This document shows positions 1 through 64,000 of a stretch of 64,000 nt of DNA, piece by piece. Both the position numbers and the translations under genes were made by a program. Source of the stretch: Oceanobacillus sojae (GTDB lineage Bacteria; Bacillota; Bacilli; Bacillales; Amphibacillaceae); contig NZ_LT727809.1 in the NCBI RefSeq assembly GCF_900162665.1, positions 245,539 to 309,538 of the forward strand, given 5' to 3'. Below the pieces are notes generated by a model. The model did not search any database. It was not told the origin of the DNA and worked only from the letters and a program-made list of their open reading frames with translations. Each line of letters starts with the position of its first letter. The first letter of the stretch is position 1.

Positions 1-27
1 AAACAAGCAGAAACAGTTAACAACTAG
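1..27 (+). CDS. 3' end of a probable ftsL (partial)
   Basis: The first 27 bases read in one frame as KQAETVNN followed by TAG, just before the ribosome site of pbpB. In Bacillaceae the gene directly upstream of pbpB is ftsL, a short bitopic division protein, so this is probably its last eight codons. Only position supports the name; the visible residues are too few to identify a family. Confidence 0.5.
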   Translation, partial: KQAETVNN

Positions 28-44
28 CAAGGGGTTTCTTTAAA

Positions 45-2309
45 ATGAAAAAAAATAAGACGGCAAACATAATGGCCGGTGTTTATACACTGATTTTTGT
101 TGCCCTGTTCCTTGTCATTGCAGGAAGATTTTTGTATATACAGGCAACCGGTGAAGTTAGCGGAGTTGCATTGGGTGAGTGGGCAGAGAAGCAGCGTTCG
201 GCTTCTTTTACAATGCAAGCACAACGCGGAAAAATCATGGATAAAAACGGCATGGTTTTGGCCTATGACCGCCCTGCGTATCGAATGTATGCTATATTAG
301 ACGAAGCTTACTCCGAAAATTCACCAAAAGCCCTGCATGTTTCAAATACAAAGGAAACAGCGGAAAAACTGGCACCTATTTTAGAAGTGGATGAGAATGA
401 AATAAAAAGTATACTGGATGATGCAGTTAATACAGGGAAATTCCAGGTTGAATTTGGAAAGCTGGGACGTCAGCTTTCACAGCAGGTTAAAGAGGAAATA
501 GAGGATACAGAAATTCCGGGAATTTACTTTGATGAAGAACCTATGCGTTATTATCCAAATGGTATATTTGCATCGCACATTATTGGTTTTGCCCGTGAGA
601 TAGAGGAAGAAACCGAGGATGGTATCGAACATAGCATTACTGGTATAACTGGCATGGAAAATGTCATGAATGAAGTTCTTGGCGGGAAGGATGGATTTAT
701 TTCATATCAGCGAGACAGGTATAACAAGAAATTATTGGATCCTGATGAGGTTATCCAAGAACCGGAAGATGGAGATTCTGTTTATTTAACACTTGACCAA
801 AAAATTCAAACCTTGTTGGATGATGTGATGACCCAGGTGGATGAGCAATATAATCCTGCGAAGATGAACGCCATTATTATGGACCCGAAAACGGGTGAAA
901 TTCTTGCCATGAGTACCCGGCCAACCTACAACCCGAATAGTCCTGATAATGTTGAAAACTGGTATAATGATCCGATTTCTTCTCCTTTTGAACCAGGCTC
1001 TACCTTCAAGATTTTTACATGGGCAGCTGCCATTGAAGAAGGGGTCTATAATGGAGAAGAGACATTTAAATCTGGAACCTACCAGCCTAACGAACGAATT
1101 GAAAAAATCAGAGACCATAACCAGGGTAAAGGCTGGGGAGAAATTTCTTATGATGAAGGTTTTATGCGTTCTTCCAACGTAGCTGCGTCTAAATTGCTCT
1201 GGGAAGAAATTGGAGCAGATAAATTCTATGAATATATTAAGGCGTTTGGCTTTGAAGATCCGACCGGCATTGATCTTCCTGATGAAGCTGTCGGCCGCAT
1301 TCAATATAATTGGCCTTCCGAAAAATTAAGAACGGCCTTCGGACAAGGAACAACCGTTACTCCTATCCAGCAGATGAAAGCTGCTTCAGCAGTTGTTAAT
1401 GATGGGAAAATGGTGAAGCCATATGTCGTAGATAAGATTGTCGATTCTACAACAGGAAATGTTATGGAAGAAACAGAGCCGGAATATGCCGGTCAGCCGA
1501 TTTCAGCAGAAACAGCAGAACAAATGAGAGAATTGCTGACTTCTGTAGTAAATGATGAGCATGGAACAGGCGCACCATATAAGTTAGATGATTATGTTGT
1601 CGGTGGTAAGACAGGGACAGCGCAAATGCCGGATCCTGAAGGAGGCGGCTATTTAACAGGAAGAGAGAACTACGTGTTTTCATTTCTGGGGATGGCTCCT
1701 ATGGATGACCCTAAATTAATGGTTTATGTGTCCATCCAGCAGCCGGAACTTGAGGATACAGAATCAGGCTCGGCACCTCTTTCATTTATTTTTAATAATG
1801 TCGTAGAAAATAGTCTCCATTATTTAGATGTAGAACCGGATGAAAATGAATCCGACGGTATTGATGAAGTAGAATTTCCAGAAGTAAAGGATGAATCTAC
1901 AGAAAATATTCAGTCTGATTTAGAAGAAAAAGGACTGCGGCCGATTGTAATCGGTGAAGGAGAAAAAATAATTTCAAGTAATGTGGAAGCAGGAGAAAAA
2001 ATATTACCAAACGAAAAAGTTCTATTACTTACAGACGAACCAACAATGCCGGATTTAACAGGCTGGTCATTAAGAGAAGTGATGGAATTTGCTGATATGC
2101 TGCAATTACAGACAGAAAGATTTGGTAATGGTTATGTCACTTCCCAAAGCATTGAGGTTGGAAAACCAATTCAAGAAGGTGACTACTTAGGCTTCGAATT
2201 AGAAACACCTTCTGGAGATACATCATCTGATGATAGTGAAAATGATGAAGCTGACACTGAAAATGATGAAGAGGATACAGCAGAAGACGAAGGTTCGGAA
2301 GAAGAATAA
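45..2309 (+). CDS. pbpB: Penicillin-binding protein 2B, septal transpeptidase
   Basis: Class B penicillin-binding protein that cross-links septal peptidoglycan as part of the divisome. The 754-residue product starts with a short cytoplasmic tail and one membrane anchor (about residues 10-28), then a PBP dimerisation domain, then the transpeptidase domain with the active-site motifs STFK (Ser319), SSN (376-378) and KTG (522-524). One or two PASTA-like repeats follow (about 610-710) and the protein ends in a very acidic D/E-rich tail of about 35 residues. The ATG is preceded by AAGGGG. It follows the probable ftsL and precedes spoVD, as in B. subtilis, but is separated from spoVD by a strong terminator and a repeat. 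Confidence 0.95.
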   Translation: MKKNKTANIMAGVYTLIFVALFLVIAGRFLYIQATGEVSGVALGEWAEKQRSASFTMQAQRGKIMDKNGMVLAYDRPAYRMYAILDEAYSENSPKALHVSNTKETAEKLAPILEVDENEIKSILDDAVNTGKFQVEFGKLGRQLSQQVKEEIEDTEIPGIYFDEEPMRYYPNGIFASHIIGFAREIEEETEDGIEHSITGITGMENVMNEVLGGKDGFISYQRDRYNKKLLDPDEVIQEPEDGDSVYLTLDQKIQTLLDDVMTQVDEQYNPAKMNAIIMDPKTGEILAMSTRPTYNPNSPDNVENWYNDPISSPFEPGSTFKIFTWAAAIEEGVYNGEETFKSGTYQPNERIEKIRDHNQGKGWGEISYDEGFMRSSNVAASKLLWEEIGADKFYEYIKAFGFEDPTGIDLPDEAVGRIQYNWPSEKLRTAFGQGTTVTPIQQMKAASAVVNDGKMVKPYVVDKIVDSTTGNVMEETEPEYAGQPISAETAEQMRELLTSVVNDEHGTGAPYKLDDYVVGGKTGTAQMPDPEGGGYLTGRENYVFSFLGMAPMDDPKLMVYVSIQQPELEDTESGSAPLSFIFNNVVENSLHYLDVEPDENESDGIDEVEFPEVKDESTENIQSDLEEKGLRPIVIGEGEKIISSNVEAGEKILPNEKVLLLTDEPTMPDLTGWSLREVMEFADMLQLQTERFGNGYVTSQSIEVGKPIQEGDYLGFELETPSGDTSSDDSENDEADTENDEEDTAEDEGSEEE

Positions 2310-2310
2310 A

Positions 2311-2356
2311 AAAAGCTTGCCGAAAAAGTAATTACTTTTTCGGCAAGCTTTTTTCT
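2311..2356 (+). terminator. Rho-independent terminator after pbpB
   Basis: A perfect inverted repeat (AAGCTTGCCGAAAAAGTAA and its complement) runs straight into a T tract. It begins one base after the pbpB stop codon. It would uncouple pbpB transcription from spoVD. Confidence 0.92.
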
Positions 2357-2368
2357 GTTTATAAACGT

Positions 2369-2798
2369 AACTTTTGCCCCTGAGAATAAGCATCTATACC
2401 TTCCTATTCCCAGGATGAATATGTTCTACATTATCCTGCTTGCATGTTGTTAAATCATCTTTCTATATGAAATGGAGATTGTGTATGGCTCCGCTCCGAC
2501 CAAGCACTCCGCTTTCCGACGTACAAATGTTTCCGGTGGGGCGAGTAATCGCAGTCCCAAGACGTACTAGTGCAGACGTTGCAACAACTCTTTTCGATGG
2601 GGTGAGTAATCGCAACCCCAGGACGTTGCGATCTTAGTCTGCCATGGGGACGGCTTCAGCTAATTTGAAAAGAAAACCGCTTTTCAAGCGGATCTTCAGC
2701 TCGCCCTGTTCCCATAGGAGTCTCCGTGGTTGGTCTGCGCTCAATTAGGTTACTACAGCGAATGAAAGGAGTCATAACCTGATGGAGTTGGGGGAAAT
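2369..2798 (+). repeat. Dispersed intergenic repeat, family A copy 1
   Basis: About 430 bp between pbpB and spoVD that recurs at 59759-60257 (same strand) and 45611-46024 (opposite strand). The core has outer arms GACCAAGCAC (2498-2507) and GTGGTTGGTC (2726-2735), and an inner hairpin TTGAAAAG/CTTTTCAA at 2665-2687 flanked by CTTCAGCTAA and GGATCTTCAG. An insert of roughly 125 bp splits the framework between GCTTTCC and CATGGGGACGG; copy 2 lacks it. No conserved ORF is present; the one open frame (2440-2637) crosses the repeat and is not retained in the other copies. Confidence 0.9.
2518..2629 (+). repeat. Two hairpin micro-insert units inside copy 1
   Basis: Unit 1 (2525-2560, 36 bp) is bracketed by GACGTAC at 2518-2524 and 2561-2567. 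Unit 2 (2583-2621, 39 bp) is bracketed by GACGTTGC at 2575-2582 and 2622-2629. Both units share GGGG-Y-GAGTAATCGCA-R-YCCC, a hairpin with a GTAA loop in which a C-G pair in unit 1 is a T-G pair in unit 2. The flanking direct repeats resemble target-site duplications. Confidence 0.75.
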
Positions 2799-2918
2799 TT
2801 AGAAGAGCAGCAGACTTGTTATAGAAATACACAACTGGCAACTATAAAAGATAGCTTGTTCTATTCCATTTTTTTCATTCATATAGTGGATACAAAGCAT
2901 GATGAAAGGAGTTCTTTC

Positions 2919-4853
2919 ATGAAACGCGCATCCACAATTATAATAAAAAAACGGATTGTCACTGTTTTTTTATTTGCGATTCTTATTTTTCTTGTCATTA
3001 TTGCGAGGCTGGCCTATGTCCAGCTCGTATTAAGTGATGATTTATCAGACAGTGCCAATGATTTATGGACAAGAGATATCACATTTGCCGCAGAAAGAGG
3101 ATATATTCTTGATTCTGAAGGAGAGATTCTTGCAGAGAATGTAACTGCTCCTACTGTCTTATTAATGCCTCGGCAAATAAAAGAACCTGAAGACACTGCT
3201 AAACTTTTGGGGGGAATTCTCGATGTGCCGACAGAAAGAATGATGGAATTAGTTACACAAAATGCTATGAGTGTGATGGTGAGGCCTGAGGGTATCAAAA
3301 TTAATAATGAGCAGGAGCAGGCAATCAGGGAATTAGATTTAGATGGTGTTTATTTGGCCAAGGATTCAAAGCGCCATTATCCAAATAACAGTGCTTTATC
3401 CCATGTGCTAGGCTTTACGGGGATAGATAACCAGGGATTAATGGGACTTGAATTATATTATGATGATAAATTAAAAGGAGAGAATGGAAGCTTATCGTTT
3501 TATTCAGACGCAAAAGGCGGAAGATTGGATCAGCTTGCGGATGAATATAAATCTCCAAAAGATGGTTTGAATTTAAAAACAACGATTAATAATAAAGTGA
3601 CAACAATTATGGAAAGAGAGCTGGACCAGGTTGTAGCGAAATATAATCCGGATGGAGCAATGGCGATTGCTGTTGACCCCAAAACAGGTGGAGTATTGGG
3701 GATGTCCAGCCGTCCAAATTTTGATCCAGAGAATTATCAGGATGTGGATGCTTCTATATTCGGGAGAAATCTGCCCATTTGGAGTACTTATGAACCTGGA
3801 TCTACCTTTAAAATTATTACATTGGCTGCTGCTTTAGAAGAAGGAGTCGTTGATTTAGAAAAAGACCGGTATTATGATGATGGCGATATTAAAGTTGGCG
3901 GAGCAACAATCCATTGCTGGAAGCGTGGCGGGCACGGGGATCAGTCATACCTTGAAGTTGTCCAAAATTCCTGTAACCCGGGATTTGTAAATTTAGGCCA
4001 AATGCTGGGAACAGAAAAGCTATTTTCATATATTGATGCCTTTGGGTTCGGTAAAAAGACAGGTATTGATCTGCAGGGAGAAGGAAATGGCATACTTTTC
4101 AAACCGGAAAATGTAGGACCAGTTGAATTAGCAACGACGTCCTTTGGACAAGGTGTTTCTGTAACACCGATACAACAGGTGATGGCTGTTGCTGCAACTG
4201 TAAATGGCGGTTATTTATACGAACCGATGATTGCCAAGGAATGGGTTGATCCTGTCACAGGAGAAGTTGTTGAATCCTATGAGCCTCATTTGAAGGGGCA
4301 AGTAATCTCCCAGGAAACATCTAAAACGATACGGGAAACATTAGAAACAGTAGTTGCACAGGGAACAGGAAGGCCTGCTTATGTTGATGGATATCGTGTT
4401 GGCGGTAAGACAGGTACGGCTCAAAAAGTAGGACCGAACGGCGGTTATTTAGAAAATAACTATATTGTATCCTTTATCGGTTTTGCACCTGCGGATGATC
4501 CGGAAATTGTTGTTTATCTGGCTGTTGATAACCCTAAAAATACGATTCAATTCGGTGGTGTTGTTGCTGCACCTGTTGTCGGAACAATTATTGATGATAG
4601 TCTGCGGGCGATGGGCGTAGAGAAGCGTATAGATGGATTAGAGAAAGAATATGCCTGGCCTGACCAGCCTAAAATAGAAGTACCGGATTTTATAGGAGAC
4701 AGTACGGATAAATTGGCGGAGTATCCTTTAGACCTGTCCATTGAAGTGAACGGCGAAGGAGAAGAAATTATTGACCAGTCACCGAAAGCAGGGACAATGC
4801 TAGAATCTGGAAGTACTATCCGGTTATTTTTAGGTCATGAAAATAATCGTTAA
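2919..4853 (+). CDS. spoVD: Stage V sporulation protein D, sporulation-specific PBP
   Basis: Class B penicillin-binding protein used for spore cortex synthesis. The frame is open from 2856, but ATG 2919 is chosen because GAAAGGAG lies 8 bases upstream; it gives 644 residues. A membrane anchor lies near residues 13-30, followed by the dimerisation domain and the transpeptidase motifs STFK (Ser295), SCN (351-353) and KTG (497-499). A single C-terminal PASTA domain distinguishes it from pbpB upstream, which has a longer tail. Position between pbpB and murE matches B. subtilis. In other bacilli the gene is read by the mother-cell sigma-E polymerase; I could not identify a convincing sigma-E promoter here. 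Confidence 0.93.
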   Translation: MKRASTIIIKKRIVTVFLFAILIFLVIIARLAYVQLVLSDDLSDSANDLWTRDITFAAERGYILDSEGEILAENVTAPTVLLMPRQIKEPEDTAKLLGGILDVPTERMMELVTQNAMSVMVRPEGIKINNEQEQAIRELDLDGVYLAKDSKRHYPNNSALSHVLGFTGIDNQGLMGLELYYDDKLKGENGSLSFYSDAKGGRLDQLADEYKSPKDGLNLKTTINNKVTTIMERELDQVVAKYNPDGAMAIAVDPKTGGVLGMSSRPNFDPENYQDVDASIFGRNLPIWSTYEPGSTFKIITLAAALEEGVVDLEKDRYYDDGDIKVGGATIHCWKRGGHGDQSYLEVVQNSCNPGFVNLGQMLGTEKLFSYIDAFGFGKKTGIDLQGEGNGILFKPENVGPVELATTSFGQGVSVTPIQQVMAVAATVNGGYLYEPMIAKEWVDPVTGEVVESYEPHLKGQVISQETSKTIRETLETVVAQGTGRPAYVDGYRVGGKTGTAQKVGPNGGYLENNYIVSFIGFAPADDPEIVVYLAVDNPKNTIQFGGVVAAPVVGTIIDDSLRAMGVEKRIDGLEKEYAWPDQPKIEVPDFIGDSTDKLAEYPLDLSIEVNGEGEEIIDQSPKAGTMLESGSTIRLFLGHENNR

Positions 4854-4866
4854 ATCCAAAAAAATT

Positions 4867-4875
4867 TGCTATAAT
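4867..4875 (+). promoter_or_regulatory. Extended -10 promoter upstream of murE
   Basis: TGCTATAAT is a perfect extended -10 element starting 14 bases after the spoVD stop codon. No good -35 is present 17 bases upstream, which is usual for extended -10 promoters. Transcription would begin near 4882 and read a leader of about 200 nt into murE. Confidence 0.6.
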
Positions 4876-4910
4876 AGATTCTGTTATCTTAATAATGTAA
4901 TGTGCTACAA

Positions 4911-5032
4911 AAGAGGGTTGGAGTTTTCGAAAGAGCTGTAATGCTTTATAAAAGGATCCATCGTTTCAAATCTGAGATTGTTTATACTTTTAGTTTAAAC
5001 AGAATTTCAATGGCAACCCTCTTAAACTAAAG
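4911..5032 (+). promoter_or_regulatory. murE leader with two competing long-range stems
   Basis: AAGAGGGTTG (4911-4920) is exactly complementary to CAACCCTCTT (5014-5023). TTTAGTTTAA (4989-4998) is exactly complementary to TTAAACTAAA (5023-5032). The second stem has its left arm inside the loop of the first and its right arm outside, so the two must form a pseudoknot or exclude one another. No T tract follows, so this does not look like a simple terminator. I recognise no known riboswitch class. Confidence 0.45.
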
Positions 5033-5081
5033 GATGCTTAAGAATACATTAAGAGGAAAAGAATAGAAATAGGGTGTAAAA

Positions 5082-6563
5082 ATGAAGCTTAAAGAACTAT
5101 TAGATGGAATAGGATTCTATCAGACAACAGAATCAATACAGGATATAGAAATTGTAAATGTAGAAATGGATTCCAGAAAAGTAGAATCCGGCAGTTTGTT
5201 TGTATGTATTGAAGGTTATACCGTAGATGGTCATGACTTTCTAAAGCAGGCAATAGACAATGGCGCTGCAGCAGCAGTTGTCTGTAAAGACGTGGATGTT
5301 GACGGGGGTATCCCGCTCATCCGCGTAAAGGATACAGGACGTGCATTGGCAATGCTCGCAGCAGCATACTATGATTACCCGACAGCAAAATTTCCGCTGA
5401 TTGGTGTTACGGGAACGAATGGGAAAACAACAACAACTTATTTATTAGATACTATTTTTGAAAAACAGGGTAAAAAATCTGGAATCATTGGCAGTATTCA
5501 AGTGAAAATTGGTGATGAAACATTCCCGGTAGCAAATACAACGCCTGATTCGTTAGAGTTAAATCGTATCTTTCATCAAATGCAGGAAAAGGAAGCAGAG
5601 CAAGTTATAATGGAAGTTTCTTCGCATGCCTTAGACATGGGAAGAGTTTTTGGCTGTGATTATGATATTGGTATTTTTACAAATCTGTCGCAGGATCATC
5701 TTGATTATCATAAAGATATGGATGATTATTTAAGAGCGAAGAGTCTTCTTTTTTCTGGATTGGGAAATGATTATCATCAAGGCAAGAAGAAATATGCTAT
5801 TATCAATGAGGACGATGACTCCAGTGATTTATTAAAACGCAGTACAGCCCAGCAGGTAATCACATATAGCTGTAAGCAGGATGCGGATGTTATGGCAAAA
5901 AATATTATCTTATCTCCTGCCGGTGTAGCTTTTAATCTTGTGACGCCAATAGGGACAACACATATTAAAACCCATTTAATCGGCATGTTCAATGTGTATA
6001 ATATGCTTGCTGCAAGCAGCGCTGCAATCGCATCTAATGTGGATTTAGAAGTGATTAAAGAGGCTTTGGAGGAGATTAAAGGAGTAGATGGGCGGTTTGA
6101 GCCAATTAATGAAGGACAGGATTTTTCTGTGATTGTTGATTTTGCGCATACTCCTGATTCCCTGGAAAATGTATTGCAGACCAGCCGGGAATTTGCGAAG
6201 CGTAAAGTTTATGTCGTGGTTGGCTGCGGAGGCGACCGGGACCGTACAAAACGTCCGTTAATGGCAGATGTTGCAGTGAAGTACGCAGATCATGCCCTAT
6301 TTACATCGGATAATCCGCGCACAGAGGATCCGGTACGAATTTTGGATGATATGACAAGTCATTTATCTGATAAAGAAGCAGTCTTTGAAGTGATTGTTGA
6401 CCGTACAGAGGCAATTAAGCATGCTGTAGAGCTTGCTCAAAAAGACGATATTATTCTGATAGCAGGTAAAGGACATGAAACTTACCAAATTGTCGGCACA
6501 ACAAAGTATGATTTTGATGATCGCCAAGTTGCCAGGATAGCAATTAAAGAGAAGGGGGAGTAG
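5082..6563 (+). CDS. murE: UDP-MurNAc-tripeptide synthetase (meso-DAP adding)
   Basis: Mur ligase adding the third stem-peptide amino acid to UDP-MurNAc-L-Ala-D-Glu in the cytoplasm, with ATP. The 493-residue protein has the usual three domains: UDP-binding N-terminus, central ATPase domain with the P-loop GVTGTNGKTTT (about 108-118), and C-terminal ligase domain. The motif DNPR at 410-413 is the known signature for meso-diaminopimelate rather than lysine, so the organism should make A1-gamma type peptidoglycan. Length is normal. It is followed after 3 bases by murF, so the two are likely co-transcribed. Confidence 0.96.
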   Translation: MKLKELLDGIGFYQTTESIQDIEIVNVEMDSRKVESGSLFVCIEGYTVDGHDFLKQAIDNGAAAAVVCKDVDVDGGIPLIRVKDTGRALAMLAAAYYDYPTAKFPLIGVTGTNGKTTTTYLLDTIFEKQGKKSGIIGSIQVKIGDETFPVANTTPDSLELNRIFHQMQEKEAEQVIMEVSSHALDMGRVFGCDYDIGIFTNLSQDHLDYHKDMDDYLRAKSLLFSGLGNDYHQGKKKYAIINEDDDSSDLLKRSTAQQVITYSCKQDADVMAKNIILSPAGVAFNLVTPIGTTHIKTHLIGMFNVYNMLAASSAAIASNVDLEVIKEALEEIKGVDGRFEPINEGQDFSVIVDFAHTPDSLENVLQTSREFAKRKVYVVVGCGGDRDRTKRPLMADVAVKYADHALFTSDNPRTEDPVRILDDMTSHLSDKEAVFEVIVDRTEAIKHAVELAQKDDIILIAGKGHETYQIVGTTKYDFDDRQVARIAIKEKGE

Positions 6564-6566
6564 GGC

Positions 6567-7922
6567 ATGTTGTTTACTGCATCACAATTAATGGAATTAT
6601 TCCCCCGGCATCAAGGGGATGTGCCAGCTGGTTTAGAAATTCATGAAGTGATTAAAGACAGTCGTGCTGATTCTCATAATGGACTTTATGTGCCTATTTC
6701 CGGAGAAAGGTTTGACGGGCATCAATTTATTGAGGGAGCAGTAGAGAATGGAGCAGTTGCAACCTTTTGGCAAAGGGAAACGCCGCTTCCTCCAAATCTT
6801 CCTTCCTCTCTTCTGGTTCTGTTTGTGGAGGATACGGTAAAGGCGCTGCAGGAGCTTGCGGCTGTTTACCGTAAGAAAATTAATCCAACTGTAATCGGCA
6901 TTACTGGATCAAATGGAAAAACAACTACAAAAGATCTGACAAAAGCTGTTTTGCAGACAACCTTTCAAACTCATGCAACAAAAGGAAATTTCAATAATCA
7001 TATTGGACTTCCATTAACGATTTTATCTATGGACCAGAAGACAGAAGTGCTGATTTTGGAAATGGGTATGAACCACTTTGGTGAAATAGAGCTTTTAAGT
7101 AATATAGGTGAGCCTGATATCGCAATAATTACAAATATTGACGGGCAGCATATTGAAAATTTGGGTTCCAAGGAGGGAATTGCCAAAGCAAAATTAGAAA
7201 TTGTTTCAGGAATAAAGCCTGAGGGTATGTTAATTATTGACGGGGATGAGCCTCTTTTAACAGATGCCGTGGTGCCAGTTCGTAAAACACGAGTAGGACT
7301 TGGCAAGGATAATGATGTCATTGTCAGCAATATAGCAGTTGAAGAAACGATAACTACTTTTGAGGTTGGCAAGGAATCCTATCAAATTCCACTCTTAGGA
7401 AGGCATCATGCGAAAAATGCAGCTTATGTTATTAAGCTGGCTTATGAACTGGGAATAGCATCTGAGGCAATTCAAAAAGCATTTGGGCAATTAGAGATGA
7501 CAAAAATGCGCTTTGAAAAGCATAAGGGGAAAAAAGGTATTACAGTAATTAATGATGCTTATAATGCTTCCCCCGCCTCTATGAAGGCATCCATTCAAGT
7601 AGTGGAAGAAATGAAAGGATATCACCATAAAATTCTTGTTCTTGGTGATATTTTAGAGCTTGGTGATTATGCGGAAGAATTTCATAGAGGGGTTGCAGAC
7701 GTGATTAATTCTGAGATTACAGCTGTTTATACGTATGGAAACAATTCCTATTACATACATGATGAGCTGAAAAAGAAGCTTCCTGAGCTGCCTGCTGTAC
7801 ATTTAGCAGACAAAGATGAACTTGCGGGTCATGTAGAAAAATATTTGCAGCCGGAAAACCTTATCTTGTTGAAGGCATCGAGAGGAATGAAATTTGAAAC
7901 ATTTTTAGAGCAATTATGTTAA
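6567..7922 (+). CDS. murF: UDP-MurNAc-pentapeptide synthetase
   Basis: Adds D-Ala-D-Ala to UDP-MurNAc-tripeptide, completing the cytoplasmic peptidoglycan precursor. The 451-residue product has the Mur ligase P-loop GITGSNGKTT at 111-120, the central-domain stretch EMGMNHFGEI and the C-terminal motif NDAYNASPAS typical of MurF. The start lies 3 bases after murE with GAGAAGGGGGAG upstream in the murE tail, so translation is probably coupled. MurF feeds its product to MraY, encoded next. Confidence 0.96.
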   Translation: MLFTASQLMELFPRHQGDVPAGLEIHEVIKDSRADSHNGLYVPISGERFDGHQFIEGAVENGAVATFWQRETPLPPNLPSSLLVLFVEDTVKALQELAAVYRKKINPTVIGITGSNGKTTTKDLTKAVLQTTFQTHATKGNFNNHIGLPLTILSMDQKTEVLILEMGMNHFGEIELLSNIGEPDIAIITNIDGQHIENLGSKEGIAKAKLEIVSGIKPEGMLIIDGDEPLLTDAVVPVRKTRVGLGKDNDVIVSNIAVEETITTFEVGKESYQIPLLGRHHAKNAAYVIKLAYELGIASEAIQKAFGQLEMTKMRFEKHKGKKGITVINDAYNASPASMKASIQVVEEMKGYHHKILVLGDILELGDYAEEFHRGVADVINSEITAVYTYGNNSYYIHDELKKKLPELPAVHLADKDELAGHVEKYLQPENLILLKASRGMKFETFLEQLC

Positions 7923-7960
7923 AGACATCTTATAGGTGTATTTAAAACAGTCAGGAAATG

Positions 7961-8032
7961 GAATCAGTGTGGTATATTGGGAGCTAAAGAACAAACCCAT
8001 GAGAATTGCACTGATTCTATCGTGTTTTTTTA
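7961..8032 (+). promoter_or_regulatory. mraY leader: inverted repeat followed by T tract
   Basis: GAATCAGTG (7961-7969) pairs exactly with CACTGATTC (8009-8017). Seven to eight bases later there is a run of T (about 8025-8032). The spacing is too long for a textbook terminator, but the arrangement in the 148 bp murF-mraY gap suggests a partial terminator or attenuator. Confidence 0.4.
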
Positions 8033-8070
8033 ACACATCTATAGAAGGTTACAAATGAGGTGGAGAGAAA

Positions 8071-9051
8071 ATGAATATTACAGGTTTATTAATTACAATC
8101 GCAGTAGCGTTTCTTATTACAGTTCTTCTATCTCCAATTTTTATCCCTTTTTTAAGACGATTAAAGTTTGGACAAAGTATTAGAGAAGAAGGCCCGGAAT
8201 CTCATCAAAAGAAATCAGGAACTCCGACAATGGGCGGAATTATGATAGTTTTCAGTATTGTCATTACATCCCTGATTATGGGAATGAGAACGGATAGTGG
8301 AATAGGCTATGAACTATGGTTATTACTTTTTGTATTATTTGGCTATGGTTTATTAGGATTTTTAGATGACTATATAAAAGTAGCAATGAAACGAAACTTA
8401 GGATTAACATCAAAACAGAAGCTATTTGGGCAAATTATTATTGCACTTATATTTTATTTTGTTTTACGCGGCCAAGATTTCTCAACAGAGATTGCAATTC
8501 CGGGAACATCCTTTCAATTTGATATTGGCTGGTTCTATGCAGTTCTTATTATTGTAATGCTCGTAGGGGCTTCCAATGCTGTTAACTTAACAGACGGATT
8601 AGATGGTTTATTGGCCGGTACAGCAGCGATTGCATTCGGTGCTTTTGCAATTATTGCATGGTATGGCATACCTAACGATATGGTAACCGTTTTTTCTTTA
8701 GCAGTGGTCGGTGCTTTACTGGGATTTTTAGTATTTAATGCGCATCCTGCCAAAGTGTTTATGGGAGATACAGGGTCATTGGCACTGGGAGGAGCTATTG
8801 CAGCAATTGCAATACTTTTAAAGCTGGAGATTTTATTAATTATTATTGGCGGCGTGTTTGTTATTGAAACATTATCCGTTATCATTCAGGTTATTTCCTT
8901 TAAAACAACTGGAAAGCGTATTTTCAAAATGAGTCCGTTACATCACCATTATGAATTAGTAGGATGGTCTGAGTGGAGAGTCGTTACAACGTTCTGGTTT
9001 GCCGGACTCCTATTTGCAATTCTTGCAATTTATATTGAGGTGGGTATGTAA
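8071..9051 (+). CDS. mraY: Phospho-MurNAc-pentapeptide transferase
   Basis: Integral membrane enzyme that transfers phospho-MurNAc-pentapeptide to undecaprenyl phosphate, forming lipid I. The 326-residue sequence is strongly hydrophobic with about ten membrane segments. Family hallmarks visible are FLDDYIKV with the paired aspartates, NLTDGLDGL, the loop around [11 protein letters not shown], and the HHHYE-like segment SPLHHHYEL near the end. The start has GAGGTGGAG upstream. Its TAA stop shares its last base with the ATG of murD, indicating translational coupling. Confidence 0.96.
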
Positions 9052-10400
9052 TGAAGACAATGAAACAATTTCCGGAAAAAGTGCTTGTTTTAGGATTAGC
9101 CCGAAGCGGTACTGCTGCTGCCAGGGTCCTTTTAGACAACAGGAAAGATGTAACAGTGAATGATAAGGCGGCCTCCTATGATGATGCTTTTGTTCAGGAG
9201 CTTCAGAAAAGAGGTGCACAGGTTGTTCTGGGTTCTCATCCTTTAAGTGTTTTAGAGGGAATAGAGATAGTTATCAAAAATCCCGGCATCCGGTATGACC
9301 ATCCGATTATTGCAGAAGCATTGAGGCAAAAGATCCCAGTAATTACAGAAGTGGAGCTTGTGTCTTACTTAACACAGCAGCCTGTCATAGGGATTACCGG
9401 TTCAAATGGAAAAACCACAACTACTACATTGATTACAGAGATGCTGAAATGTAGTGATTGCAATGTGAAGCTTGCCGGCAATATAGGAATTGCTGCTACG
9501 GAAGTGGCGCAAACGATGCAGGCAGGTGAAAGAATGGTTATTGAGCTGTCATCCTTTCAATTACAAGGAATATCAAAATTTCGTCCGACGACAGCGGTAC
9601 TGTTAAATATTTATGAAGCACATCTGGATTATCATGGAGATTTAGAAAGCTATGTGAATGCAAAATGTAATATATTTAAAAATCAGCAAGCAGATGATTA
9701 TCTTGTATATAATGCGGATGATTCTACTCTTAAGGAAAGAGTAATTCATACTGATGCAAAAAAAATTCCGTTTTCTGTAACGGCAAAGCTGGATCAGGAA
9801 GGCGCCTGGGCAGATGACACATATGTATACTTTTTTGATGAAGTAATTATACCGCTGGAAGATATCGTCCTGGTCGGGAAGCATAATTTAGAGAATATCC
9901 TGGCAGCAGTTGCTGCAGCAAAAATAAATGGAGCAACAAATGAAGGTATCCAGCATGTCTTAAAAACCTTTTCCGGTGTGAAGCATCGTTTAGAGTTTGT
10001 TGGAATGAAACAGGGCAGATACGTTTACAATGATTCGAAAGCAACAAATATATTAGCCACTCAAAAAGCACTGGATTCTTTTAAAAAAGGAATTGTGCTG
10101 CTTGCTGGCGGACTGGATCGCGGGAATGAATTTGATGCGCTTATTCCTCATTTGAAAAATGTAAAAGCAATGGTTGTATTTGGAGAGACTGCGTCAAAAT
10201 TAGAGCGTATAGGAAGAGAAGCAGGCGTCCAGGTGATAAAGTATGCAGAAGGTGTTGATGACGCTGCAAAGACCGGATTTACATTAACAGAGGCTGGAGA
10301 TATTCTGTTACTCTCTCCGGCATGTGCAAGCTGGGATCAATATAAAACATTTGAAGAAAGAGGAGACATATTTGTTCAGGCTGTTCATACAATAAATTAA
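9051..10400 (+). CDS. murD: UDP-MurNAc-L-alanine:D-glutamate ligase
   Basis: Adds D-glutamate to UDP-MurNAc-L-Ala in the cytoplasm. The 449-residue protein has an N-terminal Rossmann-like UDP-binding domain beginning VLVLGLARSG, the P-loop GITGSNGKTTT at about 114-124 and a C-terminal segment with LLLSPACASWDQY typical of MurD. It overlaps the mraY stop by one base. Catalytically it acts before MurE, so gene order does not follow pathway order, as is usual for dcw clusters. Confidence 0.95.
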   Translation: MKTMKQFPEKVLVLGLARSGTAAARVLLDNRKDVTVNDKAASYDDAFVQELQKRGAQVVLGSHPLSVLEGIEIVIKNPGIRYDHPIIAEALRQKIPVITEVELVSYLTQQPVIGITGSNGKTTTTTLITEMLKCSDCNVKLAGNIGIAATEVAQTMQAGERMVIELSSFQLQGISKFRPTTAVLLNIYEAHLDYHGDLESYVNAKCNIFKNQQADDYLVYNADDSTLKERVIHTDAKKIPFSVTAKLDQEGAWADDTYVYFFDEVIIPLEDIVLVGKHNLENILAAVAAAKINGATNEGIQHVLKTFSGVKHRLEFVGMKQGRYVYNDSKATNILATQKALDSFKKGIVLLAGGLDRGNEFDALIPHLKNVKAMVVFGETASKLERIGREAGVQVIKYAEGVDDAAKTGFTLTEAGDILLLSPACASWDQYKTFEERGDIFVQAVHTIN

Positions 10401-10487
10401 GGGGCTTGAACAATTAATGGATCAGGAATAATAATCGTAAACAAACTCGGACAAGCCGATCAGTAAATAATATATTTCAAATTGCCC
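10399..10487 (+). promoter_or_regulatory. Long-range inverted repeat in murD-spoVE gap
   Basis: AGGGGC at the murD stop codon can pair with GCCCCT about 80 bases later (10482-10487), and TCGG/CCGA forms a small inner hairpin. The arms are only 6 bases, so chance is possible. It is listed because murE and mraY have similar leaders. Confidence 0.22.
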
Positions 10488-10527
10488 CTATTTCCTAAGT
10501 TTAATTTCATGGAAAGAAGGGGTATTT

Positions 10528-11664
10528 TTGTTTAAATTTATTCAAAATCAAAATAAAGTTGATAAAATATTATTTGGAATAATTATAACTCTCTTATGTC
10601 TCGGTGTATTGATGGTGTACAGTTCATCTTATATCTGGTCAGAGTATAAGTTCAATGATTCATTTTATTATCTGAAACGGCAGCTTTTATTTGCTGGAAT
10701 CGGATTTATTGGAATGGTTATTATCTCTTATTTTCCCTATTATATGTGGAAAAAGTACGCAAAAATATTATTATTTGCTTGTTTTGCTCTTCTTATACTT
10801 GTACTTATCCCGGGAATTGGAATGGTTCGCGGAGGAGCACAGAGCTGGATTGGTATCGGAGCATTCAGTATTCAGCCATCTGAATTTATGAAATTGGGAC
10901 TTATTATTTTTCTGGCATCTATTCTTTCTGACCATCAAAAATATATTACTTCATTTAAAAAAGGTTTCTTGCCATGTTTGCTATTAATTTTTACAGCGTT
11001 TGGTCTTATTATGCTTCAGCCGGATTTAGGTACAGGAATGGTGCTTGTGCTGACATGTATGATTATGCTTTTTGTAGCCGGAGCAAGGCTGTCCCATTTC
11101 TTTTGCTTAGCAGGTATTGGCGTACTTGGATTTATCGGATTGATAGCTTCTGCTCCTTACCGGATTAACCGGATTTTAGCTTTTTTGAATCCGTGGGAGG
11201 ATCCTTTGGGGCATGGGTTTCAAATTATTCAATCTCTCTATGCAATTGGGCCGGGAGGATTGATGGGACTGGGGTTAGGTAACAGCTTGCAAAAATATTT
11301 TTATCTTCCTGAACCACAGACGGATTTTATTTTTTCTATAATTGGAGAAGAACTAGGTTTAATTGGAGGTTGTACAACTATTCTATTGTTTTTTCTGTTA
11401 TTATGGAGAGGAATTAAAATTGCAATTGAAGCACCAGATTTATTTAGCAGACTGTTAGCAATTGGAGTAGCGGGGATGCTGGCGTTACAAGCGATGATTA
11501 ACATTAGTGTGGTTATAGGATTGATTCCAGTTACAGGAATTACACTTCCTTTTCTCAGCTATGGAGGTTCTTCGTTAACCTTGACTCTTTGTGCAGTAGG
11601 TATTCTGCTAAGTATCAGCAGACATGCCAAAAGTATGGAGAAAAGTACGAAACCAATCTTTTAA
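10528..11664 (+). CDS. spoVE: SEDS glycosyltransferase SpoVE (FtsW/RodA family)
   Basis: Polytopic SEDS-family peptidoglycan polymerase or lipid II-dependent glycosyltransferase. The 378-residue protein has about ten membrane segments and FtsW/SpoVE landmarks such as GGAQSWIGIG, QPSEFMKLG, LQPDLGTGMV, GIGLGNSLQK-like GLGLGNSLQK and FLSYGGSS. It starts at TTG with AGAAGGGG upstream. Position after murD matches spoVE of B. subtilis, where it supports cortex synthesis with SpoVD; a vegetative FtsW role cannot be excluded from sequence alone. In B. subtilis murG and murB follow, but here they do not. Confidence 0.85.
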   Translation: MFKFIQNQNKVDKILFGIIITLLCLGVLMVYSSSYIWSEYKFNDSFYYLKRQLLFAGIGFIGMVIISYFPYYMWKKYAKILLFACFALLILVLIPGIGMVRGGAQSWIGIGAFSIQPSEFMKLGLIIFLASILSDHQKYITSFKKGFLPCLLLIFTAFGLIMLQPDLGTGMVLVLTCMIMLFVAGARLSHFFCLAGIGVLGFIGLIASAPYRINRILAFLNPWEDPLGHGFQIIQSLYAIGPGGLMGLGLGNSLQKYFYLPEPQTDFIFSIIGEELGLIGGCTTILLFFLLLWRGIKIAIEAPDLFSRLLAIGVAGMLALQAMINISVVIGLIPVTGITLPFLSYGGSSLTLTLCAVGILLSISRHAKSMEKSTKPIF

Positions 11665-11762
11665 ACTATTAGGAAATAAAAGCCTGCATTAAAATTTATC
11701 GATGATAGATCAGATATCATCAGGCGGTTTAGCGGATTACTGCAGGATGAGTAATCTTAAGC

Positions 11763-11786
11763 GGCGGAAAATAATATGTTTCCGCC
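11763..11786 (+). terminator. Possible terminator hairpin after spoVE
   Basis: GGCGGAAA (11763-11770) pairs with TTTCCGCC (11779-11786) around an 8-base loop. No T tract follows, so termination activity is uncertain. The hairpin lies about 100 bases after the spoVE stop. Confidence 0.35.
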
Positions 11787-12118
11787 GGCTCTGAACTCAT
11801 TTCCTCCATGCAAAACGTATGTCAGTTCATTATTGGCACAACGTTTTTTGCGCTTTCCCACAAGAGACTCCATGTTTTTCCTTCGTCAGCCAGTTGAATA
11901 ACCACATTTATACGTACATTTCAGCTACAGTTTTGAACAAATCGTTTTTTTGCTTAGAAAATGGGTGTGTGGATTATTATTTAAAGATAATCTGCTAAAG
12001 ATTTCACGTTACAACGCTGCAATTCTTGTTTTTTAGCAGGATCTGCTAGTGTTTTTCTAAAAAAAAGGAAAAAACTTTATAAACAATCGAAGTCATCTGC
12101 GTGTAGCACCTTAATTTG

Positions 12119-12127
12119 TGATATAAT
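12119..12127 (+). promoter_or_regulatory. Extended -10 promoter upstream of divIB
   Basis: TGATATAAT is a perfect extended -10 element about 70 bases before the divIB start. The -35 region is weak. It would provide separate transcription for divIB after the long gap. Confidence 0.55.
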
Positions 12128-12199
12128 TTTTGTAAATACGAGGGAATGGACTCATGCAGTTGTATTCTCTTAAAATAATGGGCAAAGGAAGAAATGGAG

Positions 12200-13012
12200 A
12201 TGAGTGATAAAAATATCGTTTCTATTGAGGATCGAATCCCAAAGTTGAAACAAGCTAGAAAGAAAAAAGCGAACAGGCGATTAATATTTTATCTATCTAT
12301 ATTTTTCTTTCTCATTGCTATTATTGTTTATTTACAATCTCCATTGAGTGAGATACGGTCGATTGAAGTAAACGGTAATGTATTTTTAACGGATGAGTAC
12401 ATAATAGATGAATCGGGCTTAACAGAAGGATCAAATATTTGGTCTATGAATGCATCTTCTGCTGCAGCACAAATAGAAGATGATCCGGTCATTGAACAAG
12501 CATCTATTACCCGAAGCTTTCCACGTACTGTTGAGATTGAGGTGGAAGAGCAGCCTGTTCTTGGTTATGTCCAGGACGGCAGGGAGTATTATCCAGTTCT
12601 GGCGGACGGCCAAGTTATCCAGCAAAATACACAGGATTCTCTAAGCAACGCTCCGTTAATGACAGGATTTAATGAAGAGCAATTAAAAGAGCTGGCAGGA
12701 GAAATGCAGGATGTTCGTCCGAGTATTTTTAATATGATTTCTGAAGTTGAACGGAATGAGTCAGATACAGATGAAGAGGCCATGAGTGTTACGATCTATA
12801 TGAGTGATGGCTTTCTGGTACAGGGGAAAGCAGACCAAATGTTTGATAAATTGGATTACTACCCATCAATTGTTTCTCAACTTGAAGAGGAAGATAGTGG
12901 TATAATTCATATTGGGGTCGGCGTCTATTTTGAATCCTTCCAAAAAAATGAGATAGAAGAAGTAGATATTGAAGATGATATGGAAACAGATGAAGAAACA
13001 GGAAATGAATAA
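12200..13012 (+). CDS. divIB: Cell division protein DivIB (FtsQ family)
   Basis: Bitopic divisome protein that stabilises FtsL/DivIC at the septum. ATG 12200 is preferred over ATG 12194 because AAAGGAAG ends 8 bases before it and only 2 bases before the other. The 270-residue product has a basic cytoplasmic tail, one membrane helix (about 28-46), the POTRA domain starting at IRSIEVNG, the FtsQ/DivIB beta domain and an acidic C-terminal tail. Location just before ftsA fits, although ylxW, ylxX and sbp, which separate them in B. subtilis, are absent. Confidence 0.9.
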   Translation: MSDKNIVSIEDRIPKLKQARKKKANRRLIFYLSIFFFLIAIIVYLQSPLSEIRSIEVNGNVFLTDEYIIDESGLTEGSNIWSMNASSAAAQIEDDPVIEQASITRSFPRTVEIEVEEQPVLGYVQDGREYYPVLADGQVIQQNTQDSLSNAPLMTGFNEEQLKELAGEMQDVRPSIFNMISEVERNESDTDEEAMSVTIYMSDGFLVQGKADQMFDKLDYYPSIVSQLEEEDSGIIHIGVGVYFESFQKNEIEEVDIEDDMETDEETGNE

Positions 13013-13089
13013 TTTGCAGAATAAAGTCATATATCATCCTTTTTTAACGAATGGTATACTGTCGATTTTTATAGAAATAGGTTACTTGA

Positions 13090-13122
13090 AAAAATAAGCA
13101 TAAAATATGTTTATTTTTTATT
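13090..13122 (+). terminator. Possible terminator after divIB
   Basis: An AT-rich imperfect inverted repeat (AATAAGCATA ... TATGTTTATT) followed by a T-rich stretch lies about 80 bases after divIB. The stem has mismatches, so the call is tentative. Confidence 0.35.
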
Positions 13123-13209
13123 CATTTTCTTTTAGAATTAAAGACTATACAAAGGATAACGTGACAGTAAAAATATCACAGGCATATTTTTACGGGGAGG
13201 TGCTCTTTT

Positions 13210-14496
13210 TTGAACAACAGTGAAATATTAGTTAGTCTTGATATTGGGACAAATACTATAAAAGTAATTATTGGAGAAGTACAACATGACTCTTTAAATA
13301 TTATTGGAGTAGGGACTGCAGCATCAAATGGAATGAAGAAGGGTGCTATTGTTGATATCGATCAGACTGTTCATTCTATCAGAAGTGCAGTTGAACAGGC
13401 CGAAAGAATGGTCGGTATGGAAATTCACCGGGTTGTAGTTGGTGTAAATGGTCATCATATTCAGCTTCAGTCGTGTCATGGTGTAGTGGCTGTACAAAGC
13501 GAGAATCGCGAAATTAATGATGAAGATGTAACTAGAGTAATTGACGGAGCTCAAGTAATTTCCATTCCCCCGGAACGGGAAATTATTGATGTTATTCCAA
13601 AACAATTTATTGTGGATGGATTGGATGAGATTACAGATCCCAGAGGCATGATTGGTGTCCGGCTGGAAATGGAAGGAACGATTATCACTTGCTCTAAAAC
13701 AATTCTTCATAATATCCTGAAGTGTGTAGAGCGTGCTAATTTAGAAGTCTCGGATATTTGTCTTCAGCCGCTCGCAGCTGGAACTGTTGCCTTATCAAAG
13801 GACGAGATGAATATGGGCTCAGCCCTTATTGATATCGGCGGTGGATGTACAACAGTATCTGTATTTGAAAATGATCATCTGGCTGCAACAAGTGTGATCA
13901 ATTTAGGCGGAGATAATATAACCAAAGATTTATCCATTGGTCTGCGCATCTCTACAGAAGAAGCGGAGCAAATTAAATTAAATTATGGATATGCGTTTTA
14001 TAACGATGCTTCTGAAGAAGAAACTTTTGAAGTGACAACTATTGGAAGTAATCAGAAACAAGTATTTAATCAACTTCAGTTAGCTGATATGATTGAAGCC
14101 AGATTAGAAGAAATATATACTTATGTTGACAGGGAAATTCGAAAAATGGGTTATCAGGAATTACCTGGCGGATTTGTATTAACTGGCGGTACCATTGCGA
14201 TGCCTGGAAGTTTAGAGCTGGCACAGGATTTGTTTTATTCCAATGTACGTGTAGCTATTCCGGATTATATTGGTGTCAGAGAAGCACAATTTACATCTGG
14301 TGTCGGTATCTTGCAGTTTGCTTATCGTAACGCAAAAATACAAGGGAAAGAATTGTATCCTGCTGTTGCAATTGGAAATGAAGGTGAACAGCGTCAAGTG
14401 AAGCAGTCCAGACCCGCAAGTGAAAAGAAAGAAAAGAAAAAAGAGAAGAAAAAAGAATCAGGATTTGCTAATCTATTCAAATATTTCTTTGATTAA
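13210..14496 (+). CDS. ftsA: Cell division protein FtsA
   Basis: Actin-like ATPase that tethers FtsZ filaments to the membrane. The 428-residue protein starts at TTG, 9 bases after GGGGAGG. Actin-fold motifs are visible: [13 protein letters not shown] (phosphate 1), [13 protein letters not shown] (phosphate 2) and [13 protein letters not shown] (adenosine). Near the C-terminus a lysine-rich linker precedes a short amphipathic end, [11 protein letters not shown], which fits the known membrane-targeting helix of FtsA. It is followed 65 bases later by ftsZ and the two are presumably one transcript. Confidence 0.95.
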
Positions 14497-14561
14497 TTTC
14501 TGCCAGCAGAGGTTTATATCAGAAATTGTTCGTAATTAGTAGACTAGGAGGAAACCATAAT

Positions 14562-15719
14562 ATGTTAGATTTTGATACAAACATGGAAGAATTAGCAACG
14601 ATAAAAGTTATTGGAGTTGGCGGCGGCGGAAATAATGCAGTTAACCGTATGATTGAGCATGGGGTAGAAGGTGTTGAATTTATCGCAGTAAATACAGATT
14701 CGCAAGCCTTAAATCTTTCCAAAGCAGAATCCAAGATACAAATTGGAGGGAAATTAACCCGCGGTCTTGGTGCCGGTGCCAATCCGGAAGTGGGAAAGAA
14801 AGCGGCGGAAGAAAGTAAAGAGCAGCTGGAAGAAGTATTAAAAGGAGCAGATATGGTTTTTGTTACTGCCGGAATGGGCGGCGGAACAGGAACTGGTGCA
14901 GCTCCGGTTATTGCACAGGTAGCTAAAGATTTAGGTGCATTGACTGTCGGGGTCGTTACCCGTCCATTTTCCTTTGAAGGAAGAAGAAGATCAACACAGG
15001 CAATTTCCGGTATCGATACCCTTAAAGGAAGTGTGGATACATTAATTGTGATTCCAAACGATCGTCTGCTGGAAATTGTAGATAAAAATACACCAATGCT
15101 TGAAGCATTCCGTGAAGCAGATAATGTTCTCCGTCAAGGTGTACAAGGTATCTCTGATTTGATTGCTAAACCAGGTCTTATTAACGTTGACTTTGCTGAC
15201 GTAAAAACGATTATGTTTGATAAAGGTTCCGCATTAATGGGTATCGGTATCGCAACTGGAGAAACCAGAGCTACAGAAGCTGCTAAAAAAGCAATCTCTT
15301 CTCCATTACTGGAGACTTCTATCGACGGGGCACATGGTATTTTAATGAATATCACCGGCGGTACAAACTTAAGCCTGTATGAGGTACAGGAAGCAGCAGA
15401 TTTAGTTACTTCTGCCGCGGATCAAGAGGTTAACGTAATTTTCGGTTCTGTTATTAATGAGAATCTCAATGACGAGATTGTTGTAACAGTAATTGCTACA
15501 GGTTTTGATGAAAATGCACAACCAAAGGCAGACACCCGTCAAAAACAACAGCGTCCAAATATAGGACAAACACAGCAGGCTGCAGCGAAACAATCAAATG
15601 AATCAAATCATCCTGTCAGGGAAAGAGAAACTTCCAATCCATCGCCTTCTAAGCCTCGTCAAGAGGAAGAAGAGCTGGATATCCCGACTTTCCTTAGAAA
15701 TCGCAATCGCAATCGTTAA
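14562..15719 (+). CDS. ftsZ: Cell division GTPase FtsZ
   Basis: Tubulin-like GTPase that forms the division ring. The frame is open from 14526, but ATG 14562 is chosen because TAGGAGGA lies 9 bases upstream and it gives the normal MLDFDTN start and 385 residues. The signature GGGTGTG is at 106-112 in the tubulin GTP-binding loop. A low-complexity Q/N-rich linker (about 320-370) leads to the conserved C-terminal peptide DIPTFLRNR that binds FtsA, SepF and other partners; this one ends in repeated Arg-Asn pairs. A strong terminator follows. Confidence 0.97.
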
Positions 15720-15736
15720 GACGTAAATATAAGGTG

Positions 15737-15782
15737 AAAAGCTCTGCATTAGAGAATGTTCTCTAATGCAGAGCTTTTTTTG
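15737..15782 (+). terminator. Terminator after ftsZ
   Basis: A 19-bp perfect stem (AAAAGCTCTGCATTAGAGA and its complement) with loop ATGT is followed by T7. It ends the dcw transcript. Confidence 0.93.
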
Positions 15783-16089
15783 ATTCATTTTTTTAAGAAT
15801 AGCGTAGTTAGGCTCTATCCGCAGAAATGTACTCATTTCTTTCGTTTGATAGTGTTTTGTATTTACTAAGTTGACTTATAAAATGTAGAGCTGAAATTTA
15901 ATAGATAAATATGTTTTTTAAAACAATCCAGAGCTGTGTTTATCTGTGCCCTAAGAATACTTTATCCCATCATAACCTGTTGCAATAACTGCTGGTAAGC
16001 CTTTTTGTCCTTTCCTTCTTTTATTCCAAAAATCATTAGACATTATTTCTAAGAATAAGTGTTAAATAGCTTAATTTTGCACACAAGAA
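15783..16089. other. Gene-free intergenic region ftsZ-spoIIGA
   Basis: No supported ORF. A small hairpin (AGAAATG/CATTTCT around 15824-15841) and AT-rich sequence are present. The spoIIG promoter follows at its right end. Confidence 0.5.
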
Positions 16090-16122
16090 TTGACAGACTT
16101 TTCTCTTTCAATTGTCTATACT
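16090..16122 (+). promoter_or_regulatory. spoIIG promoter with unusually long spacer
   Basis: TTGACA (16090-16095) and TATACT (16117-16122) are separated by 21 bases. The spoIIG promoter of B. subtilis is known for near-consensus sigma-A hexamers with an over-long 22-base spacer and dependence on phosphorylated Spo0A. I could not assign clear Spo0A boxes (TGNCGAA). The promoter is about 110 bases upstream of spoIIGA. Confidence 0.65.
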
Positions 16123-16230
16123 TTTCATCATACATTACTTCCTATCTATTAAAAAATATATTCAAAAAGCATATGGAAGGTAATTTTTTCACTGGCCATC
16201 AGCAACATTTTAGGGGGGGTGCAGCAAAGA

Positions 16231-17151
16231 TTGTCTATTTACTTAGACGTAGTTTGGACATTAAATTTTATGGTGGATTTAATGCTGCTGATGCTCGTAC
16301 AGCTACTTGCCCGAAGTCCAGCAAGAAAGATTCGTTTGTTTGTTGGTGCATTTGTTGCTTCATGCATTGTTCCGCTGACAATTTTATATCCAAATTCATT
16401 TTTTAATCATGTTGCCGGTAAGTTGATTTATTCTTTTTTCATCATTTTTAGTACGTTTGGCTTTAAAAGTCTATATCGCTTTGTCAAGCTGTCATTACTC
16501 TTTTATTTTGTATCCTTTGCAATTGGGGGAGGACTAATGGCGATTCACTTTTTCCTGCAGCGCCCGATCACTGTTTCGTTAGAGGGTGTTATCACATTTA
16601 ATCAAGGTTATGGAGATCCTGTCAGCTGGTTATTTGTTGTAACGTGTTTTCCAATTATCTGGTATTTTACCAAAAGGAGAATGGACGAGCACGTGGGAGA
16701 GCAAGTGAAATATGATGAGATGCATAAGATTAAATTGACGATAAATCAACAGTCTTTTGAATCTGTCGGCTACATTGATAGCGGAAATCAATTGATTGAC
16801 CCCTTAACCAAACAGCCTGTAGTTATTTGTGATCAGCCATTTTTAAAGCAATGGTTTGATGAAACAGAATGGAAAGAACTGCAACAGGTGAAGGAGACGC
16901 TTGCTTTCGATCAGCTGCCAAAGAAATGGGAGGATAAATTGCATATGATTCCATATCAGGGAGTTGACGGGTCGCATTCTTTCATGCTGGCAATCAGGGC
17001 GGAGGAGCTGACTATTTTTTATAATAATGACGTTTTACAGACGGCAAATGTATTAATTGGAATGCAATTTGGGGAGCTGGAGCGGGACGGGCAATATCAT
17101 TGTCTGCTGCATCCACTTGTGATTAAGCAATCTATCATACAATCTGCATAA
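16231..17151 (+). CDS. spoIIGA: Sporulation sigma-E processing peptidase SpoIIGA
   Basis: Membrane aspartic protease that removes the pro-sequence of sigma-E in the mother cell after signalling from SpoIIR. The frame is open from 16219, but TTG 16231 is chosen: the AGGGGGGTG ribosome site overlaps the GTG at 16219, and the resulting start MSIYLDVVW matches the family. The 306-residue protein has five hydrophobic segments in the first half and a soluble protease domain. The catalytic motif DSGN begins with Asp183, the same number as the reported catalytic aspartate of B. subtilis. sigE follows 15 bases downstream. Confidence 0.94.
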   Translation: MSIYLDVVWTLNFMVDLMLLMLVQLLARSPARKIRLFVGAFVASCIVPLTILYPNSFFNHVAGKLIYSFFIIFSTFGFKSLYRFVKLSLLFYFVSFAIGGGLMAIHFFLQRPITVSLEGVITFNQGYGDPVSWLFVVTCFPIIWYFTKRRMDEHVGEQVKYDEMHKIKLTINQQSFESVGYIDSGNQLIDPLTKQPVVICDQPFLKQWFDETEWKELQQVKETLAFDQLPKKWEDKLHMIPYQGVDGSHSFMLAIRAEELTIFYNNDVLQTANVLIGMQFGELERDGQYHCLLHPLVIKQSIIQSA

Positions 17152-17166
17152 AGGAGAGTGCGTTAA

Positions 17167-17886
17167 GTGTCTATTTGGAAATTTAAATTAAAATTACGCT
17201 GGTATCAATTTCTGCGAAAGATTGGGTTAAAGCCAAAAGAAATCTATTATATTGGCGGGAGTGAGGCATTGCCGCCACCTTTGTCCAAACAGGAAGAACA
17301 TGAATTGTTAAAAAAACTTCCTGAAGGAGATCAGGCCGCAAGATCAATGTTAATTGAAAGAAATCTGAGATTAGTGGTTTATATTTCCAGGAAATTTGAA
17401 AATACAGGAATCAATATTGAAGATTTGATCAGTATAGGAACAATTGGTTTAATTAAAGCTGTAAATACATTTAATCCAGAAAAAAAGATTAAATTGGCAA
17501 CATATGCATCCCGTTGTATTGAAAATGAAATTCTAATGTATTTGCGCAGAACGAATAAATTAAAGACTGAGGTTTCCTTTGATGAACCGCTGAATATTGA
17601 TTGGGATGGCAATGAACTCCTATTATCAGATGTGCTGGGGACAGAAGAGGATATTATTACAAAAAGTATTGAGTCGAATGTTGATAAATCATTGTTAAAA
17701 TCAGCATTAGGTAAATTAAATGCCCGCGAAAAGCAAATTATGGAACTACGCTTTGGACTAATTGGCGATGATGAAAAAACGCAGAAAGACGTAGCCGATA
17801 TGCTGGGAATTTCCCAGTCTTATATTTCCCGTTTAGAGAAGAAAATTATTCGGCGATTAAAAAAAGAATTTAATAAAATGGTTTAG
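17167..17886 (+). CDS. sigE: RNA polymerase sigma-E factor, pro-form
   Basis: Early mother-cell sigma factor of sporulation, made as an inactive precursor. The 239-residue product starts at GTG after AAAGGAGAG. An N-terminal pro-sequence of about 27 residues ([20 protein letters not shown] region) precedes regions 2 and 4 of a sigma-70 protein. Region 2 contains the [17 protein letters not shown] core-binding segment and region 4 the helix-turn-helix [20 protein letters not shown]. The substrate of SpoIIGA, it is cotranscribed with that gene. Confidence 0.97.
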
Positions 17887-17940
17887 CTTGATATATCAAT
17901 TATTCTCCGCATATCATTGCTTTTTTTACAATTTTTCCCT

Positions 17941-17969
17941 GAATAAAAACTTTCCCCGGGGAGATACTG
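17941..17969 (+). promoter_or_regulatory. Putative forespore promoter of sigG
   Basis: GGAGATACTG (17960-17969) fits the sigma-F -10 consensus GGNNANAHTR at every fixed position. GAATA (17941-17945), 14 bases upstream, is an acceptable -35 for sigma-F/sigma-G. It lies 38 bases before the sigG start, matching the known forespore control of this gene. Confidence 0.6.
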
Positions 17970-18007
17970 TCCTTGAACAGCATCTAAGATTGGGGAGGTT
18001 TTCGGGA

Positions 18008-18790
18008 ATGACAAGACATAAAGTTGAAATATGCGGGGTTGATACATCAAAACTTCCAGTACTTAAAAACGATGAAATGAAAAAATTATTTATCCGAATG
18101 CAAGAGGAAAATGATATAACAGCCCGGGAAGAATTAGTGAATGGCAATTTGCGCCTTGTTCTCAGTGTCATTCAACGATTTAATAATCGTGGTGAATATG
18201 TGGATGATTTATTTCAGGTTGGCTGTATTGGTTTAATGAAATCTATTGATAATTTTGATTTATCGCATAATGTGCGTTTTTCCACCTATGCTGTTCCAAT
18301 GATCATTGGTGAAATTAGAAGATATCTGCGGGATAATAATCCAATTCGTGTATCCAGATCTTTAAGGGATATAGCTTATCGGGCTCTGCAGGTCAGAGAG
18401 CAATTAATCAGTAAAACATCCAGGGACCCATCTCCTGCAGAAATAGCAAAGGAAATGGGAGTAGAGCAGGCTGAAATAGTCTTTGCACTGGATGCGATTC
18501 AAGATCCAGTTTCACTTTTTGAGCCAATCTACAATGATGGCGGCGATCCTATTTTTGTGATGGACCAGCTGAGCGATGACAAGGACAAAGATTCATCATG
18601 GGTAGATAAGCTATCTTTGAAAGAAGGAATGCACAGGTTAAACGCAAGAGAAAAAATGATTTTAAATAAACGCTTTTTCCAAGGGAAAACACAGATGGAA
18701 GTGGCTGATGAGATTGGGATCTCCCAGGCGCAAGTGTCCAGACTTGAAAAAGGTGCTATCAACCAAATGAATAAGCAAATGTTTGAATGA
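18008..18790 (+). CDS. sigG: RNA polymerase sigma-G factor
   Basis: Late forespore-specific sigma factor. The open frame extends upstream to 17888, but ATG 18008 follows GGGGAGGT by 8 bases and yields 260 residues beginning MTRHKVEICGVDTSKLPVLK, nearly identical to the B. subtilis start. Sigma regions 2, 3 and 4 are present, with region 2 DLFQVGCIGLMKSIDNF and the region 4 helix-turn-helix TQMEVADEIGISQAQVSRLE. It follows sigE by 121 bases and probably has its own forespore promoter as well as read-through from spoIIG. Confidence 0.97.
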   Translation: MTRHKVEICGVDTSKLPVLKNDEMKKLFIRMQEENDITAREELVNGNLRLVLSVIQRFNNRGEYVDDLFQVGCIGLMKSIDNFDLSHNVRFSTYAVPMIIGEIRRYLRDNNPIRVSRSLRDIAYRALQVREQLISKTSRDPSPAEIAKEMGVEQAEIVFALDAIQDPVSLFEPIYNDGGDPIFVMDQLSDDKDKDSSWVDKLSLKEGMHRLNAREKMILNKRFFQGKTQMEVADEIGISQAQVSRLEKGAINQMNKQMFE

Positions 18791-18796
18791 ATATAA

Positions 18797-18825
18797 GCCT
18801 TGCCCACTGCGGTAAGGCTTTTTTT
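18797..18825 (+). terminator. Terminator after sigG
   Basis: GCCTTGCC pairs with GGTAAGGC around a short loop, followed by T8. It lies 7 bases after the sigG stop. Confidence 0.88.
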
Positions 18826-18927
18826 AATATGCAAGTGAATATCTGCATGACAAGAGTATCTGTTTTTTATTTTCCATGAAAAAAAGCATGTTCTCAAGCA
18901 TAGGATAATAAGAGGGAGGGAGCTGGC

Positions 18928-19188
18928 ATGGTGAAACTATCTGAATTGCAAATAAAAGAAATCATTGTTATGGACGACGGAACACGTTTGGGACATATTG
19001 TTGATTTAGAGATAGACGGAAGGACTGGAAGGGTTATTGCAATTATTGCTGAAGGAAAAGGGAAAAAATCAGGAATGTTTGCCAAGGCAGGGGAGCTTTT
19101 TATTGCCTGGGAAAAAATCGTGCGGATTGGTGAAGATGTTATCTTAGTGGAAAAAGTAAAAGGACCAGATCTCTATACAGAAGATTAA
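18928..19188 (+). CDS. ylmC: YlmC/YmxH family PRC-barrel sporulation protein
   Basis: Small 86-residue protein with a PRC-barrel fold, of the YlmC/YmxH family found in spore formers. Motifs DDGTRLGHIVDLEID and GRVIAIIAEG are typical of the family; its biochemical role is not known. GGGAGGGAG precedes the ATG. In B. subtilis ylmA lies between sigG and ylmC, but here only 137 bases separate them, so ylmA is absent. Confidence 0.85.
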   Translation: MVKLSELQIKEIIVMDDGTRLGHIVDLEIDGRTGRVIAIIAEGKGKKSGMFAKAGELFIAWEKIVRIGEDVILVEKVKGPDLYTED

Positions 19189-19319
19189 GGAGAAATTATC
19201 GATATAATGTGTTAAAATAAGACACAAAATTGATTTTAAAAAGATTATCAAAGCTTTTTTATAAAATAGCAGTCAAAGGAATTTGAATGCATCATTAAAG
19301 CGAAAAGAGGAAAAGAGTC

Positions 19320-20138
19320 ATGGAGCCATTTAAGCTTAAAAGTGAGACAAGACTTCATTTGTCTTCATTGGAAGAGGGAGTTCCAGGTCTGATTGCAGGA
19401 TTTACAACAAAAAACGGTGGAGTAAGTGAGGGACCTTACAGACAATTAAATATGGGGCTCCATGTATCTGATGATGAGAAAAGAGTGTTGAAAAATCGGA
19501 GTATTCTAAGCCGGGAGCTCAACATACCGCTTAACCGCTGGGTTTGTGGAGAACAGGTTCATGGAACAAAAATTCATCTGTCAGGCACTGAAGATGCCGG
19601 AAAGGGCAGTGTTTCATCCGATTCCAGTATATCTGGAGTCGATGGACTGATTATAAATGAAGCAGATGGTTTGCTTGCAACAGCTTTCTTTGCAGACTGC
19701 GTTCCGCTATTTTTTGTAGATCCAACCACAAGGATAGCCGGTATCGCTCATGCCGGCTGGAAAGGGACTGTTGCACAGATCGCCGGAGAAATGGTTCGGA
19801 AGCTGGATCAGGCTGGAGCATCTGTAAAGGATCTGAAAGTTGCAGTTGGTCCGAGTATCTCCAAAGAAAACTACGTTGTGGATGATTTCGTATTGTCCCA
19901 TCTTACTGATGATCAGAAACAAAAATTTACAGAGGAAGTATCACCAAATCAATACTTAATTGATTTAAAAGAGCTTAATGTCGATATCCTTGTACAATCT
20001 GGTGTCTTTCGTCATAATATAGAGGTAACAAAATATTGTACTTTCCAGGATGAGACGATATTCTTCTCTCATCGGCGTGATAAAGGAAAAACAGGAAGAA
20101 TGCTGGGGTTTATTGGCTTTGAGAAACAGGAGATGTAA
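19320..20138 (+). CDS. pgeF: Peptidoglycan editing factor / multicopper polyphenol oxidase family
   Basis: Member of the YfiH/YlmD (DUF152, laccase-domain) family, variously described as a purine nucleoside phosphorylase/adenosine deaminase or as PgeF, which removes miscoupled L-Ser from UDP-MurNAc in E. coli. The 272-residue protein keeps the zinc triad His81 (QVHG), Cys127 (ADCVPL) and His144 (AHAGWKG). It sits 12 bases before ylmE as in B. subtilis. The substrate in this organism cannot be told from sequence. Confidence 0.88.
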   Translation: MEPFKLKSETRLHLSSLEEGVPGLIAGFTTKNGGVSEGPYRQLNMGLHVSDDEKRVLKNRSILSRELNIPLNRWVCGEQVHGTKIHLSGTEDAGKGSVSSDSSISGVDGLIINEADGLLATAFFADCVPLFFVDPTTRIAGIAHAGWKGTVAQIAGEMVRKLDQAGASVKDLKVAVGPSISKENYVVDDFVLSHLTDDQKQKFTEEVSPNQYLIDLKELNVDILVQSGVFRHNIEVTKYCTFQDETIFFSHRRDKGKTGRMLGFIGFEKQEM

Positions 20139-20150
20139 TGGAGGATTAGA

Positions 20151-20831
20151 ATGGTTGCTGTAAGTGAAAATCTAATTGAAATTCAAGCAGATATAGAGCG
20201 GGCTGCGGAGAGAGCTGGCAGAAATAAAGAAGATATTAATATTATCGCTGTAACAAAATATGTTACAATAGAACGAGCAAAAGAAGCATTATCTGCCGGG
20301 GTAGCCAACCTTGGCGAAAATAGAAATGAAGGATTTTTAGCGAAATTTGAAGAGATTGGAGAAAGCGCCACATGGCACTTTATTGGAACACTGCAATCCA
20401 GAAAAGTAAAAGATATTATTCATCATATTGATTATATTCATTCACTGGATAGGAAATCTTTGGCAAAAGAAATTAATAAGCGGAGTCAGAAAACAGTTTC
20501 CTGTTTTGTCCAGGTTAACGTAAGCGGTGAGGAATCAAAGCATGGATTAGCTGAAGAAGCAGTAGCGTCCTTTATAAAAGAATTAGCCGTATTTGAAAAT
20601 ATACGTATTGTTGGCCTGATGACGATGGCTCCGCATGTTGATAATCCAGAAGAGACCCGGCCGCTGTTTAAAAAATTACGGCTGCTGCGCGATTACATCC
20701 AGAGCCTGCATTTAGACTATGCACCATGCGAATACTTATCTATGGGAATGAGTAATGATTTTAAAGTTGCTGTAGAAGAAGGCGCTACACATGTCCGTAT
20801 AGGGACAAAACTGGTTGGCAAAGAACTTTAA
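20151..20831 (+). CDS. ylmE: Pyridoxal phosphate homeostasis protein YlmE (YggS family)
   Basis: PLP-binding protein of the YggS/PROSC family, a TIM-barrel protein with no known catalytic activity that helps PLP homeostasis. The 226-residue sequence has the PLP lysine Lys36 in the segment IIAVTKYV, LGENRNEGF, WHFIGTLQSRKVK and SMGMSNDFKVAVEEGATHVRIG near the phosphate-binding end. It stands between pgeF and sepF, the standard order. GGAGGA precedes the start. Confidence 0.93.
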   Translation: MVAVSENLIEIQADIERAAERAGRNKEDINIIAVTKYVTIERAKEALSAGVANLGENRNEGFLAKFEEIGESATWHFIGTLQSRKVKDIIHHIDYIHSLDRKSLAKEINKRSQKTVSCFVQVNVSGEESKHGLAEEAVASFIKELAVFENIRIVGLMTMAPHVDNPEETRPLFKKLRLLRDYIQSLHLDYAPCEYLSMGMSNDFKVAVEEGATHVRIGTKLVGKEL

Positions 20832-20846
20832 AGTGAGGTGTGGAGA

Positions 20847-21287
20847 ATGAGCTTTAAAAAGAAGCTTAAGAATTATTTCACTCTGGATGATGAATATGAG
20901 TATGAGTATGTAGAAGATGAGCAAGAAGAAAAGCCACCTCATACTCAGGAAAAAACAGCGGCAGCGAGTAAAAATGTTGTGAACCTTTCCAGTATACAAA
21001 ATACGAGTTCAAAGGTTGTCCTGGCAGAACCGAGAAATTATAATGAAGCTCAGGACATAGCAGATAACATTGTAAACCGGCGTGCTGTAATTATTAATTT
21101 GCAGCGTGTGGATCATCAGCAGGCAAAGCGTATTGTTGATTTTCTGAGTGGAACGGTCTATGCCGTGAAAGGGGATATTCAGAAATTAGGATCTGAAACA
21201 TTCCTGTGTACACCAGATAATGTGGAGATTACTGGAAGCATTTCTGAAATGTTGTATGAACAGGAAGATTATGATAAAGGATGGTAG
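20847..21287 (+). CDS. sepF: Cell division protein SepF
   Basis: FtsZ-binding division protein that forms rings and tethers FtsZ to the membrane. ATG 20847 is preferred to the GTG-like upstream frame start at 20838 because GGTGTGGAG directly precedes it. The 146-residue product has an N-terminal amphipathic membrane helix ([11 protein letters not shown]), an acidic linker rich in E/Y, and the globular SepF/DUF552 domain (about 60-140) with [11 protein letters not shown] and the FLSGTVYAV segment. Confidence 0.94.
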
Positions 21288-21293
21288 CAGCAG

Positions 21294-21557
21294 ATGTTGG
21301 CACAAATCGTTTCAATAATAAGTTTAGCATTAAGCATTTACAGCTTTGCACTGATAGCATATATTTTAATGTCCTGGTTTCCGGGAGCAAGAGAGTCTCA
21401 ATTTGGGGAGATGCTGGGGAAAATTTGTGAGCCTTACTTAGAGATTTTCCGCAAATTTATTCCGCCGCTTGGTATGATAGATTTTTCACCAATTGTTGCA
21501 ATACTCTTGTTACAATTCGCAAGACAGGGTTTTATGCAATTTGCAATGATGTTTTAA
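21294..21557 (+). CDS. ylmG: YggT family membrane protein YlmG
   Basis: Small integral membrane protein of 87 residues with two hydrophobic helices (about 3-25 and 60-82). The middle contains WFPGARES and the C-terminal helix starts [14 protein letters not shown], the YggT family signature. The family is linked with cell division or osmotic shock resistance in other species, but its function is not settled. It lies between sepF and ylmH as in other Firmicutes. Confidence 0.9.
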
Positions 21558-21578
21558 GATTCAGGGAAAGGGATGACC

Positions 21579-22355
21579 ATGGAAGTTTATCAGCATTTTC
21601 GAAAAGAAGAACAGCCTTTTATTGATCAGGTTCTTTCCTGGAAAGACCAGGTAGAGCGGTCATATGTCCCGAAGCTTACTGATTTTTTGGATCCGCGTGA
21701 GCAGGAAATTGTACAGATGCTTTTAGGAACCAGTCAAGATGAACTGCAAACGGAAGCTTTTGGCGGTTCTGAATACAGCGAACGGAAAAGAATCGTGATT
21801 GCCCCTGTATATGAAACCATTACAAAGGACATGTTTCAAATTCAACTTTTAGAGGCGGCTTATCCAGAGAAATTTGTAAGTCTGGAGCATCGTGATGTAA
21901 TGGGTGCTTTTTTATCACAGGGTGTGAAGCGTAAAAAACTTGGAGATATTATGGCAGCAGATGGAAAAATTCATTTGCTGGCAGCGGGAGAGGTTGTTCC
22001 ATTTATTCAGATGAATCTGACCTCCATCAAAAAATCCCGTATCTCTTTTAAGGAACAATCCCTTGAATCTCTAACTGTCAAAAAAGAAAATTGGAAAGAG
22101 TATGATAAAACAATCTCTTCCTTGCGATTAGATACAGTGATTAAAGAGATATATGGATTATCCCGAAAAGATGCAGCCGTGCTTATTCAAAAACTGCTCG
22201 TAAAAGTTAATTATCGTGTAGTGGATGATGTGAAATTCCAACTGCAGGAAGGTGATATGCTTTCCGTACGTGGAAAGGGCAGAAGTAAAATAGTTGCCAT
22301 CCGCGGAAGATCGAAGAAAGACAAAATTAAAATGACGGCTGCTATTTTACAATAA
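21579..22355 (+). CDS. ylmH: S4-domain RNA-binding protein YlmH
   Basis: RNA-binding protein of the YlmH family, which has been associated with division genes and, in B. subtilis, with ribosome rescue. ATG 21579 is chosen over ATG 21573 because GGGAAAGGG abuts the earlier ATG. The 258-residue product has an N-terminal domain with FLDPREQEIVQ and a C-terminal S4 domain (about 180-240) including LRLDTVIKEIYGLSRKDA. It precedes divIVA. Confidence 0.9.
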   Translation: MEVYQHFRKEEQPFIDQVLSWKDQVERSYVPKLTDFLDPREQEIVQMLLGTSQDELQTEAFGGSEYSERKRIVIAPVYETITKDMFQIQLLEAAYPEKFVSLEHRDVMGAFLSQGVKRKKLGDIMAADGKIHLLAAGEVVPFIQMNLTSIKKSRISFKEQSLESLTVKKENWKEYDKTISSLRLDTVIKEIYGLSRKDAAVLIQKLLVKVNYRVVDDVKFQLQEGDMLSVRGKGRSKIVAIRGRSKKDKIKMTAAILQ

Positions 22356-22434
22356 GTACTGGTATTTGAACTGGAATTATTGAATAATAAAGAGAGAAAT
22401 TGACAGCTTGTAACCGATTAGGGAGGTGGAGATG

Positions 22435-22938
22435 GTGGCACTATCACCATTAGATATTCATAATAAAGAATTTGCAAGAGGATTCCGGGGCTATGATGAG
22501 GATGAAGTTAATAAATTCCTCGATCAGGTAATGAAAGATTATGAAATTGTTATCCGTGAAAGAGATGAATTAGATCAGAAGGCAAAAGAGCTTCAGGAAC
22601 GGTTAGGGCATTTTACTAACATTGAAGAGACATTGAATAAATCGATTCTTGTCGCCCAGGAAACAGCAGAGGATATTAAAGGCAGCGCGCAAAAAGAAGC
22701 AAAATTAATTATGAAAGAAGCAGAAAAAAACGCTGATCGAATTGTCAATGAAGCATTAAGCAAAGCACGGAAAATTTCACTTGATGTAGAAGAATTGAAA
22801 AAACAGGCAAAGGTATTCCGTTCAAGAATGCGCATGCTTGTTCAGGCACAGCTGGAAATGCTTGGTACAGATGATTGGCAAGAATTATTTGATACAGAAG
22901 TAGATGAAGACCTGGAACTGATGGAGCATGAATCTTAA
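22435..22938 (+). CDS. divIVA: Division site and polar organiser DivIVA
   Basis: Coiled-coil protein that binds curved membrane at poles and septa and recruits Min proteins and, during sporulation, the chromosome anchor. GTG 22435 is preferred: it begins MALSPLDIHNKEF like B. subtilis MPLTP, and GGGAGGTG is well spaced from it, whereas ATG 22432 is only about 3 bases away. The 167-residue protein has the N-terminal membrane-binding domain with FRGYDEDEVNKFLDQV and long coiled coils from about residue 30 to 140. The T-box leader of ileS follows. Confidence 0.93.
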   Translation: MALSPLDIHNKEFARGFRGYDEDEVNKFLDQVMKDYEIVIRERDELDQKAKELQERLGHFTNIEETLNKSILVAQETAEDIKGSAQKEAKLIMKEAEKNADRIVNEALSKARKISLDVEELKKQAKVFRSRMRMLVQAQLEMLGTDDWQELFDTEVDEDLELMEHES

Positions 22939-22942
22939 AGGC

Positions 22943-22971
22943 TTGACTTGGGCTTGTATATTACATATAAT
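22943..22971 (+). promoter_or_regulatory. Sigma-A promoter for the ileS T-box leader
   Basis: TTGACT (22943-22948) and TATAAT (22966-22971) are 17 bases apart, close to perfect. CTTGTAT (22953-22959) and ATACAAG (22974-22980) form a dyad centred on the -10 element that could be an operator. Confidence 0.85.
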
Positions 22972-23094
22972 TCATACAAGTATAGAGTATAAAAAATCAT
23001 CTTAAGGTTTATCATAAAAATTGTCGTATTGACTGCTGACTGAATGTACTCAACTTGTCAATGATCACAGGTTTTTTATGAAAACCGGCTATTA

Positions 23095-23338
23095 TAGTAA
23101 TACAATGAAAGAGAAAGTATAGAAGAATATTCTGCATAAGCGAGTCAGGGACGGTGTAAGCCTGATACAGAAGTCTTTTAGAAAATCACTCTGGAGTAGC
23201 TGTTATGAATACATGTAGTAACAGCCGGCTGTCCACGTTACGGATTTCGAGTGAATTTAATGCCGGGCATTAAATTTATAAGGGTGGTACCGCGAGTCTT
23301 CTCGTCCCTTTAGGGATTAGAGGACTCTTTTTGTATAT
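23095..23338 (+). promoter_or_regulatory. T-box leader controlling ileS
   Basis: tRNA-sensing antitermination leader. The canonical T-box AGGGTGGTACCGCG is at 23281-23294. Stem III is visible as AATTTAATG/CATTAAATT just upstream. The terminator pairs GAGTCTTCT with AGAGGACTC and ends in T5; the alternative antiterminator pairs the GGG of the T-box with the TCCCTT after CTCG. Uncharged tRNA-Ile is expected to stabilise the antiterminator. I could not assign the specifier codon with confidence; the 5' boundary is approximate. Confidence 0.92.
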
Positions 23339-23381
23339 AAATATCTATTTTTGTGTCATGAAAATAACAGGAGGGAATATC

Positions 23382-26138
23382 TTGGAATATAAACAAACAC
23401 TATTAATGCCAAAAACAGCATTTCCTATGCGGGGAAATCTGCCAAATAAAGAGCCGGAACGTCAAAAGAATTGGGAAGAAAATAATCAGTATCAAAAAAG
23501 CTTGGAACGTACAAAAGGAAGACCATTATTTGTGTTGCATGATGGACCTCCGTATGCAAATGGAGATATTCATATTGGACATGCGCTCAATAAAATCTTA
23601 AAGGACTTTATCGTCCGGTATAAATCAATGACAGGCTATTATGCTCCTTATGTTCCCGGCTGGGACACCCATGGACTGCCAATTGAGACTGCATTGACAA
23701 AGAAAAAGAAAGTGAAGCGCAAAGAGATGTCTGTTGCAGAATTCCGTAAGCTTTGTGAAGAATACGCATTAGGACAAATAGACAGCCAGCGTACGCAATT
23801 CAAAAAATTAGGAGTGCGCGGAGATTGGGATAATCCATATATTACGCTAACGAAGGATTATGAAGCTTCCCAAATTAAAGTATTTGGAGAAATGGCACGA
23901 AAAGGCTATATTTATAAAGGTCTGAAGCCTGTATATTGGTCTCCTTCTTCGGAGTCTGCACTTGCGGAAGCAGAAATCGAATACCAGGATAAGCGCTCCC
24001 CTTCTATCTATGTTTCTTTTGAAGTAACAGATGGGAAAGGTGTCTTTGATGGCGGCGAAAAAATTATTATTTGGACAACGACCCCGTGGACGCTTCCTGC
24101 GAACTTAGGAATCAGCCTGCATCCAGATTTGAGTTATGTGGTAGCACAGGTTAATGATGAAAAGTATGTCGTAGCAGAAGCTCTGCTTGAAGATGTTAAA
24201 GAAGTGCTGGGATGGGAAGATGTTACTGTTGTGAAGACTTTTAAAGGTCAGGAAGCTGACCGGGTAGAAGCACAGCATCCATTCTATGACCGTAAATCGC
24301 TTGTTATGCTGGGAGAGCATGTAACAACAGATGCAGGAACCGGCTGTGTGCATACAGCACCAGGTCATGGGGAAGATGACTTTTATGTTTGCCGCAAGTA
24401 CGGTATTGATGCATTCTGTCCAGTCGATGAAAAAGGCGTTTTTACAAGTGAAGCACCTGGATTTGAAGGGCTATTCTATGATGATGCCAATAAAGTAATT
24501 ACGGAAAAATTAGATGAAAATGGCTCTTTATTAAAATTAGAATTTATTACGCACTCTTATCCACATGACTGGAGAACCAAGAAACCGACTATTTTCCGTG
24601 CGACTTCACAATGGTTTGCTTCGATCAAGGACTTCCGTCAAGAAATTCTTGAGGAAATTAAAAATGTGAACTGGTACCCGCATTGGGGAGAAACAAGACT
24701 TTATAATATGGTAAGAGACCGCGAAGATTGGTGTATTTCCAGACAGCGTGCCTGGGGTGTTCCTATTCCTGTATTTTACGGTGAAGATGGTACACCAATC
24801 ATTACAGATGAAACCATTTCACATGTATCCGATCTTTTCCGTGAGCATGGTTCAAATATTTGGTTTGAAAGAGAAGCAGAGGATTTATTACCGGAAGGAT
24901 TTACATCAGAACATAGCCCGAATGGTAAATTTACAAAAGAAGTCGATATTATGGATGTATGGTTTGATTCAGGCTCCTCACATGAAGGTGTCCTTATGAA
25001 CCGGCCAGAACTCGATCGTCCGGCTGATATCTATTTAGAAGGCAGTGATCAGTACCGCGGCTGGTTTAACTCATCATTATCTACATCTGTGGCAGTAACA
25101 GGGAAAGCGCCATATAAAAATATCATCAGTCACGGTTTTGTTCTTGACGGAAATGGCCGTAAGATGAGTAAATCATTAGGGAATGTCATTGTTCCTTCTA
25201 AAGTACAAAAACAATTAGGGTCTGATATTTTACGACTTTGGGTAGCAAGCGTTGACTATCAGGCAGATGTGCGTATTTCGGATGATATTCTAAAACAAAC
25301 ATCTGAAAGCTACCGTAAAATCCGGAACACTTTCCGTTTCTTATTAGCTAACCTTGCAGATTTTGATCCGGCTAAAGACCGTGTGAAGGATGAGGAGCTG
25401 GAGGAAGTCGACCGCTACATGCTTCATCGCCTGCAGCAAGTGTTAAAAGGTGCCCGTGACAATTATGAGCACTTTGAATTTGCTCCAGTAGTCAATCTGG
25501 TTCATAATTTCTGTGCCGTTGATTTAAGCTCCTTTTATTTGGATTTTGCGAAGGATATCCTATACATTGAAGCTGCTGACCATCCGCGTCGCCGCAGCAT
25601 TCAAACAGGTTATTACGAAATCTTAACAACGCTTGTGCAAGTCCTTGCTCCAATTATTCCACATACAGCTGAAGAAGTGTGGGAATATATTCCTGGAGTT
25701 GATGCAGAAACAGTCCACTTTACGGACATTCCTGAACCACGTAAGGTGGCAGGATCAGAAGGAATTGTCGGAAAATGGGATCACTTTATGGAAGTGAGAG
25801 ACGATGTTTTGAAAGCTCTTGAAGAAGCCAGAGCTGAGAAGGTTATTGGTAAATCATTGGAAGCTAAAATTACATTAGCTCCACTTGATGATGAGACCAG
25901 ACAGGTGCTTGAAAACGTAGCTCATCTGCATCAGTATTTCATTGTTTCTGAAGCAGTTATTGCAGATGAAAAAGGCATTGGAAAAGCGTATGACTATGTA
26001 GAAGTAGCAGTAGAAAAACATCCTGGTGAAACATGTGAACGCTGCTGGGTTGTTTCTGAAACTGTAGGGGAAGATAAAGATCACCCGACACTTTGTGCAA
26101 GATGTGCCAGTGTGGTCAAAGAAAATTATACAAACTAA
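23382..26138 (+). CDS. ileS: Isoleucyl-tRNA synthetase
   Basis: Class I aminoacyl-tRNA synthetase charging tRNA-Ile. The frame is open from 23331 but the start is TTG 23382, with AGGAGGG upstream, giving 918 residues beginning [12 protein letters not shown] like B. subtilis. HIGH is at 64-67, the editing (CP1) domain lies between about 200 and 400, KMSKS is at 594-598, and a C-terminal zinc site has Cys885, Cys888, Cys905 and Cys908. This is the bacterial type that is normally sensitive to mupirocin. Confidence 0.97.
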
Positions 26139-26145
26139 AATCCCG

Positions 26146-26185
26146 AAAGAGCCAGCCTTTAAAAAAATAAGGCTGGCTCTTTTTA
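26146..26185 (+). terminator. Terminator after ileS
   Basis: AAAGAGCCAGCCTT pairs with AAGGCTGGCTCTTT around an A-rich loop and is followed by T tract. It lies 7 bases after the ileS stop. Confidence 0.93.
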
Positions 26186-26373
26186 GAGATTTTAAGAAGC
26201 CAAAGTTGAGTTTATAAGAAATAAAAGAAAAAAATAGGATGCATGGAGAGTGGCAATTTTCCTAAGCTGAACATTTTAAAATAGCAAGAACACTTTTCCC
26301 TATGGTTGTTTCTTGAAAATTACCAGGATAAAGGATAAGATAAAAAAGACTTCCTTAGATTGGAGAAATGAAC

Positions 26374-26844
26374 ATGTGGAGATATTATTTGATTGCACTT
26401 GTCCTAATTGGTATTGACCAATGGACAAAGTGGCTTGTTGCTACAAAAATGGAAATAGGTGAATCAATACCAATTATTAATGACTTCTTCTATATTACCT
26501 CACACCGTAATTCTGGAGCAGCATGGGGCATTTTAGAAGGCCAAATGTGGCTATTTTATATCATAACAGTAATTGTTATTGCCGGATTAATATACTTTTT
26601 ACATACACATGGTAAACAAGATTTCCTGATTGCTACAGGAGTTGGTGTATTAATAGGGGGGGCAATTGGGAATTTTATTGACCGCATCTTACATCAGCAA
26701 GTGGTTGATTTTGCGAACTTCTATATTTTCAACTATAATTTTCCAATATTCAACATTGCTGATGCCTCACTGACTATAGGTGTTATTATTGTAATCATTG
26801 CAATTTTATTGGATGAGAGAAAGCGGGGCAAAGAGAAAAAATGA
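26374..26844 (+). CDS. lspA: Lipoprotein signal peptidase (signal peptidase II)
   Basis: Membrane aspartic protease that removes the signal peptide of prolipoproteins. ATG 26374 is chosen over ATG 26368 because TGGAG is 8 bases before it. The 156-residue product has four membrane helices and the catalytic aspartates Asp103 (GNFIDR) and Asp130 ([10 protein letters not shown]), plus HRNSGAAWG. Its TGA overlaps the ATG of rluD by 4 bases. ylyA, which lies between ileS and lspA in B. subtilis, is absent; the 180 bp after the ileS terminator hold only an imperfect inverted repeat (GGCAATTTTC ... GAAAATTACC). Confidence 0.95.
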
Positions 26845-27752
26845 CAGTAAACCAGCATACCGTAACGGAAACAGAGCATAAAAAAAGAGTTGATAAAATT
26901 CTTTCTGATTTACTCCACGAACATTCACGTTCACAAATTCAAAGCTGGATTGAAGAAGGCAATGTAAAGTTGAACGATGAAATAGTAAAAGCAAATCAAA
27001 AATGTCAATCAGGTGAAATGATTACCTGGGAAATTCCTGAAACAAAACCGCTTGTACTTGAACCGGAGAATATTCCTTTGGATATTGTCTACGAGGATGA
27101 GGATCTGCTGGTGATTAATAAAGAAAAAGGAATGGTTGTACATCCTTCTGCAGGACACCGTACAGGAACATTAGTACATGCGTTATTATATCATTGTAAG
27201 GATCTATCCGGTATTAATGGCGTAGAACGTCCCGGCATTGTGCACCGGATTGATATGGATACAAGCGGGCTGTTAGTTGTAGCTAAAAATGATTTAGCAC
27301 ATCAGCATTTATCAAAGCAGCTGCAGGACAAACAATTAAAAAGAATATATGAAGCAATTGTTCATGGAGAAATTGGCCATGAGACCGGGTTGATTGATGC
27401 ACCTATCGGCAGAGACCCGAAAGACCGTCAAAAAATGGGAGTTGTTGATAACGGAAAGCCGGCTGTTACCCATTTCCGTGTGCTGGAACGTTTTCCTAAG
27501 TACACCTACGTAGAATGTCAGCTGGAAACAGGAAGAACACATCAAATACGCGTCCATATGCAATATATTGGTTTTCCGCTTGTGGGAGATCCGAAATATG
27601 GACAGCGTAAATCATTGGACGTACACGGTCAGGCACTGCATGCGAAGCAAATTGCTTTTATACATCCAAGAACAGAGGAATGGATGGAATTTGAAGCTGC
27701 ACCGCCTGCTGTCTTTACTGAAACACTTGATCAAATCCGCAAAATGTATTGA
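26841..27752 (+). CDS. RluD-type 23S rRNA pseudouridine synthase
   Basis: Pseudouridine synthase of the RluA/RluD family, corresponding to ylyB of B. subtilis, predicted to modify helix 69 of 23S rRNA. The 303-residue protein has an N-terminal S4 domain (about 15-70) and the catalytic domain with HRIDMDTSG, where Asp138 is the catalytic residue. The motif [14 protein letters not shown] lies near 220. The start overlaps lspA by 4 bases, and the promoter of the pyr operon overlaps its stop codon. Confidence 0.92.
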
Positions 27753-27777
27753 CAGATTCGCCACGTTCTGACATACT
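27749..27777 (+). promoter_or_regulatory. Sigma-A promoter of the pyr operon
   Basis: TTGACA (27749-27754) and CATACT (27772-27777) are separated by 17 bases. The -35 overlaps the rluD stop codon. The transcript would start near 27784 and enter the first PyrR leader directly. Confidence 0.8.
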
Positions 27778-27783
27778 AAGTAA

Positions 27784-28464
<681 letters not shown>

Positions 28465-28466
28465 TA

Positions 28467-28570
28467 ACTTTTAATCAGATCCAGAGAGATTTGAAAGGTT
28501 GTTAAGTAAAGCGGATGCTTCGTTCAGGCATTCGTCTAGCTCTCTGCAACCTTTGCAGGGAGTTTTTTTT
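28467..28570 (+). promoter_or_regulatory. PyrR-dependent attenuator 2 (before pyrB)
   Basis: The three mutually exclusive stems can be seen. Anti-antiterminator: AACTTTT pairs with AAAGGTT around the PyrR loop ATCCAGAGAG. Antiterminator: AAAGGTTG (28494-28501) pairs with CAACCTTT (28547-28554). Terminator: CTCTCTGCA pairs with TGCAGGGAG (28540-28562) followed by T8. Placement between pyrR and pyrB is standard, but pyrP, which normally has its own leader, is missing. Confidence 0.92.
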
Positions 28571-28615
28571 ATACAATTTTATAAAACCATGACATCAAAG
28601 AAGGAGAGATGGGCC

Positions 28616-29545
28616 GTGAAACATTTTATTTCCATGCAGCAATTATCAGGAGAAACAATCAATCACATTCTTAAAGAAGCTGAATCAATAAGAAAGTCAC
28701 CAATTACGATTAACAAACAGCTATTTGCTGCAAATCTATTCTTTGAACCCAGTACAAGAACCAAAATGAGTTTTGAGGTTGCCCAAAGAAAGCTGGGTTT
28801 AGAGGTATTAGATTTGCATAAAGAAGGTTCCAGCCTGATAAAAGGAGAATCATTATATGACACAGCCAAAACCTTTGAGGCTATAGGTGCGAATTTCTTA
28901 ATCGTCCGTCACCCATCTGATTATTGGATGGATGAAATGGAAGAAGAAGGACATCTGAATATTCCTGTTATCAATGCAGGCTCAGGAAAAGAAGAACATC
29001 CTACACAATGTATGCTGGATTTACTGACAATGTATCAAGAGTTTGGCAATGTAGAAGGAAAAAAGGTGGTTATCGCTGGTGATATTAAACATAGTCGTGT
29101 AGCTAAGTCAAACGCACATGCTCTGGAAAAATTAGGAGCAGATGTTTACTTTAGTGCAGCACCAGGTTTTGAAGATCACTCACTGCATTATCCATATATT
29201 ACAATGGATGAAGCTGTAGAAATTGCAGATGTGTTAATGTTACTGAGAATTCAGCATGAGCGTCATATTTATAAAACAGAAACGTGTGATTATCTTTCTC
29301 TCTATGGATTAACAATGGAAAGAGCAGCGAAAATGAAGAAGCATGCTATTATCCTGCACCCTGCTCCGATTAACAGAGGTGTAGAAATCGATACAAGGCT
29401 TGTAGAAAGCAAGCAGTCGCGTATTTTTAAACAAATGGAAAATGGTGTCTATGTCAGAATGGCTATTTTAATTCATGTATTAAAGGAATGGGGAATTATT
29501 GATGAAAACAAAATTAACGAACGCAAAATGCTTAACATCATCTAA
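28616..29545 (+). CDS. pyrB: Aspartate carbamoyltransferase, catalytic chain
   Basis: Joins carbamoyl phosphate and aspartate, the committed step of pyrimidine synthesis. The frame is open from 28499 across the attenuator, but GTG 28616 follows GAAGGAGAG and begins MKHFISMQQL, as in B. subtilis. The 309-residue protein carries the carbamoyl phosphate loop FEPSTRTKMSFE (STRT at 46-49), HPTQ, and LHPAPINRGVEID. No regulatory chain gene (pyrI) is present, as expected in bacilli. Its 3' end overlaps pyrC by 44 bases. Confidence 0.96.
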   Translation: MKHFISMQQLSGETINHILKEAESIRKSPITINKQLFAANLFFEPSTRTKMSFEVAQRKLGLEVLDLHKEGSSLIKGESLYDTAKTFEAIGANFLIVRHPSDYWMDEMEEEGHLNIPVINAGSGKEEHPTQCMLDLLTMYQEFGNVEGKKVVIAGDIKHSRVAKSNAHALEKLGADVYFSAAPGFEDHSLHYPYITMDEAVEIADVLMLLRIQHERHIYKTETCDYLSLYGLTMERAAKMKKHAIILHPAPINRGVEIDTRLVESKQSRIFKQMENGVYVRMAILIHVLKEWGIIDENKINERKMLNII

Positions 29546-30785
29546 TGAATTGGTAAGCTGTGAAATTCTTATTGAAGACGATAAAATTGTAAAGACAGCT
29601 CCAAAAGTAACAGAGCAGGCAGATAAAACAATTGATGCTGACAATAACCTTGTTGTACCAGGTTTTATTGATGTGCATATTCATTTACGTGAACCAGGCG
29701 GTGAATATAAAGAAACGATTGCAACAGGGACACAGTCTGCAGCCAGAGGCGGGTATACAACCGTTTGCAATATGCCAAACACAAACCCGGTGCCTGACAG
29801 TAAAGACACGCTGGAGAAGCTGCTCCAAAAAATTAAAGAAGATGCTGTCGTTCGTGTTCTTCCATATGCTTCTATTACCAAAGGGCTAAAAGGAGAAGAA
29901 CGTACAAATATTAAAGAGTTGTTTGAACAAGGCGCATTTGCTTTTACAGATGATGGCGTAGGAATTCAGACAGCGAATCAAATGTTTCAGGCAATGAAGG
30001 AAGCAGCAGCCTGTGGTGCAGCAATAGTTGCTCATTGCGAAGATAACTCTCTTGTTTATGGCGGTGTGACACATGACGGGGAAGTAAGCAAGCGGTTAAA
30101 CCTTCCAGGAATTCCATCCTTGAGTGAGTCTGTACAAATTGCCAGAGATGTATTGTTAGCTGAAGCGGCAGATTGTCACTATCATGTATGTCACGTCAGT
30201 ACAAAAGAGTCTGTCCGTGTCATCCGCGATGCGAAAAGAGCAGGAATTAAAGTAACTGGAGAAGTTTCTCCTCATCATCTGCTTCTAAATGAAACAGATG
30301 TCCTTGAAAATGACGCAGACTTCAAGATGAATCCGCCATTAAGAGGAAAGGATGATCAGGAAGCACTTATTGAAGGGCTTTTAGATGGGACACTTGATTT
30401 TATCGCGACAGACCACGCTCCTCATGGTGAGGAAGAAAAAGCAAACGGGTTTTTAGAAGCGCCGTTTGGAATAGTTGGACTAGAAACAGCGTTCCCGTTG
30501 CTGTACACTCATTTAGTACAGAAAAATGTATTAAGCTTACATGAATTAATTGATAGAATGACGAAAAAACCAGCGGATGTATTCGGGCTTCCTTATGGAA
30601 CCATGGAAGAAGGAGCGCCTGCCGATTTAACGATTCTTGACTTGGATAAAACAGCAAAAATTGATCGTTATCAATTTGCTTCTAAAGGGAAAAACACACC
30701 TTTTCACGGTTGGGAGGTAAATGGATTTCCTGTTATGACAATAGTAAACGGTGAAGTCGTATTCAAGGAGGACAGCCATGCGTAA
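29502..30785 (+). CDS. pyrC: Dihydroorotase
   Basis: Zinc enzyme of the amidohydrolase superfamily that cyclises carbamoyl aspartate to dihydroorotate. The 427-residue protein has the metal ligands in DVHIHLREPG (His59, His61) and the catalytic region FIATDHAPHGEEEK. ATG 29502 is chosen; a TTG codon directly before it is in frame. The start lies inside pyrB (44-base overlap), and it overlaps carA by 8 bases, showing a tightly packed operon. Confidence 0.96.
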   Translation: MKTKLTNAKCLTSSNELVSCEILIEDDKIVKTAPKVTEQADKTIDADNNLVVPGFIDVHIHLREPGGEYKETIATGTQSAARGGYTTVCNMPNTNPVPDSKDTLEKLLQKIKEDAVVRVLPYASITKGLKGEERTNIKELFEQGAFAFTDDGVGIQTANQMFQAMKEAAACGAAIVAHCEDNSLVYGGVTHDGEVSKRLNLPGIPSLSESVQIARDVLLAEAADCHYHVCHVSTKESVRVIRDAKRAGIKVTGEVSPHHLLLNETDVLENDADFKMNPPLRGKDDQEALIEGLLDGTLDFIATDHAPHGEEEKANGFLEAPFGIVGLETAFPLLYTHLVQKNVLSLHELIDRMTKKPADVFGLPYGTMEEGAPADLTILDLDKTAKIDRYQFASKGKNTPFHGWEVNGFPVMTIVNGEVVFKEDSHA

Positions 30786-31878
30786 ACGCCATTTAATTTT
30801 GGAAGATGGAACAGTTTTTGAAGGATACGGTTTTGGCAGCGAAGAGGTTTCCAAAGGAGAGATCGTGTTTAACACTGGAATGACCGGGTATCAGGAAGTT
30901 ATTACAGATCCAAGTTATTGCGGTCAATTTGTAACGATGACATATCCTTTAATCGGCAACTATGGAATAAACAGAGATGATTATGAAACTGTTACCCCGT
31001 TTATTCATAGTTTAATTGTTAAAGAGTATAGCAGGCAGCCCTCCAATTTCCGAAATGAAGAAACAATTGACAGTTTCTTAAAGGCGAACAATATTCCCGG
31101 AATTGCCGGTATTGATACGAGAAAATTAACCCGTATTATTCGTAAGCATGGAACAATGAAAGCAGCTATCACTGCTGCAGAAGAAGATGTGGAGAAGGTA
31201 TTAGAGGAACTAAGAACGGCTGAATTCCGGACAGACCAGGTGAAACAAACTTCGACCAGCAAGCCTTATGTTGTTCCTGGGAGAGGACATCGGGTGGTGC
31301 TGGTAGATTTTGGTGCAAAGCATGGTATTCTGCGCGAGCTGACAAAACGTGATTGCCAAATTACAGTTGTTCCTTATAACTACAGTGCAGAGGATATTCT
31401 CCGCCTTCGTCCTGACGGCATTATGCTGACAAACGGCCCTGGAGATCCAAAGGATGTACCAGAGGCAGTTGAAATGGTGAAAGGTATTCTTGGTAAGGTG
31501 CCGATATTTGGAATCTGTCTTGGGCATCAGCTTCTCTCGTTAGCCTGTGGAGCAGATACAGAAAAGATGAAGTTTGGGCATCGGGGTGCGAATCATCCGG
31601 TAAAAGATTTAGAAAATGATAAAACGTACCTTACTTCTCAAAACCATAGCTATGCAGTGAATCCGGCCACGTTAGAAGGTACCGAGCTTGAATTAACACA
31701 AATTGCAATCAATGATGGAACAGTAGAAGGAGTAAGGCATACCGTTTACCCTGCATTCTCTGTGCAGTATCATCCAGAAGCATCTCCAGGACCAGAGGAT
31801 ACAAATTATTTGTTTGATAAATTTTTAAAGCTTATGAAACAACAAGAGAAGACGCAGGAGGTCCATATTAATGCCTAA
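30778..31878 (+). CDS. pyrAA: Carbamoyl phosphate synthase small chain (pyrimidine-specific)
   Basis: Glutamine amidotransferase subunit supplying ammonia for carbamoyl phosphate. ATG 30778 is chosen because AAGGAGGA lies just upstream; it gives 366 residues. The catalytic triad of class I amidotransferases is visible: Cys247 in GICLGHQ, and the YHPEASPGP motif bearing the His-Glu pair. It overlaps pyrC and pyrAB by 8 bases each. Being inside the pyr operon, it is the pyrimidine-specific copy; an arginine-specific copy may lie elsewhere. Confidence 0.96.
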
Positions 31879-34800
31879 ACGTACAGATATTCAAAAAATT
31901 CTTGTGATTGGATCTGGTCCAATTGTCATCGGACAAGCAGCTGAGTTTGATTATTCTGGAACTCAGGCTTGTCAAGCATTAAGAGAAGAAGGATACTATG
32001 TTATCCTGGCTAACTCTAATCCGGCAACGATTATGACAGATAATACAGTTGCAGATAAAGTATATATGGAACCTTTAACAGAAGAGTTTTTAACAAAGAT
32101 TATTCGTAAAGAGCAGCCGGATGCTATCCTGCCTACGCTTGGGGGACAGACAGGCTTGAATCTTGCAATGGAGCTTGTACGAAAAGGAATTTTAGAAGAT
32201 CATCATGTGCAATTACTTGGAACAGCGCCGGAATCCATCCAAAAGGCAGAGGATAGAGAGCTGTTCCGTAACCTGATGAATGAATTAAATGAGCCGGTGC
32301 CTGAAAGTGAGATAGTACATACAGTGGACGAAGCTGTAGAATTTGCGAATTTAATTGGTTATCCATTAATTGTACGTCCGGCATATACACTTGGCGGTAC
32401 AGGCGGAGGAATGTGCTATAATGAACAGGAGCTTAGAGAAATTACACATAACGGCCTTGTGCTCTCTCCAGTTAACCAATGCTTAATCGAACGGAATATT
32501 GCCGGTTTTAAAGAGATTGAGTATGAGGTAATGCGTGACCATAAGGACCAGGCAATTGTTGTTTGCAACATGGAAAATATTGATCCTGTCGGCATTCATA
32601 CAGGAGATTCTATTGTAGTTGCACCGTCACAAACATTAAGTGACCGTGAATATCATATGTTACGCAATGCTTCCTTAAAAATTATCCGTGCGCTGGAAAT
32701 TGAAGGCGGCTGTAATGTCCAGCTGGCACTGGATCCGTACAGCTTTCAATATTATATAATTGAAGTAAACCCGCGTGTCAGCCGTTCATCTGCTTTGGCT
32801 TCCAAAGCGACAGGATATCCAATTGCAAAAATTGCAGCAAAAATCGCTGTCGGCTATACACTGGATGAAATAATAAATCCAATTACCGGTAAAACATATT
32901 CCATGTTTGAACCGGCTTTAGATTATGTGGTAACGAAATTCCCGCGTTTTCCATTTGATAAATTTACCTCAGGTGACCGCCGGTTAGGGACGCAAATGAA
33001 GGCAACCGGAGAAGTTATGGCAATCGGCCGTAATCTGGAAGAATCATTGCTTAAAGGGGTACGTTCGCTGGAGATGGGAACAGAGGAGCTTCACCTGGCA
33101 AAAGCAGAAGAATTGGGTGAAGAAATATTGAATAAACGCTTGAAACGTGCGGATGATGAACGAATTTTCCTTTTAGCTGAAGCTTTGCGCCGCGGCTACA
33201 CTGTTGATGATATCTTTGAAATGACAAAAATTGACCGCTTTTTCTTAAACAGCTTAAATAAAATTATAGAAATGGAAAAAACATTAAGTGAAAATAAAAA
33301 TGATAGTGCTGTGTTAAAACAAGCAAAACAGTTAGGAATAGCTGATGCTCAAATCGCCAGAATCTGGAACGCTTCTCTTGATGAGGTATATGCGTTAAGA
33401 AAAGCAGGAAATATCTTCTCGGTTTATAAAATGGTAGATACATGTGCAGCAGAATTTGAATCAGAAACACCATATTTCTACAGTACTTATGAAACGGAAA
33501 ATGAATCAGAAGTATCTGAGCGTAAAAAAATCCTGGTGCTTGGTTCCGGCCCAATCCGAATCGGACAAGGGATTGAGTTTGATTATGCAACGGTACATTC
33601 GGTCTTTGCGATTAAAGAGCTCGGCTATGAAGCAATTATTATGAATAATAATCCGGAAACCGTATCTACAGATTTTACTATTTCTGATAAACTGTATTTT
33701 GAACCCCTCACATTAGAGGATGTCATGCATGTAGTTGAATTGGAAAAACCAGAAGGTGTTATCGTGCAGTTCGGCGGGCAGACAGCAATTAACCTTGCTG
33801 ACGGTTTGGAACGACGCGGTGTGAAAATTTTAGGTACTGGCCTGGAAGCAATAGACCGGGCAGAAGATCGTGATAAATTTGAAATTTTACTGGATGAGCT
33901 TGATTTGCTTCGTCCACAAGGAAAAGCAGTGCCAAAGCTGGATCAGGCAATCGAAACAGCAAACCAAATCGGCTACCCGGTGCTTGTCCGCCCGTCTTAT
34001 GTCATTGGCGGCAGCCGTATGGAAATTGTTTATAGCGAAAAAGAGCTGGAAAACTACTTAGCGAAATCGGATAATATTGATTCAGCGCATCCGATTTTAA
34101 TTGATAAATATCTGACGGGAATGGAAGCGGAAGTAGATGCAATTTGTGATGGAGAAACAACCATTGTACCTGGAATTATGGAGCATATCGAACGCGCAGG
34201 TGTCCACTCTGGTGACTCTATGGCTGTATATCCGCCACAGCGTTTAAGTGATGCTGTCAAAGAAAAATGTTTAGAGGCAGCGGTGAAAATCTCGCAGGCA
34301 CTAAATGTGAAAGGGTTAATCAATATCCAATTCATTATCCGTGATGAAGATGTTTACGTACTTGAAGTAAATCCAAGAGCGAGCAGAACAATTCCTTTCT
34401 TAAGTAAAATTACTGGTGTAACAATGGCAAACATTGCGACGAAATGTATCCTTGGTGAAAAATTAGCTGATATGGGCTATGAAACTGGTATTTTACCAGA
34501 GCAGGATCTTGTTTCTGTAAAAATTCCAGTATTCTCTTTTGAGAAGCTGCGCAGTGTGGATACGATTCTTGGACCAGAAATGAAATCTACCGGAGAAGCA
34601 ATCGGCTATGATAAAACATTGGAAAAAGCATTGTATAAAGGGCTTATCGCTTCCGGATTAAAAGTTCCCCAAGAAGGCGGCGTGTTATTAACTGTTGCTG
34701 ATAAAGACAAGGCAGAAATGCCGGAAGTAGCGGAAAGATTTCACCAGCTTGGGTTTGTACTCTATGCAACACAGGGGACAGCAGCATATATCCGTGAAGA

Positions 34801-35067
34801 AGGAGACATTCCGGTTGTAGAGGTTGGAAAGGTCGGACTGGATGAACCGAATGTTCTTTCTATCATTGAGGAAGGAAAAGTACAATTTGTGATCAATACG
34901 CTTAATTCCGGACAAAAGCCAAGATCAGACGGCTTCTTAATCCGTCGCGCAGCTGTGGAGCATGGCATTGCATGTTTAACGAATTTAGACACCGTTAATG
35001 CGATTATTAATGTTATCGACTCTACCACATTTACTGCAAAACCAATAAGCCAGCAAAAGGTGACATT

Positions 35068-35071
<4 letters not shown>
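31871..35071 (+). CDS. pyrAB: Carbamoyl phosphate synthase large chain
   Basis: ATP-dependent synthetase subunit of 1066 residues built from two homologous ATP-grasp halves (about 1-550 and 551-930) and a C-terminal MGS-type allosteric domain. Motifs repeated in both halves include [19 protein letters not shown] and [19 protein letters not shown], and [18 protein letters not shown] and [18 protein letters not shown]. The subunit is complete, with the normal length. It overlaps pyrAA by 8 and pyrK by 4 bases. Confidence 0.97.
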
Positions 35072-37412
<2,341 letters not shown>

Positions 37413-37423
<11 letters not shown>

Positions 37424-38021
37424 TGTAACAAAAGATTTATTAGCAATCGAAGCAGTACAATTAAATGTAGATAACTATTTCACATGGACATCCGGGTTAA
37501 AATCACCTATCTATTGTGACAACCGATTAACCATGAGTTATCCTGCTGTCCGCAAAAAAATTGTTAAAGCATTTGCAGAAATGGTGAAAAATAGTGATGT
37601 AAAGCCGCAAGTAATTGCCGGCTGTGCAACCGCCGGTATACCACATGCGGCCTGGTTAGCGGAAGAACTTGATTTACCAATGGTGTATGTACGTTCTAAA
37701 CCAAAAGGACATGGAAAAGGCAATCAAATTGAGGGCGCATCTGTAGAAGGGAAAAAGGTACTCGTGATTGAAGATCTGATTTCCACCGGCGGATCCTCCA
37801 TCCAATCTGCACAGGCACTGGAGCAGGAAGGCGCTGAAATCACGGCCGTGTATTCCATTTTCACTTATGGACTTCCAAGAGCAGAGGAAGCTTTTGCAGA
37901 GGCTGGTTTATCCTATCATTCTATCACTGGTTTTGATCAGTTATTAGAATTACTTATAGAAGAAAACAAGCTTACAGAAACAGAAAAAGAAGCTGTTCTT
38001 GCCTGGAGAAGTAAGTTATAA
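37413..38021 (+). CDS. pyrE: Orotate phosphoribosyltransferase
   Basis: Converts orotate and PRPP to orotidine monophosphate; in gene order it is last although it acts before PyrF. The 202-residue protein has the PRPP-binding motif [14 protein letters not shown] and the lysine-rich loop [15 protein letters not shown]. It closes the pyr operon, and a strong terminator begins 6 bases after its stop. Confidence 0.97.
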
Positions 38022-38027
38022 AATGTG

Positions 38028-38068
38028 AAAAAGGATGTAAGACTGTAAAGGCAGCACATCCTTTTTTT
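38028..38068. terminator. Bidirectional terminator between pyrE and the methyltransferase gene
   Basis: AAAAAGGATGT pairs with ACATCCTTTTT with a 17-base loop, and T-rich ends on both strands. It separates two convergent transcripts. Confidence 0.85.
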
Positions 38069-38073
38069 AATCC

Positions 38074-38835
38074 TTATTTTTCCCACATACTGATCCACTC
38101 ATCAATGGCAAAGGATTGAATATCGTTTTCTCTTTTCTGTAAACGGATATACTTCTGCAGTTTTTCATCCGCTGTTTGTACAAAATGAGTCACCTGCTGA
38201 CGTGCTTCCTCCGTGTCTGCCGTACGATGAAGCCAGTCTTGGAAGGGAAGTTCTTTTATCCGTATGTCCTCCTGCAGCAGGGTAAACTGGTTTTTTGAAA
38301 AAAGTGTCTTCCATTCAGAAATCTTTTTGGCACGTTCATGACTTGGATCGCGCATTGCCTCCAGCTGATTTAAAAATTGATCTTCTAGTTCATTCTCCGA
38401 AGCAATATTATCAACAAATAAACATTTTCCTCCAGGCTTTAAAACACGATAGGCTTCTTGAATAAACTTTTCAGGGTTCGGGAAGTGGTGTGCTGCGATA
38501 CGGCAGGTGACACTATCCATAGAATTATCAAGAAAAGGCAGCTCCTCAGCATCCGCAATAATAAATAAAATGTTATCATTTTCATGTAAGCTGCTTCGGA
38601 CATTTGCTAACATAGATGGTGTTAGATCTGTCGCGATAACTTGCTTAGCGGATGGGGCTAATGTCTTTGCGACCTGACCACCGCCTGTTGCAATATCTAA
38701 AATAATCTGTTCTTTCGTCGGCTTCAGCCAATCTGAAATTTTCTGCAGAGCTGCAGGATTACTGTGTGTACTGCTGTTGACATAAGCATCTTCTCTTTTG
38801 GTAAATAATTCTTTATTCAATAGCTTTTTGTCCAT
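38074..38835 (-). CDS. SAM-dependent class I methyltransferase (UbiE-like)
   Basis: Predicted cytoplasmic methyltransferase of 253 residues; the substrate is unknown. The SAM-binding motif I ILDIATGGGQVAKTL (about 45-60) and later motifs such as DSVTCRIAAHHFPNP and RVLKPGGKCLFVD are typical of the UbiE/YcgJ group. The start at 38835 (MDKKLL) is chosen over 38856 because AAAGGGAG is well spaced from it. It is divergent from a LysR regulator, which may control it. Not part of the conserved backbone: in B. subtilis sulfate assimilation genes occupy this place. Confidence 0.85.
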   Translation of the reverse strand: MDKKLLNKELFTKREDAYVNSSTHSNPAALQKISDWLKPTKEQIILDIATGGGQVAKTLAPSAKQVIATDLTPSMLANVRSSLHENDNILFIIADAEELPFLDNSMDSVTCRIAAHHFPNPEKFIQEAYRVLKPGGKCLFVDNIASENELEDQFLNQLEAMRDPSHERAKKISEWKTLFSKNQFTLLQEDIRIKELPFQDWLHRTADTEEARQQVTHFVQTADEKLQKYIRLQKRENDIQSFAIDEWISMWEK

Positions 38836-38920
38836 AAAATTAACTCCCTTTTTCAAAGAATAAGTGGCTTTCCTGGTTATTCTTATTTGTCAGTTATAAA
38901 GAGTAGCTTCTTCTTCATTA

Positions 38921-38959
38921 AATACTATATGCTATAATGAAATAAGTAAAATACTATAT
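38921..38959. promoter_or_regulatory. Divergent promoter region with repeated AATACTATAT
   Basis: The 10-base sequence AATACTATAT occurs at 38921-38930 and 38950-38959, 29 bases apart in direct orientation. Between them is a perfect extended -10, TGCTATAAT (38930-38938), directed toward the LysR gene. The repeats are candidate regulator sites controlling both divergent genes. Confidence 0.5.
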
Positions 38960-39002
38960 TTTAATCAAAAATGATAAATTATACTTATTGGAGGCTTTTG
39001 TT

Positions 39003-39869
39003 ATGCGGATGGATGATTATGAAATCCTGTTAAAACTTTATGAAATTGGCACAATACGGGGAACAGCAAAAGCTATTCTCATTTCCCAGCCGGCAGTTAC
39101 ACAACGCTTAAAATACATGGAAAACTATTTTGGCGAAACAATATTTATCCGGACATCGAAGCGGTTACTGCCAACCCCAGCCGGAGAACGGATTATTCAG
39201 CATGCAAAAGAAATGGTTGAGAAGGAACATCTATTTAAAAATCGTTTAGCAGAGACTGGAGAAGAAATACAGGGGACGCTGTCCATTGCCTGTTCTTCAT
39301 TAATCAGTCAGCGTTATCTTCCGGATATTTTGGGAGAATACACTGCTGCTTATCCAAAGGTAGCTGTTGATTTAGTAACGGGAATCAGTGAGGATATCAG
39401 AAAAAATCATAAGCAGTATCATGTATGTATTATTCGCGGTGATAAGTTAAAAGAGACGACATCGGTGCATTTGTTTGATGATCCGCTTTATATTTTTGAT
39501 ACAGAATCTTTTCCGGAGCACGGTATAAAAGAAAGACCAATCATTTCTTTTAAAAGTGATGACAGCATGCATGAGCTTGTCGACAGCTGGTTATTTGGAC
39601 AGCAGAATTATATAAAACCTCAAAAAAAGATGACAGTGGATCAAATTGAAACCTGTAAACAATTTATGAAACAGGGGATTGGTATGGCTGTATTACCGGG
39701 AAGTGTTTCAAATCATCTCAAAGAGCATTACCCATATATTCCTTTATTTTTAGAAAAAAAGGCAGTGACACGTGATACCTGGGCCTGTTTTCAAGAAGGA
39801 ATCCGGCAGCTCCCGCAGGTCGATCATTTTCTTCGTCTGCTGGAAAACTATGATTTTATTGCGGATTAA
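39003..39869 (+). CDS. LysR family transcriptional regulator
   Basis: Transcription factor of 288 residues with an N-terminal winged helix-turn-helix (about 1-62: GTIRGTAKAILISQPAVTQR, then EIFIRTSKR-like TIFIRTSKRLLPTPAGERI) and a C-terminal periplasmic-binding-like effector domain from about 90. ATG 39003 is preferred to the upstream in-frame TTG at 38988 because GGAGG lies 8 bases before it. The effector is unknown. Likely targets are itself, the divergent methyltransferase gene, or the downstream ohr-like gene. Confidence 0.9.
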   Translation: MRMDDYEILLKLYEIGTIRGTAKAILISQPAVTQRLKYMENYFGETIFIRTSKRLLPTPAGERIIQHAKEMVEKEHLFKNRLAETGEEIQGTLSIACSSLISQRYLPDILGEYTAAYPKVAVDLVTGISEDIRKNHKQYHVCIIRGDKLKETTSVHLFDDPLYIFDTESFPEHGIKERPIISFKSDDSMHELVDSWLFGQQNYIKPQKKMTVDQIETCKQFMKQGIGMAVLPGSVSNHLKEHYPYIPLFLEKKAVTRDTWACFQEGIRQLPQVDHFLRLLENYDFIAD

Positions 39870-39958
39870 AAATAGATTATCTATAGAAAATAGGTTTAAA
39901 GAAATGAAATAAAGGAAATAGTACCATTAGATTAATTTATAAAGGAGCAGTGATTTCA

Positions 39959-40381
39959 ATGAGTAACATTATTTTCAGTTCAAAAGCAACAGCACAAAAC
40001 GGCAGAGATGGTCACGTAAAATCAGATGATGGCATTATCGATGTTAATTTAGTCAATCCAGCGGGAAATAAATCAGATGAAAAAGGCTCCAATCCTGAAC
40101 AGCTCTTTGCTGCCGGTTATGCAGCATGTTATGATGGTGCGCTTAATTTAATGGCATCCAATAAAGGGAAAAATATTACTTCAGAAACAACGGCCGAGGT
40201 TCATTTCATGAAAGACCCTTCAGATGATGGTTTCAAAATCGGAGCAACCCTCCATATTAAAATCGAAGGCGTCAGCCAGGAAGAAGCAGAAGACCTGGCA
40301 GAAGCAGCGCATCAATTTTGCCCATATTCGAAAGCGACAAGAGGGAATATTGATGTGGAATTGAAACCGACGGCGGTTTAA
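39959..40381 (+). CDS. Organic hydroperoxide resistance protein, Ohr/OsmC family
   Basis: Thiol peroxidase of 140 residues that reduces organic hydroperoxides. The two redox cysteines characteristic of the family are seen in AACYDGALNL and HQFCPYSKATRGNIDV; the latter sequence is closer to Ohr than to OsmC. ATG 39959 is preceded by AAAGGAG. The usual MarR-type repressor OhrR is not adjacent; a LysR gene lies 89 bases upstream on the same strand. A strong hairpin follows. Confidence 0.9.
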   Translation: MSNIIFSSKATAQNGRDGHVKSDDGIIDVNLVNPAGNKSDEKGSNPEQLFAAGYAACYDGALNLMASNKGKNITSETTAEVHFMKDPSDDGFKIGATLHIKIEGVSQEEAEDLAEAAHQFCPYSKATRGNIDVELKPTAV

Positions 40382-40386
40382 AAAGC

Positions 40387-40437
40387 ATATTACAAAAAAG
40401 TTCCAGTCCTTAAAGGGTTGGAACTTTTTTGTAATAT
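40387..40437. terminator. Bidirectional terminator after the Ohr gene
   Basis: A long stem pairs ATATTACAAAAAAGTTCCA with its complement around the loop GTCCTTAAAGGGT. Poly-A and poly-T ends make it work in both directions, between the Ohr gene and the convergent flavin reductase gene. Confidence 0.92.
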
Positions 40438-40499
40438 AAATTGCATCCTGCCTATAAAATGAAAGAACTTTTCAAAGGAAGTTTGCCTGCCTGATTAAA

Positions 40500-41042
40500 T
40501 TAATAATTCTTCATCCCCTGCTGCAAAGAAACCATTTCCTCCGCAAGAGCTCCAAGCCTTTCCAGAATGCGCTCATCAATAATTTCATCACTCTCCATAT
40601 TAAAAGCACCGTTATGAACAAAGACATTTCCCGTTGGAACGAGACCTTTAAAATAAGACAGAATCGATCTTAGATGATATTCCATAACAAGAAAATGCTT
40701 CTCTGACCATCCGGTTGCAACCATGCCTGTTACTTTACGCTTGAAGACAAATTCCGGCAAATGGTCCAGCAGATTTTTTAGTGCTCCTGAAATGGATGCT
40801 TGATAAATCGGTGTACCAAAAATGAGAAAATCAGCAGATGAAATCTTTTTAACAATATTCCAGGTATCCTCATTATAATCTGCTAAGGGAGCGCCGTTAA
40901 AAAAGTCAATTTCATAATCCCTTATGTCGATTAATTCTGTTTTTAGACTCGAATCGAAACGCCGGGCATGGACTAAGACCTGGTTAACTGCGATTGCAGT
41001 TTTGTCACCGGCAGGAGCACCTGATATTCCGACAAGTTTCAT
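40500..41042 (-). CDS. NAD(P)H-dependent FMN reductase family protein
   Basis: Flavodoxin-like oxidoreductase of 180 residues, probably reducing FMN or quinone-like substrates. The phosphate-binding start MKLVGISGAPAGDKTAIAVNQ (first 20 residues), the segment FGTPIYQASISGALKNLLD and a middle FMN contact region are typical. GGGGG lies upstream of the ATG. It sits just before rqcH on the minus strand, 27 bases downstream, so the two could be cotranscribed. Confidence 0.85.
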   Translation of the reverse strand: MKLVGISGAPAGDKTAIAVNQVLVHARRFDSSLKTELIDIRDYEIDFFNGAPLADYNEDTWNIVKKISSADFLIFGTPIYQASISGALKNLLDHLPEFVFKRKVTGMVATGWSEKHFLVMEYHLRSILSYFKGLVPTGNVFVHNGAFNMESDEIIDERILERLGALAEEMVSLQQGMKNY

Positions 41043-41068
41043 TTGTTTAACCCCCTTTTCAAGTCTTT

Positions 41069-42772
41069 TTATTTTACCCGTAATTGATCCACAATATCTT
41101 TTGCCGGTGTAACAAACAATGTTTTTTGGTTATCATATGTCACATAACCAGGCTTTGAACCATTTGGCTTTTTAACGTGACGGATTAATGTATAGTCTAC
41201 CGGAACAGAAGAAGATTGCTGTGACTTACTAAAATAGGCAGCTAAAATAGCAGCTTCTTCTAATGTTTTTTCGCTTGGTTCTTTGTCCCTGATGATAACA
41301 TGGGAACCGGGGATATCCTTTGTGTGCAGCCATATATCATCACGATAGGCCAGACGCATGGTTGCATATTCATTCTGTTTGTTATTTTTACCGACTAAAA
41401 TGGTGGTGCCGTCAGAAGATTGATAGGTTTCCGGGTTAGGCTTCTGCGGTTTTTTTGCTTTTTTAGAAGAACGCTGTTTGCGCAAATAACCTTCTTCTCT
41501 TAGTTCTTCACGAATTTCTTCAATATCATCCGTACTTGCTACATTAAGCTGCTGCAGCAATTGATCAAAATAAACAATTTCTTCCTTGGTCCGTTTGATT
41601 TCCGATTCCATAATTTCACGGGAATTTTTCAGCTTTTGATAGGTTTTAAAATAATTCTGTGCATTTGCACTTGGTGATTTATTTGGATTTAACGGAATGG
41701 TTATTTCCTGCTGATCCGGATCATAATAGTCTACAACAGAGATTTCCTTTTGATTCGGCTTCACCAGATGCATATGTGCTGTTAAAAGTTCACCCATTTT
41801 TTGATAATGGTCTGCCCGTTCTGATCTTTCCACTGTTTGCTGATGTTTTTTCAGCTTCCGGGCATTTTTATCCTGTTCATTTTTTATGAAACGATAAAGG
41901 TCCTTTGCCTGCTGCTTCACGCGGTCCCGTTCCGCTTTTCCTGAATAAAACGCATCAAGCATCAGATTGACTTCTTCAAATACAATATCTGCCTTTTCAT
42001 CCGGGAAAGTCAGTACATGAAATTCTTCCTTTGGTTCCTGATAAATCGCAGGCTGATAATCATTTTCCTGTAATTGCTTTTGCGCATGAGAAAGCATATT
42101 CTCATAGTCTCGATTAGAGCCAAGATGGACACTTTTAATCATGCTTTTCGTAACAAATGGAGAAAAGCCTTCTAATAAGCTGAGCAGCTGTTTATCCATT
42201 TTACCTGCGTTAAAATCTAATTTTCTCACAATAGACGCACTGTCTGTATCTAAAATAGAAAACTTATGCTGATCAGGCGGCAATTGATAGGTCTGCCCGG
42301 GTAAAATCGTCCGGTGACGATTTTGCGATAAGGAGACATGTTTTAAGCTGTCAACGATATGGCCTTTTTCCTGGTCAACTAAAATAAGGTTACTATGCTT
42401 ACCCATCAGCTCCATAATTAATTGCTTATAACTGATGTCTCCTATTTCATTACGGGTTCGGATCGTAAATGTTACAATCCGTTCCATCCCTTTTTGTTCA
42501 ATCTTTTCAATAACACTCCCGGCCAGGTGTTTTCTCAGCACCATACAAAACATAGGAGGTTCTTGTGGATTTGTATAAGAATCATTTGTTATATGAAATC
42601 GGGCATACGTAGGATGGACAGAAAAAAGCAGACTGTGATTGACAGATTGACTGCGGACTGTCATGACAATCTCTGTTTCCGATGGCTGATAAATTTTATT
42701 AATTTTTCCTTTTTCTAATTTTGCTGCTAATTCTTTCGTAACCGCTCTTGTTACAATACCGTCAAATGGCAT
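41069..42772 (-). CDS. rqcH: Ribosome quality control protein RqcH (NFACT family)
   Basis: NFACT-family protein (yloA in B. subtilis, older name fibronectin-binding A) that adds C-terminal alanine tails to stalled nascent chains on 50S subunits. The 567-residue product starts MPFDGIVTRAVTKEL, with NFACT-N (to about 270), helix-hairpin-helix and a long coiled coil (about 280-430), and NFACT-R with DIWLHTKDIPGSHVII (about 465-480) and PGYVTYDNQKTLFVTP near the end. GAGGTGATC precedes the start. It diverges from the Ca2+ ATPase gene with a 100-base gap. Confidence 0.93.
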   Translation of the reverse strand: MPFDGIVTRAVTKELAAKLEKGKINKIYQPSETEIVMTVRSQSVNHSLLFSVHPTYARFHITNDSYTNPQEPPMFCMVLRKHLAGSVIEKIEQKGMERIVTFTIRTRNEIGDISYKQLIMELMGKHSNLILVDQEKGHIVDSLKHVSLSQNRHRTILPGQTYQLPPDQHKFSILDTDSASIVRKLDFNAGKMDKQLLSLLEGFSPFVTKSMIKSVHLGSNRDYENMLSHAQKQLQENDYQPAIYQEPKEEFHVLTFPDEKADIVFEEVNLMLDAFYSGKAERDRVKQQAKDLYRFIKNEQDKNARKLKKHQQTVERSERADHYQKMGELLTAHMHLVKPNQKEISVVDYYDPDQQEITIPLNPNKSPSANAQNYFKTYQKLKNSREIMESEIKRTKEEIVYFDQLLQQLNVASTDDIEEIREELREEGYLRKQRSSKKAKKPQKPNPETYQSSDGTTILVGKNNKQNEYATMRLAYRDDIWLHTKDIPGSHVIIRDKEPSEKTLEEAAILAAYFSKSQQSSSVPVDYTLIRHVKKPNGSKPGYVTYDNQKTLFVTPAKDIVDQLRVK

Positions 42773-42872
42773 ATGTGATCACCTCATCGGCAATTATAGC
42801 ATCTTTTTAGAGGTTCGGGCATAGAAATGGATTAAGTGCTTGTACAATTCATGTCTGCCGGAGGAATGTATA

Positions 42873-45527
42873 ATGAAATGGTATCAGCTTAACCAAAAAA
42901 AATTAGAAGAGACATTGCAGGTAAAAGCAGATGTCGGGTTAGGGGAGAAGCAGGTTGCAAAAAGACGTCAGCAGTATGGCGAAAATGTTTTAGCAGCGAA
43001 GAAAAAAATACCCGGATGGATTTTATTCTTAAAACAATTCCAGGATTTTATGGTATTGATTTTATTAGCTGCCACTTTGATTGCCGGTTTACTGGGAGAG
43101 TATATTGATGCAATAGCTATTATGGTTATTGTATTAATTAATGGGATTATCGGCTATTTTCAAGAACAAAAAGCAGAAAACTCGTTGGAAAAACTGAAAG
43201 AGCTGTCCGCTCCGATAGCCAGTGTAAAAAGGGACGGGCAATGGGTGAAGATTCCATCGAAAGAGGTTGTTGTAGGAGATATTGTCAGGTTTGCAAGCGG
43301 AGATAGGATTCCTGCAGATGTCAGAGTCATTCAAACAACCAGCCTGGAAACAGAAGAATCCGCTTTGACAGGAGAATCACTTCCTGTTGCTAAACATACA
43401 AAGGAAATCAGAATGGATGGATTAGAAGCACAGGATCAAGTCAATATGGCCTTTATGGGAACACTTGTCACACGTGGATCAGGGGAAGGTATTGTGGTCA
43501 GCACAGGAATGAAAACGGTGATGGGGCAGATTGCTACATTGTTGGATAATACGAAAAAGGCCATTACACCACTGGAAATGAAATTGGCGGAACTGGGAAA
43601 AATACTGATTGTTGTAGCAATATTCCTGACGTTACTTGTTGTTGGAGCTGGTATTTTCCGGGGCCATCCAATGTATGAAATGTTTTTAGCCGGAATATCT
43701 TTGGCAGTAGCAGCTATTCCTGAAGGTCTGCCGGCAATTGTTACGGTTGCTTTATCTCTTGGTGTCCAGAGAATGATTAAAAAGAAGGCCATTGTAAGAA
43801 AGCTTTCGGCGGTCGAGACATTAGGATGCGCTTCGGTTATTTGTTCAGATAAAACAGGGACAATGACCGAAAACCAAATGACTGTAAAGGAAATATATAT
43901 AAACGGAAGAACTTTATATGTCACGGGCGACGGATATCAGACGCAGGGAGATTTTCTATACAATCAAAAAAAGATAGAAGATTCTCACGCAAATTTAAAA
44001 TCAATGCTGCTCTATGGAATGCTTTGTAACCATGCATCTATTTCTTTAAAAAAGGGAAAGAATGTTGTGGACGGAGATCCGACTGACGGAGCACTGCTCG
44101 TGGCAGCGTATAAATATGGCTTCCATGAAAATGATAAGCAGCCTTTCCGGATTGTAAAAGAAATACCATTTGATTCCAATCGGAAACGGATGAGTATTGT
44201 CATAGAAGATAAGAACGGAATGCGTTTATTAATCACAAAAGGGGCGCCTGATATTTTACTTCCGAAATCTTCCCACATTCAAACGGAGAATGGGAAGACT
44301 GTTTTAACAAAAGAACAAAGTAAAAAGACGGAACAGGCAATGGTTTCCATGGCTGAAAAGGCACTTCGAACTATTGCAATTGGTTTTCGGGTATTATCTT
44401 CCTCCGATTCACTGGATTCAGCATTATTGGAAGAAGATTTGACATTCATTGGCTTATACGGGCTGATGGACCCTCCAAGAAAAGAAGTAAAAGCAGCTGT
44501 TCGTGAATGTAAAGAAGCAGGAATTAAAACAGTGATGATAACTGGTGACCACGCGCATACAGCAAAAGCAATTGCCAATCATTTAGAGATTCTTCCAGAG
44601 AGAGGCAAGGTGCTGGAAGGAAAAGAATTAACACAAATGTCAGATGCTGAATTGGTGGATGTGATTGAAGAAACGTATGTTTTTGCACGCGTAACACCTG
44701 AGCATAAACTTCGGATTGTTAATGCCTTTCAGGAAAAAGGACATATTGTTGCCATGACTGGAGACGGGGTGAATGATGCTCCGGCTATGAAAGCAAGTGA
44801 TATAGGGATTGCAATGGGGATAAGCGGGACGGATGTAACGAAGGAAGCTTCATCGCTTGTTCTAATGGATGATAATTTCGCAACAATCAAATCGGCTATT
44901 CAGGAAGGCAGAAATATTTATGAGAATATTCGTAAGTTTATTCGTTATCTGCTCGCTTCCAACGTAGGAGAGATTTTAGTGATGCTCTTTGCTATGCTGC
45001 TTGGACTGCCACTGCCGCTTGTACCTGTGCAAATTCTTTGGGTGAATTTAGTAACAGACGGATTGCCGGCAATGGCGCTGGGAGTAGATCAGGCTGAAGG
45101 AGATGTGATGAAACGGGGACCAAGGAATCCACGTGAAGGAATCTTCTCCCGGGGACTCGGCTATAAAATTATCAGCAGGGGAATATTAATCGGGGTTGTT
45201 ACTTTAATTGCATTTATTGTAGCTTACCAGAATGATCCAGGTAATCTTGTCTATGCACAGACAATAGCTTTTTCCACTCTTGTTGTAGCACAATTAATTC
45301 ATGTGTTTGACTGTCGGAGTGAAAAATCAATTTTTGCAAGAAACCTGTTTGAAAACCGTTATCTTATTTTAGCAGTACTATCATCGATGCTGTTGCTTTT
45401 AGTTGTTATTTACTTTCCGCCGCTCCAGCCGATTTTCCATACAGTCACCTTATCTGCAATTGACTGGCTGCTGATTGTCGGACTGGGAGCATTACCGACC
45501 GTTTTATTTGGATTTACTAAAAAATAA
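42873..45527 (+). CDS. P-type calcium-transporting ATPase (YloB family)
   Basis: P-type IIA cation ATPase, in B. subtilis the spore-associated Ca2+ pump YloB. ATG 42873 is selected over the frame start at 42840 because GGAGGA lies 7 bases before it. The 884-residue protein has the SERCA-like order: actuator with LTGES, membrane motif AAIPEGLPA, phosphorylation site CSDKTGTMTENQ with Asp326, nucleotide domain, and hinge MTGDGVNDAPAMK. About ten membrane helices are evident, with a C-terminal bundle of six. It is the first gene of a separate transcription unit. Confidence 0.93.
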   Translation: MKWYQLNQKKLEETLQVKADVGLGEKQVAKRRQQYGENVLAAKKKIPGWILFLKQFQDFMVLILLAATLIAGLLGEYIDAIAIMVIVLINGIIGYFQEQKAENSLEKLKELSAPIASVKRDGQWVKIPSKEVVVGDIVRFASGDRIPADVRVIQTTSLETEESALTGESLPVAKHTKEIRMDGLEAQDQVNMAFMGTLVTRGSGEGIVVSTGMKTVMGQIATLLDNTKKAITPLEMKLAELGKILIVVAIFLTLLVVGAGIFRGHPMYEMFLAGISLAVAAIPEGLPAIVTVALSLGVQRMIKKKAIVRKLSAVETLGCASVICSDKTGTMTENQMTVKEIYINGRTLYVTGDGYQTQGDFLYNQKKIEDSHANLKSMLLYGMLCNHASISLKKGKNVVDGDPTDGALLVAAYKYGFHENDKQPFRIVKEIPFDSNRKRMSIVIEDKNGMRLLITKGAPDILLPKSSHIQTENGKTVLTKEQSKKTEQAMVSMAEKALRTIAIGFRVLSSSDSLDSALLEEDLTFIGLYGLMDPPRKEVKAAVRECKEAGIKTVMITGDHAHTAKAIANHLEILPERGKVLEGKELTQMSDAELVDVIEETYVFARVTPEHKLRIVNAFQEKGHIVAMTGDGVNDAPAMKASDIGIAMGISGTDVTKEASSLVLMDDNFATIKSAIQEGRNIYENIRKFIRYLLASNVGEILVMLFAMLLGLPLPLVPVQILWVNLVTDGLPAMALGVDQAEGDVMKRGPRNPREGIFSRGLGYKIISRGILIGVVTLIAFIVAYQNDPGNLVYAQTIAFSTLVVAQLIHVFDCRSEKSIFARNLFENRYLILAVLSSMLLLLVVIYFPPLQPIFHTVTLSAIDWLLIVGLGALPTVLFGFTKK

Positions 45528-45548
45528 AAGTTCATTGTAAAATAGAAT

Positions 45549-45607
45549 GAAACAGCTATTCCATCCATGCGGTATCAATTTCAGCAGATTGGGATAGCTG
45601 TTTTATT
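45549..45607 (+). terminator. Terminator after the Ca2+ ATPase gene
   Basis: AAACAGCTATTCC pairs with GGGATAGCTGTTT with a 28-base loop, ending in TTTTATTT. It lies just before repeat copy 2. Confidence 0.8.
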
Positions 45608-45610
45608 TAA

Positions 45611-46024
45611 TTCATGAAAGCTATTCCCGATATTTACTTTCCATACTGTGTGCTGTGTCATCGTTTCAATTACCACATTAACCATTTGAAACAATAAAAT
45701 GATTTTTTCACCAAGCAAAAAGCAATTATTTCATTCAACTCCATTAGGATATGATTTCTTTCATTCGCTGTAGAAGCCTAACTGAGCGCAGACCAACCAC
45801 GCAGACTCCTATGGGAACAGGGCGAGCTGAAGATCCACTTGAAAAGCGGGTTTCTTTTCAAGTTAGCTGAAGCCGTCCCCATGGAAAGCGAAGTGGTTGG
45901 TCGGAGCGGAGCTATACACAATCCTCCTTTCAATAAAAAGCTGATAAAATGCAAGCGGGATATTGAAGAACATGTTCATTCTGGAATAGGAAGGTATAGA
46001 TGCTTGCTCTTAGGTGCGAAAGTT
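45611..46024 (-). repeat. Dispersed intergenic repeat, family A copy 2
   Basis: Reverse-orientation copy, about 414 bp, of the element at 2369-2798 and 59759-60257. On the minus strand it begins AACTTTCGCACCT and ends GAATAGCTTTCATGAA. Outer arms GACCAACCAC (45791-45800) and GTGGTTGGTC (45893-45902) are perfect. The micro-insert of the other copies is missing, so GCTTTCC joins directly to ATGGGGACGG, giving the probable ancestral core. It occupies the place where B. subtilis has yloC. Confidence 0.9.
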
Positions 46025-46129
46025 AAATTGTTTAATTTAACCTATATAGAAAGAATTTCATAACATGGATAAACACGCAATACAATGCCCGAAGACATCA
46101 CTCTATTTTCCTATTTCTTGGTTTAGCCC

Positions 46130-46158
46130 TTGTAACAAAAAAGTTTATAGTATAAAAT
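46130..46158 (+). promoter_or_regulatory. Candidate promoter for remA
   Basis: TTGTAA (46130-46135) and TAAAAT (46153-46158) are 17 bases apart. A second possible -10, TATAAT at 46174-46179, lacks a good -35. Either would serve remA, gmk and rpoZ. Confidence 0.45.
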
Positions 46159-46221
46159 TCAATAAAGATACAGTATAATGGTACTATTATAGATAGAGAA
46201 GAAATGCTAGGGGGAAAAAAA

Positions 46222-46482
46222 TTGAATTTAAGTTTAATAAACATTGGCTTCGGTAATGTTGTTTCCGCAAACCGCATTATATCTATCGTGTCTCCGGAAT
46301 CAGCACCAGTGAAAAGAATTATCACCGTAGCCAGAGATAATAATAAATTAGTGGATGCAACATATGGACGACGTACCAGAGCTGTTATAATAACAGATAG
46401 CGATCATGTTGTATTATCTGCAGTGCAGCCTGAAACGGTAGGCCAACGGCTTGTTACCAACGATGAAATTGCAGACGAATAA
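46222..46482 (+). CDS. remA: Extracellular matrix regulator RemA
   Basis: Small DNA-binding regulator (YlzA) that activates biofilm matrix genes in B. subtilis. TTG 46222 is chosen, with TAGGGGG upstream, giving 86 residues beginning [17 protein letters not shown]. The core [25 protein letters not shown] and SAVQPETV is nearly invariant in the family. It lies 27 bases before gmk and is presumably co-transcribed. yloC, which precedes it in B. subtilis, is missing and replaced by a repeat. Confidence 0.95.
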
Positions 46483-47321
<839 letters not shown>

Positions 47322-47344
47322 AATTTAGGATATAAAACTGAAAC

Positions 47345-47410
47345 AGGACCTTTGCACAGTGAAAAATTCTTCATAGAAAGAATTTTCGCTATGCAGAGGT
47401 TTTTCTTTTT
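47345..47410 (+). terminator. Terminator after rpoZ
   Basis: ACCTTTGCA and TGCAGAGGT form the base of a long imperfect hairpin with an inner AAAATTCT/AGAATTTT pairing, followed by TTTTTCTTTTT. It ends the remA-gmk-rpoZ transcript. Confidence 0.75.
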
Positions 47411-47661
47411 GCAAGGCTTCTTTTTTCCTTTTCTAAACGATTTTCTTTCAAGCCTTTATGAGGCAGAAAAACCTTATTATATGTTATAACTATGTATAGA
47501 GAAGATAAAATACATGTTGAAATATACCTCCAAATAAAGAGAAATAGAAGAAGCTTTTTATACAGCAGGCATATTTATTCCAACAGATTACATGGAGTTA
47601 ATAATAAAGTGCTTTTTAGAGAATGAACACGTGAAAATAAATCAAAGAGAGGATGTTTTTC
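47411..47661. other. Gene-free rpoZ-coaBC intergenic region
   Basis: No ORF is supported. A possible extended -10, TGTTATAAC, is at 47482-47490, without a clear -35. It could serve coaBC-priA-fmt. Confidence 0.35.
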
Positions 47662-48870
47662 ATGCTCAATCAGAAAAAAATACTTCTGGGTGTTTCTGGT
47701 GGCATTGCTGTCTATAAAGTGAGCGCTCTGGCAAGTAAGTTGACACAGCTTGGGGCGGAAGTGAAGGTTATCATGACAGAGAGTGCAACTGAATTTGTAA
47801 CACCATTAACCTTTCAAGCTTTGACAAGAAATCCGGTATATACAGATACCTTTGATGAAAAAAATCCAAAGAAAATTGCGCATATTGATTTGGCCGATTG
47901 GGCAGATATTGCAATCATTGCACCGGCAACAGCAAATATTATTGCGAAATTAGCTCATGGACAGGCTGATGATATGCTTTCGACAACAATGCTGGCGACA
48001 CAGGCAGAAGTATATATTGCCCCGGCAATGAATGTGCATATGTATGGGCATCCGGCTGTTATTCAAAATATGAAGCAGCTTGAAAAGTGGGGGTATCATT
48101 TTATTGAACCGGGTGACGGTTATTTAGCCTGCGGATATGTTGGCAAAGGCCGCCTGGAGGAGCCGCAGGAAATAATCACTGCCATTGAACGTCACCAGCA
48201 GAAAGCACTTGATATGCTGGGGCAAAAGGTACTTATATCTGCCGGGCCGACAAAGGAAATGATTGACCCGGTTCGTTTTTTTACGAACCGTTCTTCAGGA
48301 AAGATGGGTTTTGCCTTAGCTGAGGCAGCTGCTGAACGCGGTGCAGATGTTACGTTAGTTGCCGGACCAGTTTCAATAGACGCACAGCATCTCGCTATTA
48401 AGCGAATTGATGTGGTTTCTGCCGAGGAAATGTATCATGTGATGAACGACCAGTTTGCAGACAAGGATATTGTTATTAAGGCTGCTGCTGTAGCAGACTA
48501 TCGCCCGAAAGAGGTACATGCCTCAAAGATGAAAAAACAAGAGGGCGATGATGTTATCACTTTAGAACGGACAGAAGATATCCTGAAAAAGCTTGGTGAA
48601 AGAAAAGAAAATCAATTTCTGGTTGGATTTGCGGCCGAAACAGATACCCCTGTTGAGTACGGATTAGGGAAGCTGAAAAAGAAAAATTTAGACGCAATCG
48701 TAGTCAATGATGTCAGCCGCCAAGGAGCGGGATTTGAGGGCGACACAAACATTGTTACCTATATAAATAAAGAGGAGTCCGTAACTGATTTGCAGCAGGC
48801 GACAAAAAAGGAAATAGCGGTACAGCTTTTAGACTGTATTTTACGAGATATGAAGGATGATTCCAATTGA
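47662..48870 (+). CDS. coaBC: Bifunctional phosphopantothenoylcysteine decarboxylase / synthetase
   Basis: Two consecutive steps of coenzyme A synthesis. ATG 47662 is chosen over ATG 47653 because AGAGAGG abuts the earlier one. The 402-residue protein has the N-terminal FMN decarboxylase domain (CoaC) with catalytic His74 in KIAHIDL, PAMN at 121-124 and [13 protein letters not shown], and the C-terminal synthetase domain (CoaB) with [20 protein letters not shown] and [12 protein letters not shown]. It overlaps priA by 4 bases. Confidence 0.96.
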
Positions 48871-51275
48871 AAATTGCTAGCGTCATAGTTGATGTCCCAA
48901 CGAGTGCAACAAATCAAACATACGATTATCTGGTTCCGGAGAGGTATCATGAAATAATTACTCCAGGTATGAGGGTCACAGTACCATTCGGTCCCCGGAA
49001 AATTATGGGGTTTGTTGTACAGCTGAAGGGGGAGTCCAATTTAACAAAATTAAAGGAACTGCATGAGGTTTTAGATATTACCCCTGTATTAACAGAAGAA
49101 CTGCTGCAGCTTGGGAAATCGGTAGCAAATAAAACACTCAGCTTATATATTACGGTATTTCAGACAATGCTGCCTCAAGTATTAAAATCACAGTACACAA
49201 AAGATTTAGTTCGTGAGACAGATGAATTCCTTAGCCCTGAATTAGAAGATTTGTTTGCAGGAAGAGAGTCAATAGCCTTTGAAGAATTCACGGCATCTTC
49301 CATCAGCTATTATCATTTACAAAAACAAATAGAAGCAGGAAATATTACTATTTATTATCATGTGAAGTCGAGAATTACAAAAAAGCAGCAGACAATGGTT
49401 CAGCTGGATGTATCAGAAATGCGTGCTATGGAAGCGCTGGAGGATTTATCGAAGCAGGCAAAGAAACAAAAAGAGCTAATCCAATATTTAATAGAAAATC
49501 CGGAGCCGGTTGAGCAGGCAAAATTAATTCAAGTCATGGGCACCTCAGCACAGACTGTTAAAGCATTAGTATCAAAAGGGATTGTGAAGACATTTCAGCA
49601 GGAGGTATTCCGCGATCCCTATAAAAATCAGCCTATTGAACAAACAGAAGCCTTCGAGCTTACGGAGGAACAGGCTGCTGCTATGGAGCCGATTATCGCA
49701 TCGATAGATGAGGAAGAGGATAATGTATTTCTATTACATGGTGTGACAGGAAGCGGTAAAACAGAAATATACTTACAATCGATTCAGCATGTTATTTCAA
49801 AAGGGCAGGAGGCAATTGTCCTTGTTCCGGAAATTTCTTTGACACCACAAATGGTCCGGCGTTTTAAAGGGCGTTTTGGGTCAAATGTAGCTGTGATGCA
49901 TAGTGGTCTTTCAGCTGGAGAAAAATATGATGAATGGAGAAAAATTCAGCAGAAACAGGTTCAGGTTGTTGTTGGCGCACGTTCCGCGATATTTGCCCCC
50001 TTCACCAATATAGGCATTTTTATTATTGATGAAGAACACGAAACCACATATAAGCAGGAAGATCAGCCAAGGTATCACGCCCGTGACGTAGCAATTGAAC
50101 GGGCGAATAATCATCGTTGTCCCGTAGTTCTGGGCAGCGCGACACCTTCTTTAGAAAGCTTTGCCAGAGCAAAAAAAGGAGTCTACAAGCTGTTAACACT
50201 TGCTAGTCGCACGAATAAACAGCAAATGCCGGATGTAGAGATTATTGATATGCGTAAAGAGCTGCATGCAGGGAACCGGACCATGTTTTCTGCCTCCCTG
50301 ATGGAGAGTATGAAGGCTTGTATAGAACGTGGAGAACAAATTGTACTGCTGCTGAATCGCAGAGGGTATTCTACATTTGTCATGTGCCGTGATTGCGGGC
50401 ACGTATCTGAATGTCCGCACTGCGATATTGCATTGACCTATCATAAGAACAGCCATCGGCTTAAATGTCATTATTGCTCTTATGAGCAGGCTGTTCCTGA
50501 GCGTTGTCCATCCTGTGAGAGCGACTCTATCCGATATTTCGGAACAGGTACACAAAAGGTGGAAGAATCACTGGCAAAACTGTTACCGGAAGCCCGTGTG
50601 ATTCGAATGGATGTGGATACAACCAGAAGAAAAGGAGCACATGAAAAATTATTAAAACAGTTTTCCGAGAAGAAAGCTGATATTTTATTAGGGACACAGA
50701 TGATTGCGAAAGGTCTTGATTTTAAAGATGTCACCTTAGTGGGCGTATTATCTGCAGATTCGATGCTGCACCTTCCCGATTTCCGGGCTTCAGAGCGTAC
50801 GTTTCAATTGCTGACACAAGTGAGCGGCAGAGCGGGAAGACATGAGCTTACGGGAAATGTGATTGTCCAGACCTATACGCCGGAGCATTACAGCGTGACC
50901 TACGCTGCAAAGCATAATTTTCTTGATTTTTATCAGCATGAAATGGCTGTCCGGAAAGCATTTCAATATCCGCCATTTGTATTTCTTGTGCTGATTACTG
51001 TCTCCCATGAAAATCATGTGCGGGCGGTCCAGGTTACCGGAGAAATCGTAAAGCGGCTTAGTGAGGTTGTATCACCGGGGACAACTATCTTAGGCCCGAC
51101 ACCTTCCACTATTGCGCGGATAAAAGATAGATATCGGTACCAGTGCATGATAAAATACAAGCAGGAGCCTGAACTAATAAGTTATTTAGAGCATATTCGG
51201 TCGGCTTATGCGGATGAAATACGCAAACAAACTTTACAGCTGTTTATTGATATGCAGCCATATTATATGATGTAA
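48867..51275 (+). CDS. priA: Primosomal replication restart helicase PriA
   Basis: 3'-5' DNA helicase that reloads the replisome at stalled forks. It starts at TTG, overlapping the coaBC stop as TTGA. The 802-residue protein has an N-terminal DNA-binding domain, the Walker A HGVTGSGKTEIYL (about 290-302), Walker B DEEH, a cysteine-rich zinc region (CRDCGHVSECPHC and CHYCSY, then CPSC) and helicase motifs such as GTQMIAKGLDF. In B. subtilis def lies between priA and fmt; here only 17 bases separate them. Confidence 0.96.
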   Translation: MKIASVIVDVPTSATNQTYDYLVPERYHEIITPGMRVTVPFGPRKIMGFVVQLKGESNLTKLKELHEVLDITPVLTEELLQLGKSVANKTLSLYITVFQTMLPQVLKSQYTKDLVRETDEFLSPELEDLFAGRESIAFEEFTASSISYYHLQKQIEAGNITIYYHVKSRITKKQQTMVQLDVSEMRAMEALEDLSKQAKKQKELIQYLIENPEPVEQAKLIQVMGTSAQTVKALVSKGIVKTFQQEVFRDPYKNQPIEQTEAFELTEEQAAAMEPIIASIDEEEDNVFLLHGVTGSGKTEIYLQSIQHVISKGQEAIVLVPEISLTPQMVRRFKGRFGSNVAVMHSGLSAGEKYDEWRKIQQKQVQVVVGARSAIFAPFTNIGIFIIDEEHETTYKQEDQPRYHARDVAIERANNHRCPVVLGSATPSLESFARAKKGVYKLLTLASRTNKQQMPDVEIIDMRKELHAGNRTMFSASLMESMKACIERGEQIVLLLNRRGYSTFVMCRDCGHVSECPHCDIALTYHKNSHRLKCHYCSYEQAVPERCPSCESDSIRYFGTGTQKVEESLAKLLPEARVIRMDVDTTRRKGAHEKLLKQFSEKKADILLGTQMIAKGLDFKDVTLVGVLSADSMLHLPDFRASERTFQLLTQVSGRAGRHELTGNVIVQTYTPEHYSVTYAAKHNFLDFYQHEMAVRKAFQYPPFVFLVLITVSHENHVRAVQVTGEIVKRLSEVVSPGTTILGPTPSTIARIKDRYRYQCMIKYKQEPELISYLEHIRSAYADEIRKQTLQLFIDMQPYYMM

Positions 51276-51292
51276 GGAAATGAGGGAAAATC

Positions 51293-52234
51293 ATGAAACG
51301 AATCGTCTTTATGGGGACTCCGGATTTTGCTGTCCCCGTTTTACAAAAGATTATTGAAAATAAATATGAAGTAGTTCTTGTTGTTACACAGCCGGACAGA
51401 CCTAAAGGAAGAAAGAAAATCATTACTCCTCCCCCGGTTAAAGAGGAAGCTTTAAAGCATGGGATAGAAGTATTTCAGCCAGAAAAGCTAAGAGAAGACT
51501 TTCAGGCATTGGTGGACGCTGAACCGGATTTAATTATCACAGCAGCTTATGGGCAGATCCTTCCTAAAGAAGTGCTTAACATAGCACCATTTGGAGCAAT
51601 CAATGTCCATGCTTCTCTGCTTCCGGAGCTGCGTGGCGGCGCACCTATTCATTATTCTATTATCCAGGGGAAGAAGAAAACAGGTGTAACAATCATGTAC
51701 ATGGTGGAAAAATTGGATGCAGGAGATATCCTCACCCAGGTAGAGGTAGAAATTGAGGATAGAGATCATGTCGGCACCCTGCATGATAAACTGGCCAGGG
51801 CCGGATCAGACTTACTTATGGAAACACTGCCAGATTTATTTGCGGGTAATTTAACACCAGAAAAACAAGATGAAGAATTGGCAACCTTCGCATCGAACAT
51901 CAAACGTGAACAGGAAAAGATTGACTGGAGTAGACCTGCTGCGGAAATTTACAATCAAATAAGAGGGCTTCATCCCTGGCCGGTTGCATTTACAACCTAT
52001 GAAGGTAAAGTAATGAAAATCTGGTGGGGAGAAGATGTTTCTGAGTCAAACTCAACTAGCCCGGCAGGTGAAATTATAGCCAAGGATAGCGAATCCTTTA
52101 CTGTTCAGTGCGGAGAAAAAACAAGTCTTAAAATAAAAGAAATTCAACCTGCCGGAAAGAAACGCATGAAAGTAAAAGATTACTTACAGGCTTCACAGGA
52201 CAGGATTCAAATTGGTGTAATACTAGGAGAATAA
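51293..52234 (+). CDS. fmt: Methionyl-tRNA formyltransferase
   Basis: Formylates initiator Met-tRNA with 10-formyl-THF. The 313-residue product has the N-terminal Rossmann formyltransferase domain with [12 protein letters not shown], catalytic [14 protein letters not shown] and DAGDILTQ, followed by the C-terminal OB-like tRNA-binding domain. GGAAATGAGGG precedes the start. The def gene (peptide deformylase) that usually precedes it is absent here and would have to be elsewhere. Confidence 0.96.
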
Positions 52235-52241
52235 TATAATT

Positions 52242-53588
52242 ATGAAATATCAATTGAGACAAACGATGCTCGACATTCTTATCCGGATTGAAAAAGATAA
52301 AGGATTCAGTAATCTGCTTTTAAATCATGAATTACAGCAAAAGGATTTGAATGACAAGGATAAAAGATTGCTTACAGAGGTTGTTTATGGAACTGTACAG
52401 AATCAAATAACGATTGATTACTATATAGCGTATTTTATAAAAAATAAAAAGAAATTAGATTTATGGGTAAAGCAGCTTTTAAGAATGTCTGTGTATCAGA
52501 TGGTTTATTTGGAAAAAGTTCCGGATCACGCTGTTGTTCATGAGTCTGTTGAAATTGCTAAAATCCGCGGACATAAAGGGATTGCTAATTTTGTAAATGG
52601 AATATTACGCAGCATTCAACGAAACGGGCTTCCGGATTTATCCCTGATTAAGGATCCTGTAGAGCGGATTTCGATAGAGACAAGCCATCCTGTATGGCTT
52701 GTTAAAAGATGGACAGAAATGTATGGCGAGGAGCGGACAGAGGCAATGTGCCGCGAGAATCTAAGACATTTTCCAATGTCTATCCGGATTCAGCCTATGA
52801 AAACGGATCGTCAAGCTGTGATAGAGCAATTAGAAAAGCAAGGCTTCACTGTAGCTGCATCACAATTTTCACCACAGGGCATTCTGATTCAAAAAGGAAA
52901 TATATTTAAAACGAATCTGCTGCAGGAGGGATTTGTAACCATACAGGATCAAAGCTCTATGCTTGCGGCAGAATCATTAAAACTGGAATCGGGGATGAAA
53001 GTACTGGATACTTGCAGTGCCCCCGGTGGAAAAGCGACGCACATTGCTGAAAAAATGGCGGATCAAGGAGAAATTCATGCTTATGATCTGCATAAGAAAA
53101 AAGTGAAATTGATAGAAGAAAAGGCAGCTGTATTGGATTTGCATGCCATAACTGCTTTTCAAGGCGATGCAAGGAAGCTTTATGAGCAGTATGAAAAGGA
53201 GAGCTTTGACAGGATTCTTATCGATGCTCCTTGTTCAGGATTAGGAGTTATTAATGGAAAGCCTGAGATTAAATATGAAAAGCAAGCGTCTGATATTGAA
53301 CGGCTTGCAACGATACAGCTGGATATTATCCAATCTGCAGCCAAGCTGCTTAAGCCTGACGGGCTGCTTATCTATAGTACATGTACAGTTGATAAATTGG
53401 AGAATAATCAAGTAGTTCAAACATTTTTAGAAAAAAATCCAGCTTTTAGCATAGATCTCTCATTCAGAGAAGAGCTTTCCGAACCATTACAGCATGCTCC
53501 GGGCTGGTCACCGGAAGGTTTACAGCTGTTTCCTCAGGATTTTCAGACAGATGGATTCTTTCTTACACGGATCAAACGGAATAAATGA
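52242..53588 (+). CDS. rsmB: 16S rRNA (cytosine-967-C5) methyltransferase
   Basis: SAM-dependent m5C methyltransferase (yloM/sun). The 448-residue protein has an N-terminal NusB-like RNA-binding domain (about 1-140) and a methyltransferase domain with motif I DTCSAPGGKATHIAE, DAPCSGLGV and the catalytic-cysteine segment YSTCTVDKLENNQVV. It lies 7 bases after fmt. In B. subtilis rlmN follows, but here the next gene is prpC after a 287-base gap with no gene. Confidence 0.95.
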   Translation: MKYQLRQTMLDILIRIEKDKGFSNLLLNHELQQKDLNDKDKRLLTEVVYGTVQNQITIDYYIAYFIKNKKKLDLWVKQLLRMSVYQMVYLEKVPDHAVVHESVEIAKIRGHKGIANFVNGILRSIQRNGLPDLSLIKDPVERISIETSHPVWLVKRWTEMYGEERTEAMCRENLRHFPMSIRIQPMKTDRQAVIEQLEKQGFTVAASQFSPQGILIQKGNIFKTNLLQEGFVTIQDQSSMLAAESLKLESGMKVLDTCSAPGGKATHIAEKMADQGEIHAYDLHKKKVKLIEEKAAVLDLHAITAFQGDARKLYEQYEKESFDRILIDAPCSGLGVINGKPEIKYEKQASDIERLATIQLDIIQSAAKLLKPDGLLIYSTCTVDKLENNQVVQTFLEKNPAFSIDLSFREELSEPLQHAPGWSPEGLQLFPQDFQTDGFFLTRIKRNK

Positions 53589-53797
53589 GCCATTTTTATC
53601 AAGTAGAATCGACCGTTAATCTCCTGCCTCAAGCGGATAGCGGATGTTTAAGCCCTTTTATAGTTAACGTATAGGAAAGAAGTTTAAATATATTATTCAA
53701 CTTGTACACTGCATAGTTTTATTATGCGGAAGATTGTGCAATAATTAAGGATAGAAGTATTTATTCAAAAAATAAGAAATTCGTAATAATGTTTTTG

Positions 53798-53826
53798 TTG
53801 AACAGTACTTAACGACAAAGTAATAA
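53798..53826 (+). promoter_or_regulatory. Candidate promoter for prpC-prkC
   Basis: TTGAAC (53798-53803) and TAATAA (53821-53826) are 17 bases apart. They lie about 50 bases before the prpC start, in the gap where rlmN is found in B. subtilis. The -10 is a modest match. Confidence 0.45.
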
Positions 53827-53875
53827 TAAATGTTTGAAAAGGATATATTTGGATTTGTAAAGGGGGGAGCAGCTC

Positions 53876-54637
53876 TTGAAAGGGCTTTTCTTGACACATT
53901 GCGGACAAGTTCGCAACCATAATGAAGATGCAGGCGGTATTTTTGAAAATAAAACCAGCCAGCCCATTGCGATTATTGCTGATGGCATGGGCGGCCATAA
54001 AGCCGGTGATGTAGCAAGCATGCTGGCTGTTGAAAATATGAAAAAAAGATGGGAAGAAACAGAGGTAGTTCAAAGTCCAAACGATATTGAACAATGGCTT
54101 CAAAGTATAATTAGAGAAACGAATGAGCAAATCTTCCGGAAGTCGCAGGAAAACAAACAGCTGGAAGGAATGGGGACAACACTTGTTGCTGCTGTTATAT
54201 CAGGTAATTCGCTTACCATTGCCCATATTGGGGACAGCCGTTTGTATATTGCGAGAGGAGAGCATGTTGAGCAGCTGACAGAAGATCATTCCTTTGTAAA
54301 TGAGCTTGTAAAAAGAGGAGAAATAACCGAGGGGGACGCGGAAGTTCACCCCTATAAAAATTATATTATCCGTGCGCTGGGAACAGAGGCACGTGTGGAT
54401 ACAGATATAAAAACACTGACCTGGGACGCAGGGGACAGATTATTACTATGCTCGGATGGTTTATCCGATAAGCTCAGCCAGACGGAATTAGCACAGTTTA
54501 TTACAGCAGATAAAGGGATGAATGAGATAGGTCAGGAACTTATTGATTTAGCGAACGAGCGCGGTGGAGAAGATAATATCTCGCTTATATTAATAGCACA
54601 TGACGGTTCAGACTCGGAGGCAGGTGAACCTGCATGA
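53876..54637 (+). CDS. prpC: Protein Ser/Thr phosphatase PrpC (PP2C family)
   Basis: PPM-type metal-dependent phosphatase that reverses PrkC phosphorylation. The 253-residue protein starts at TTG after AAGGGGGGAG. Metal-binding aspartates sit in RNHNEDAGG, DGMGGHKAGDVAS, GDSRLY and CSDGL, plus GGEDNIS. Its stop overlaps the prkC start by 4 bases, the normal kinase-phosphatase pairing in Firmicutes. Confidence 0.94.
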   Translation: MKGLFLTHCGQVRNHNEDAGGIFENKTSQPIAIIADGMGGHKAGDVASMLAVENMKKRWEETEVVQSPNDIEQWLQSIIRETNEQIFRKSQENKQLEGMGTTLVAAVISGNSLTIAHIGDSRLYIARGEHVEQLTEDHSFVNELVKRGEITEGDAEVHPYKNYIIRALGTEARVDTDIKTLTWDAGDRLLLCSDGLSDKLSQTELAQFITADKGMNEIGQELIDLANERGGEDNISLILIAHDGSDSEAGEPA

Positions 54638-56784
54638 ACAAGGGACACTTATTAAATGACCGTTATAAAATCGAAAGAAAAATCGGCGGCGGAGGCATGG
54701 CGAATGTCTTCCTTGCCAGAGATACTATTCTTGACCGTGATGTAGCAGTTAAAGCATTGCGGACGGATTATATTCATGATCAGGAGTTTATTGCCCGTTT
54801 TGACCGGGAGGCACAATCTGCAAGCTCCCTTTCCCACCCGAATATTGTAAATATCTATGATGTTGGCGAGGAAGATCAAACGCTGTATATGGTCATGGAA
54901 TATGTGGAAGGAATGACTTTAAAGGAATATATCCAACAATTTGGACCAGTAGAGGTTCCGCTTGCGCTGGATATTATGAAGCAGATTTCTTCTGCGATTG
55001 CACAAGCACATGAAAATGGTATTATTCATCGTGATATTAAGCCTCAGAATATCTTAATTGATCGTTTTGGTCAGGCGAAGGTAACGGACTTCGGAATTGC
55101 TATGGCTCTTAGTGCCACAGCATTAACACAAACAAATTCTATTTTGGGCTCTGTTCATTATTTGTCGCCAGAGCAGGCGCGGGGCGGCATGGCAACAAAA
55201 AAATCCGATATTTATTCATTGGGAATTGTACTATTTGAATTGTTAACAGGGAAGCTTCCTTTTTCCGGACAGTCCCCTGTATCCATTGCTTTAAAGCATT
55301 TACAAAGCGATACACCGTCTGTTAAAGAGATTAATCCGGATATTCCGCAAAGTGTAGAGAATATTGTGTTACAGGCAACAGCAAAAAATCCATTTTACCG
55401 CTATGCGGATGTCTATCAATTTGAAGCGGCCCTGGAGACAGCACTTTCTCCTGAAAAATTAAATGAAGAGCCGTTTAAGGTTCCGGATGAAGCGGGTGAT
55501 GAGACAAAAGCAATCCCGATTATTACGGATGATGACTTGACCTCAGATGATGAAGCGGGCCAGACTATTGTCCATCAGGCAGATACGGAGCCAACAAAAA
55601 GCTATCCTGATGAAAGCAATGGAAAGAAAAACAATAAGAAAAAGAAGGATAAAAAGAAGCCATCCAGTAAAAAGAAAAAAATAATCTGGATTTCAATTCT
55701 ATTATTATTGCTTATTGGTATCGGCACTGCAGCCGTTGTGTATGCTATGCAGCCGAAAGATGTTACGATAGATGATTTTACCAATCAGCCGGCTGATGAA
55801 GCAAAAGAGGCGCTGGAAAGCAAGAAACTGACTGTGGAAACAGAAGAGGTCAATTCGGATGAGATTGAATCAGGATATGTTGAAAGAACAGACCCTGTTG
55901 CCGGAAGAACGGTCAAGGAAGGATCGACCATAACCCTGTTTGTCAGCCAGGGGCCTGAACAAGTGGAATTTGATGATTACGTTGGAGAAGATTTTGAAGA
56001 AGTCAAAGAAGAGTTGGATCAAAAAGGATTTAATGTGGATGAGATTACACCGTTTGAAAGATATTCTGATCAACCGGTGGGTGAAATTATTTCTCAAGTT
56101 CAGCCCGATCCGGGGACATCTGTAGTGCCTGCTGATACAAAAGTGATTTTTGAAGTCAGTGCCGGACCGGAAATGGTGAGCCTGAATAATTTGACAGGAA
56201 TGAATGAAGAGGAAGTAAAGGCTTATTTAGATCGTAATGAACTAAGCATAAATCAGCATGAGGAGCATTCCGATAGTGTCGAGGAGGGACTGGTCAGCAG
56301 TCAATCTCCTGAATCCGGAACGGAGGTAGAAAAAGGATCGACAGTAGATGTTTATTTCTCTCTTGGACCGGAAGAGGAACCACCGCGGTCGCATTCTGTT
56401 TCTTTCACGGTTATGTACACGCTGGATGAAGAAAACTCTGAATCTGGAGAAGAATCATCTGGGGATGAAAATAATGAAGAAGATCAAAATGAGGAAACAA
56501 ACGAAGAAAATGCCGATGAAGGTAACGAAAACAATGAAAATACAGACGAAGGAAATGAAGAAAATACTGAAAACCAGGAGTCTGGAGAACAAATAGTCCG
56601 AATTTATATCGGTGATGCCAATAACGACATCTCAGATGTATATGAAGAACAAGCCATCACAGGAGATACGGAGGTACGTTTTACACTGACCATTGCTCAG
56701 GGAACTGATGCAGAGTATCGAATTACCAGAGATGATGAGACAGTTGCTGAGAGGACTGTATCCTATGAGGGAGAGGAAGAGTAG
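54634..56784 (+). CDS. prkC: PASTA-domain Ser/Thr kinase PrkC
   Basis: Membrane kinase that senses peptidoglycan fragments or lipid II and phosphorylates growth and germination targets. The 716-residue protein has the N-terminal kinase with the glycine loop IGGGGMANVF, Lys40, catalytic Asp134 in HRDIKPQN and Asp152 in DFG. A lysine-rich juxtamembrane stretch leads to one helix (about 350-372), then three PASTA repeats (about 373-580). A long E/N-rich segment (about 590-650) and a final beta-like domain follow; these are longer than usual. It is immediately followed by rsgA. Confidence 0.95.
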   Translation: MNKGHLLNDRYKIERKIGGGGMANVFLARDTILDRDVAVKALRTDYIHDQEFIARFDREAQSASSLSHPNIVNIYDVGEEDQTLYMVMEYVEGMTLKEYIQQFGPVEVPLALDIMKQISSAIAQAHENGIIHRDIKPQNILIDRFGQAKVTDFGIAMALSATALTQTNSILGSVHYLSPEQARGGMATKKSDIYSLGIVLFELLTGKLPFSGQSPVSIALKHLQSDTPSVKEINPDIPQSVENIVLQATAKNPFYRYADVYQFEAALETALSPEKLNEEPFKVPDEAGDETKAIPIITDDDLTSDDEAGQTIVHQADTEPTKSYPDESNGKKNNKKKKDKKKPSSKKKKIIWISILLLLLIGIGTAAVVYAMQPKDVTIDDFTNQPADEAKEALESKKLTVETEEVNSDEIESGYVERTDPVAGRTVKEGSTITLFVSQGPEQVEFDDYVGEDFEEVKEELDQKGFNVDEITPFERYSDQPVGEIISQVQPDPGTSVVPADTKVIFEVSAGPEMVSLNNLTGMNEEEVKAYLDRNELSINQHEEHSDSVEEGLVSSQSPESGTEVEKGSTVDVYFSLGPEEEPPRSHSVSFTVMYTLDEENSESGEESSGDENNEEDQNEETNEENADEGNENNENTDEGNEENTENQESGEQIVRIYIGDANNDISDVYEEQAITGDTEVRFTLTIAQGTDAEYRITRDDETVAERTVSYEGEEE

Positions 56785-57666
56785 ATGGCAGTAGGCAGAA
56801 TTATTAAAGCATTAAGCGGCTTCTACTACGTACAGTCAAATGAAGGAATTTATGCCTGCAAGGGGAGGGGTCTTTTTCGAAATAAAAAAATCTCCCCGTT
56901 AGTCGGTGATTATGTAGAATTTGAAATCCGTAACGAAGATGAAGGCTATATTATGAAAATAAAAGACAGGTCGAATGAACTGATTCGGCCTCCTATTGCT
57001 AATATTGATCAGGTATGTATTGTTAATGCAGCCACTTCACCGGATTTTAATGCGTTATTACTTGACCGATTTCTTGTCCTTGTAGAATCCAAGCATATTC
57101 AGCCTTTAATTTTTATTACAAAAATGGATTTAGCGACACCTCAGGAAGCAGCCAGAATTGAGGAATATCAAACAGCCTATCAGCATATTGGCTATGAAGT
57201 GAAACTATTATCTTCGAAAGAGCCGGAATGGATCTCTGAAGTAATACCTTATTTCAAAGATAAGGTTTCCGTATTTGCCGGCCAGTCCGGAGTAGGTAAG
57301 TCAACCCTGTTAAATACACTTGATCCTAATTTGTTTATAGAAACAGCGGAGATATCTAAAAGTCTCGGGAGGGGAAAGCATACAACAAGACACGTTGAGC
57401 TTTTGGCAATTGGCGAAGGCCTGGTAGCTGATACACCAGGGTTTAGCGCATTAGAGTTTTCTGATTTAGAGGCCGAGGATTTAGGTGTTTGTTTTCCGGA
57501 AATAAGGCTCCATATGTCAGATTGCAAGTTCAGAGGCTGTCTGCATGATAAAGAACCTAAATGTGCCGTAAAAACAGCTGTTGATGATGGTACTATAGCT
57601 GAATTCCGGTATAATCATTATTTACGATTTTTGGAAGAAATTAAAACAAGAAAGCCGAGGTATTAA
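56785..57666 (+). CDS. rsgA: Small ribosomal subunit maturation GTPase RsgA
   Basis: Circularly permuted GTPase (CpgA/YloQ) for late 30S assembly; in B. subtilis it is a PrkC substrate, which fits its adjacency. The 293-residue product has an OB-fold (1-65), a GTPase domain with the permuted order: G4 TKMD (about 112), then G1 GQSGVGKST (166-174), then G3 DTPG, and a C-terminal zinc finger with Cys/His in CKFRGCLHDKEPKC. The ATG directly follows the prkC stop. Confidence 0.95.
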   Translation: MAVGRIIKALSGFYYVQSNEGIYACKGRGLFRNKKISPLVGDYVEFEIRNEDEGYIMKIKDRSNELIRPPIANIDQVCIVNAATSPDFNALLLDRFLVLVESKHIQPLIFITKMDLATPQEAARIEEYQTAYQHIGYEVKLLSSKEPEWISEVIPYFKDKVSVFAGQSGVGKSTLLNTLDPNLFIETAEISKSLGRGKHTTRHVELLAIGEGLVADTPGFSALEFSDLEAEDLGVCFPEIRLHMSDCKFRGCLHDKEPKCAVKTAVDDGTIAEFRYNHYLRFLEEIKTRKPRY

Positions 57667-58322
57667 TGATGACAAAAATAGCACCCTCTATTTTATCAGC
57701 AGATTTTGCAAAGCTTGGAGAAGAGATTAAAGAGGTGGAGCAAGCCGGAGCTGATTACATCCATGTTGATGTGATGGATGGACATTTTGTTCCTAATATT
57801 ACAATCGGTCCTTTAATAGCAGATGCTATTAAGCCAATTACCAATGTGCCGTTGGATGTCCATTTAATGATAGAAAACCCGGATGCGTATATACCGCAAT
57901 TTGCTAAAAGTGCGTCTATTATTACCGTTCATCAGGAAGCATGTGTGCATCTGCACAGGACATTACAATTGATTCGTTCTCATGGCGTAAAACCGGGAGT
58001 AGTAATTAATCCGGGAACACCGGCAGAAATGATTAAACCCGTTTTAACAGAAGTGGATCTTGTATTATTAATGACAGTAAATCCTGGGTTTGGAGGACAA
58101 TCCTTTATTAAAGAGGTAGTTCCTAAAATTGTACAAATTGCAGCATGGCGTGAAGAAATGGGCTTACATTTCGAAATCGAAATTGACGGAGGAGTTAATG
58201 AGGTAACAGCTCCGATCTGTACTGAAAATGGTGCAGATGTATTAGTCGCTGGAAGTGCTGTTTTTAACCAGAGTAATCGAAAAGAAGCTATTGACCTGAT
58301 TCGCAAGAGTGCAGAGAAATAA
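57666..58322 (+). CDS. rpe: Ribulose-phosphate 3-epimerase
   Basis: Interconverts ribulose 5-phosphate and xylulose 5-phosphate in the pentose phosphate pathway. The 218-residue TIM barrel has APSILSADFA, HVDVMDGHFVPNIT with metal-binding His and Asp, VHLMIENP, and the phosphate-binding NPGFGGQSFI with DGGVN. Its start overlaps the rsgA stop by one base, and its stop shares one base with thiN. Confidence 0.96.
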   Translation: MMTKIAPSILSADFAKLGEEIKEVEQAGADYIHVDVMDGHFVPNITIGPLIADAIKPITNVPLDVHLMIENPDAYIPQFAKSASIITVHQEACVHLHRTLQLIRSHGVKPGVVINPGTPAEMIKPVLTEVDLVLLMTVNPGFGGQSFIKEVVPKIVQIAAWREEMGLHFEIEIDGGVNEVTAPICTENGADVLVAGSAVFNQSNRKEAIDLIRKSAEK

Positions 58323-58969
58323 TGAAACGTGTTGGTATTGTGGGAAATGGTCCTAAAGAGCAATTACCCAATCTTTTAGACTATCAGGAGGAGATGGACT
58401 TTTGGATTGGTGCTGATCGGGGAGCGCTTTATTTAGCAGAACAAGGAATAACGATTGATGTCGCACTGGGAGATTTTGATTCTGTCTCTGAAAATGAGTA
58501 TGCTATAATCGAAAAGCATGCTAAGTTATTTGATAAACACCCAGTGATGAAGAACCAGACAGATTTAGAGATTGCTATTGATATGGGGTTAGAAAAAGAA
58601 GCGGATCATTTTTTTCTTTTTGGTGTAACTGGAGGCAGACTAGACCATACATTGATGAATATCCAATTGCTATATCCATTATTACAGCAGGGAAAACGTG
58701 CTGTTATTATTGATAAAGGGAATTATATGGAAATATTTGAACCAGGTACATATTCCGTTGAACTGGATGGATATTTCTATATTTCTTTTTTAGCATTTAC
58801 TCCTGAGATTGCCGGATTAACATTGACAGGTTTTTTATATCCGTTAGAGAATCAAACGATACATTGGGGATCTTCTTTATGTATATCTAACGAGCTTAGT
58901 CAAAAAAAAGGTACTTTTTCTTTCTGTAAAGGCATACTAATACTAGTAAAGAGTTTTGATGCAGTTTAA
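58322..58969 (+). CDS. thiN: Thiamine pyrophosphokinase
   Basis: Makes thiamine pyrophosphate from thiamine and ATP. The 215-residue protein has an N-terminal catalytic domain with IGADRGALYL, LGDFDSV, KNQTDLE, and GVTGGRLDHTL, followed by a smaller beta domain. It begins at the last base of the rpe stop codon and closes a run of overlapping genes from prpC onwards. spoVM lies 42 bases downstream. Confidence 0.93.
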   Translation: MKRVGIVGNGPKEQLPNLLDYQEEMDFWIGADRGALYLAEQGITIDVALGDFDSVSENEYAIIEKHAKLFDKHPVMKNQTDLEIAIDMGLEKEADHFFLFGVTGGRLDHTLMNIQLLYPLLQQGKRAVIIDKGNYMEIFEPGTYSVELDGYFYISFLAFTPEIAGLTLTGFLYPLENQTIHWGSSLCISNELSQKKGTFSFCKGILILVKSFDAV

Positions 58970-59011
58970 CTAGAAGCAAACAGGATGGTTAAACAGGGAG
59001 GGCCTTTATAA

Positions 59012-59095
59012 ATGAAATTCTATACGATTAAGCTTCCTAAGTTTGTAGGCGGGTTTGTTAAAGTCATCATTGGTGTATTCAAAAAAGAAAAGTAA
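59012..59095 (+). CDS. spoVM: Stage V sporulation protein M (27 codons)
   Basis: Tiny amphipathic-helix protein that recognises the convex forespore membrane and anchors the coat scaffold SpoIVA. The ORF codes for 27 residues starting MKFYTIKLPKFVGGFVK and ending KKEK, one residue longer than the 26-residue B. subtilis protein. Pro9, essential for the helix shape in that species, is conserved. GGGAGGG lies 8 bases upstream and a terminator follows 6 bases after the stop. Order thiN-spoVM-rpmB matches B. subtilis. Confidence 0.95.
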   Translation: MKFYTIKLPKFVGGFVKVIIGVFKKEK

Positions 59096-59100
59096 TAGTA

Positions 59101-59139
59101 AACGAGCTTTTGTCACAGATGGCAAAAGCTCGTTTTTTA
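59101..59139 (+). terminator. Terminator after spoVM
   Basis: AACGAGCTTTTG (59101-59112) pairs with CAAAAGCTCGTT (59123-59134), then T tract. Confidence 0.92.
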
Positions 59140-59342
59140 GGATACTTGAACCATTTATAAATGTAATAAGAACGAGTTATAAGCTAGTACTTGCCTGTAT
59201 TATTTTCTGTCAATACGCGGTTTGATTCATTCGTGTGAATCTGGCTCATCATACTGCGTAAATGGATTAAGGGCACATATCAGGTCAAAGAGAAATTCTT
59301 TAGTTTAAACTTATATAAATTGAGATAAACCTTTCTATACAG

Positions 59343-59374
59343 CAAAAAAACACCATGTAATTATGGTGTTTTTA
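59343..59374 (-). terminator. Terminator of rpmB (minus strand)
   Basis: AAAACACCAT pairs with ATGGTGTTTT around a short loop, with A-rich and T-rich ends. It lies about 26 bases beyond the rpmB stop on the minus strand and may act in both directions. Confidence 0.8.
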
Positions 59375-59399
59375 GGGCATATGCACATATTTTCGTATA

Positions 59400-59588
59400 T
59401 TATACACGTTCTACTTTGCCTGATTTTAATGCACGAGCAGATACATATACTTTCTTCGGTTTTCCATCTACCATGATACGTACTTTTTGTACATTTGCTT
59501 TCCAATTACGCTTGTTGGAATTCATAGCGTGAGAACGTTGGTTACCACTACGTGTTTGGCGTCCAGTTACAACACATTTTCTAGCCAT
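59400..59588 (-). CDS. rpmB: 50S ribosomal protein L28
   Basis: Ribosomal large subunit protein L28 of 62 residues, beginning [10 protein letters not shown] with the family motif [29 protein letters not shown] precedes the start on the minus strand. Only one cysteine (Cys5) is evident, so this is the zinc-free type. Minus orientation between spoVM and yloU is the same as in B. subtilis. Confidence 0.97.
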
Positions 59589-59758
59589 GTTATTCCCTCC
59601 TTACATTCCAAAATCAGTATACCACTAACTTAATTTATCATAACTCACCCGATATTGCAATTGAATCTTTTTATTATCACGAGAGAAGCTAAAACAAATA
59701 GATTTCAAATCATTATATTTTACTCTTTTGAAATGCTGTTTTGTTAAATAAGTAACTC

Positions 59759-60257
59759 AACTTTCGTATCTGAGAATAGACATCTATACCTTACCTTACA
59801 AGGATAAGCATGTTCTTCATTATCCTGCTTGCATTTTGTCACCTTTTTATTGAAATGGAGATTGTGTATAGATCCGCTCCGACCAACCACTACGCTTTCC
59901 GACGTACAGGACGTACTAGTGCAGACGTTGCAACAACTCTTTTCGATGGGGTGAGTAATCGCAACCCCAGGACGTTGCGATCTTAGTCTGCCATGGGGAC
60001 GGCTTCAGCTAACTTGAAAAGAAAACCGCTTTTCAAGTGGATCTTCAGCTCGCCCTGTTCCCATAGGAGTCTACGTGGTTGGTCTGCGCTTAGTTAGGCT
60101 TCTACAGCGCATGAAAGAAATCATATCCTGGATGGAGTTGGATGAAATAATTGCTTTTTGCTTGTTGAAAAGATTATTTTAGTGTTTTAAATGGTTGATT
60201 TGCAATTTAAATAATAATACGGCATGAATAGTAAATATCGGGAATAGCTTTCATGAA
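59759..60257 (+). repeat. Dispersed intergenic repeat, family A copy 3
   Basis: About 499 bp in the same orientation as copy 1. Outer arms GACCAACCAC (59881-59890) and GTGGTTGGTC (60075-60084) are perfect. The inner hairpin CTTGAAAAG/CTTTTCAAG is at 60013-60037 between CTTCAGCTAA and GGATCTTCAG. A shorter insert (59901-59991) carries one micro-unit bracketed by GACGTTGC at 59924-59931 and 59971-59978; the other site shows only GACGTAC-AG-GACGTAC (59901-59916). Confidence 0.9.
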
Positions 60258-60616
60258 TAGAAAGTAATCGTGACCGGACATTTTTATTTATGCCCCGAAA
60301 AATATGTTTTTAACTGGTCTAATTTCTATTGGCTCCGTTGTACTAAACAGTATAGAGCCCCCTTCCAGCGGAGGCGGACCGTTTTGCTTTCCTAGGGGCA
60401 TGCTCTTCAGCTAACTTTTGCCAAGAAGACCACTTGGCAAAAGTGGATCTTCAGATGATGCTATTCCCTCAGGAGTCAAAACGGTCCGCCGCAGCGGTGG
60501 CCTTACACGTTACCTGCTTTCTAGATAAAGTTTATGCTTTGTCAAGAGATAGATGGAAGGACTGATCAACACCTGTCTCTATGGTAAGCAAGTTATTTTT
60601 TAAGGTGCGAAAGTTG
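60250..60616. repeat. Related diverged repeat, family B
   Basis: About 367 bp adjoining copy 3. It has perfect 14-bp outer arms GGCGGACCGTTTTG (60373-60386) and CAAAACGGTCCGCC (60477-60490), and an 11-bp inner hairpin CTTTTGCCAAG (60415-60425) with CTTGGCAAAAG (60433-60443). It shares GCTTTCC, GGGG, CTTCAGCTAACTT, AAGTGGATCTTCAG and AGGAGTC with family A, though the stem sequences differ completely. Its right end, GGTGCGAAAGTTGAGTAA, is an inverted copy of the family A left end. Confidence 0.8.
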
Positions 60617-60676
60617 AGTAAGTAATAAAGAAAAATTGCTTGACAGATGAATAAAAATAATCCATTGTAATAGTGG

Positions 60677-60700
60677 AGTTTTTCTTCATGAAGAAAAACT
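60677..60700. repeat. Perfect 24-bp palindrome
   Basis: AGTTTTTC, TTCATGAA and GAAAAACT form a fully self-complementary sequence downstream of the repeats and upstream of yloU. Without a T tract it is not a classical terminator; it may be a protein site or a hairpin end. Confidence 0.55.
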
Positions 60701-60770
60701 TATAGGGGATAGCGGAGGCGCAGGTTTTCCGATTCCCGCAGGCTTACTTTTAAAATCACAAAGCGTATAG

Positions 60771-60776
60771 TATAAT
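60771..60776 (+). promoter_or_regulatory. Candidate promoter for yloU-yloV
   Basis: TATAAT stands about 110 bases before yloU. The -35 region (TTTTAA around 60748) is weak. TTGACA at 60640 is not at a proper distance from any -10. Confidence 0.4.
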
Positions 60777-60885
60777 CTTAAGCATAAATAGTTGAGAAAT
60801 TGAAAATATCAGGACGTAAAGTCTGAAAAGATGATACTGTATATTATTTGATGAATCATAATTCGTAATAAAAGGAGCTGTAGTT

Positions 60886-61248
60886 ATGTCAATAGAGTTA
60901 CATACGAACGATGGACTCGTAACGATAACAACAGATGTTATTGCAACAATAGCTGGTGGAACAGCTGTTGAATGCTATGGAATTGTAGGAATGGCTTCTA
61001 AAAGTCAAATTAAAGATAATATTGCAGAGATACTGCGTAAAGAAAATTATTCCAAGGGAATTGTTGTTCGCCAGGAAGACGGAAAGCTACATATTGATTT
61101 GTACATTATTGTAAGCTATGGAACCAAAATTTCTGAGGTGGCGCATAATGTCCAATCGCAGGTGAAATATACGCTTAGTCAATCTCTTGGCTTAGAAATT
61201 GATTCGGTAAATATATTTATTCAAGGTGTCCGGGTAGAAAAGGAATAA
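60886..61248 (+). CDS. yloU: Asp23/Gls24 family envelope stress response protein
   Basis: Protein of 120 residues in the Asp23/Gls24 family, corresponding to yloU. Members of the family are abundant and linked with membrane or alkaline stress; the molecular role is unclear. Visible features are the GTAVECYGIVGMA segment and the middle HIDLYIIVSYG strand. GAGC with AAAGGAG lies upstream. It stands 19 bases before yloV, as in other bacilli. Confidence 0.9.
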   Translation: MSIELHTNDGLVTITTDVIATIAGGTAVECYGIVGMASKSQIKDNIAEILRKENYSKGIVVRQEDGKLHIDLYIIVSYGTKISEVAHNVQSQVKYTLSQSLGLEIDSVNIFIQGVRVEKE

Positions 61249-61267
61249 AGCAGAAGGAGGAGAAGAT

Positions 61268-62926
61268 GTGGTAGTCGATAAAATTAATGCAGCGTTATTA
61301 TCGCAGATGGTGCTGACGGGAGCTTACCATCTTTCAAATAATGCACAAAAAATTGACGCTTTAAATGTATTCCCTGTTCCTGACGGGGATACTGGAACAA
61401 ATATGAATTTGACAATTACTTCTGGAGCAAATGAAGTAAAAAAACTGGATACGGATAAAGTTTATGAAGTTACCAGTGCATTTGCAAAAGGATTACTGAT
61501 GGGGGCCAGAGGAAATTCCGGAGTGATTTTATCACAGATTTTCCGCGGCTTTGCAAGAGCGTGTGAAGGTAAAGAAGAACTCTCTGTAAAAGATTTTGCT
61601 GCGGCTTTTGAAGGCGCTGTTAATACAGCTTATAAAGCAGTTATGAAGCCTGTGGAAGGTACGATTCTCACCGTAGCGAAAGACGCAGGAAACAAAGCAT
61701 CGGAAATCGTGGATCATGATTTAGATATCATTGAATTTATGGAAGAAATATTAAAAGAAGCAAAAGCATCATTAAAGCGTACACCGGACTTATTGCCGAT
61801 TTTGAAAGAAGTAGGAGTAGTTGATTCCGGTGGACAAGGCTTAGTGACCATCTATGAAGGATTTTTGGCTGCTTTAAAAGGAGAAGAACTCCCGGAAGAG
61901 TCTGATGCCGATAATAAAATGGAAGAAATGGTTAACGCAGAGCATCATAAAATAACACAGGACTTTATGAACACAGAGGACATTGTATATGGATATTGTA
62001 CGGAGTTTATGGTGAAGTTAGAAGAGGAAAAATTAAAACAGCACCCATTTGATGAAACAGCTTTTCGTAATGAATTAAGCGAGTGGGGAGACTCTCTGCT
62101 GGTTGTTTCTGATGATGATATTGTAAAAGTCCATGTACATGCAGAATCACCGGGGACATGCTTAAATCTGGCTCAGCAGTATGGCAGCCTGATTAATTTG
62201 AAAATCGAAAATATGCGTGAACAGCATACAGCTATTGTTGGAGATAAAAATGAAAAGCCAAAAGAAAAATCTGCTTATGGTATTGTTACTGTAGCAATGG
62301 GAAATGGTCTGAAGGAGCTATTTGAGAATCTCGGAGTTGCCGTGGTAATTGAAGGCGGACAAACAATGAACCCGAGTACCAAGGACATCACTGATGCGAT
62401 AGAAAAAGCAAATGCAGAAAAAATCATTATCCTTCCCAACAATAAAAATATCCAAATGGCAGCTGAGCAGGCAGCCGAACTGGCTGGTGACCATGTCAAA
62501 GTGGTACCGACAAAAACAATTCCTCAAGGTATTAGCGCTATGCTTGTTTTCCATCCGGAAGCATCTTTAGAGGAGAATAAATCTGCAATGGAAGAAGCAG
62601 GAAAACAAGTACGAAGCGGACAGGTCACCTATGCAGTAAGAGATACTCAAATTGATGGGATTGATATTGCTAAAGGACATTTCATGGGAATAGATGAGGG
62701 TAAGATTGTAACCACACATAAGGATAAGCAGCAAGCAGCCCGGGACCTTATTGACAAAATGATTTCTGATGACAGCGAGATAGTAACAATTCTTTCAGGA
62801 GAAGATGTGTCAGAAGAAGAGGTCGAAGCATTAGAATCCTATGTGGAAGAGAAATACGATGAACTGGAAGTAGAAGTCCATCGGGGCGAACAGCCCATCT
62901 ATTCTTATATATTTTCTGTAGAATAA
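61268..62926 (+). CDS. DAK2/DegV-type kinase, fatty acid kinase FakA-like (YloV)
   Basis: Kinase domain protein that, with FakB lipid-binding proteins, phosphorylates exogenous fatty acids in Firmicutes. The 552-residue product starts at GTG after AAGGAGGAG. The N-terminal DhaL-type domain (about 1-200) has NVFPVPDGDTGTNMNLT, GARGNSGVILSQIFRG and DSGGQGLV; a middle domain (about 240-320) and a C-terminal DegV-like region follow. It forms the second gene of the yloU-yloV pair; terminator at 63006. Confidence 0.9.
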   Translation: MVVDKINAALLSQMVLTGAYHLSNNAQKIDALNVFPVPDGDTGTNMNLTITSGANEVKKLDTDKVYEVTSAFAKGLLMGARGNSGVILSQIFRGFARACEGKEELSVKDFAAAFEGAVNTAYKAVMKPVEGTILTVAKDAGNKASEIVDHDLDIIEFMEEILKEAKASLKRTPDLLPILKEVGVVDSGGQGLVTIYEGFLAALKGEELPEESDADNKMEEMVNAEHHKITQDFMNTEDIVYGYCTEFMVKLEEEKLKQHPFDETAFRNELSEWGDSLLVVSDDDIVKVHVHAESPGTCLNLAQQYGSLINLKIENMREQHTAIVGDKNEKPKEKSAYGIVTVAMGNGLKELFENLGVAVVIEGGQTMNPSTKDITDAIEKANAEKIIILPNNKNIQMAAEQAAELAGDHVKVVPTKTIPQGISAMLVFHPEASLEENKSAMEEAGKQVRSGQVTYAVRDTQIDGIDIAKGHFMGIDEGKIVTTHKDKQQAARDLIDKMISDDSEIVTILSGEDVSEEEVEALESYVEEKYDELEVEVHRGEQPIYSYIFSVE

Positions 62927-63005
62927 GGATAAAACTTCAGTGCTCAAAGGCTGGGTGAAAGGGTCCCGGCTAAAAGAATAATTTATAATTTTTTTAACTG
63001 ATATA

Positions 63006-63045
63006 AAGCCCCGCCTGATACGTATAATCAGACGGGGCTTTATTA
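63006..63045 (+). terminator. Terminator after yloV
   Basis: AAGCCCCGCCTGA pairs with TCAGACGGGGCTT (one mismatch) around a 9-base loop, then TTATT. It lies 80 bases after yloV. Confidence 0.85.
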
Positions 63046-63141
63046 TGCTTTGTATAATAACGTTCTGCATCAATATTATAAAGGGGTTCGAACGCATGAT
63101 TGCCTTTTTTTGGATTAAATTGTGAATCAATCGCGGATTTT

Positions 63142-63150
63142 TGTTATAAT
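63142..63150 (+). promoter_or_regulatory. Extended -10 promoter for sdaAB-sdaAA
   Basis: TGTTATAAT is a perfect extended -10 about 40 bases upstream of sdaAB. TTGTGA at 63120 has a 19-base spacer and is only a weak -35. Confidence 0.55.
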
Positions 63151-63191
63151 AATATTAGTAGGTTTAAATAATTATAGGACGGTGTTATTTT

Positions 63192-63854
63192 ATGAAATAT
63201 AATTCCGTATTCGATATTATCGGTCCGGTTATGGTAGGACCTTCAAGTTCACATACGGCTGGAGCAGCACGTATTGGAAAAGCGGCCAGAAATCTTTTTG
63301 GCAGACAGCCCGCCTGGGCGAAAATACACCTTTATGAATCCTTTGCCAAAACATATCGTGGGCATGGAACAGATTTTGCACTTGTTGGTGGTCTTTTAGG
63401 TATGGAAACGGACGATCCGCAAATTAGTAAGGCATTGGAGCTGGCGAAAGATAAAGGGCTGGAGGTTGAATTTATTGAGGATAGCGCATCAGCAGATCAT
63501 CCGAATACGGTACGCATGATTATTGGGGATGATAGCGAACAACAGGAGCTGATGGGAATATCTATTGGCGGCGGCAAAGTGGAGATTACAGAATTAAACG
63601 GCTTTGAGCTCAGATTATCGGGTAATCATCCAGCTATTCTGATTATGCATAATGATCGTTTCGGAGCGATTGCATCTGTAACAAAGATCTTAGCCAAACA
63701 TGAATTGAATATTGGTCATATGGAAGTAAACCGCAAAGATGTTGGTAAAGAGGCACTGATGGTTATTGAAGTAGACCAGAATGTAGAAGATGCTATATTG
63801 CAGGAGCTTCAGGCTGCTGACCATATTACCTCTATTGCAAAGATTGTAAGTTAA
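63192..63854 (+). CDS. sdaAB: L-serine dehydratase, iron-sulfur type, beta subunit
   Basis: Small subunit of the [4Fe-4S] L-serine deaminase that makes pyruvate and ammonia. The 220-residue protein starts SVFDIIGPVMVGPSSSHTAGA, the family signature, and has a C-terminal ACT-like domain (about 145-220: HPAILIMHNDRFGAIASVTK region). GGACGGTG lies upstream. The alpha subunit gene begins 21 bases downstream. Confidence 0.95.
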   Translation: MKYNSVFDIIGPVMVGPSSSHTAGAARIGKAARNLFGRQPAWAKIHLYESFAKTYRGHGTDFALVGGLLGMETDDPQISKALELAKDKGLEVEFIEDSASADHPNTVRMIIGDDSEQQELMGISIGGGKVEITELNGFELRLSGNHPAILIMHNDRFGAIASVTKILAKHELNIGHMEVNRKDVGKEALMVIEVDQNVEDAILQELQAADHITSIAKIVS

Positions 63855-63875
63855 AAAGGGGAAAGGGGTAAGATC

Positions 63876-64000
63876 ATGTTTAGAACAGTGGCAGAATTAA
63901 TAGAGAAAGCAGAAAAAGAAAATATTCCTATTTCAGAAGTGATGATACGTCAGGAAATGGATGTTAAAGAAAAGACAAGGGAAGAAGTTTTTTCAGAAAT
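63876..64000 (+). CDS. sdaAA: L-serine dehydratase alpha subunit, 5' part (runs off window)
   Basis: The window ends after about 41 codons beginning MFRTVAELIEKAEKENIPIS, the typical SdaAA start. GAAAGGGG lies 8 bases before the ATG. Position after sdaAB matches B. subtilis, where recG follows. The catalytic iron-sulfur domain lies beyond the window. Confidence 0.88.
   Translation, partial: MFRTVAELIEKAEKENIPISEVMIRQEMDVKEKTREEVFSE

Follow-up and report, generated by a model that had tools for sequence, protein, structure and literature searches.

Families A and B, the repeats of a 64,000-nt window of the Oceanobacillus sojae genome (the window being the whole stretch of DNA analysed), belong to a superfamily of intergenic hairpins, ~125–140 nt long, in which covarying stems surround a constant framework, GACTCCTnnGGGA..CCnnnGGAAAGC. 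This framework is the reverse strand of the anchors recorded in an earlier note on this DNA. From the sequence evidence below, we think it rather likely that A and B represent an order-wide hairpin family, carried in this genome on the arms of an IS4-linked MITE, and that the hairpin acts as RNA. No Rfam family names the module at gathering score in the window, and a literature search found no description of it. If it acts as RNA, the module ranks with the more frequent structured elements in Bacillales transcripts, lying between the genes of many operons; if it acts as DNA, it is a cassette common to unrelated transposons. The depth of the covariation makes this question testable either way.

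The sequences CTTCAGCTAA and GGATCTTCAG co-occur at four sites in the window, 2654–2699 (+), 45827–45872 (−), 60003–60048 (+) and 60405–60454 (+), in agreement with the three family A copies and one family B copy first reported. All four are recovered by covariance model R1, built from the 48 sequences of alignment A1, none of them from A or B (Table 1). Two of the three A copies have GCTTTCC and ATGGGG parted by an insert, at 2518–2643 (two units) and 59901–59992.

Table 1. Hairpins and mobile-element features of the window
Feature	Position	Strand	Evidence
Partial element around A copy 1; left end degenerate, B half absent	2364..2798	+	
Hairpin A copy 1, interrupted by an insert of two units; model match extends into insert	2619..2744	-	model R1, 18.6 bits, E 0.0035
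Partial element around A copy 2; single IR at 46012-46027, B half absent	45610..46027	-	
Hairpin A copy 2, uninterrupted	45782..45911	+	model R1, 58.2 bits, E 3.3e-15
Left target-site duplication, TAAGTAA	59749..59755		
Complete MITE, 863 bp: IR, hairpin A, spacer, hairpin B, IR	59756..60618	+	IRs, homology to other copies
Left terminal inverted repeat, CTCAACTTTCGTATCT	59756..59771	+	
Insert within hairpin A copy 3	59901..59992		Rfam Bacillaceae-1 match 59903-60002 (minus)
Hairpin A copy 3, insert-split; model match extends into insert	59965..60094	-	model R1, 19.7 bits, E 0.0017
Hairpin B (GACTCC strand = minus)	60364..60499	-	model R1, 33.5 bits, E 1e-7
Right terminal inverted repeat, CTCAACTTTCGCACCT	60603..60618	-	
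Right target-site duplication, TAAGTAA	60619..60625		

The arms of family B, GGCGGACCGTTTTG and CAAAACGGTCCGCC, pair with each other, as do the inner stems CTTGAAAAG/CTTTTCAAG and CTTTTGCCAAG/CTTGGCAAAAG. The description of all stems as perfectly self-paired holds for the B arms and these inner stems and fails in copy 1, with a single mismatch in the outer arm GACCAAGCAC and a single T-G pair in the inner stem. The anchors, described as single-stranded, are so only within GACT/AAAGC, whose constant parts are unpaired together with a bulged T; GGGG and the CC/GG parts instead form a conserved helix. The pair CTTCAGCTAA/GGATCTTCAG marks a sub-type, most of the 48 A1 sequences having GAGACCCC/GAGGAGGCTC at the same place. 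Positions in GAGAC, CC, GAGG and GGCT are at least 90% conserved in A1 though the extraction pattern did not require them. The invariance of GACTCCT, GGGA and GGAAAGC in A1 was built in by that pattern, and some copies outside it deviate (GACTCCA, inner insertions).

That a constant framework is combined with covarying stems was upheld on these 48 diverse sequences against two controls, 500 shuffles and slid alignments. For a structure drawn by hand from A1, 87.4% of stem cells are paired, versus 68.5% when shuffled and 36–46% when slid, and covariation is 0.457 versus 0.150 in the control; RNAalifold, applied to a loose MAFFT alignment of 180 sequences, gave a partial structure. Among 185 distinct hairpins the outer arms have 7.12 of 9 positions paired, as compared with 4.65 when arms are re-dealt, and at the two free positions of CCTnnGGG/CCnnnGG 174 and 180 of the 185 have a Watson-Crick pair. 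Such covariation around a constant framework indicates selection on a folded form. Selection probably acts on the hairpin in its folded state, most likely as RNA.

The joint CTTCAGCTAA/GGATCTTCAG pattern has 66 exact matches in the 4.80-Mb genome (reversed control, 0), where model R1 finds 84 places, and a second repeated scaffold of this genome bears other hairpin families. Across the order, the framework pattern is present in 196 of 299 genomes and 83 of 116 genera (reversed control, 0), frequently in dozens of copies and with up to 211 in one genome; a single query against 50,697 phage records gave no match. The concern that the anchors might differ elsewhere met mostly the opposite outcome, GACTCC and GGAAAGC recurring order-wide, though the search pattern required both. 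Rossellomorea marisflavi, whose relatives have ~68–79% identity over matched genes, also offers stretches matched by their ends, some of which are chance matches or second starts within one element: among 81 of these GAGACCC is exact in 75, GAGGCTC in 76 and the outer loop GGAGCGGAAG in 29, and of the 39 not caught by the pattern, 26 have an exact GACTCC and 25 an exact GGAAAGC.

In the O. sojae genome A and B are the subterminal arms of a MITE with inverted repeats (IRs) like CTCAACTTTCGCACCT. The first 13 bases of the IR, CTCAACTTTCGCA, are common to the MITEs and to five IS copies of 1530 bp, whose transposase belongs to the IS4 family (NF049925, 610 bits versus a cut-off of 250 for the copy at L039); another copy, L040, has the duplication TTAATAA. 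Exact 7-bp duplications flank 12 of 20 elements, as against 17 of 380 cross-pairs, although two elements with common flanks (L049b and L065) may be one event within the 12. The IRs and duplications support the suspected mobility of the carrier. The window repeats are probably small mobile elements, and the MITE is most likely moved by the IS4-family IS with the common end sequence. Nine further genomes with the hairpin were searched for IS4-transposase homologues; two of them gave matches, all fragments. For R. marisflavi, among ~100 listed of 142 left-end matches, no inverted pair at IS spacing that would mark an autonomous partner was seen by eye. Single hairpins there are sharp-ended at ~130 bp, and their flanks have direct repeats of at least 6 bp in 16% of cases versus 8% when shuffled. 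Fifteen exact 5-mer matches among 57 R. marisflavi elements, to which one element may contribute more than once, fall at offsets summing to 11, with at most two at any other listed offset, a peak suggestive of a duplication of ~7 bp.

Two strand asymmetries favour a role at the level of RNA. On the GACTCC strand G-U outnumbers A-C by 61 to 31 among column pairs pre-screened with G-U counted as a pair, and by 74 to 50 when distinct events are counted, a modest excess (one-sided p 0.019). Raw cells in the core of the latter set lean the opposite way (A-C 284, G-U 209), a count to which fixed mismatches may contribute, whereas distinct events in this core stand at 46 versus 36. Single hairpins between tandem genes, as called by a crude ORF rule, point in the direction of transcription at 71 of 96 sites (34/41, 19/29 and 18/26 by sample, two of the three non-significant alone with p 0.14 and 0.076). 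Orientation agrees with GC skew in 38 of 63 convergent or divergent contexts, so that a weak replication bias may contribute.

If the hairpin does act as RNA, read-through from neighbouring genes would transcribe it, and a candidate host factor (RNase III or another double-strand RNase, or else a protein that binds RNA) would bind or cut its constant parts. The bound or cut hairpin could then shield neighbouring transcripts, or the element itself could become tolerated. A and B face each other in the 19 other two-module elements among the loci read; in the 60-kb element B has the same orientation as A, the reverse of its orientation in those elements. With the pair facing inward, as in most copies read, transcription that enters an element from either side would pass out of it across one hairpin read in the sense (GACTCC) orientation. 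A more speculative extension, which we would not expect to hold in full, is a conserved RNA motif that travels as a cassette on unrelated small transposons across Bacillales and whose constant parts are read by a putative host RNA-binding factor or nuclease, the inward pairs serving as a two-way transcript insulator. Insertions would thereby be rendered harmless, which would let the carriers multiply to between dozens and about 200 per genome.

The hairpin might instead work as DNA, a single strand or cruciform that a transposase recognises or targets, as happens with REP/RAYT systems or the stem-loop-replacing IS1272. The inward-facing pairs resemble REP doublets, the single R. marisflavi hairpins are sharp-ended and the window copy has its B module flipped, all of which would suit such a site. 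We nevertheless consider it unlikely, as orientation follows transcription more than GC skew and model R1 finds no hairpin in any of the five same-ended IS copies. The same hairpins moreover sit on different scaffolds, and so are not tied to one transposase. The genome has five Y1 transposase matches (L109–L113; three partial and two near-full, of which one contains a stop), none with a hairpin. A hairpin-recognising transposase, proposed in the earlier note, is accordingly disfavoured by the bare IS copies, the other scaffold and the five Y1 loci. Replacement of the IS1272 type, in which insertion removes a stem-loop and leaves no duplication (as described in PMC5678879), is contradicted by the 7-bp duplications at 12 of 20 elements, which show no trace of a replaced stem-loop.

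It is very improbable that selection is absent and that template switching in replication (quasipalindrome correction) keeps the palindromes of passenger copies perfect: the stems are almost entirely Watson-Crick, as correction would yield, but mismatched internal parts stay uncorrected and alike across genera, even where the pattern made no demand, and the G-U/A-C asymmetry and strand bias also speak against it. Least credible is a bidirectional intrinsic terminator, the role of terminator having also been raised at the outset, since despite intergenic placement, stable folds (mean energy −56.5 kcal/mol for the GACTCC strand, −53.5 for its complement) and terminator-like minus-strand sites in window hairpins at 60446 and 2691, a GC stem with a T-run is rare among the 185 distinct hairpins, with one case on the GACTCC strand and 10 on the opposite strand (0 or 1 after shuffling), and the R. 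marisflavi 3′ flank is A-rich.

Several known systems share features with the module. In Rfam RF02577 (tsr24, named as a small RNA of S. aureus) the constant blocks follow one another as they do here, GACUCC..GGGA..CAG..GAAGACC..GGAAAGC, and on the same strand; it matches five of the six loci given at 23.6–33.9 bits (E 1.7e-4 to 0.084), the best below its gathering score of 50. The model is 238 nt long, takes its name from one species and has unlike stems. Rfam RF01690 (Bacillaceae-1) matches the insert inside A (in the 60-kb copy and at L058), a separate structure nested in A, and does not reach its gathering score of 35 over the A/B hairpin itself. REP/REPIN sequences with RAYT are likewise palindromic, intergenic and arranged in inverted doublets, whereas the present hairpin is much longer, with constant internal parts and target duplications, and in this one genome has no R1 match at the Y1 loci. 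The bcr1 MITEs of the B. cereus group, compared by description (PMC3733652), are also non-coding, intergenic, structured and multicopy; in contrast, our module spans genera and different scaffolds. Bhal-1, Sta-1, Sta-3 and Sta-4 are intergenic stem-loop repeats of 74–136 bp in B. halodurans and S. aureus, listed per species in PMC2267715, unlike the order-wide module; on description alone, some of them may belong to the hairpin superfamily.

For an empty site, the plasmid zwf-gnd operon was compared between L328/L329, which have the hairpin, and Priestia flexa, whose operon lacks it (169 versus 346 bp); the comparison gives no exact junction.

The four hairpin copies that the earlier note placed in the window, three of family A and one of family B, were borne out at their positions by pattern search and by reading of the loci. 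Exact search with the joint anchor pattern gave 66 matches in the 4.80-Mb genome (reversed control, none), which split into 30 A and 36 B over the window and the source-genome loci L039–L078. A covariance model (R1), built from an alignment of 48 diverse hairpins (A1), scored the window copies at 58.2, 33.5, 19.7 and 18.6 bits and found 84 places in the whole source genome. Small repeats with a GGGGTGAGTAATCGCAACCCC-type hairpin are inserted in loops or stems of A hairpins, both in the window (see table) and at loci L336, L341 and L344; they lie near or within a match to Rfam Bacillaceae-1 (RF01690), and other hairpin families hold variants of them.

A set of 335 hairpins was reduced to 185 distinct members. 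Their outer arms pair at 7.12 of 9 positions; re-dealing the arms gives 4.65 (sd 0.076), and the best of 200 deals reached 4.88. Within CCTnnGGG, the first variable position pairs, among the 185, as G-C in 156, A-T in 16 and T-A in 2, and the second as C-G in 137, T-A in 36, A-T in 4 and G-C in 3. With one hairpin per locus, 149 qualified for A1; a random 58 were taken from L079 onward, and 10 were then omitted to shorten the list. One member, L094, comes from the source genome, yet belongs to neither A nor B. In a 32-pair structure on A1, 87.4% of cells pair, double changes number 304 and covariation is 0.457, where shuffled alignments have 68.5%, 109 and 0.150, and none of 500 shuffles reaches the observed values; five of the 32 pairs are invariant, their letters being fixed by the extraction pattern. 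Slid controls pair at 36–46%, a comparison in which the structure has the advantage of being derived from A1 itself. The claim that the stems covary as parts of a folded structure is upheld by these figures, as far as sequence can speak for a fold.

The strand and placement of the hairpin bear on whether it acts as RNA. G-U exceeds A-C in A1 (61 versus 31, p 0.0023; re-dealt, 114 versus 108), as it does among distinct events from a wobble-blind aligner (74 versus 50, one-sided p 0.019), although raw core cells lean the opposite way (A-C 284, G-U 209). Placement was scored in three samples, the first from Rossellomorea marisflavi, after 0, 16 and 4 hairpins were dropped at locus edges. Of the hairpins whose neighbours could be assigned, all but one in each sample (69/70, 72/73 and 51/52) fall outside ORFs of at least 150 aa; if the ORF minimum is lowered to 90 aa, 7 of those 70 R. 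marisflavi hairpins are inside an ORF. Hairpins with a partner within 700 bp (7, 16 and 10) were excluded from the orientation count. Single hairpins between tandem genes run in the same direction as the genes in 34/41 (p 2.5e-5), 19/29 (p 0.14) and 18/26 (p 0.076) cases, or 71/96 when pooled by hand. Replication might also cause such a bias, and orientation agrees with GC skew in 42/63 R. marisflavi hairpins; in convergent or divergent contexts the agreement is 14/21, 15/27 and 9/15. Set against the tandem-gene counts, these make transcription the likelier cause and replication the less likely one. The model of Rfam tsr24 (RF02577), a transcript by Rfam's naming, shares both the framework and its strand with the hairpin family. 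We favour a putative RNA-level role for the hairpin.

On the GACTCC strand, opposite to the anchors first noticed, the framework reads GACTCCT-nn-GGGA ... CC-nnn-GGAAAGC. The invariance of GACTCCT, GGGA and GGAAAGC in A1 is by construction of the extraction pattern, but positions of GAGAC/CC and GAGG/GGCT, letters the pattern does not demand, are also at least 90% constant there. Outer ends alone located 120 stretches in R. marisflavi, of which 81 match the pattern; among these GAGACCC is exact in 75, GAGGCTC in 76 and the outer loop GGAGCGGAAG in 29. The 39 that miss it, some being second starts within one element and several chance, still have GACTCC exact in 26 and GGAAAGC in 25. Several copies at four R. 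marisflavi loci (L281, L282, L300, L307) have GACTCCA for GACTCCT, the bulged base being altered. The framework is thus strongly kept, yet not absolute, and because it is so kept, at letters not demanded and in stretches missing the pattern, palindrome correction alone is a disfavoured source of the stem pairing.

A and B copies sit in elements with inverted ends CTCAACTTTCGCACCT or close variants. Of 22 such elements cut, two were set aside for N in a flank; an exact 7-bp duplication flanks 12 of the 20 scored, against 17 of 380 cross-pairs, with the count including L049b and L065, whose common flanks may represent one event. Judged from sequence, these carriers appear to have been mobile. 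CTCAACTTTCGCA forms the start and end of five 1530-bp IS copies. The sole copy translated (L039) yields a 467-aa protein with an NCBIfam name of IS4 family and Pfam matches to DDE domains. One copy (L040) has TTAATAA on both sides; an exact 7-bp duplication is absent from the other four, and the hairpin from all five. We infer that this IS moved the carrier, a MITE. A and B face each other in 19 of the 20 two-module elements read, the exception being the window element, where B is flipped. A second repeated scaffold in the source genome bears two other hairpin families, inward-facing in the three pairs read. At L082, L096 and L097, ends reading GAGGCTGGGACAAA or similar, which we take to be IS1272-like, lie close to hairpins; here the same hairpin may be carried by yet another scaffold.

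Coordinates of features in the window and at other loci
Feature	Sequence	Position	Remark
Element carrying A and B	window	59756-60618	TAAGTAA on both sides
Small repeat in A hairpin	window	2518-2643	
Small repeat in A hairpin	window	59901-59992	
T-box leader and PyrR binding site	window	23096-23312 and 27793-27897	both above Rfam gathering scores
Three tandem hairpins	L299 (R. marisflavi)	18926-19277	~175 bp apart
Hairpin after gnd	L328 and L329 (plasmid records)	2974-3100	

Both limits could be placed for 57 of 70 single R. marisflavi hairpins, giving a mean element of 132 bp (126–149) with ends GAGTTGC..GCAACGG and an apical part that varies among copies; direct repeats of ~7 bp around them are suggested.

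Within the order, 196 of 299 genomes and 83 of 116 genera have the framework, the highest count per genome being 211 copies, and a control pattern had zero matches in the same set. A class-wide draw found it in 80 of 398 genomes and 29 of 145 genera, some of them in families outside the order. A scan of genome contigs gave at least 118 stretches with the framework; among the 80 matches listed by name, nearly all are Bacillales (Halobacillus, Oceanobacillus, Peribacillus, Sporosarcina, Planococcus and others) and one is Pisciglobus. Copy numbers were 91 in R. marisflavi and 13 in Neobacillus sp. DY30. The open-access literature searched did not yield the order-wide framework. Bhal-1 is described as 74 bp in 36 copies (PMC2267715), and the Bhal-1 and Sta families of that paper, compared by description, may include members of the hairpin family.

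One hairpin query matched 15 plasmid records. Plasmids of Priestia, Paenibacillus and Bacillus subtilis carry a zwf-gnd-isomerase run with the hairpin, which in L328 and L329 stands between gnd and the following gene; in L329 it is adjoined by recombinase and Tn3-family transposase genes.
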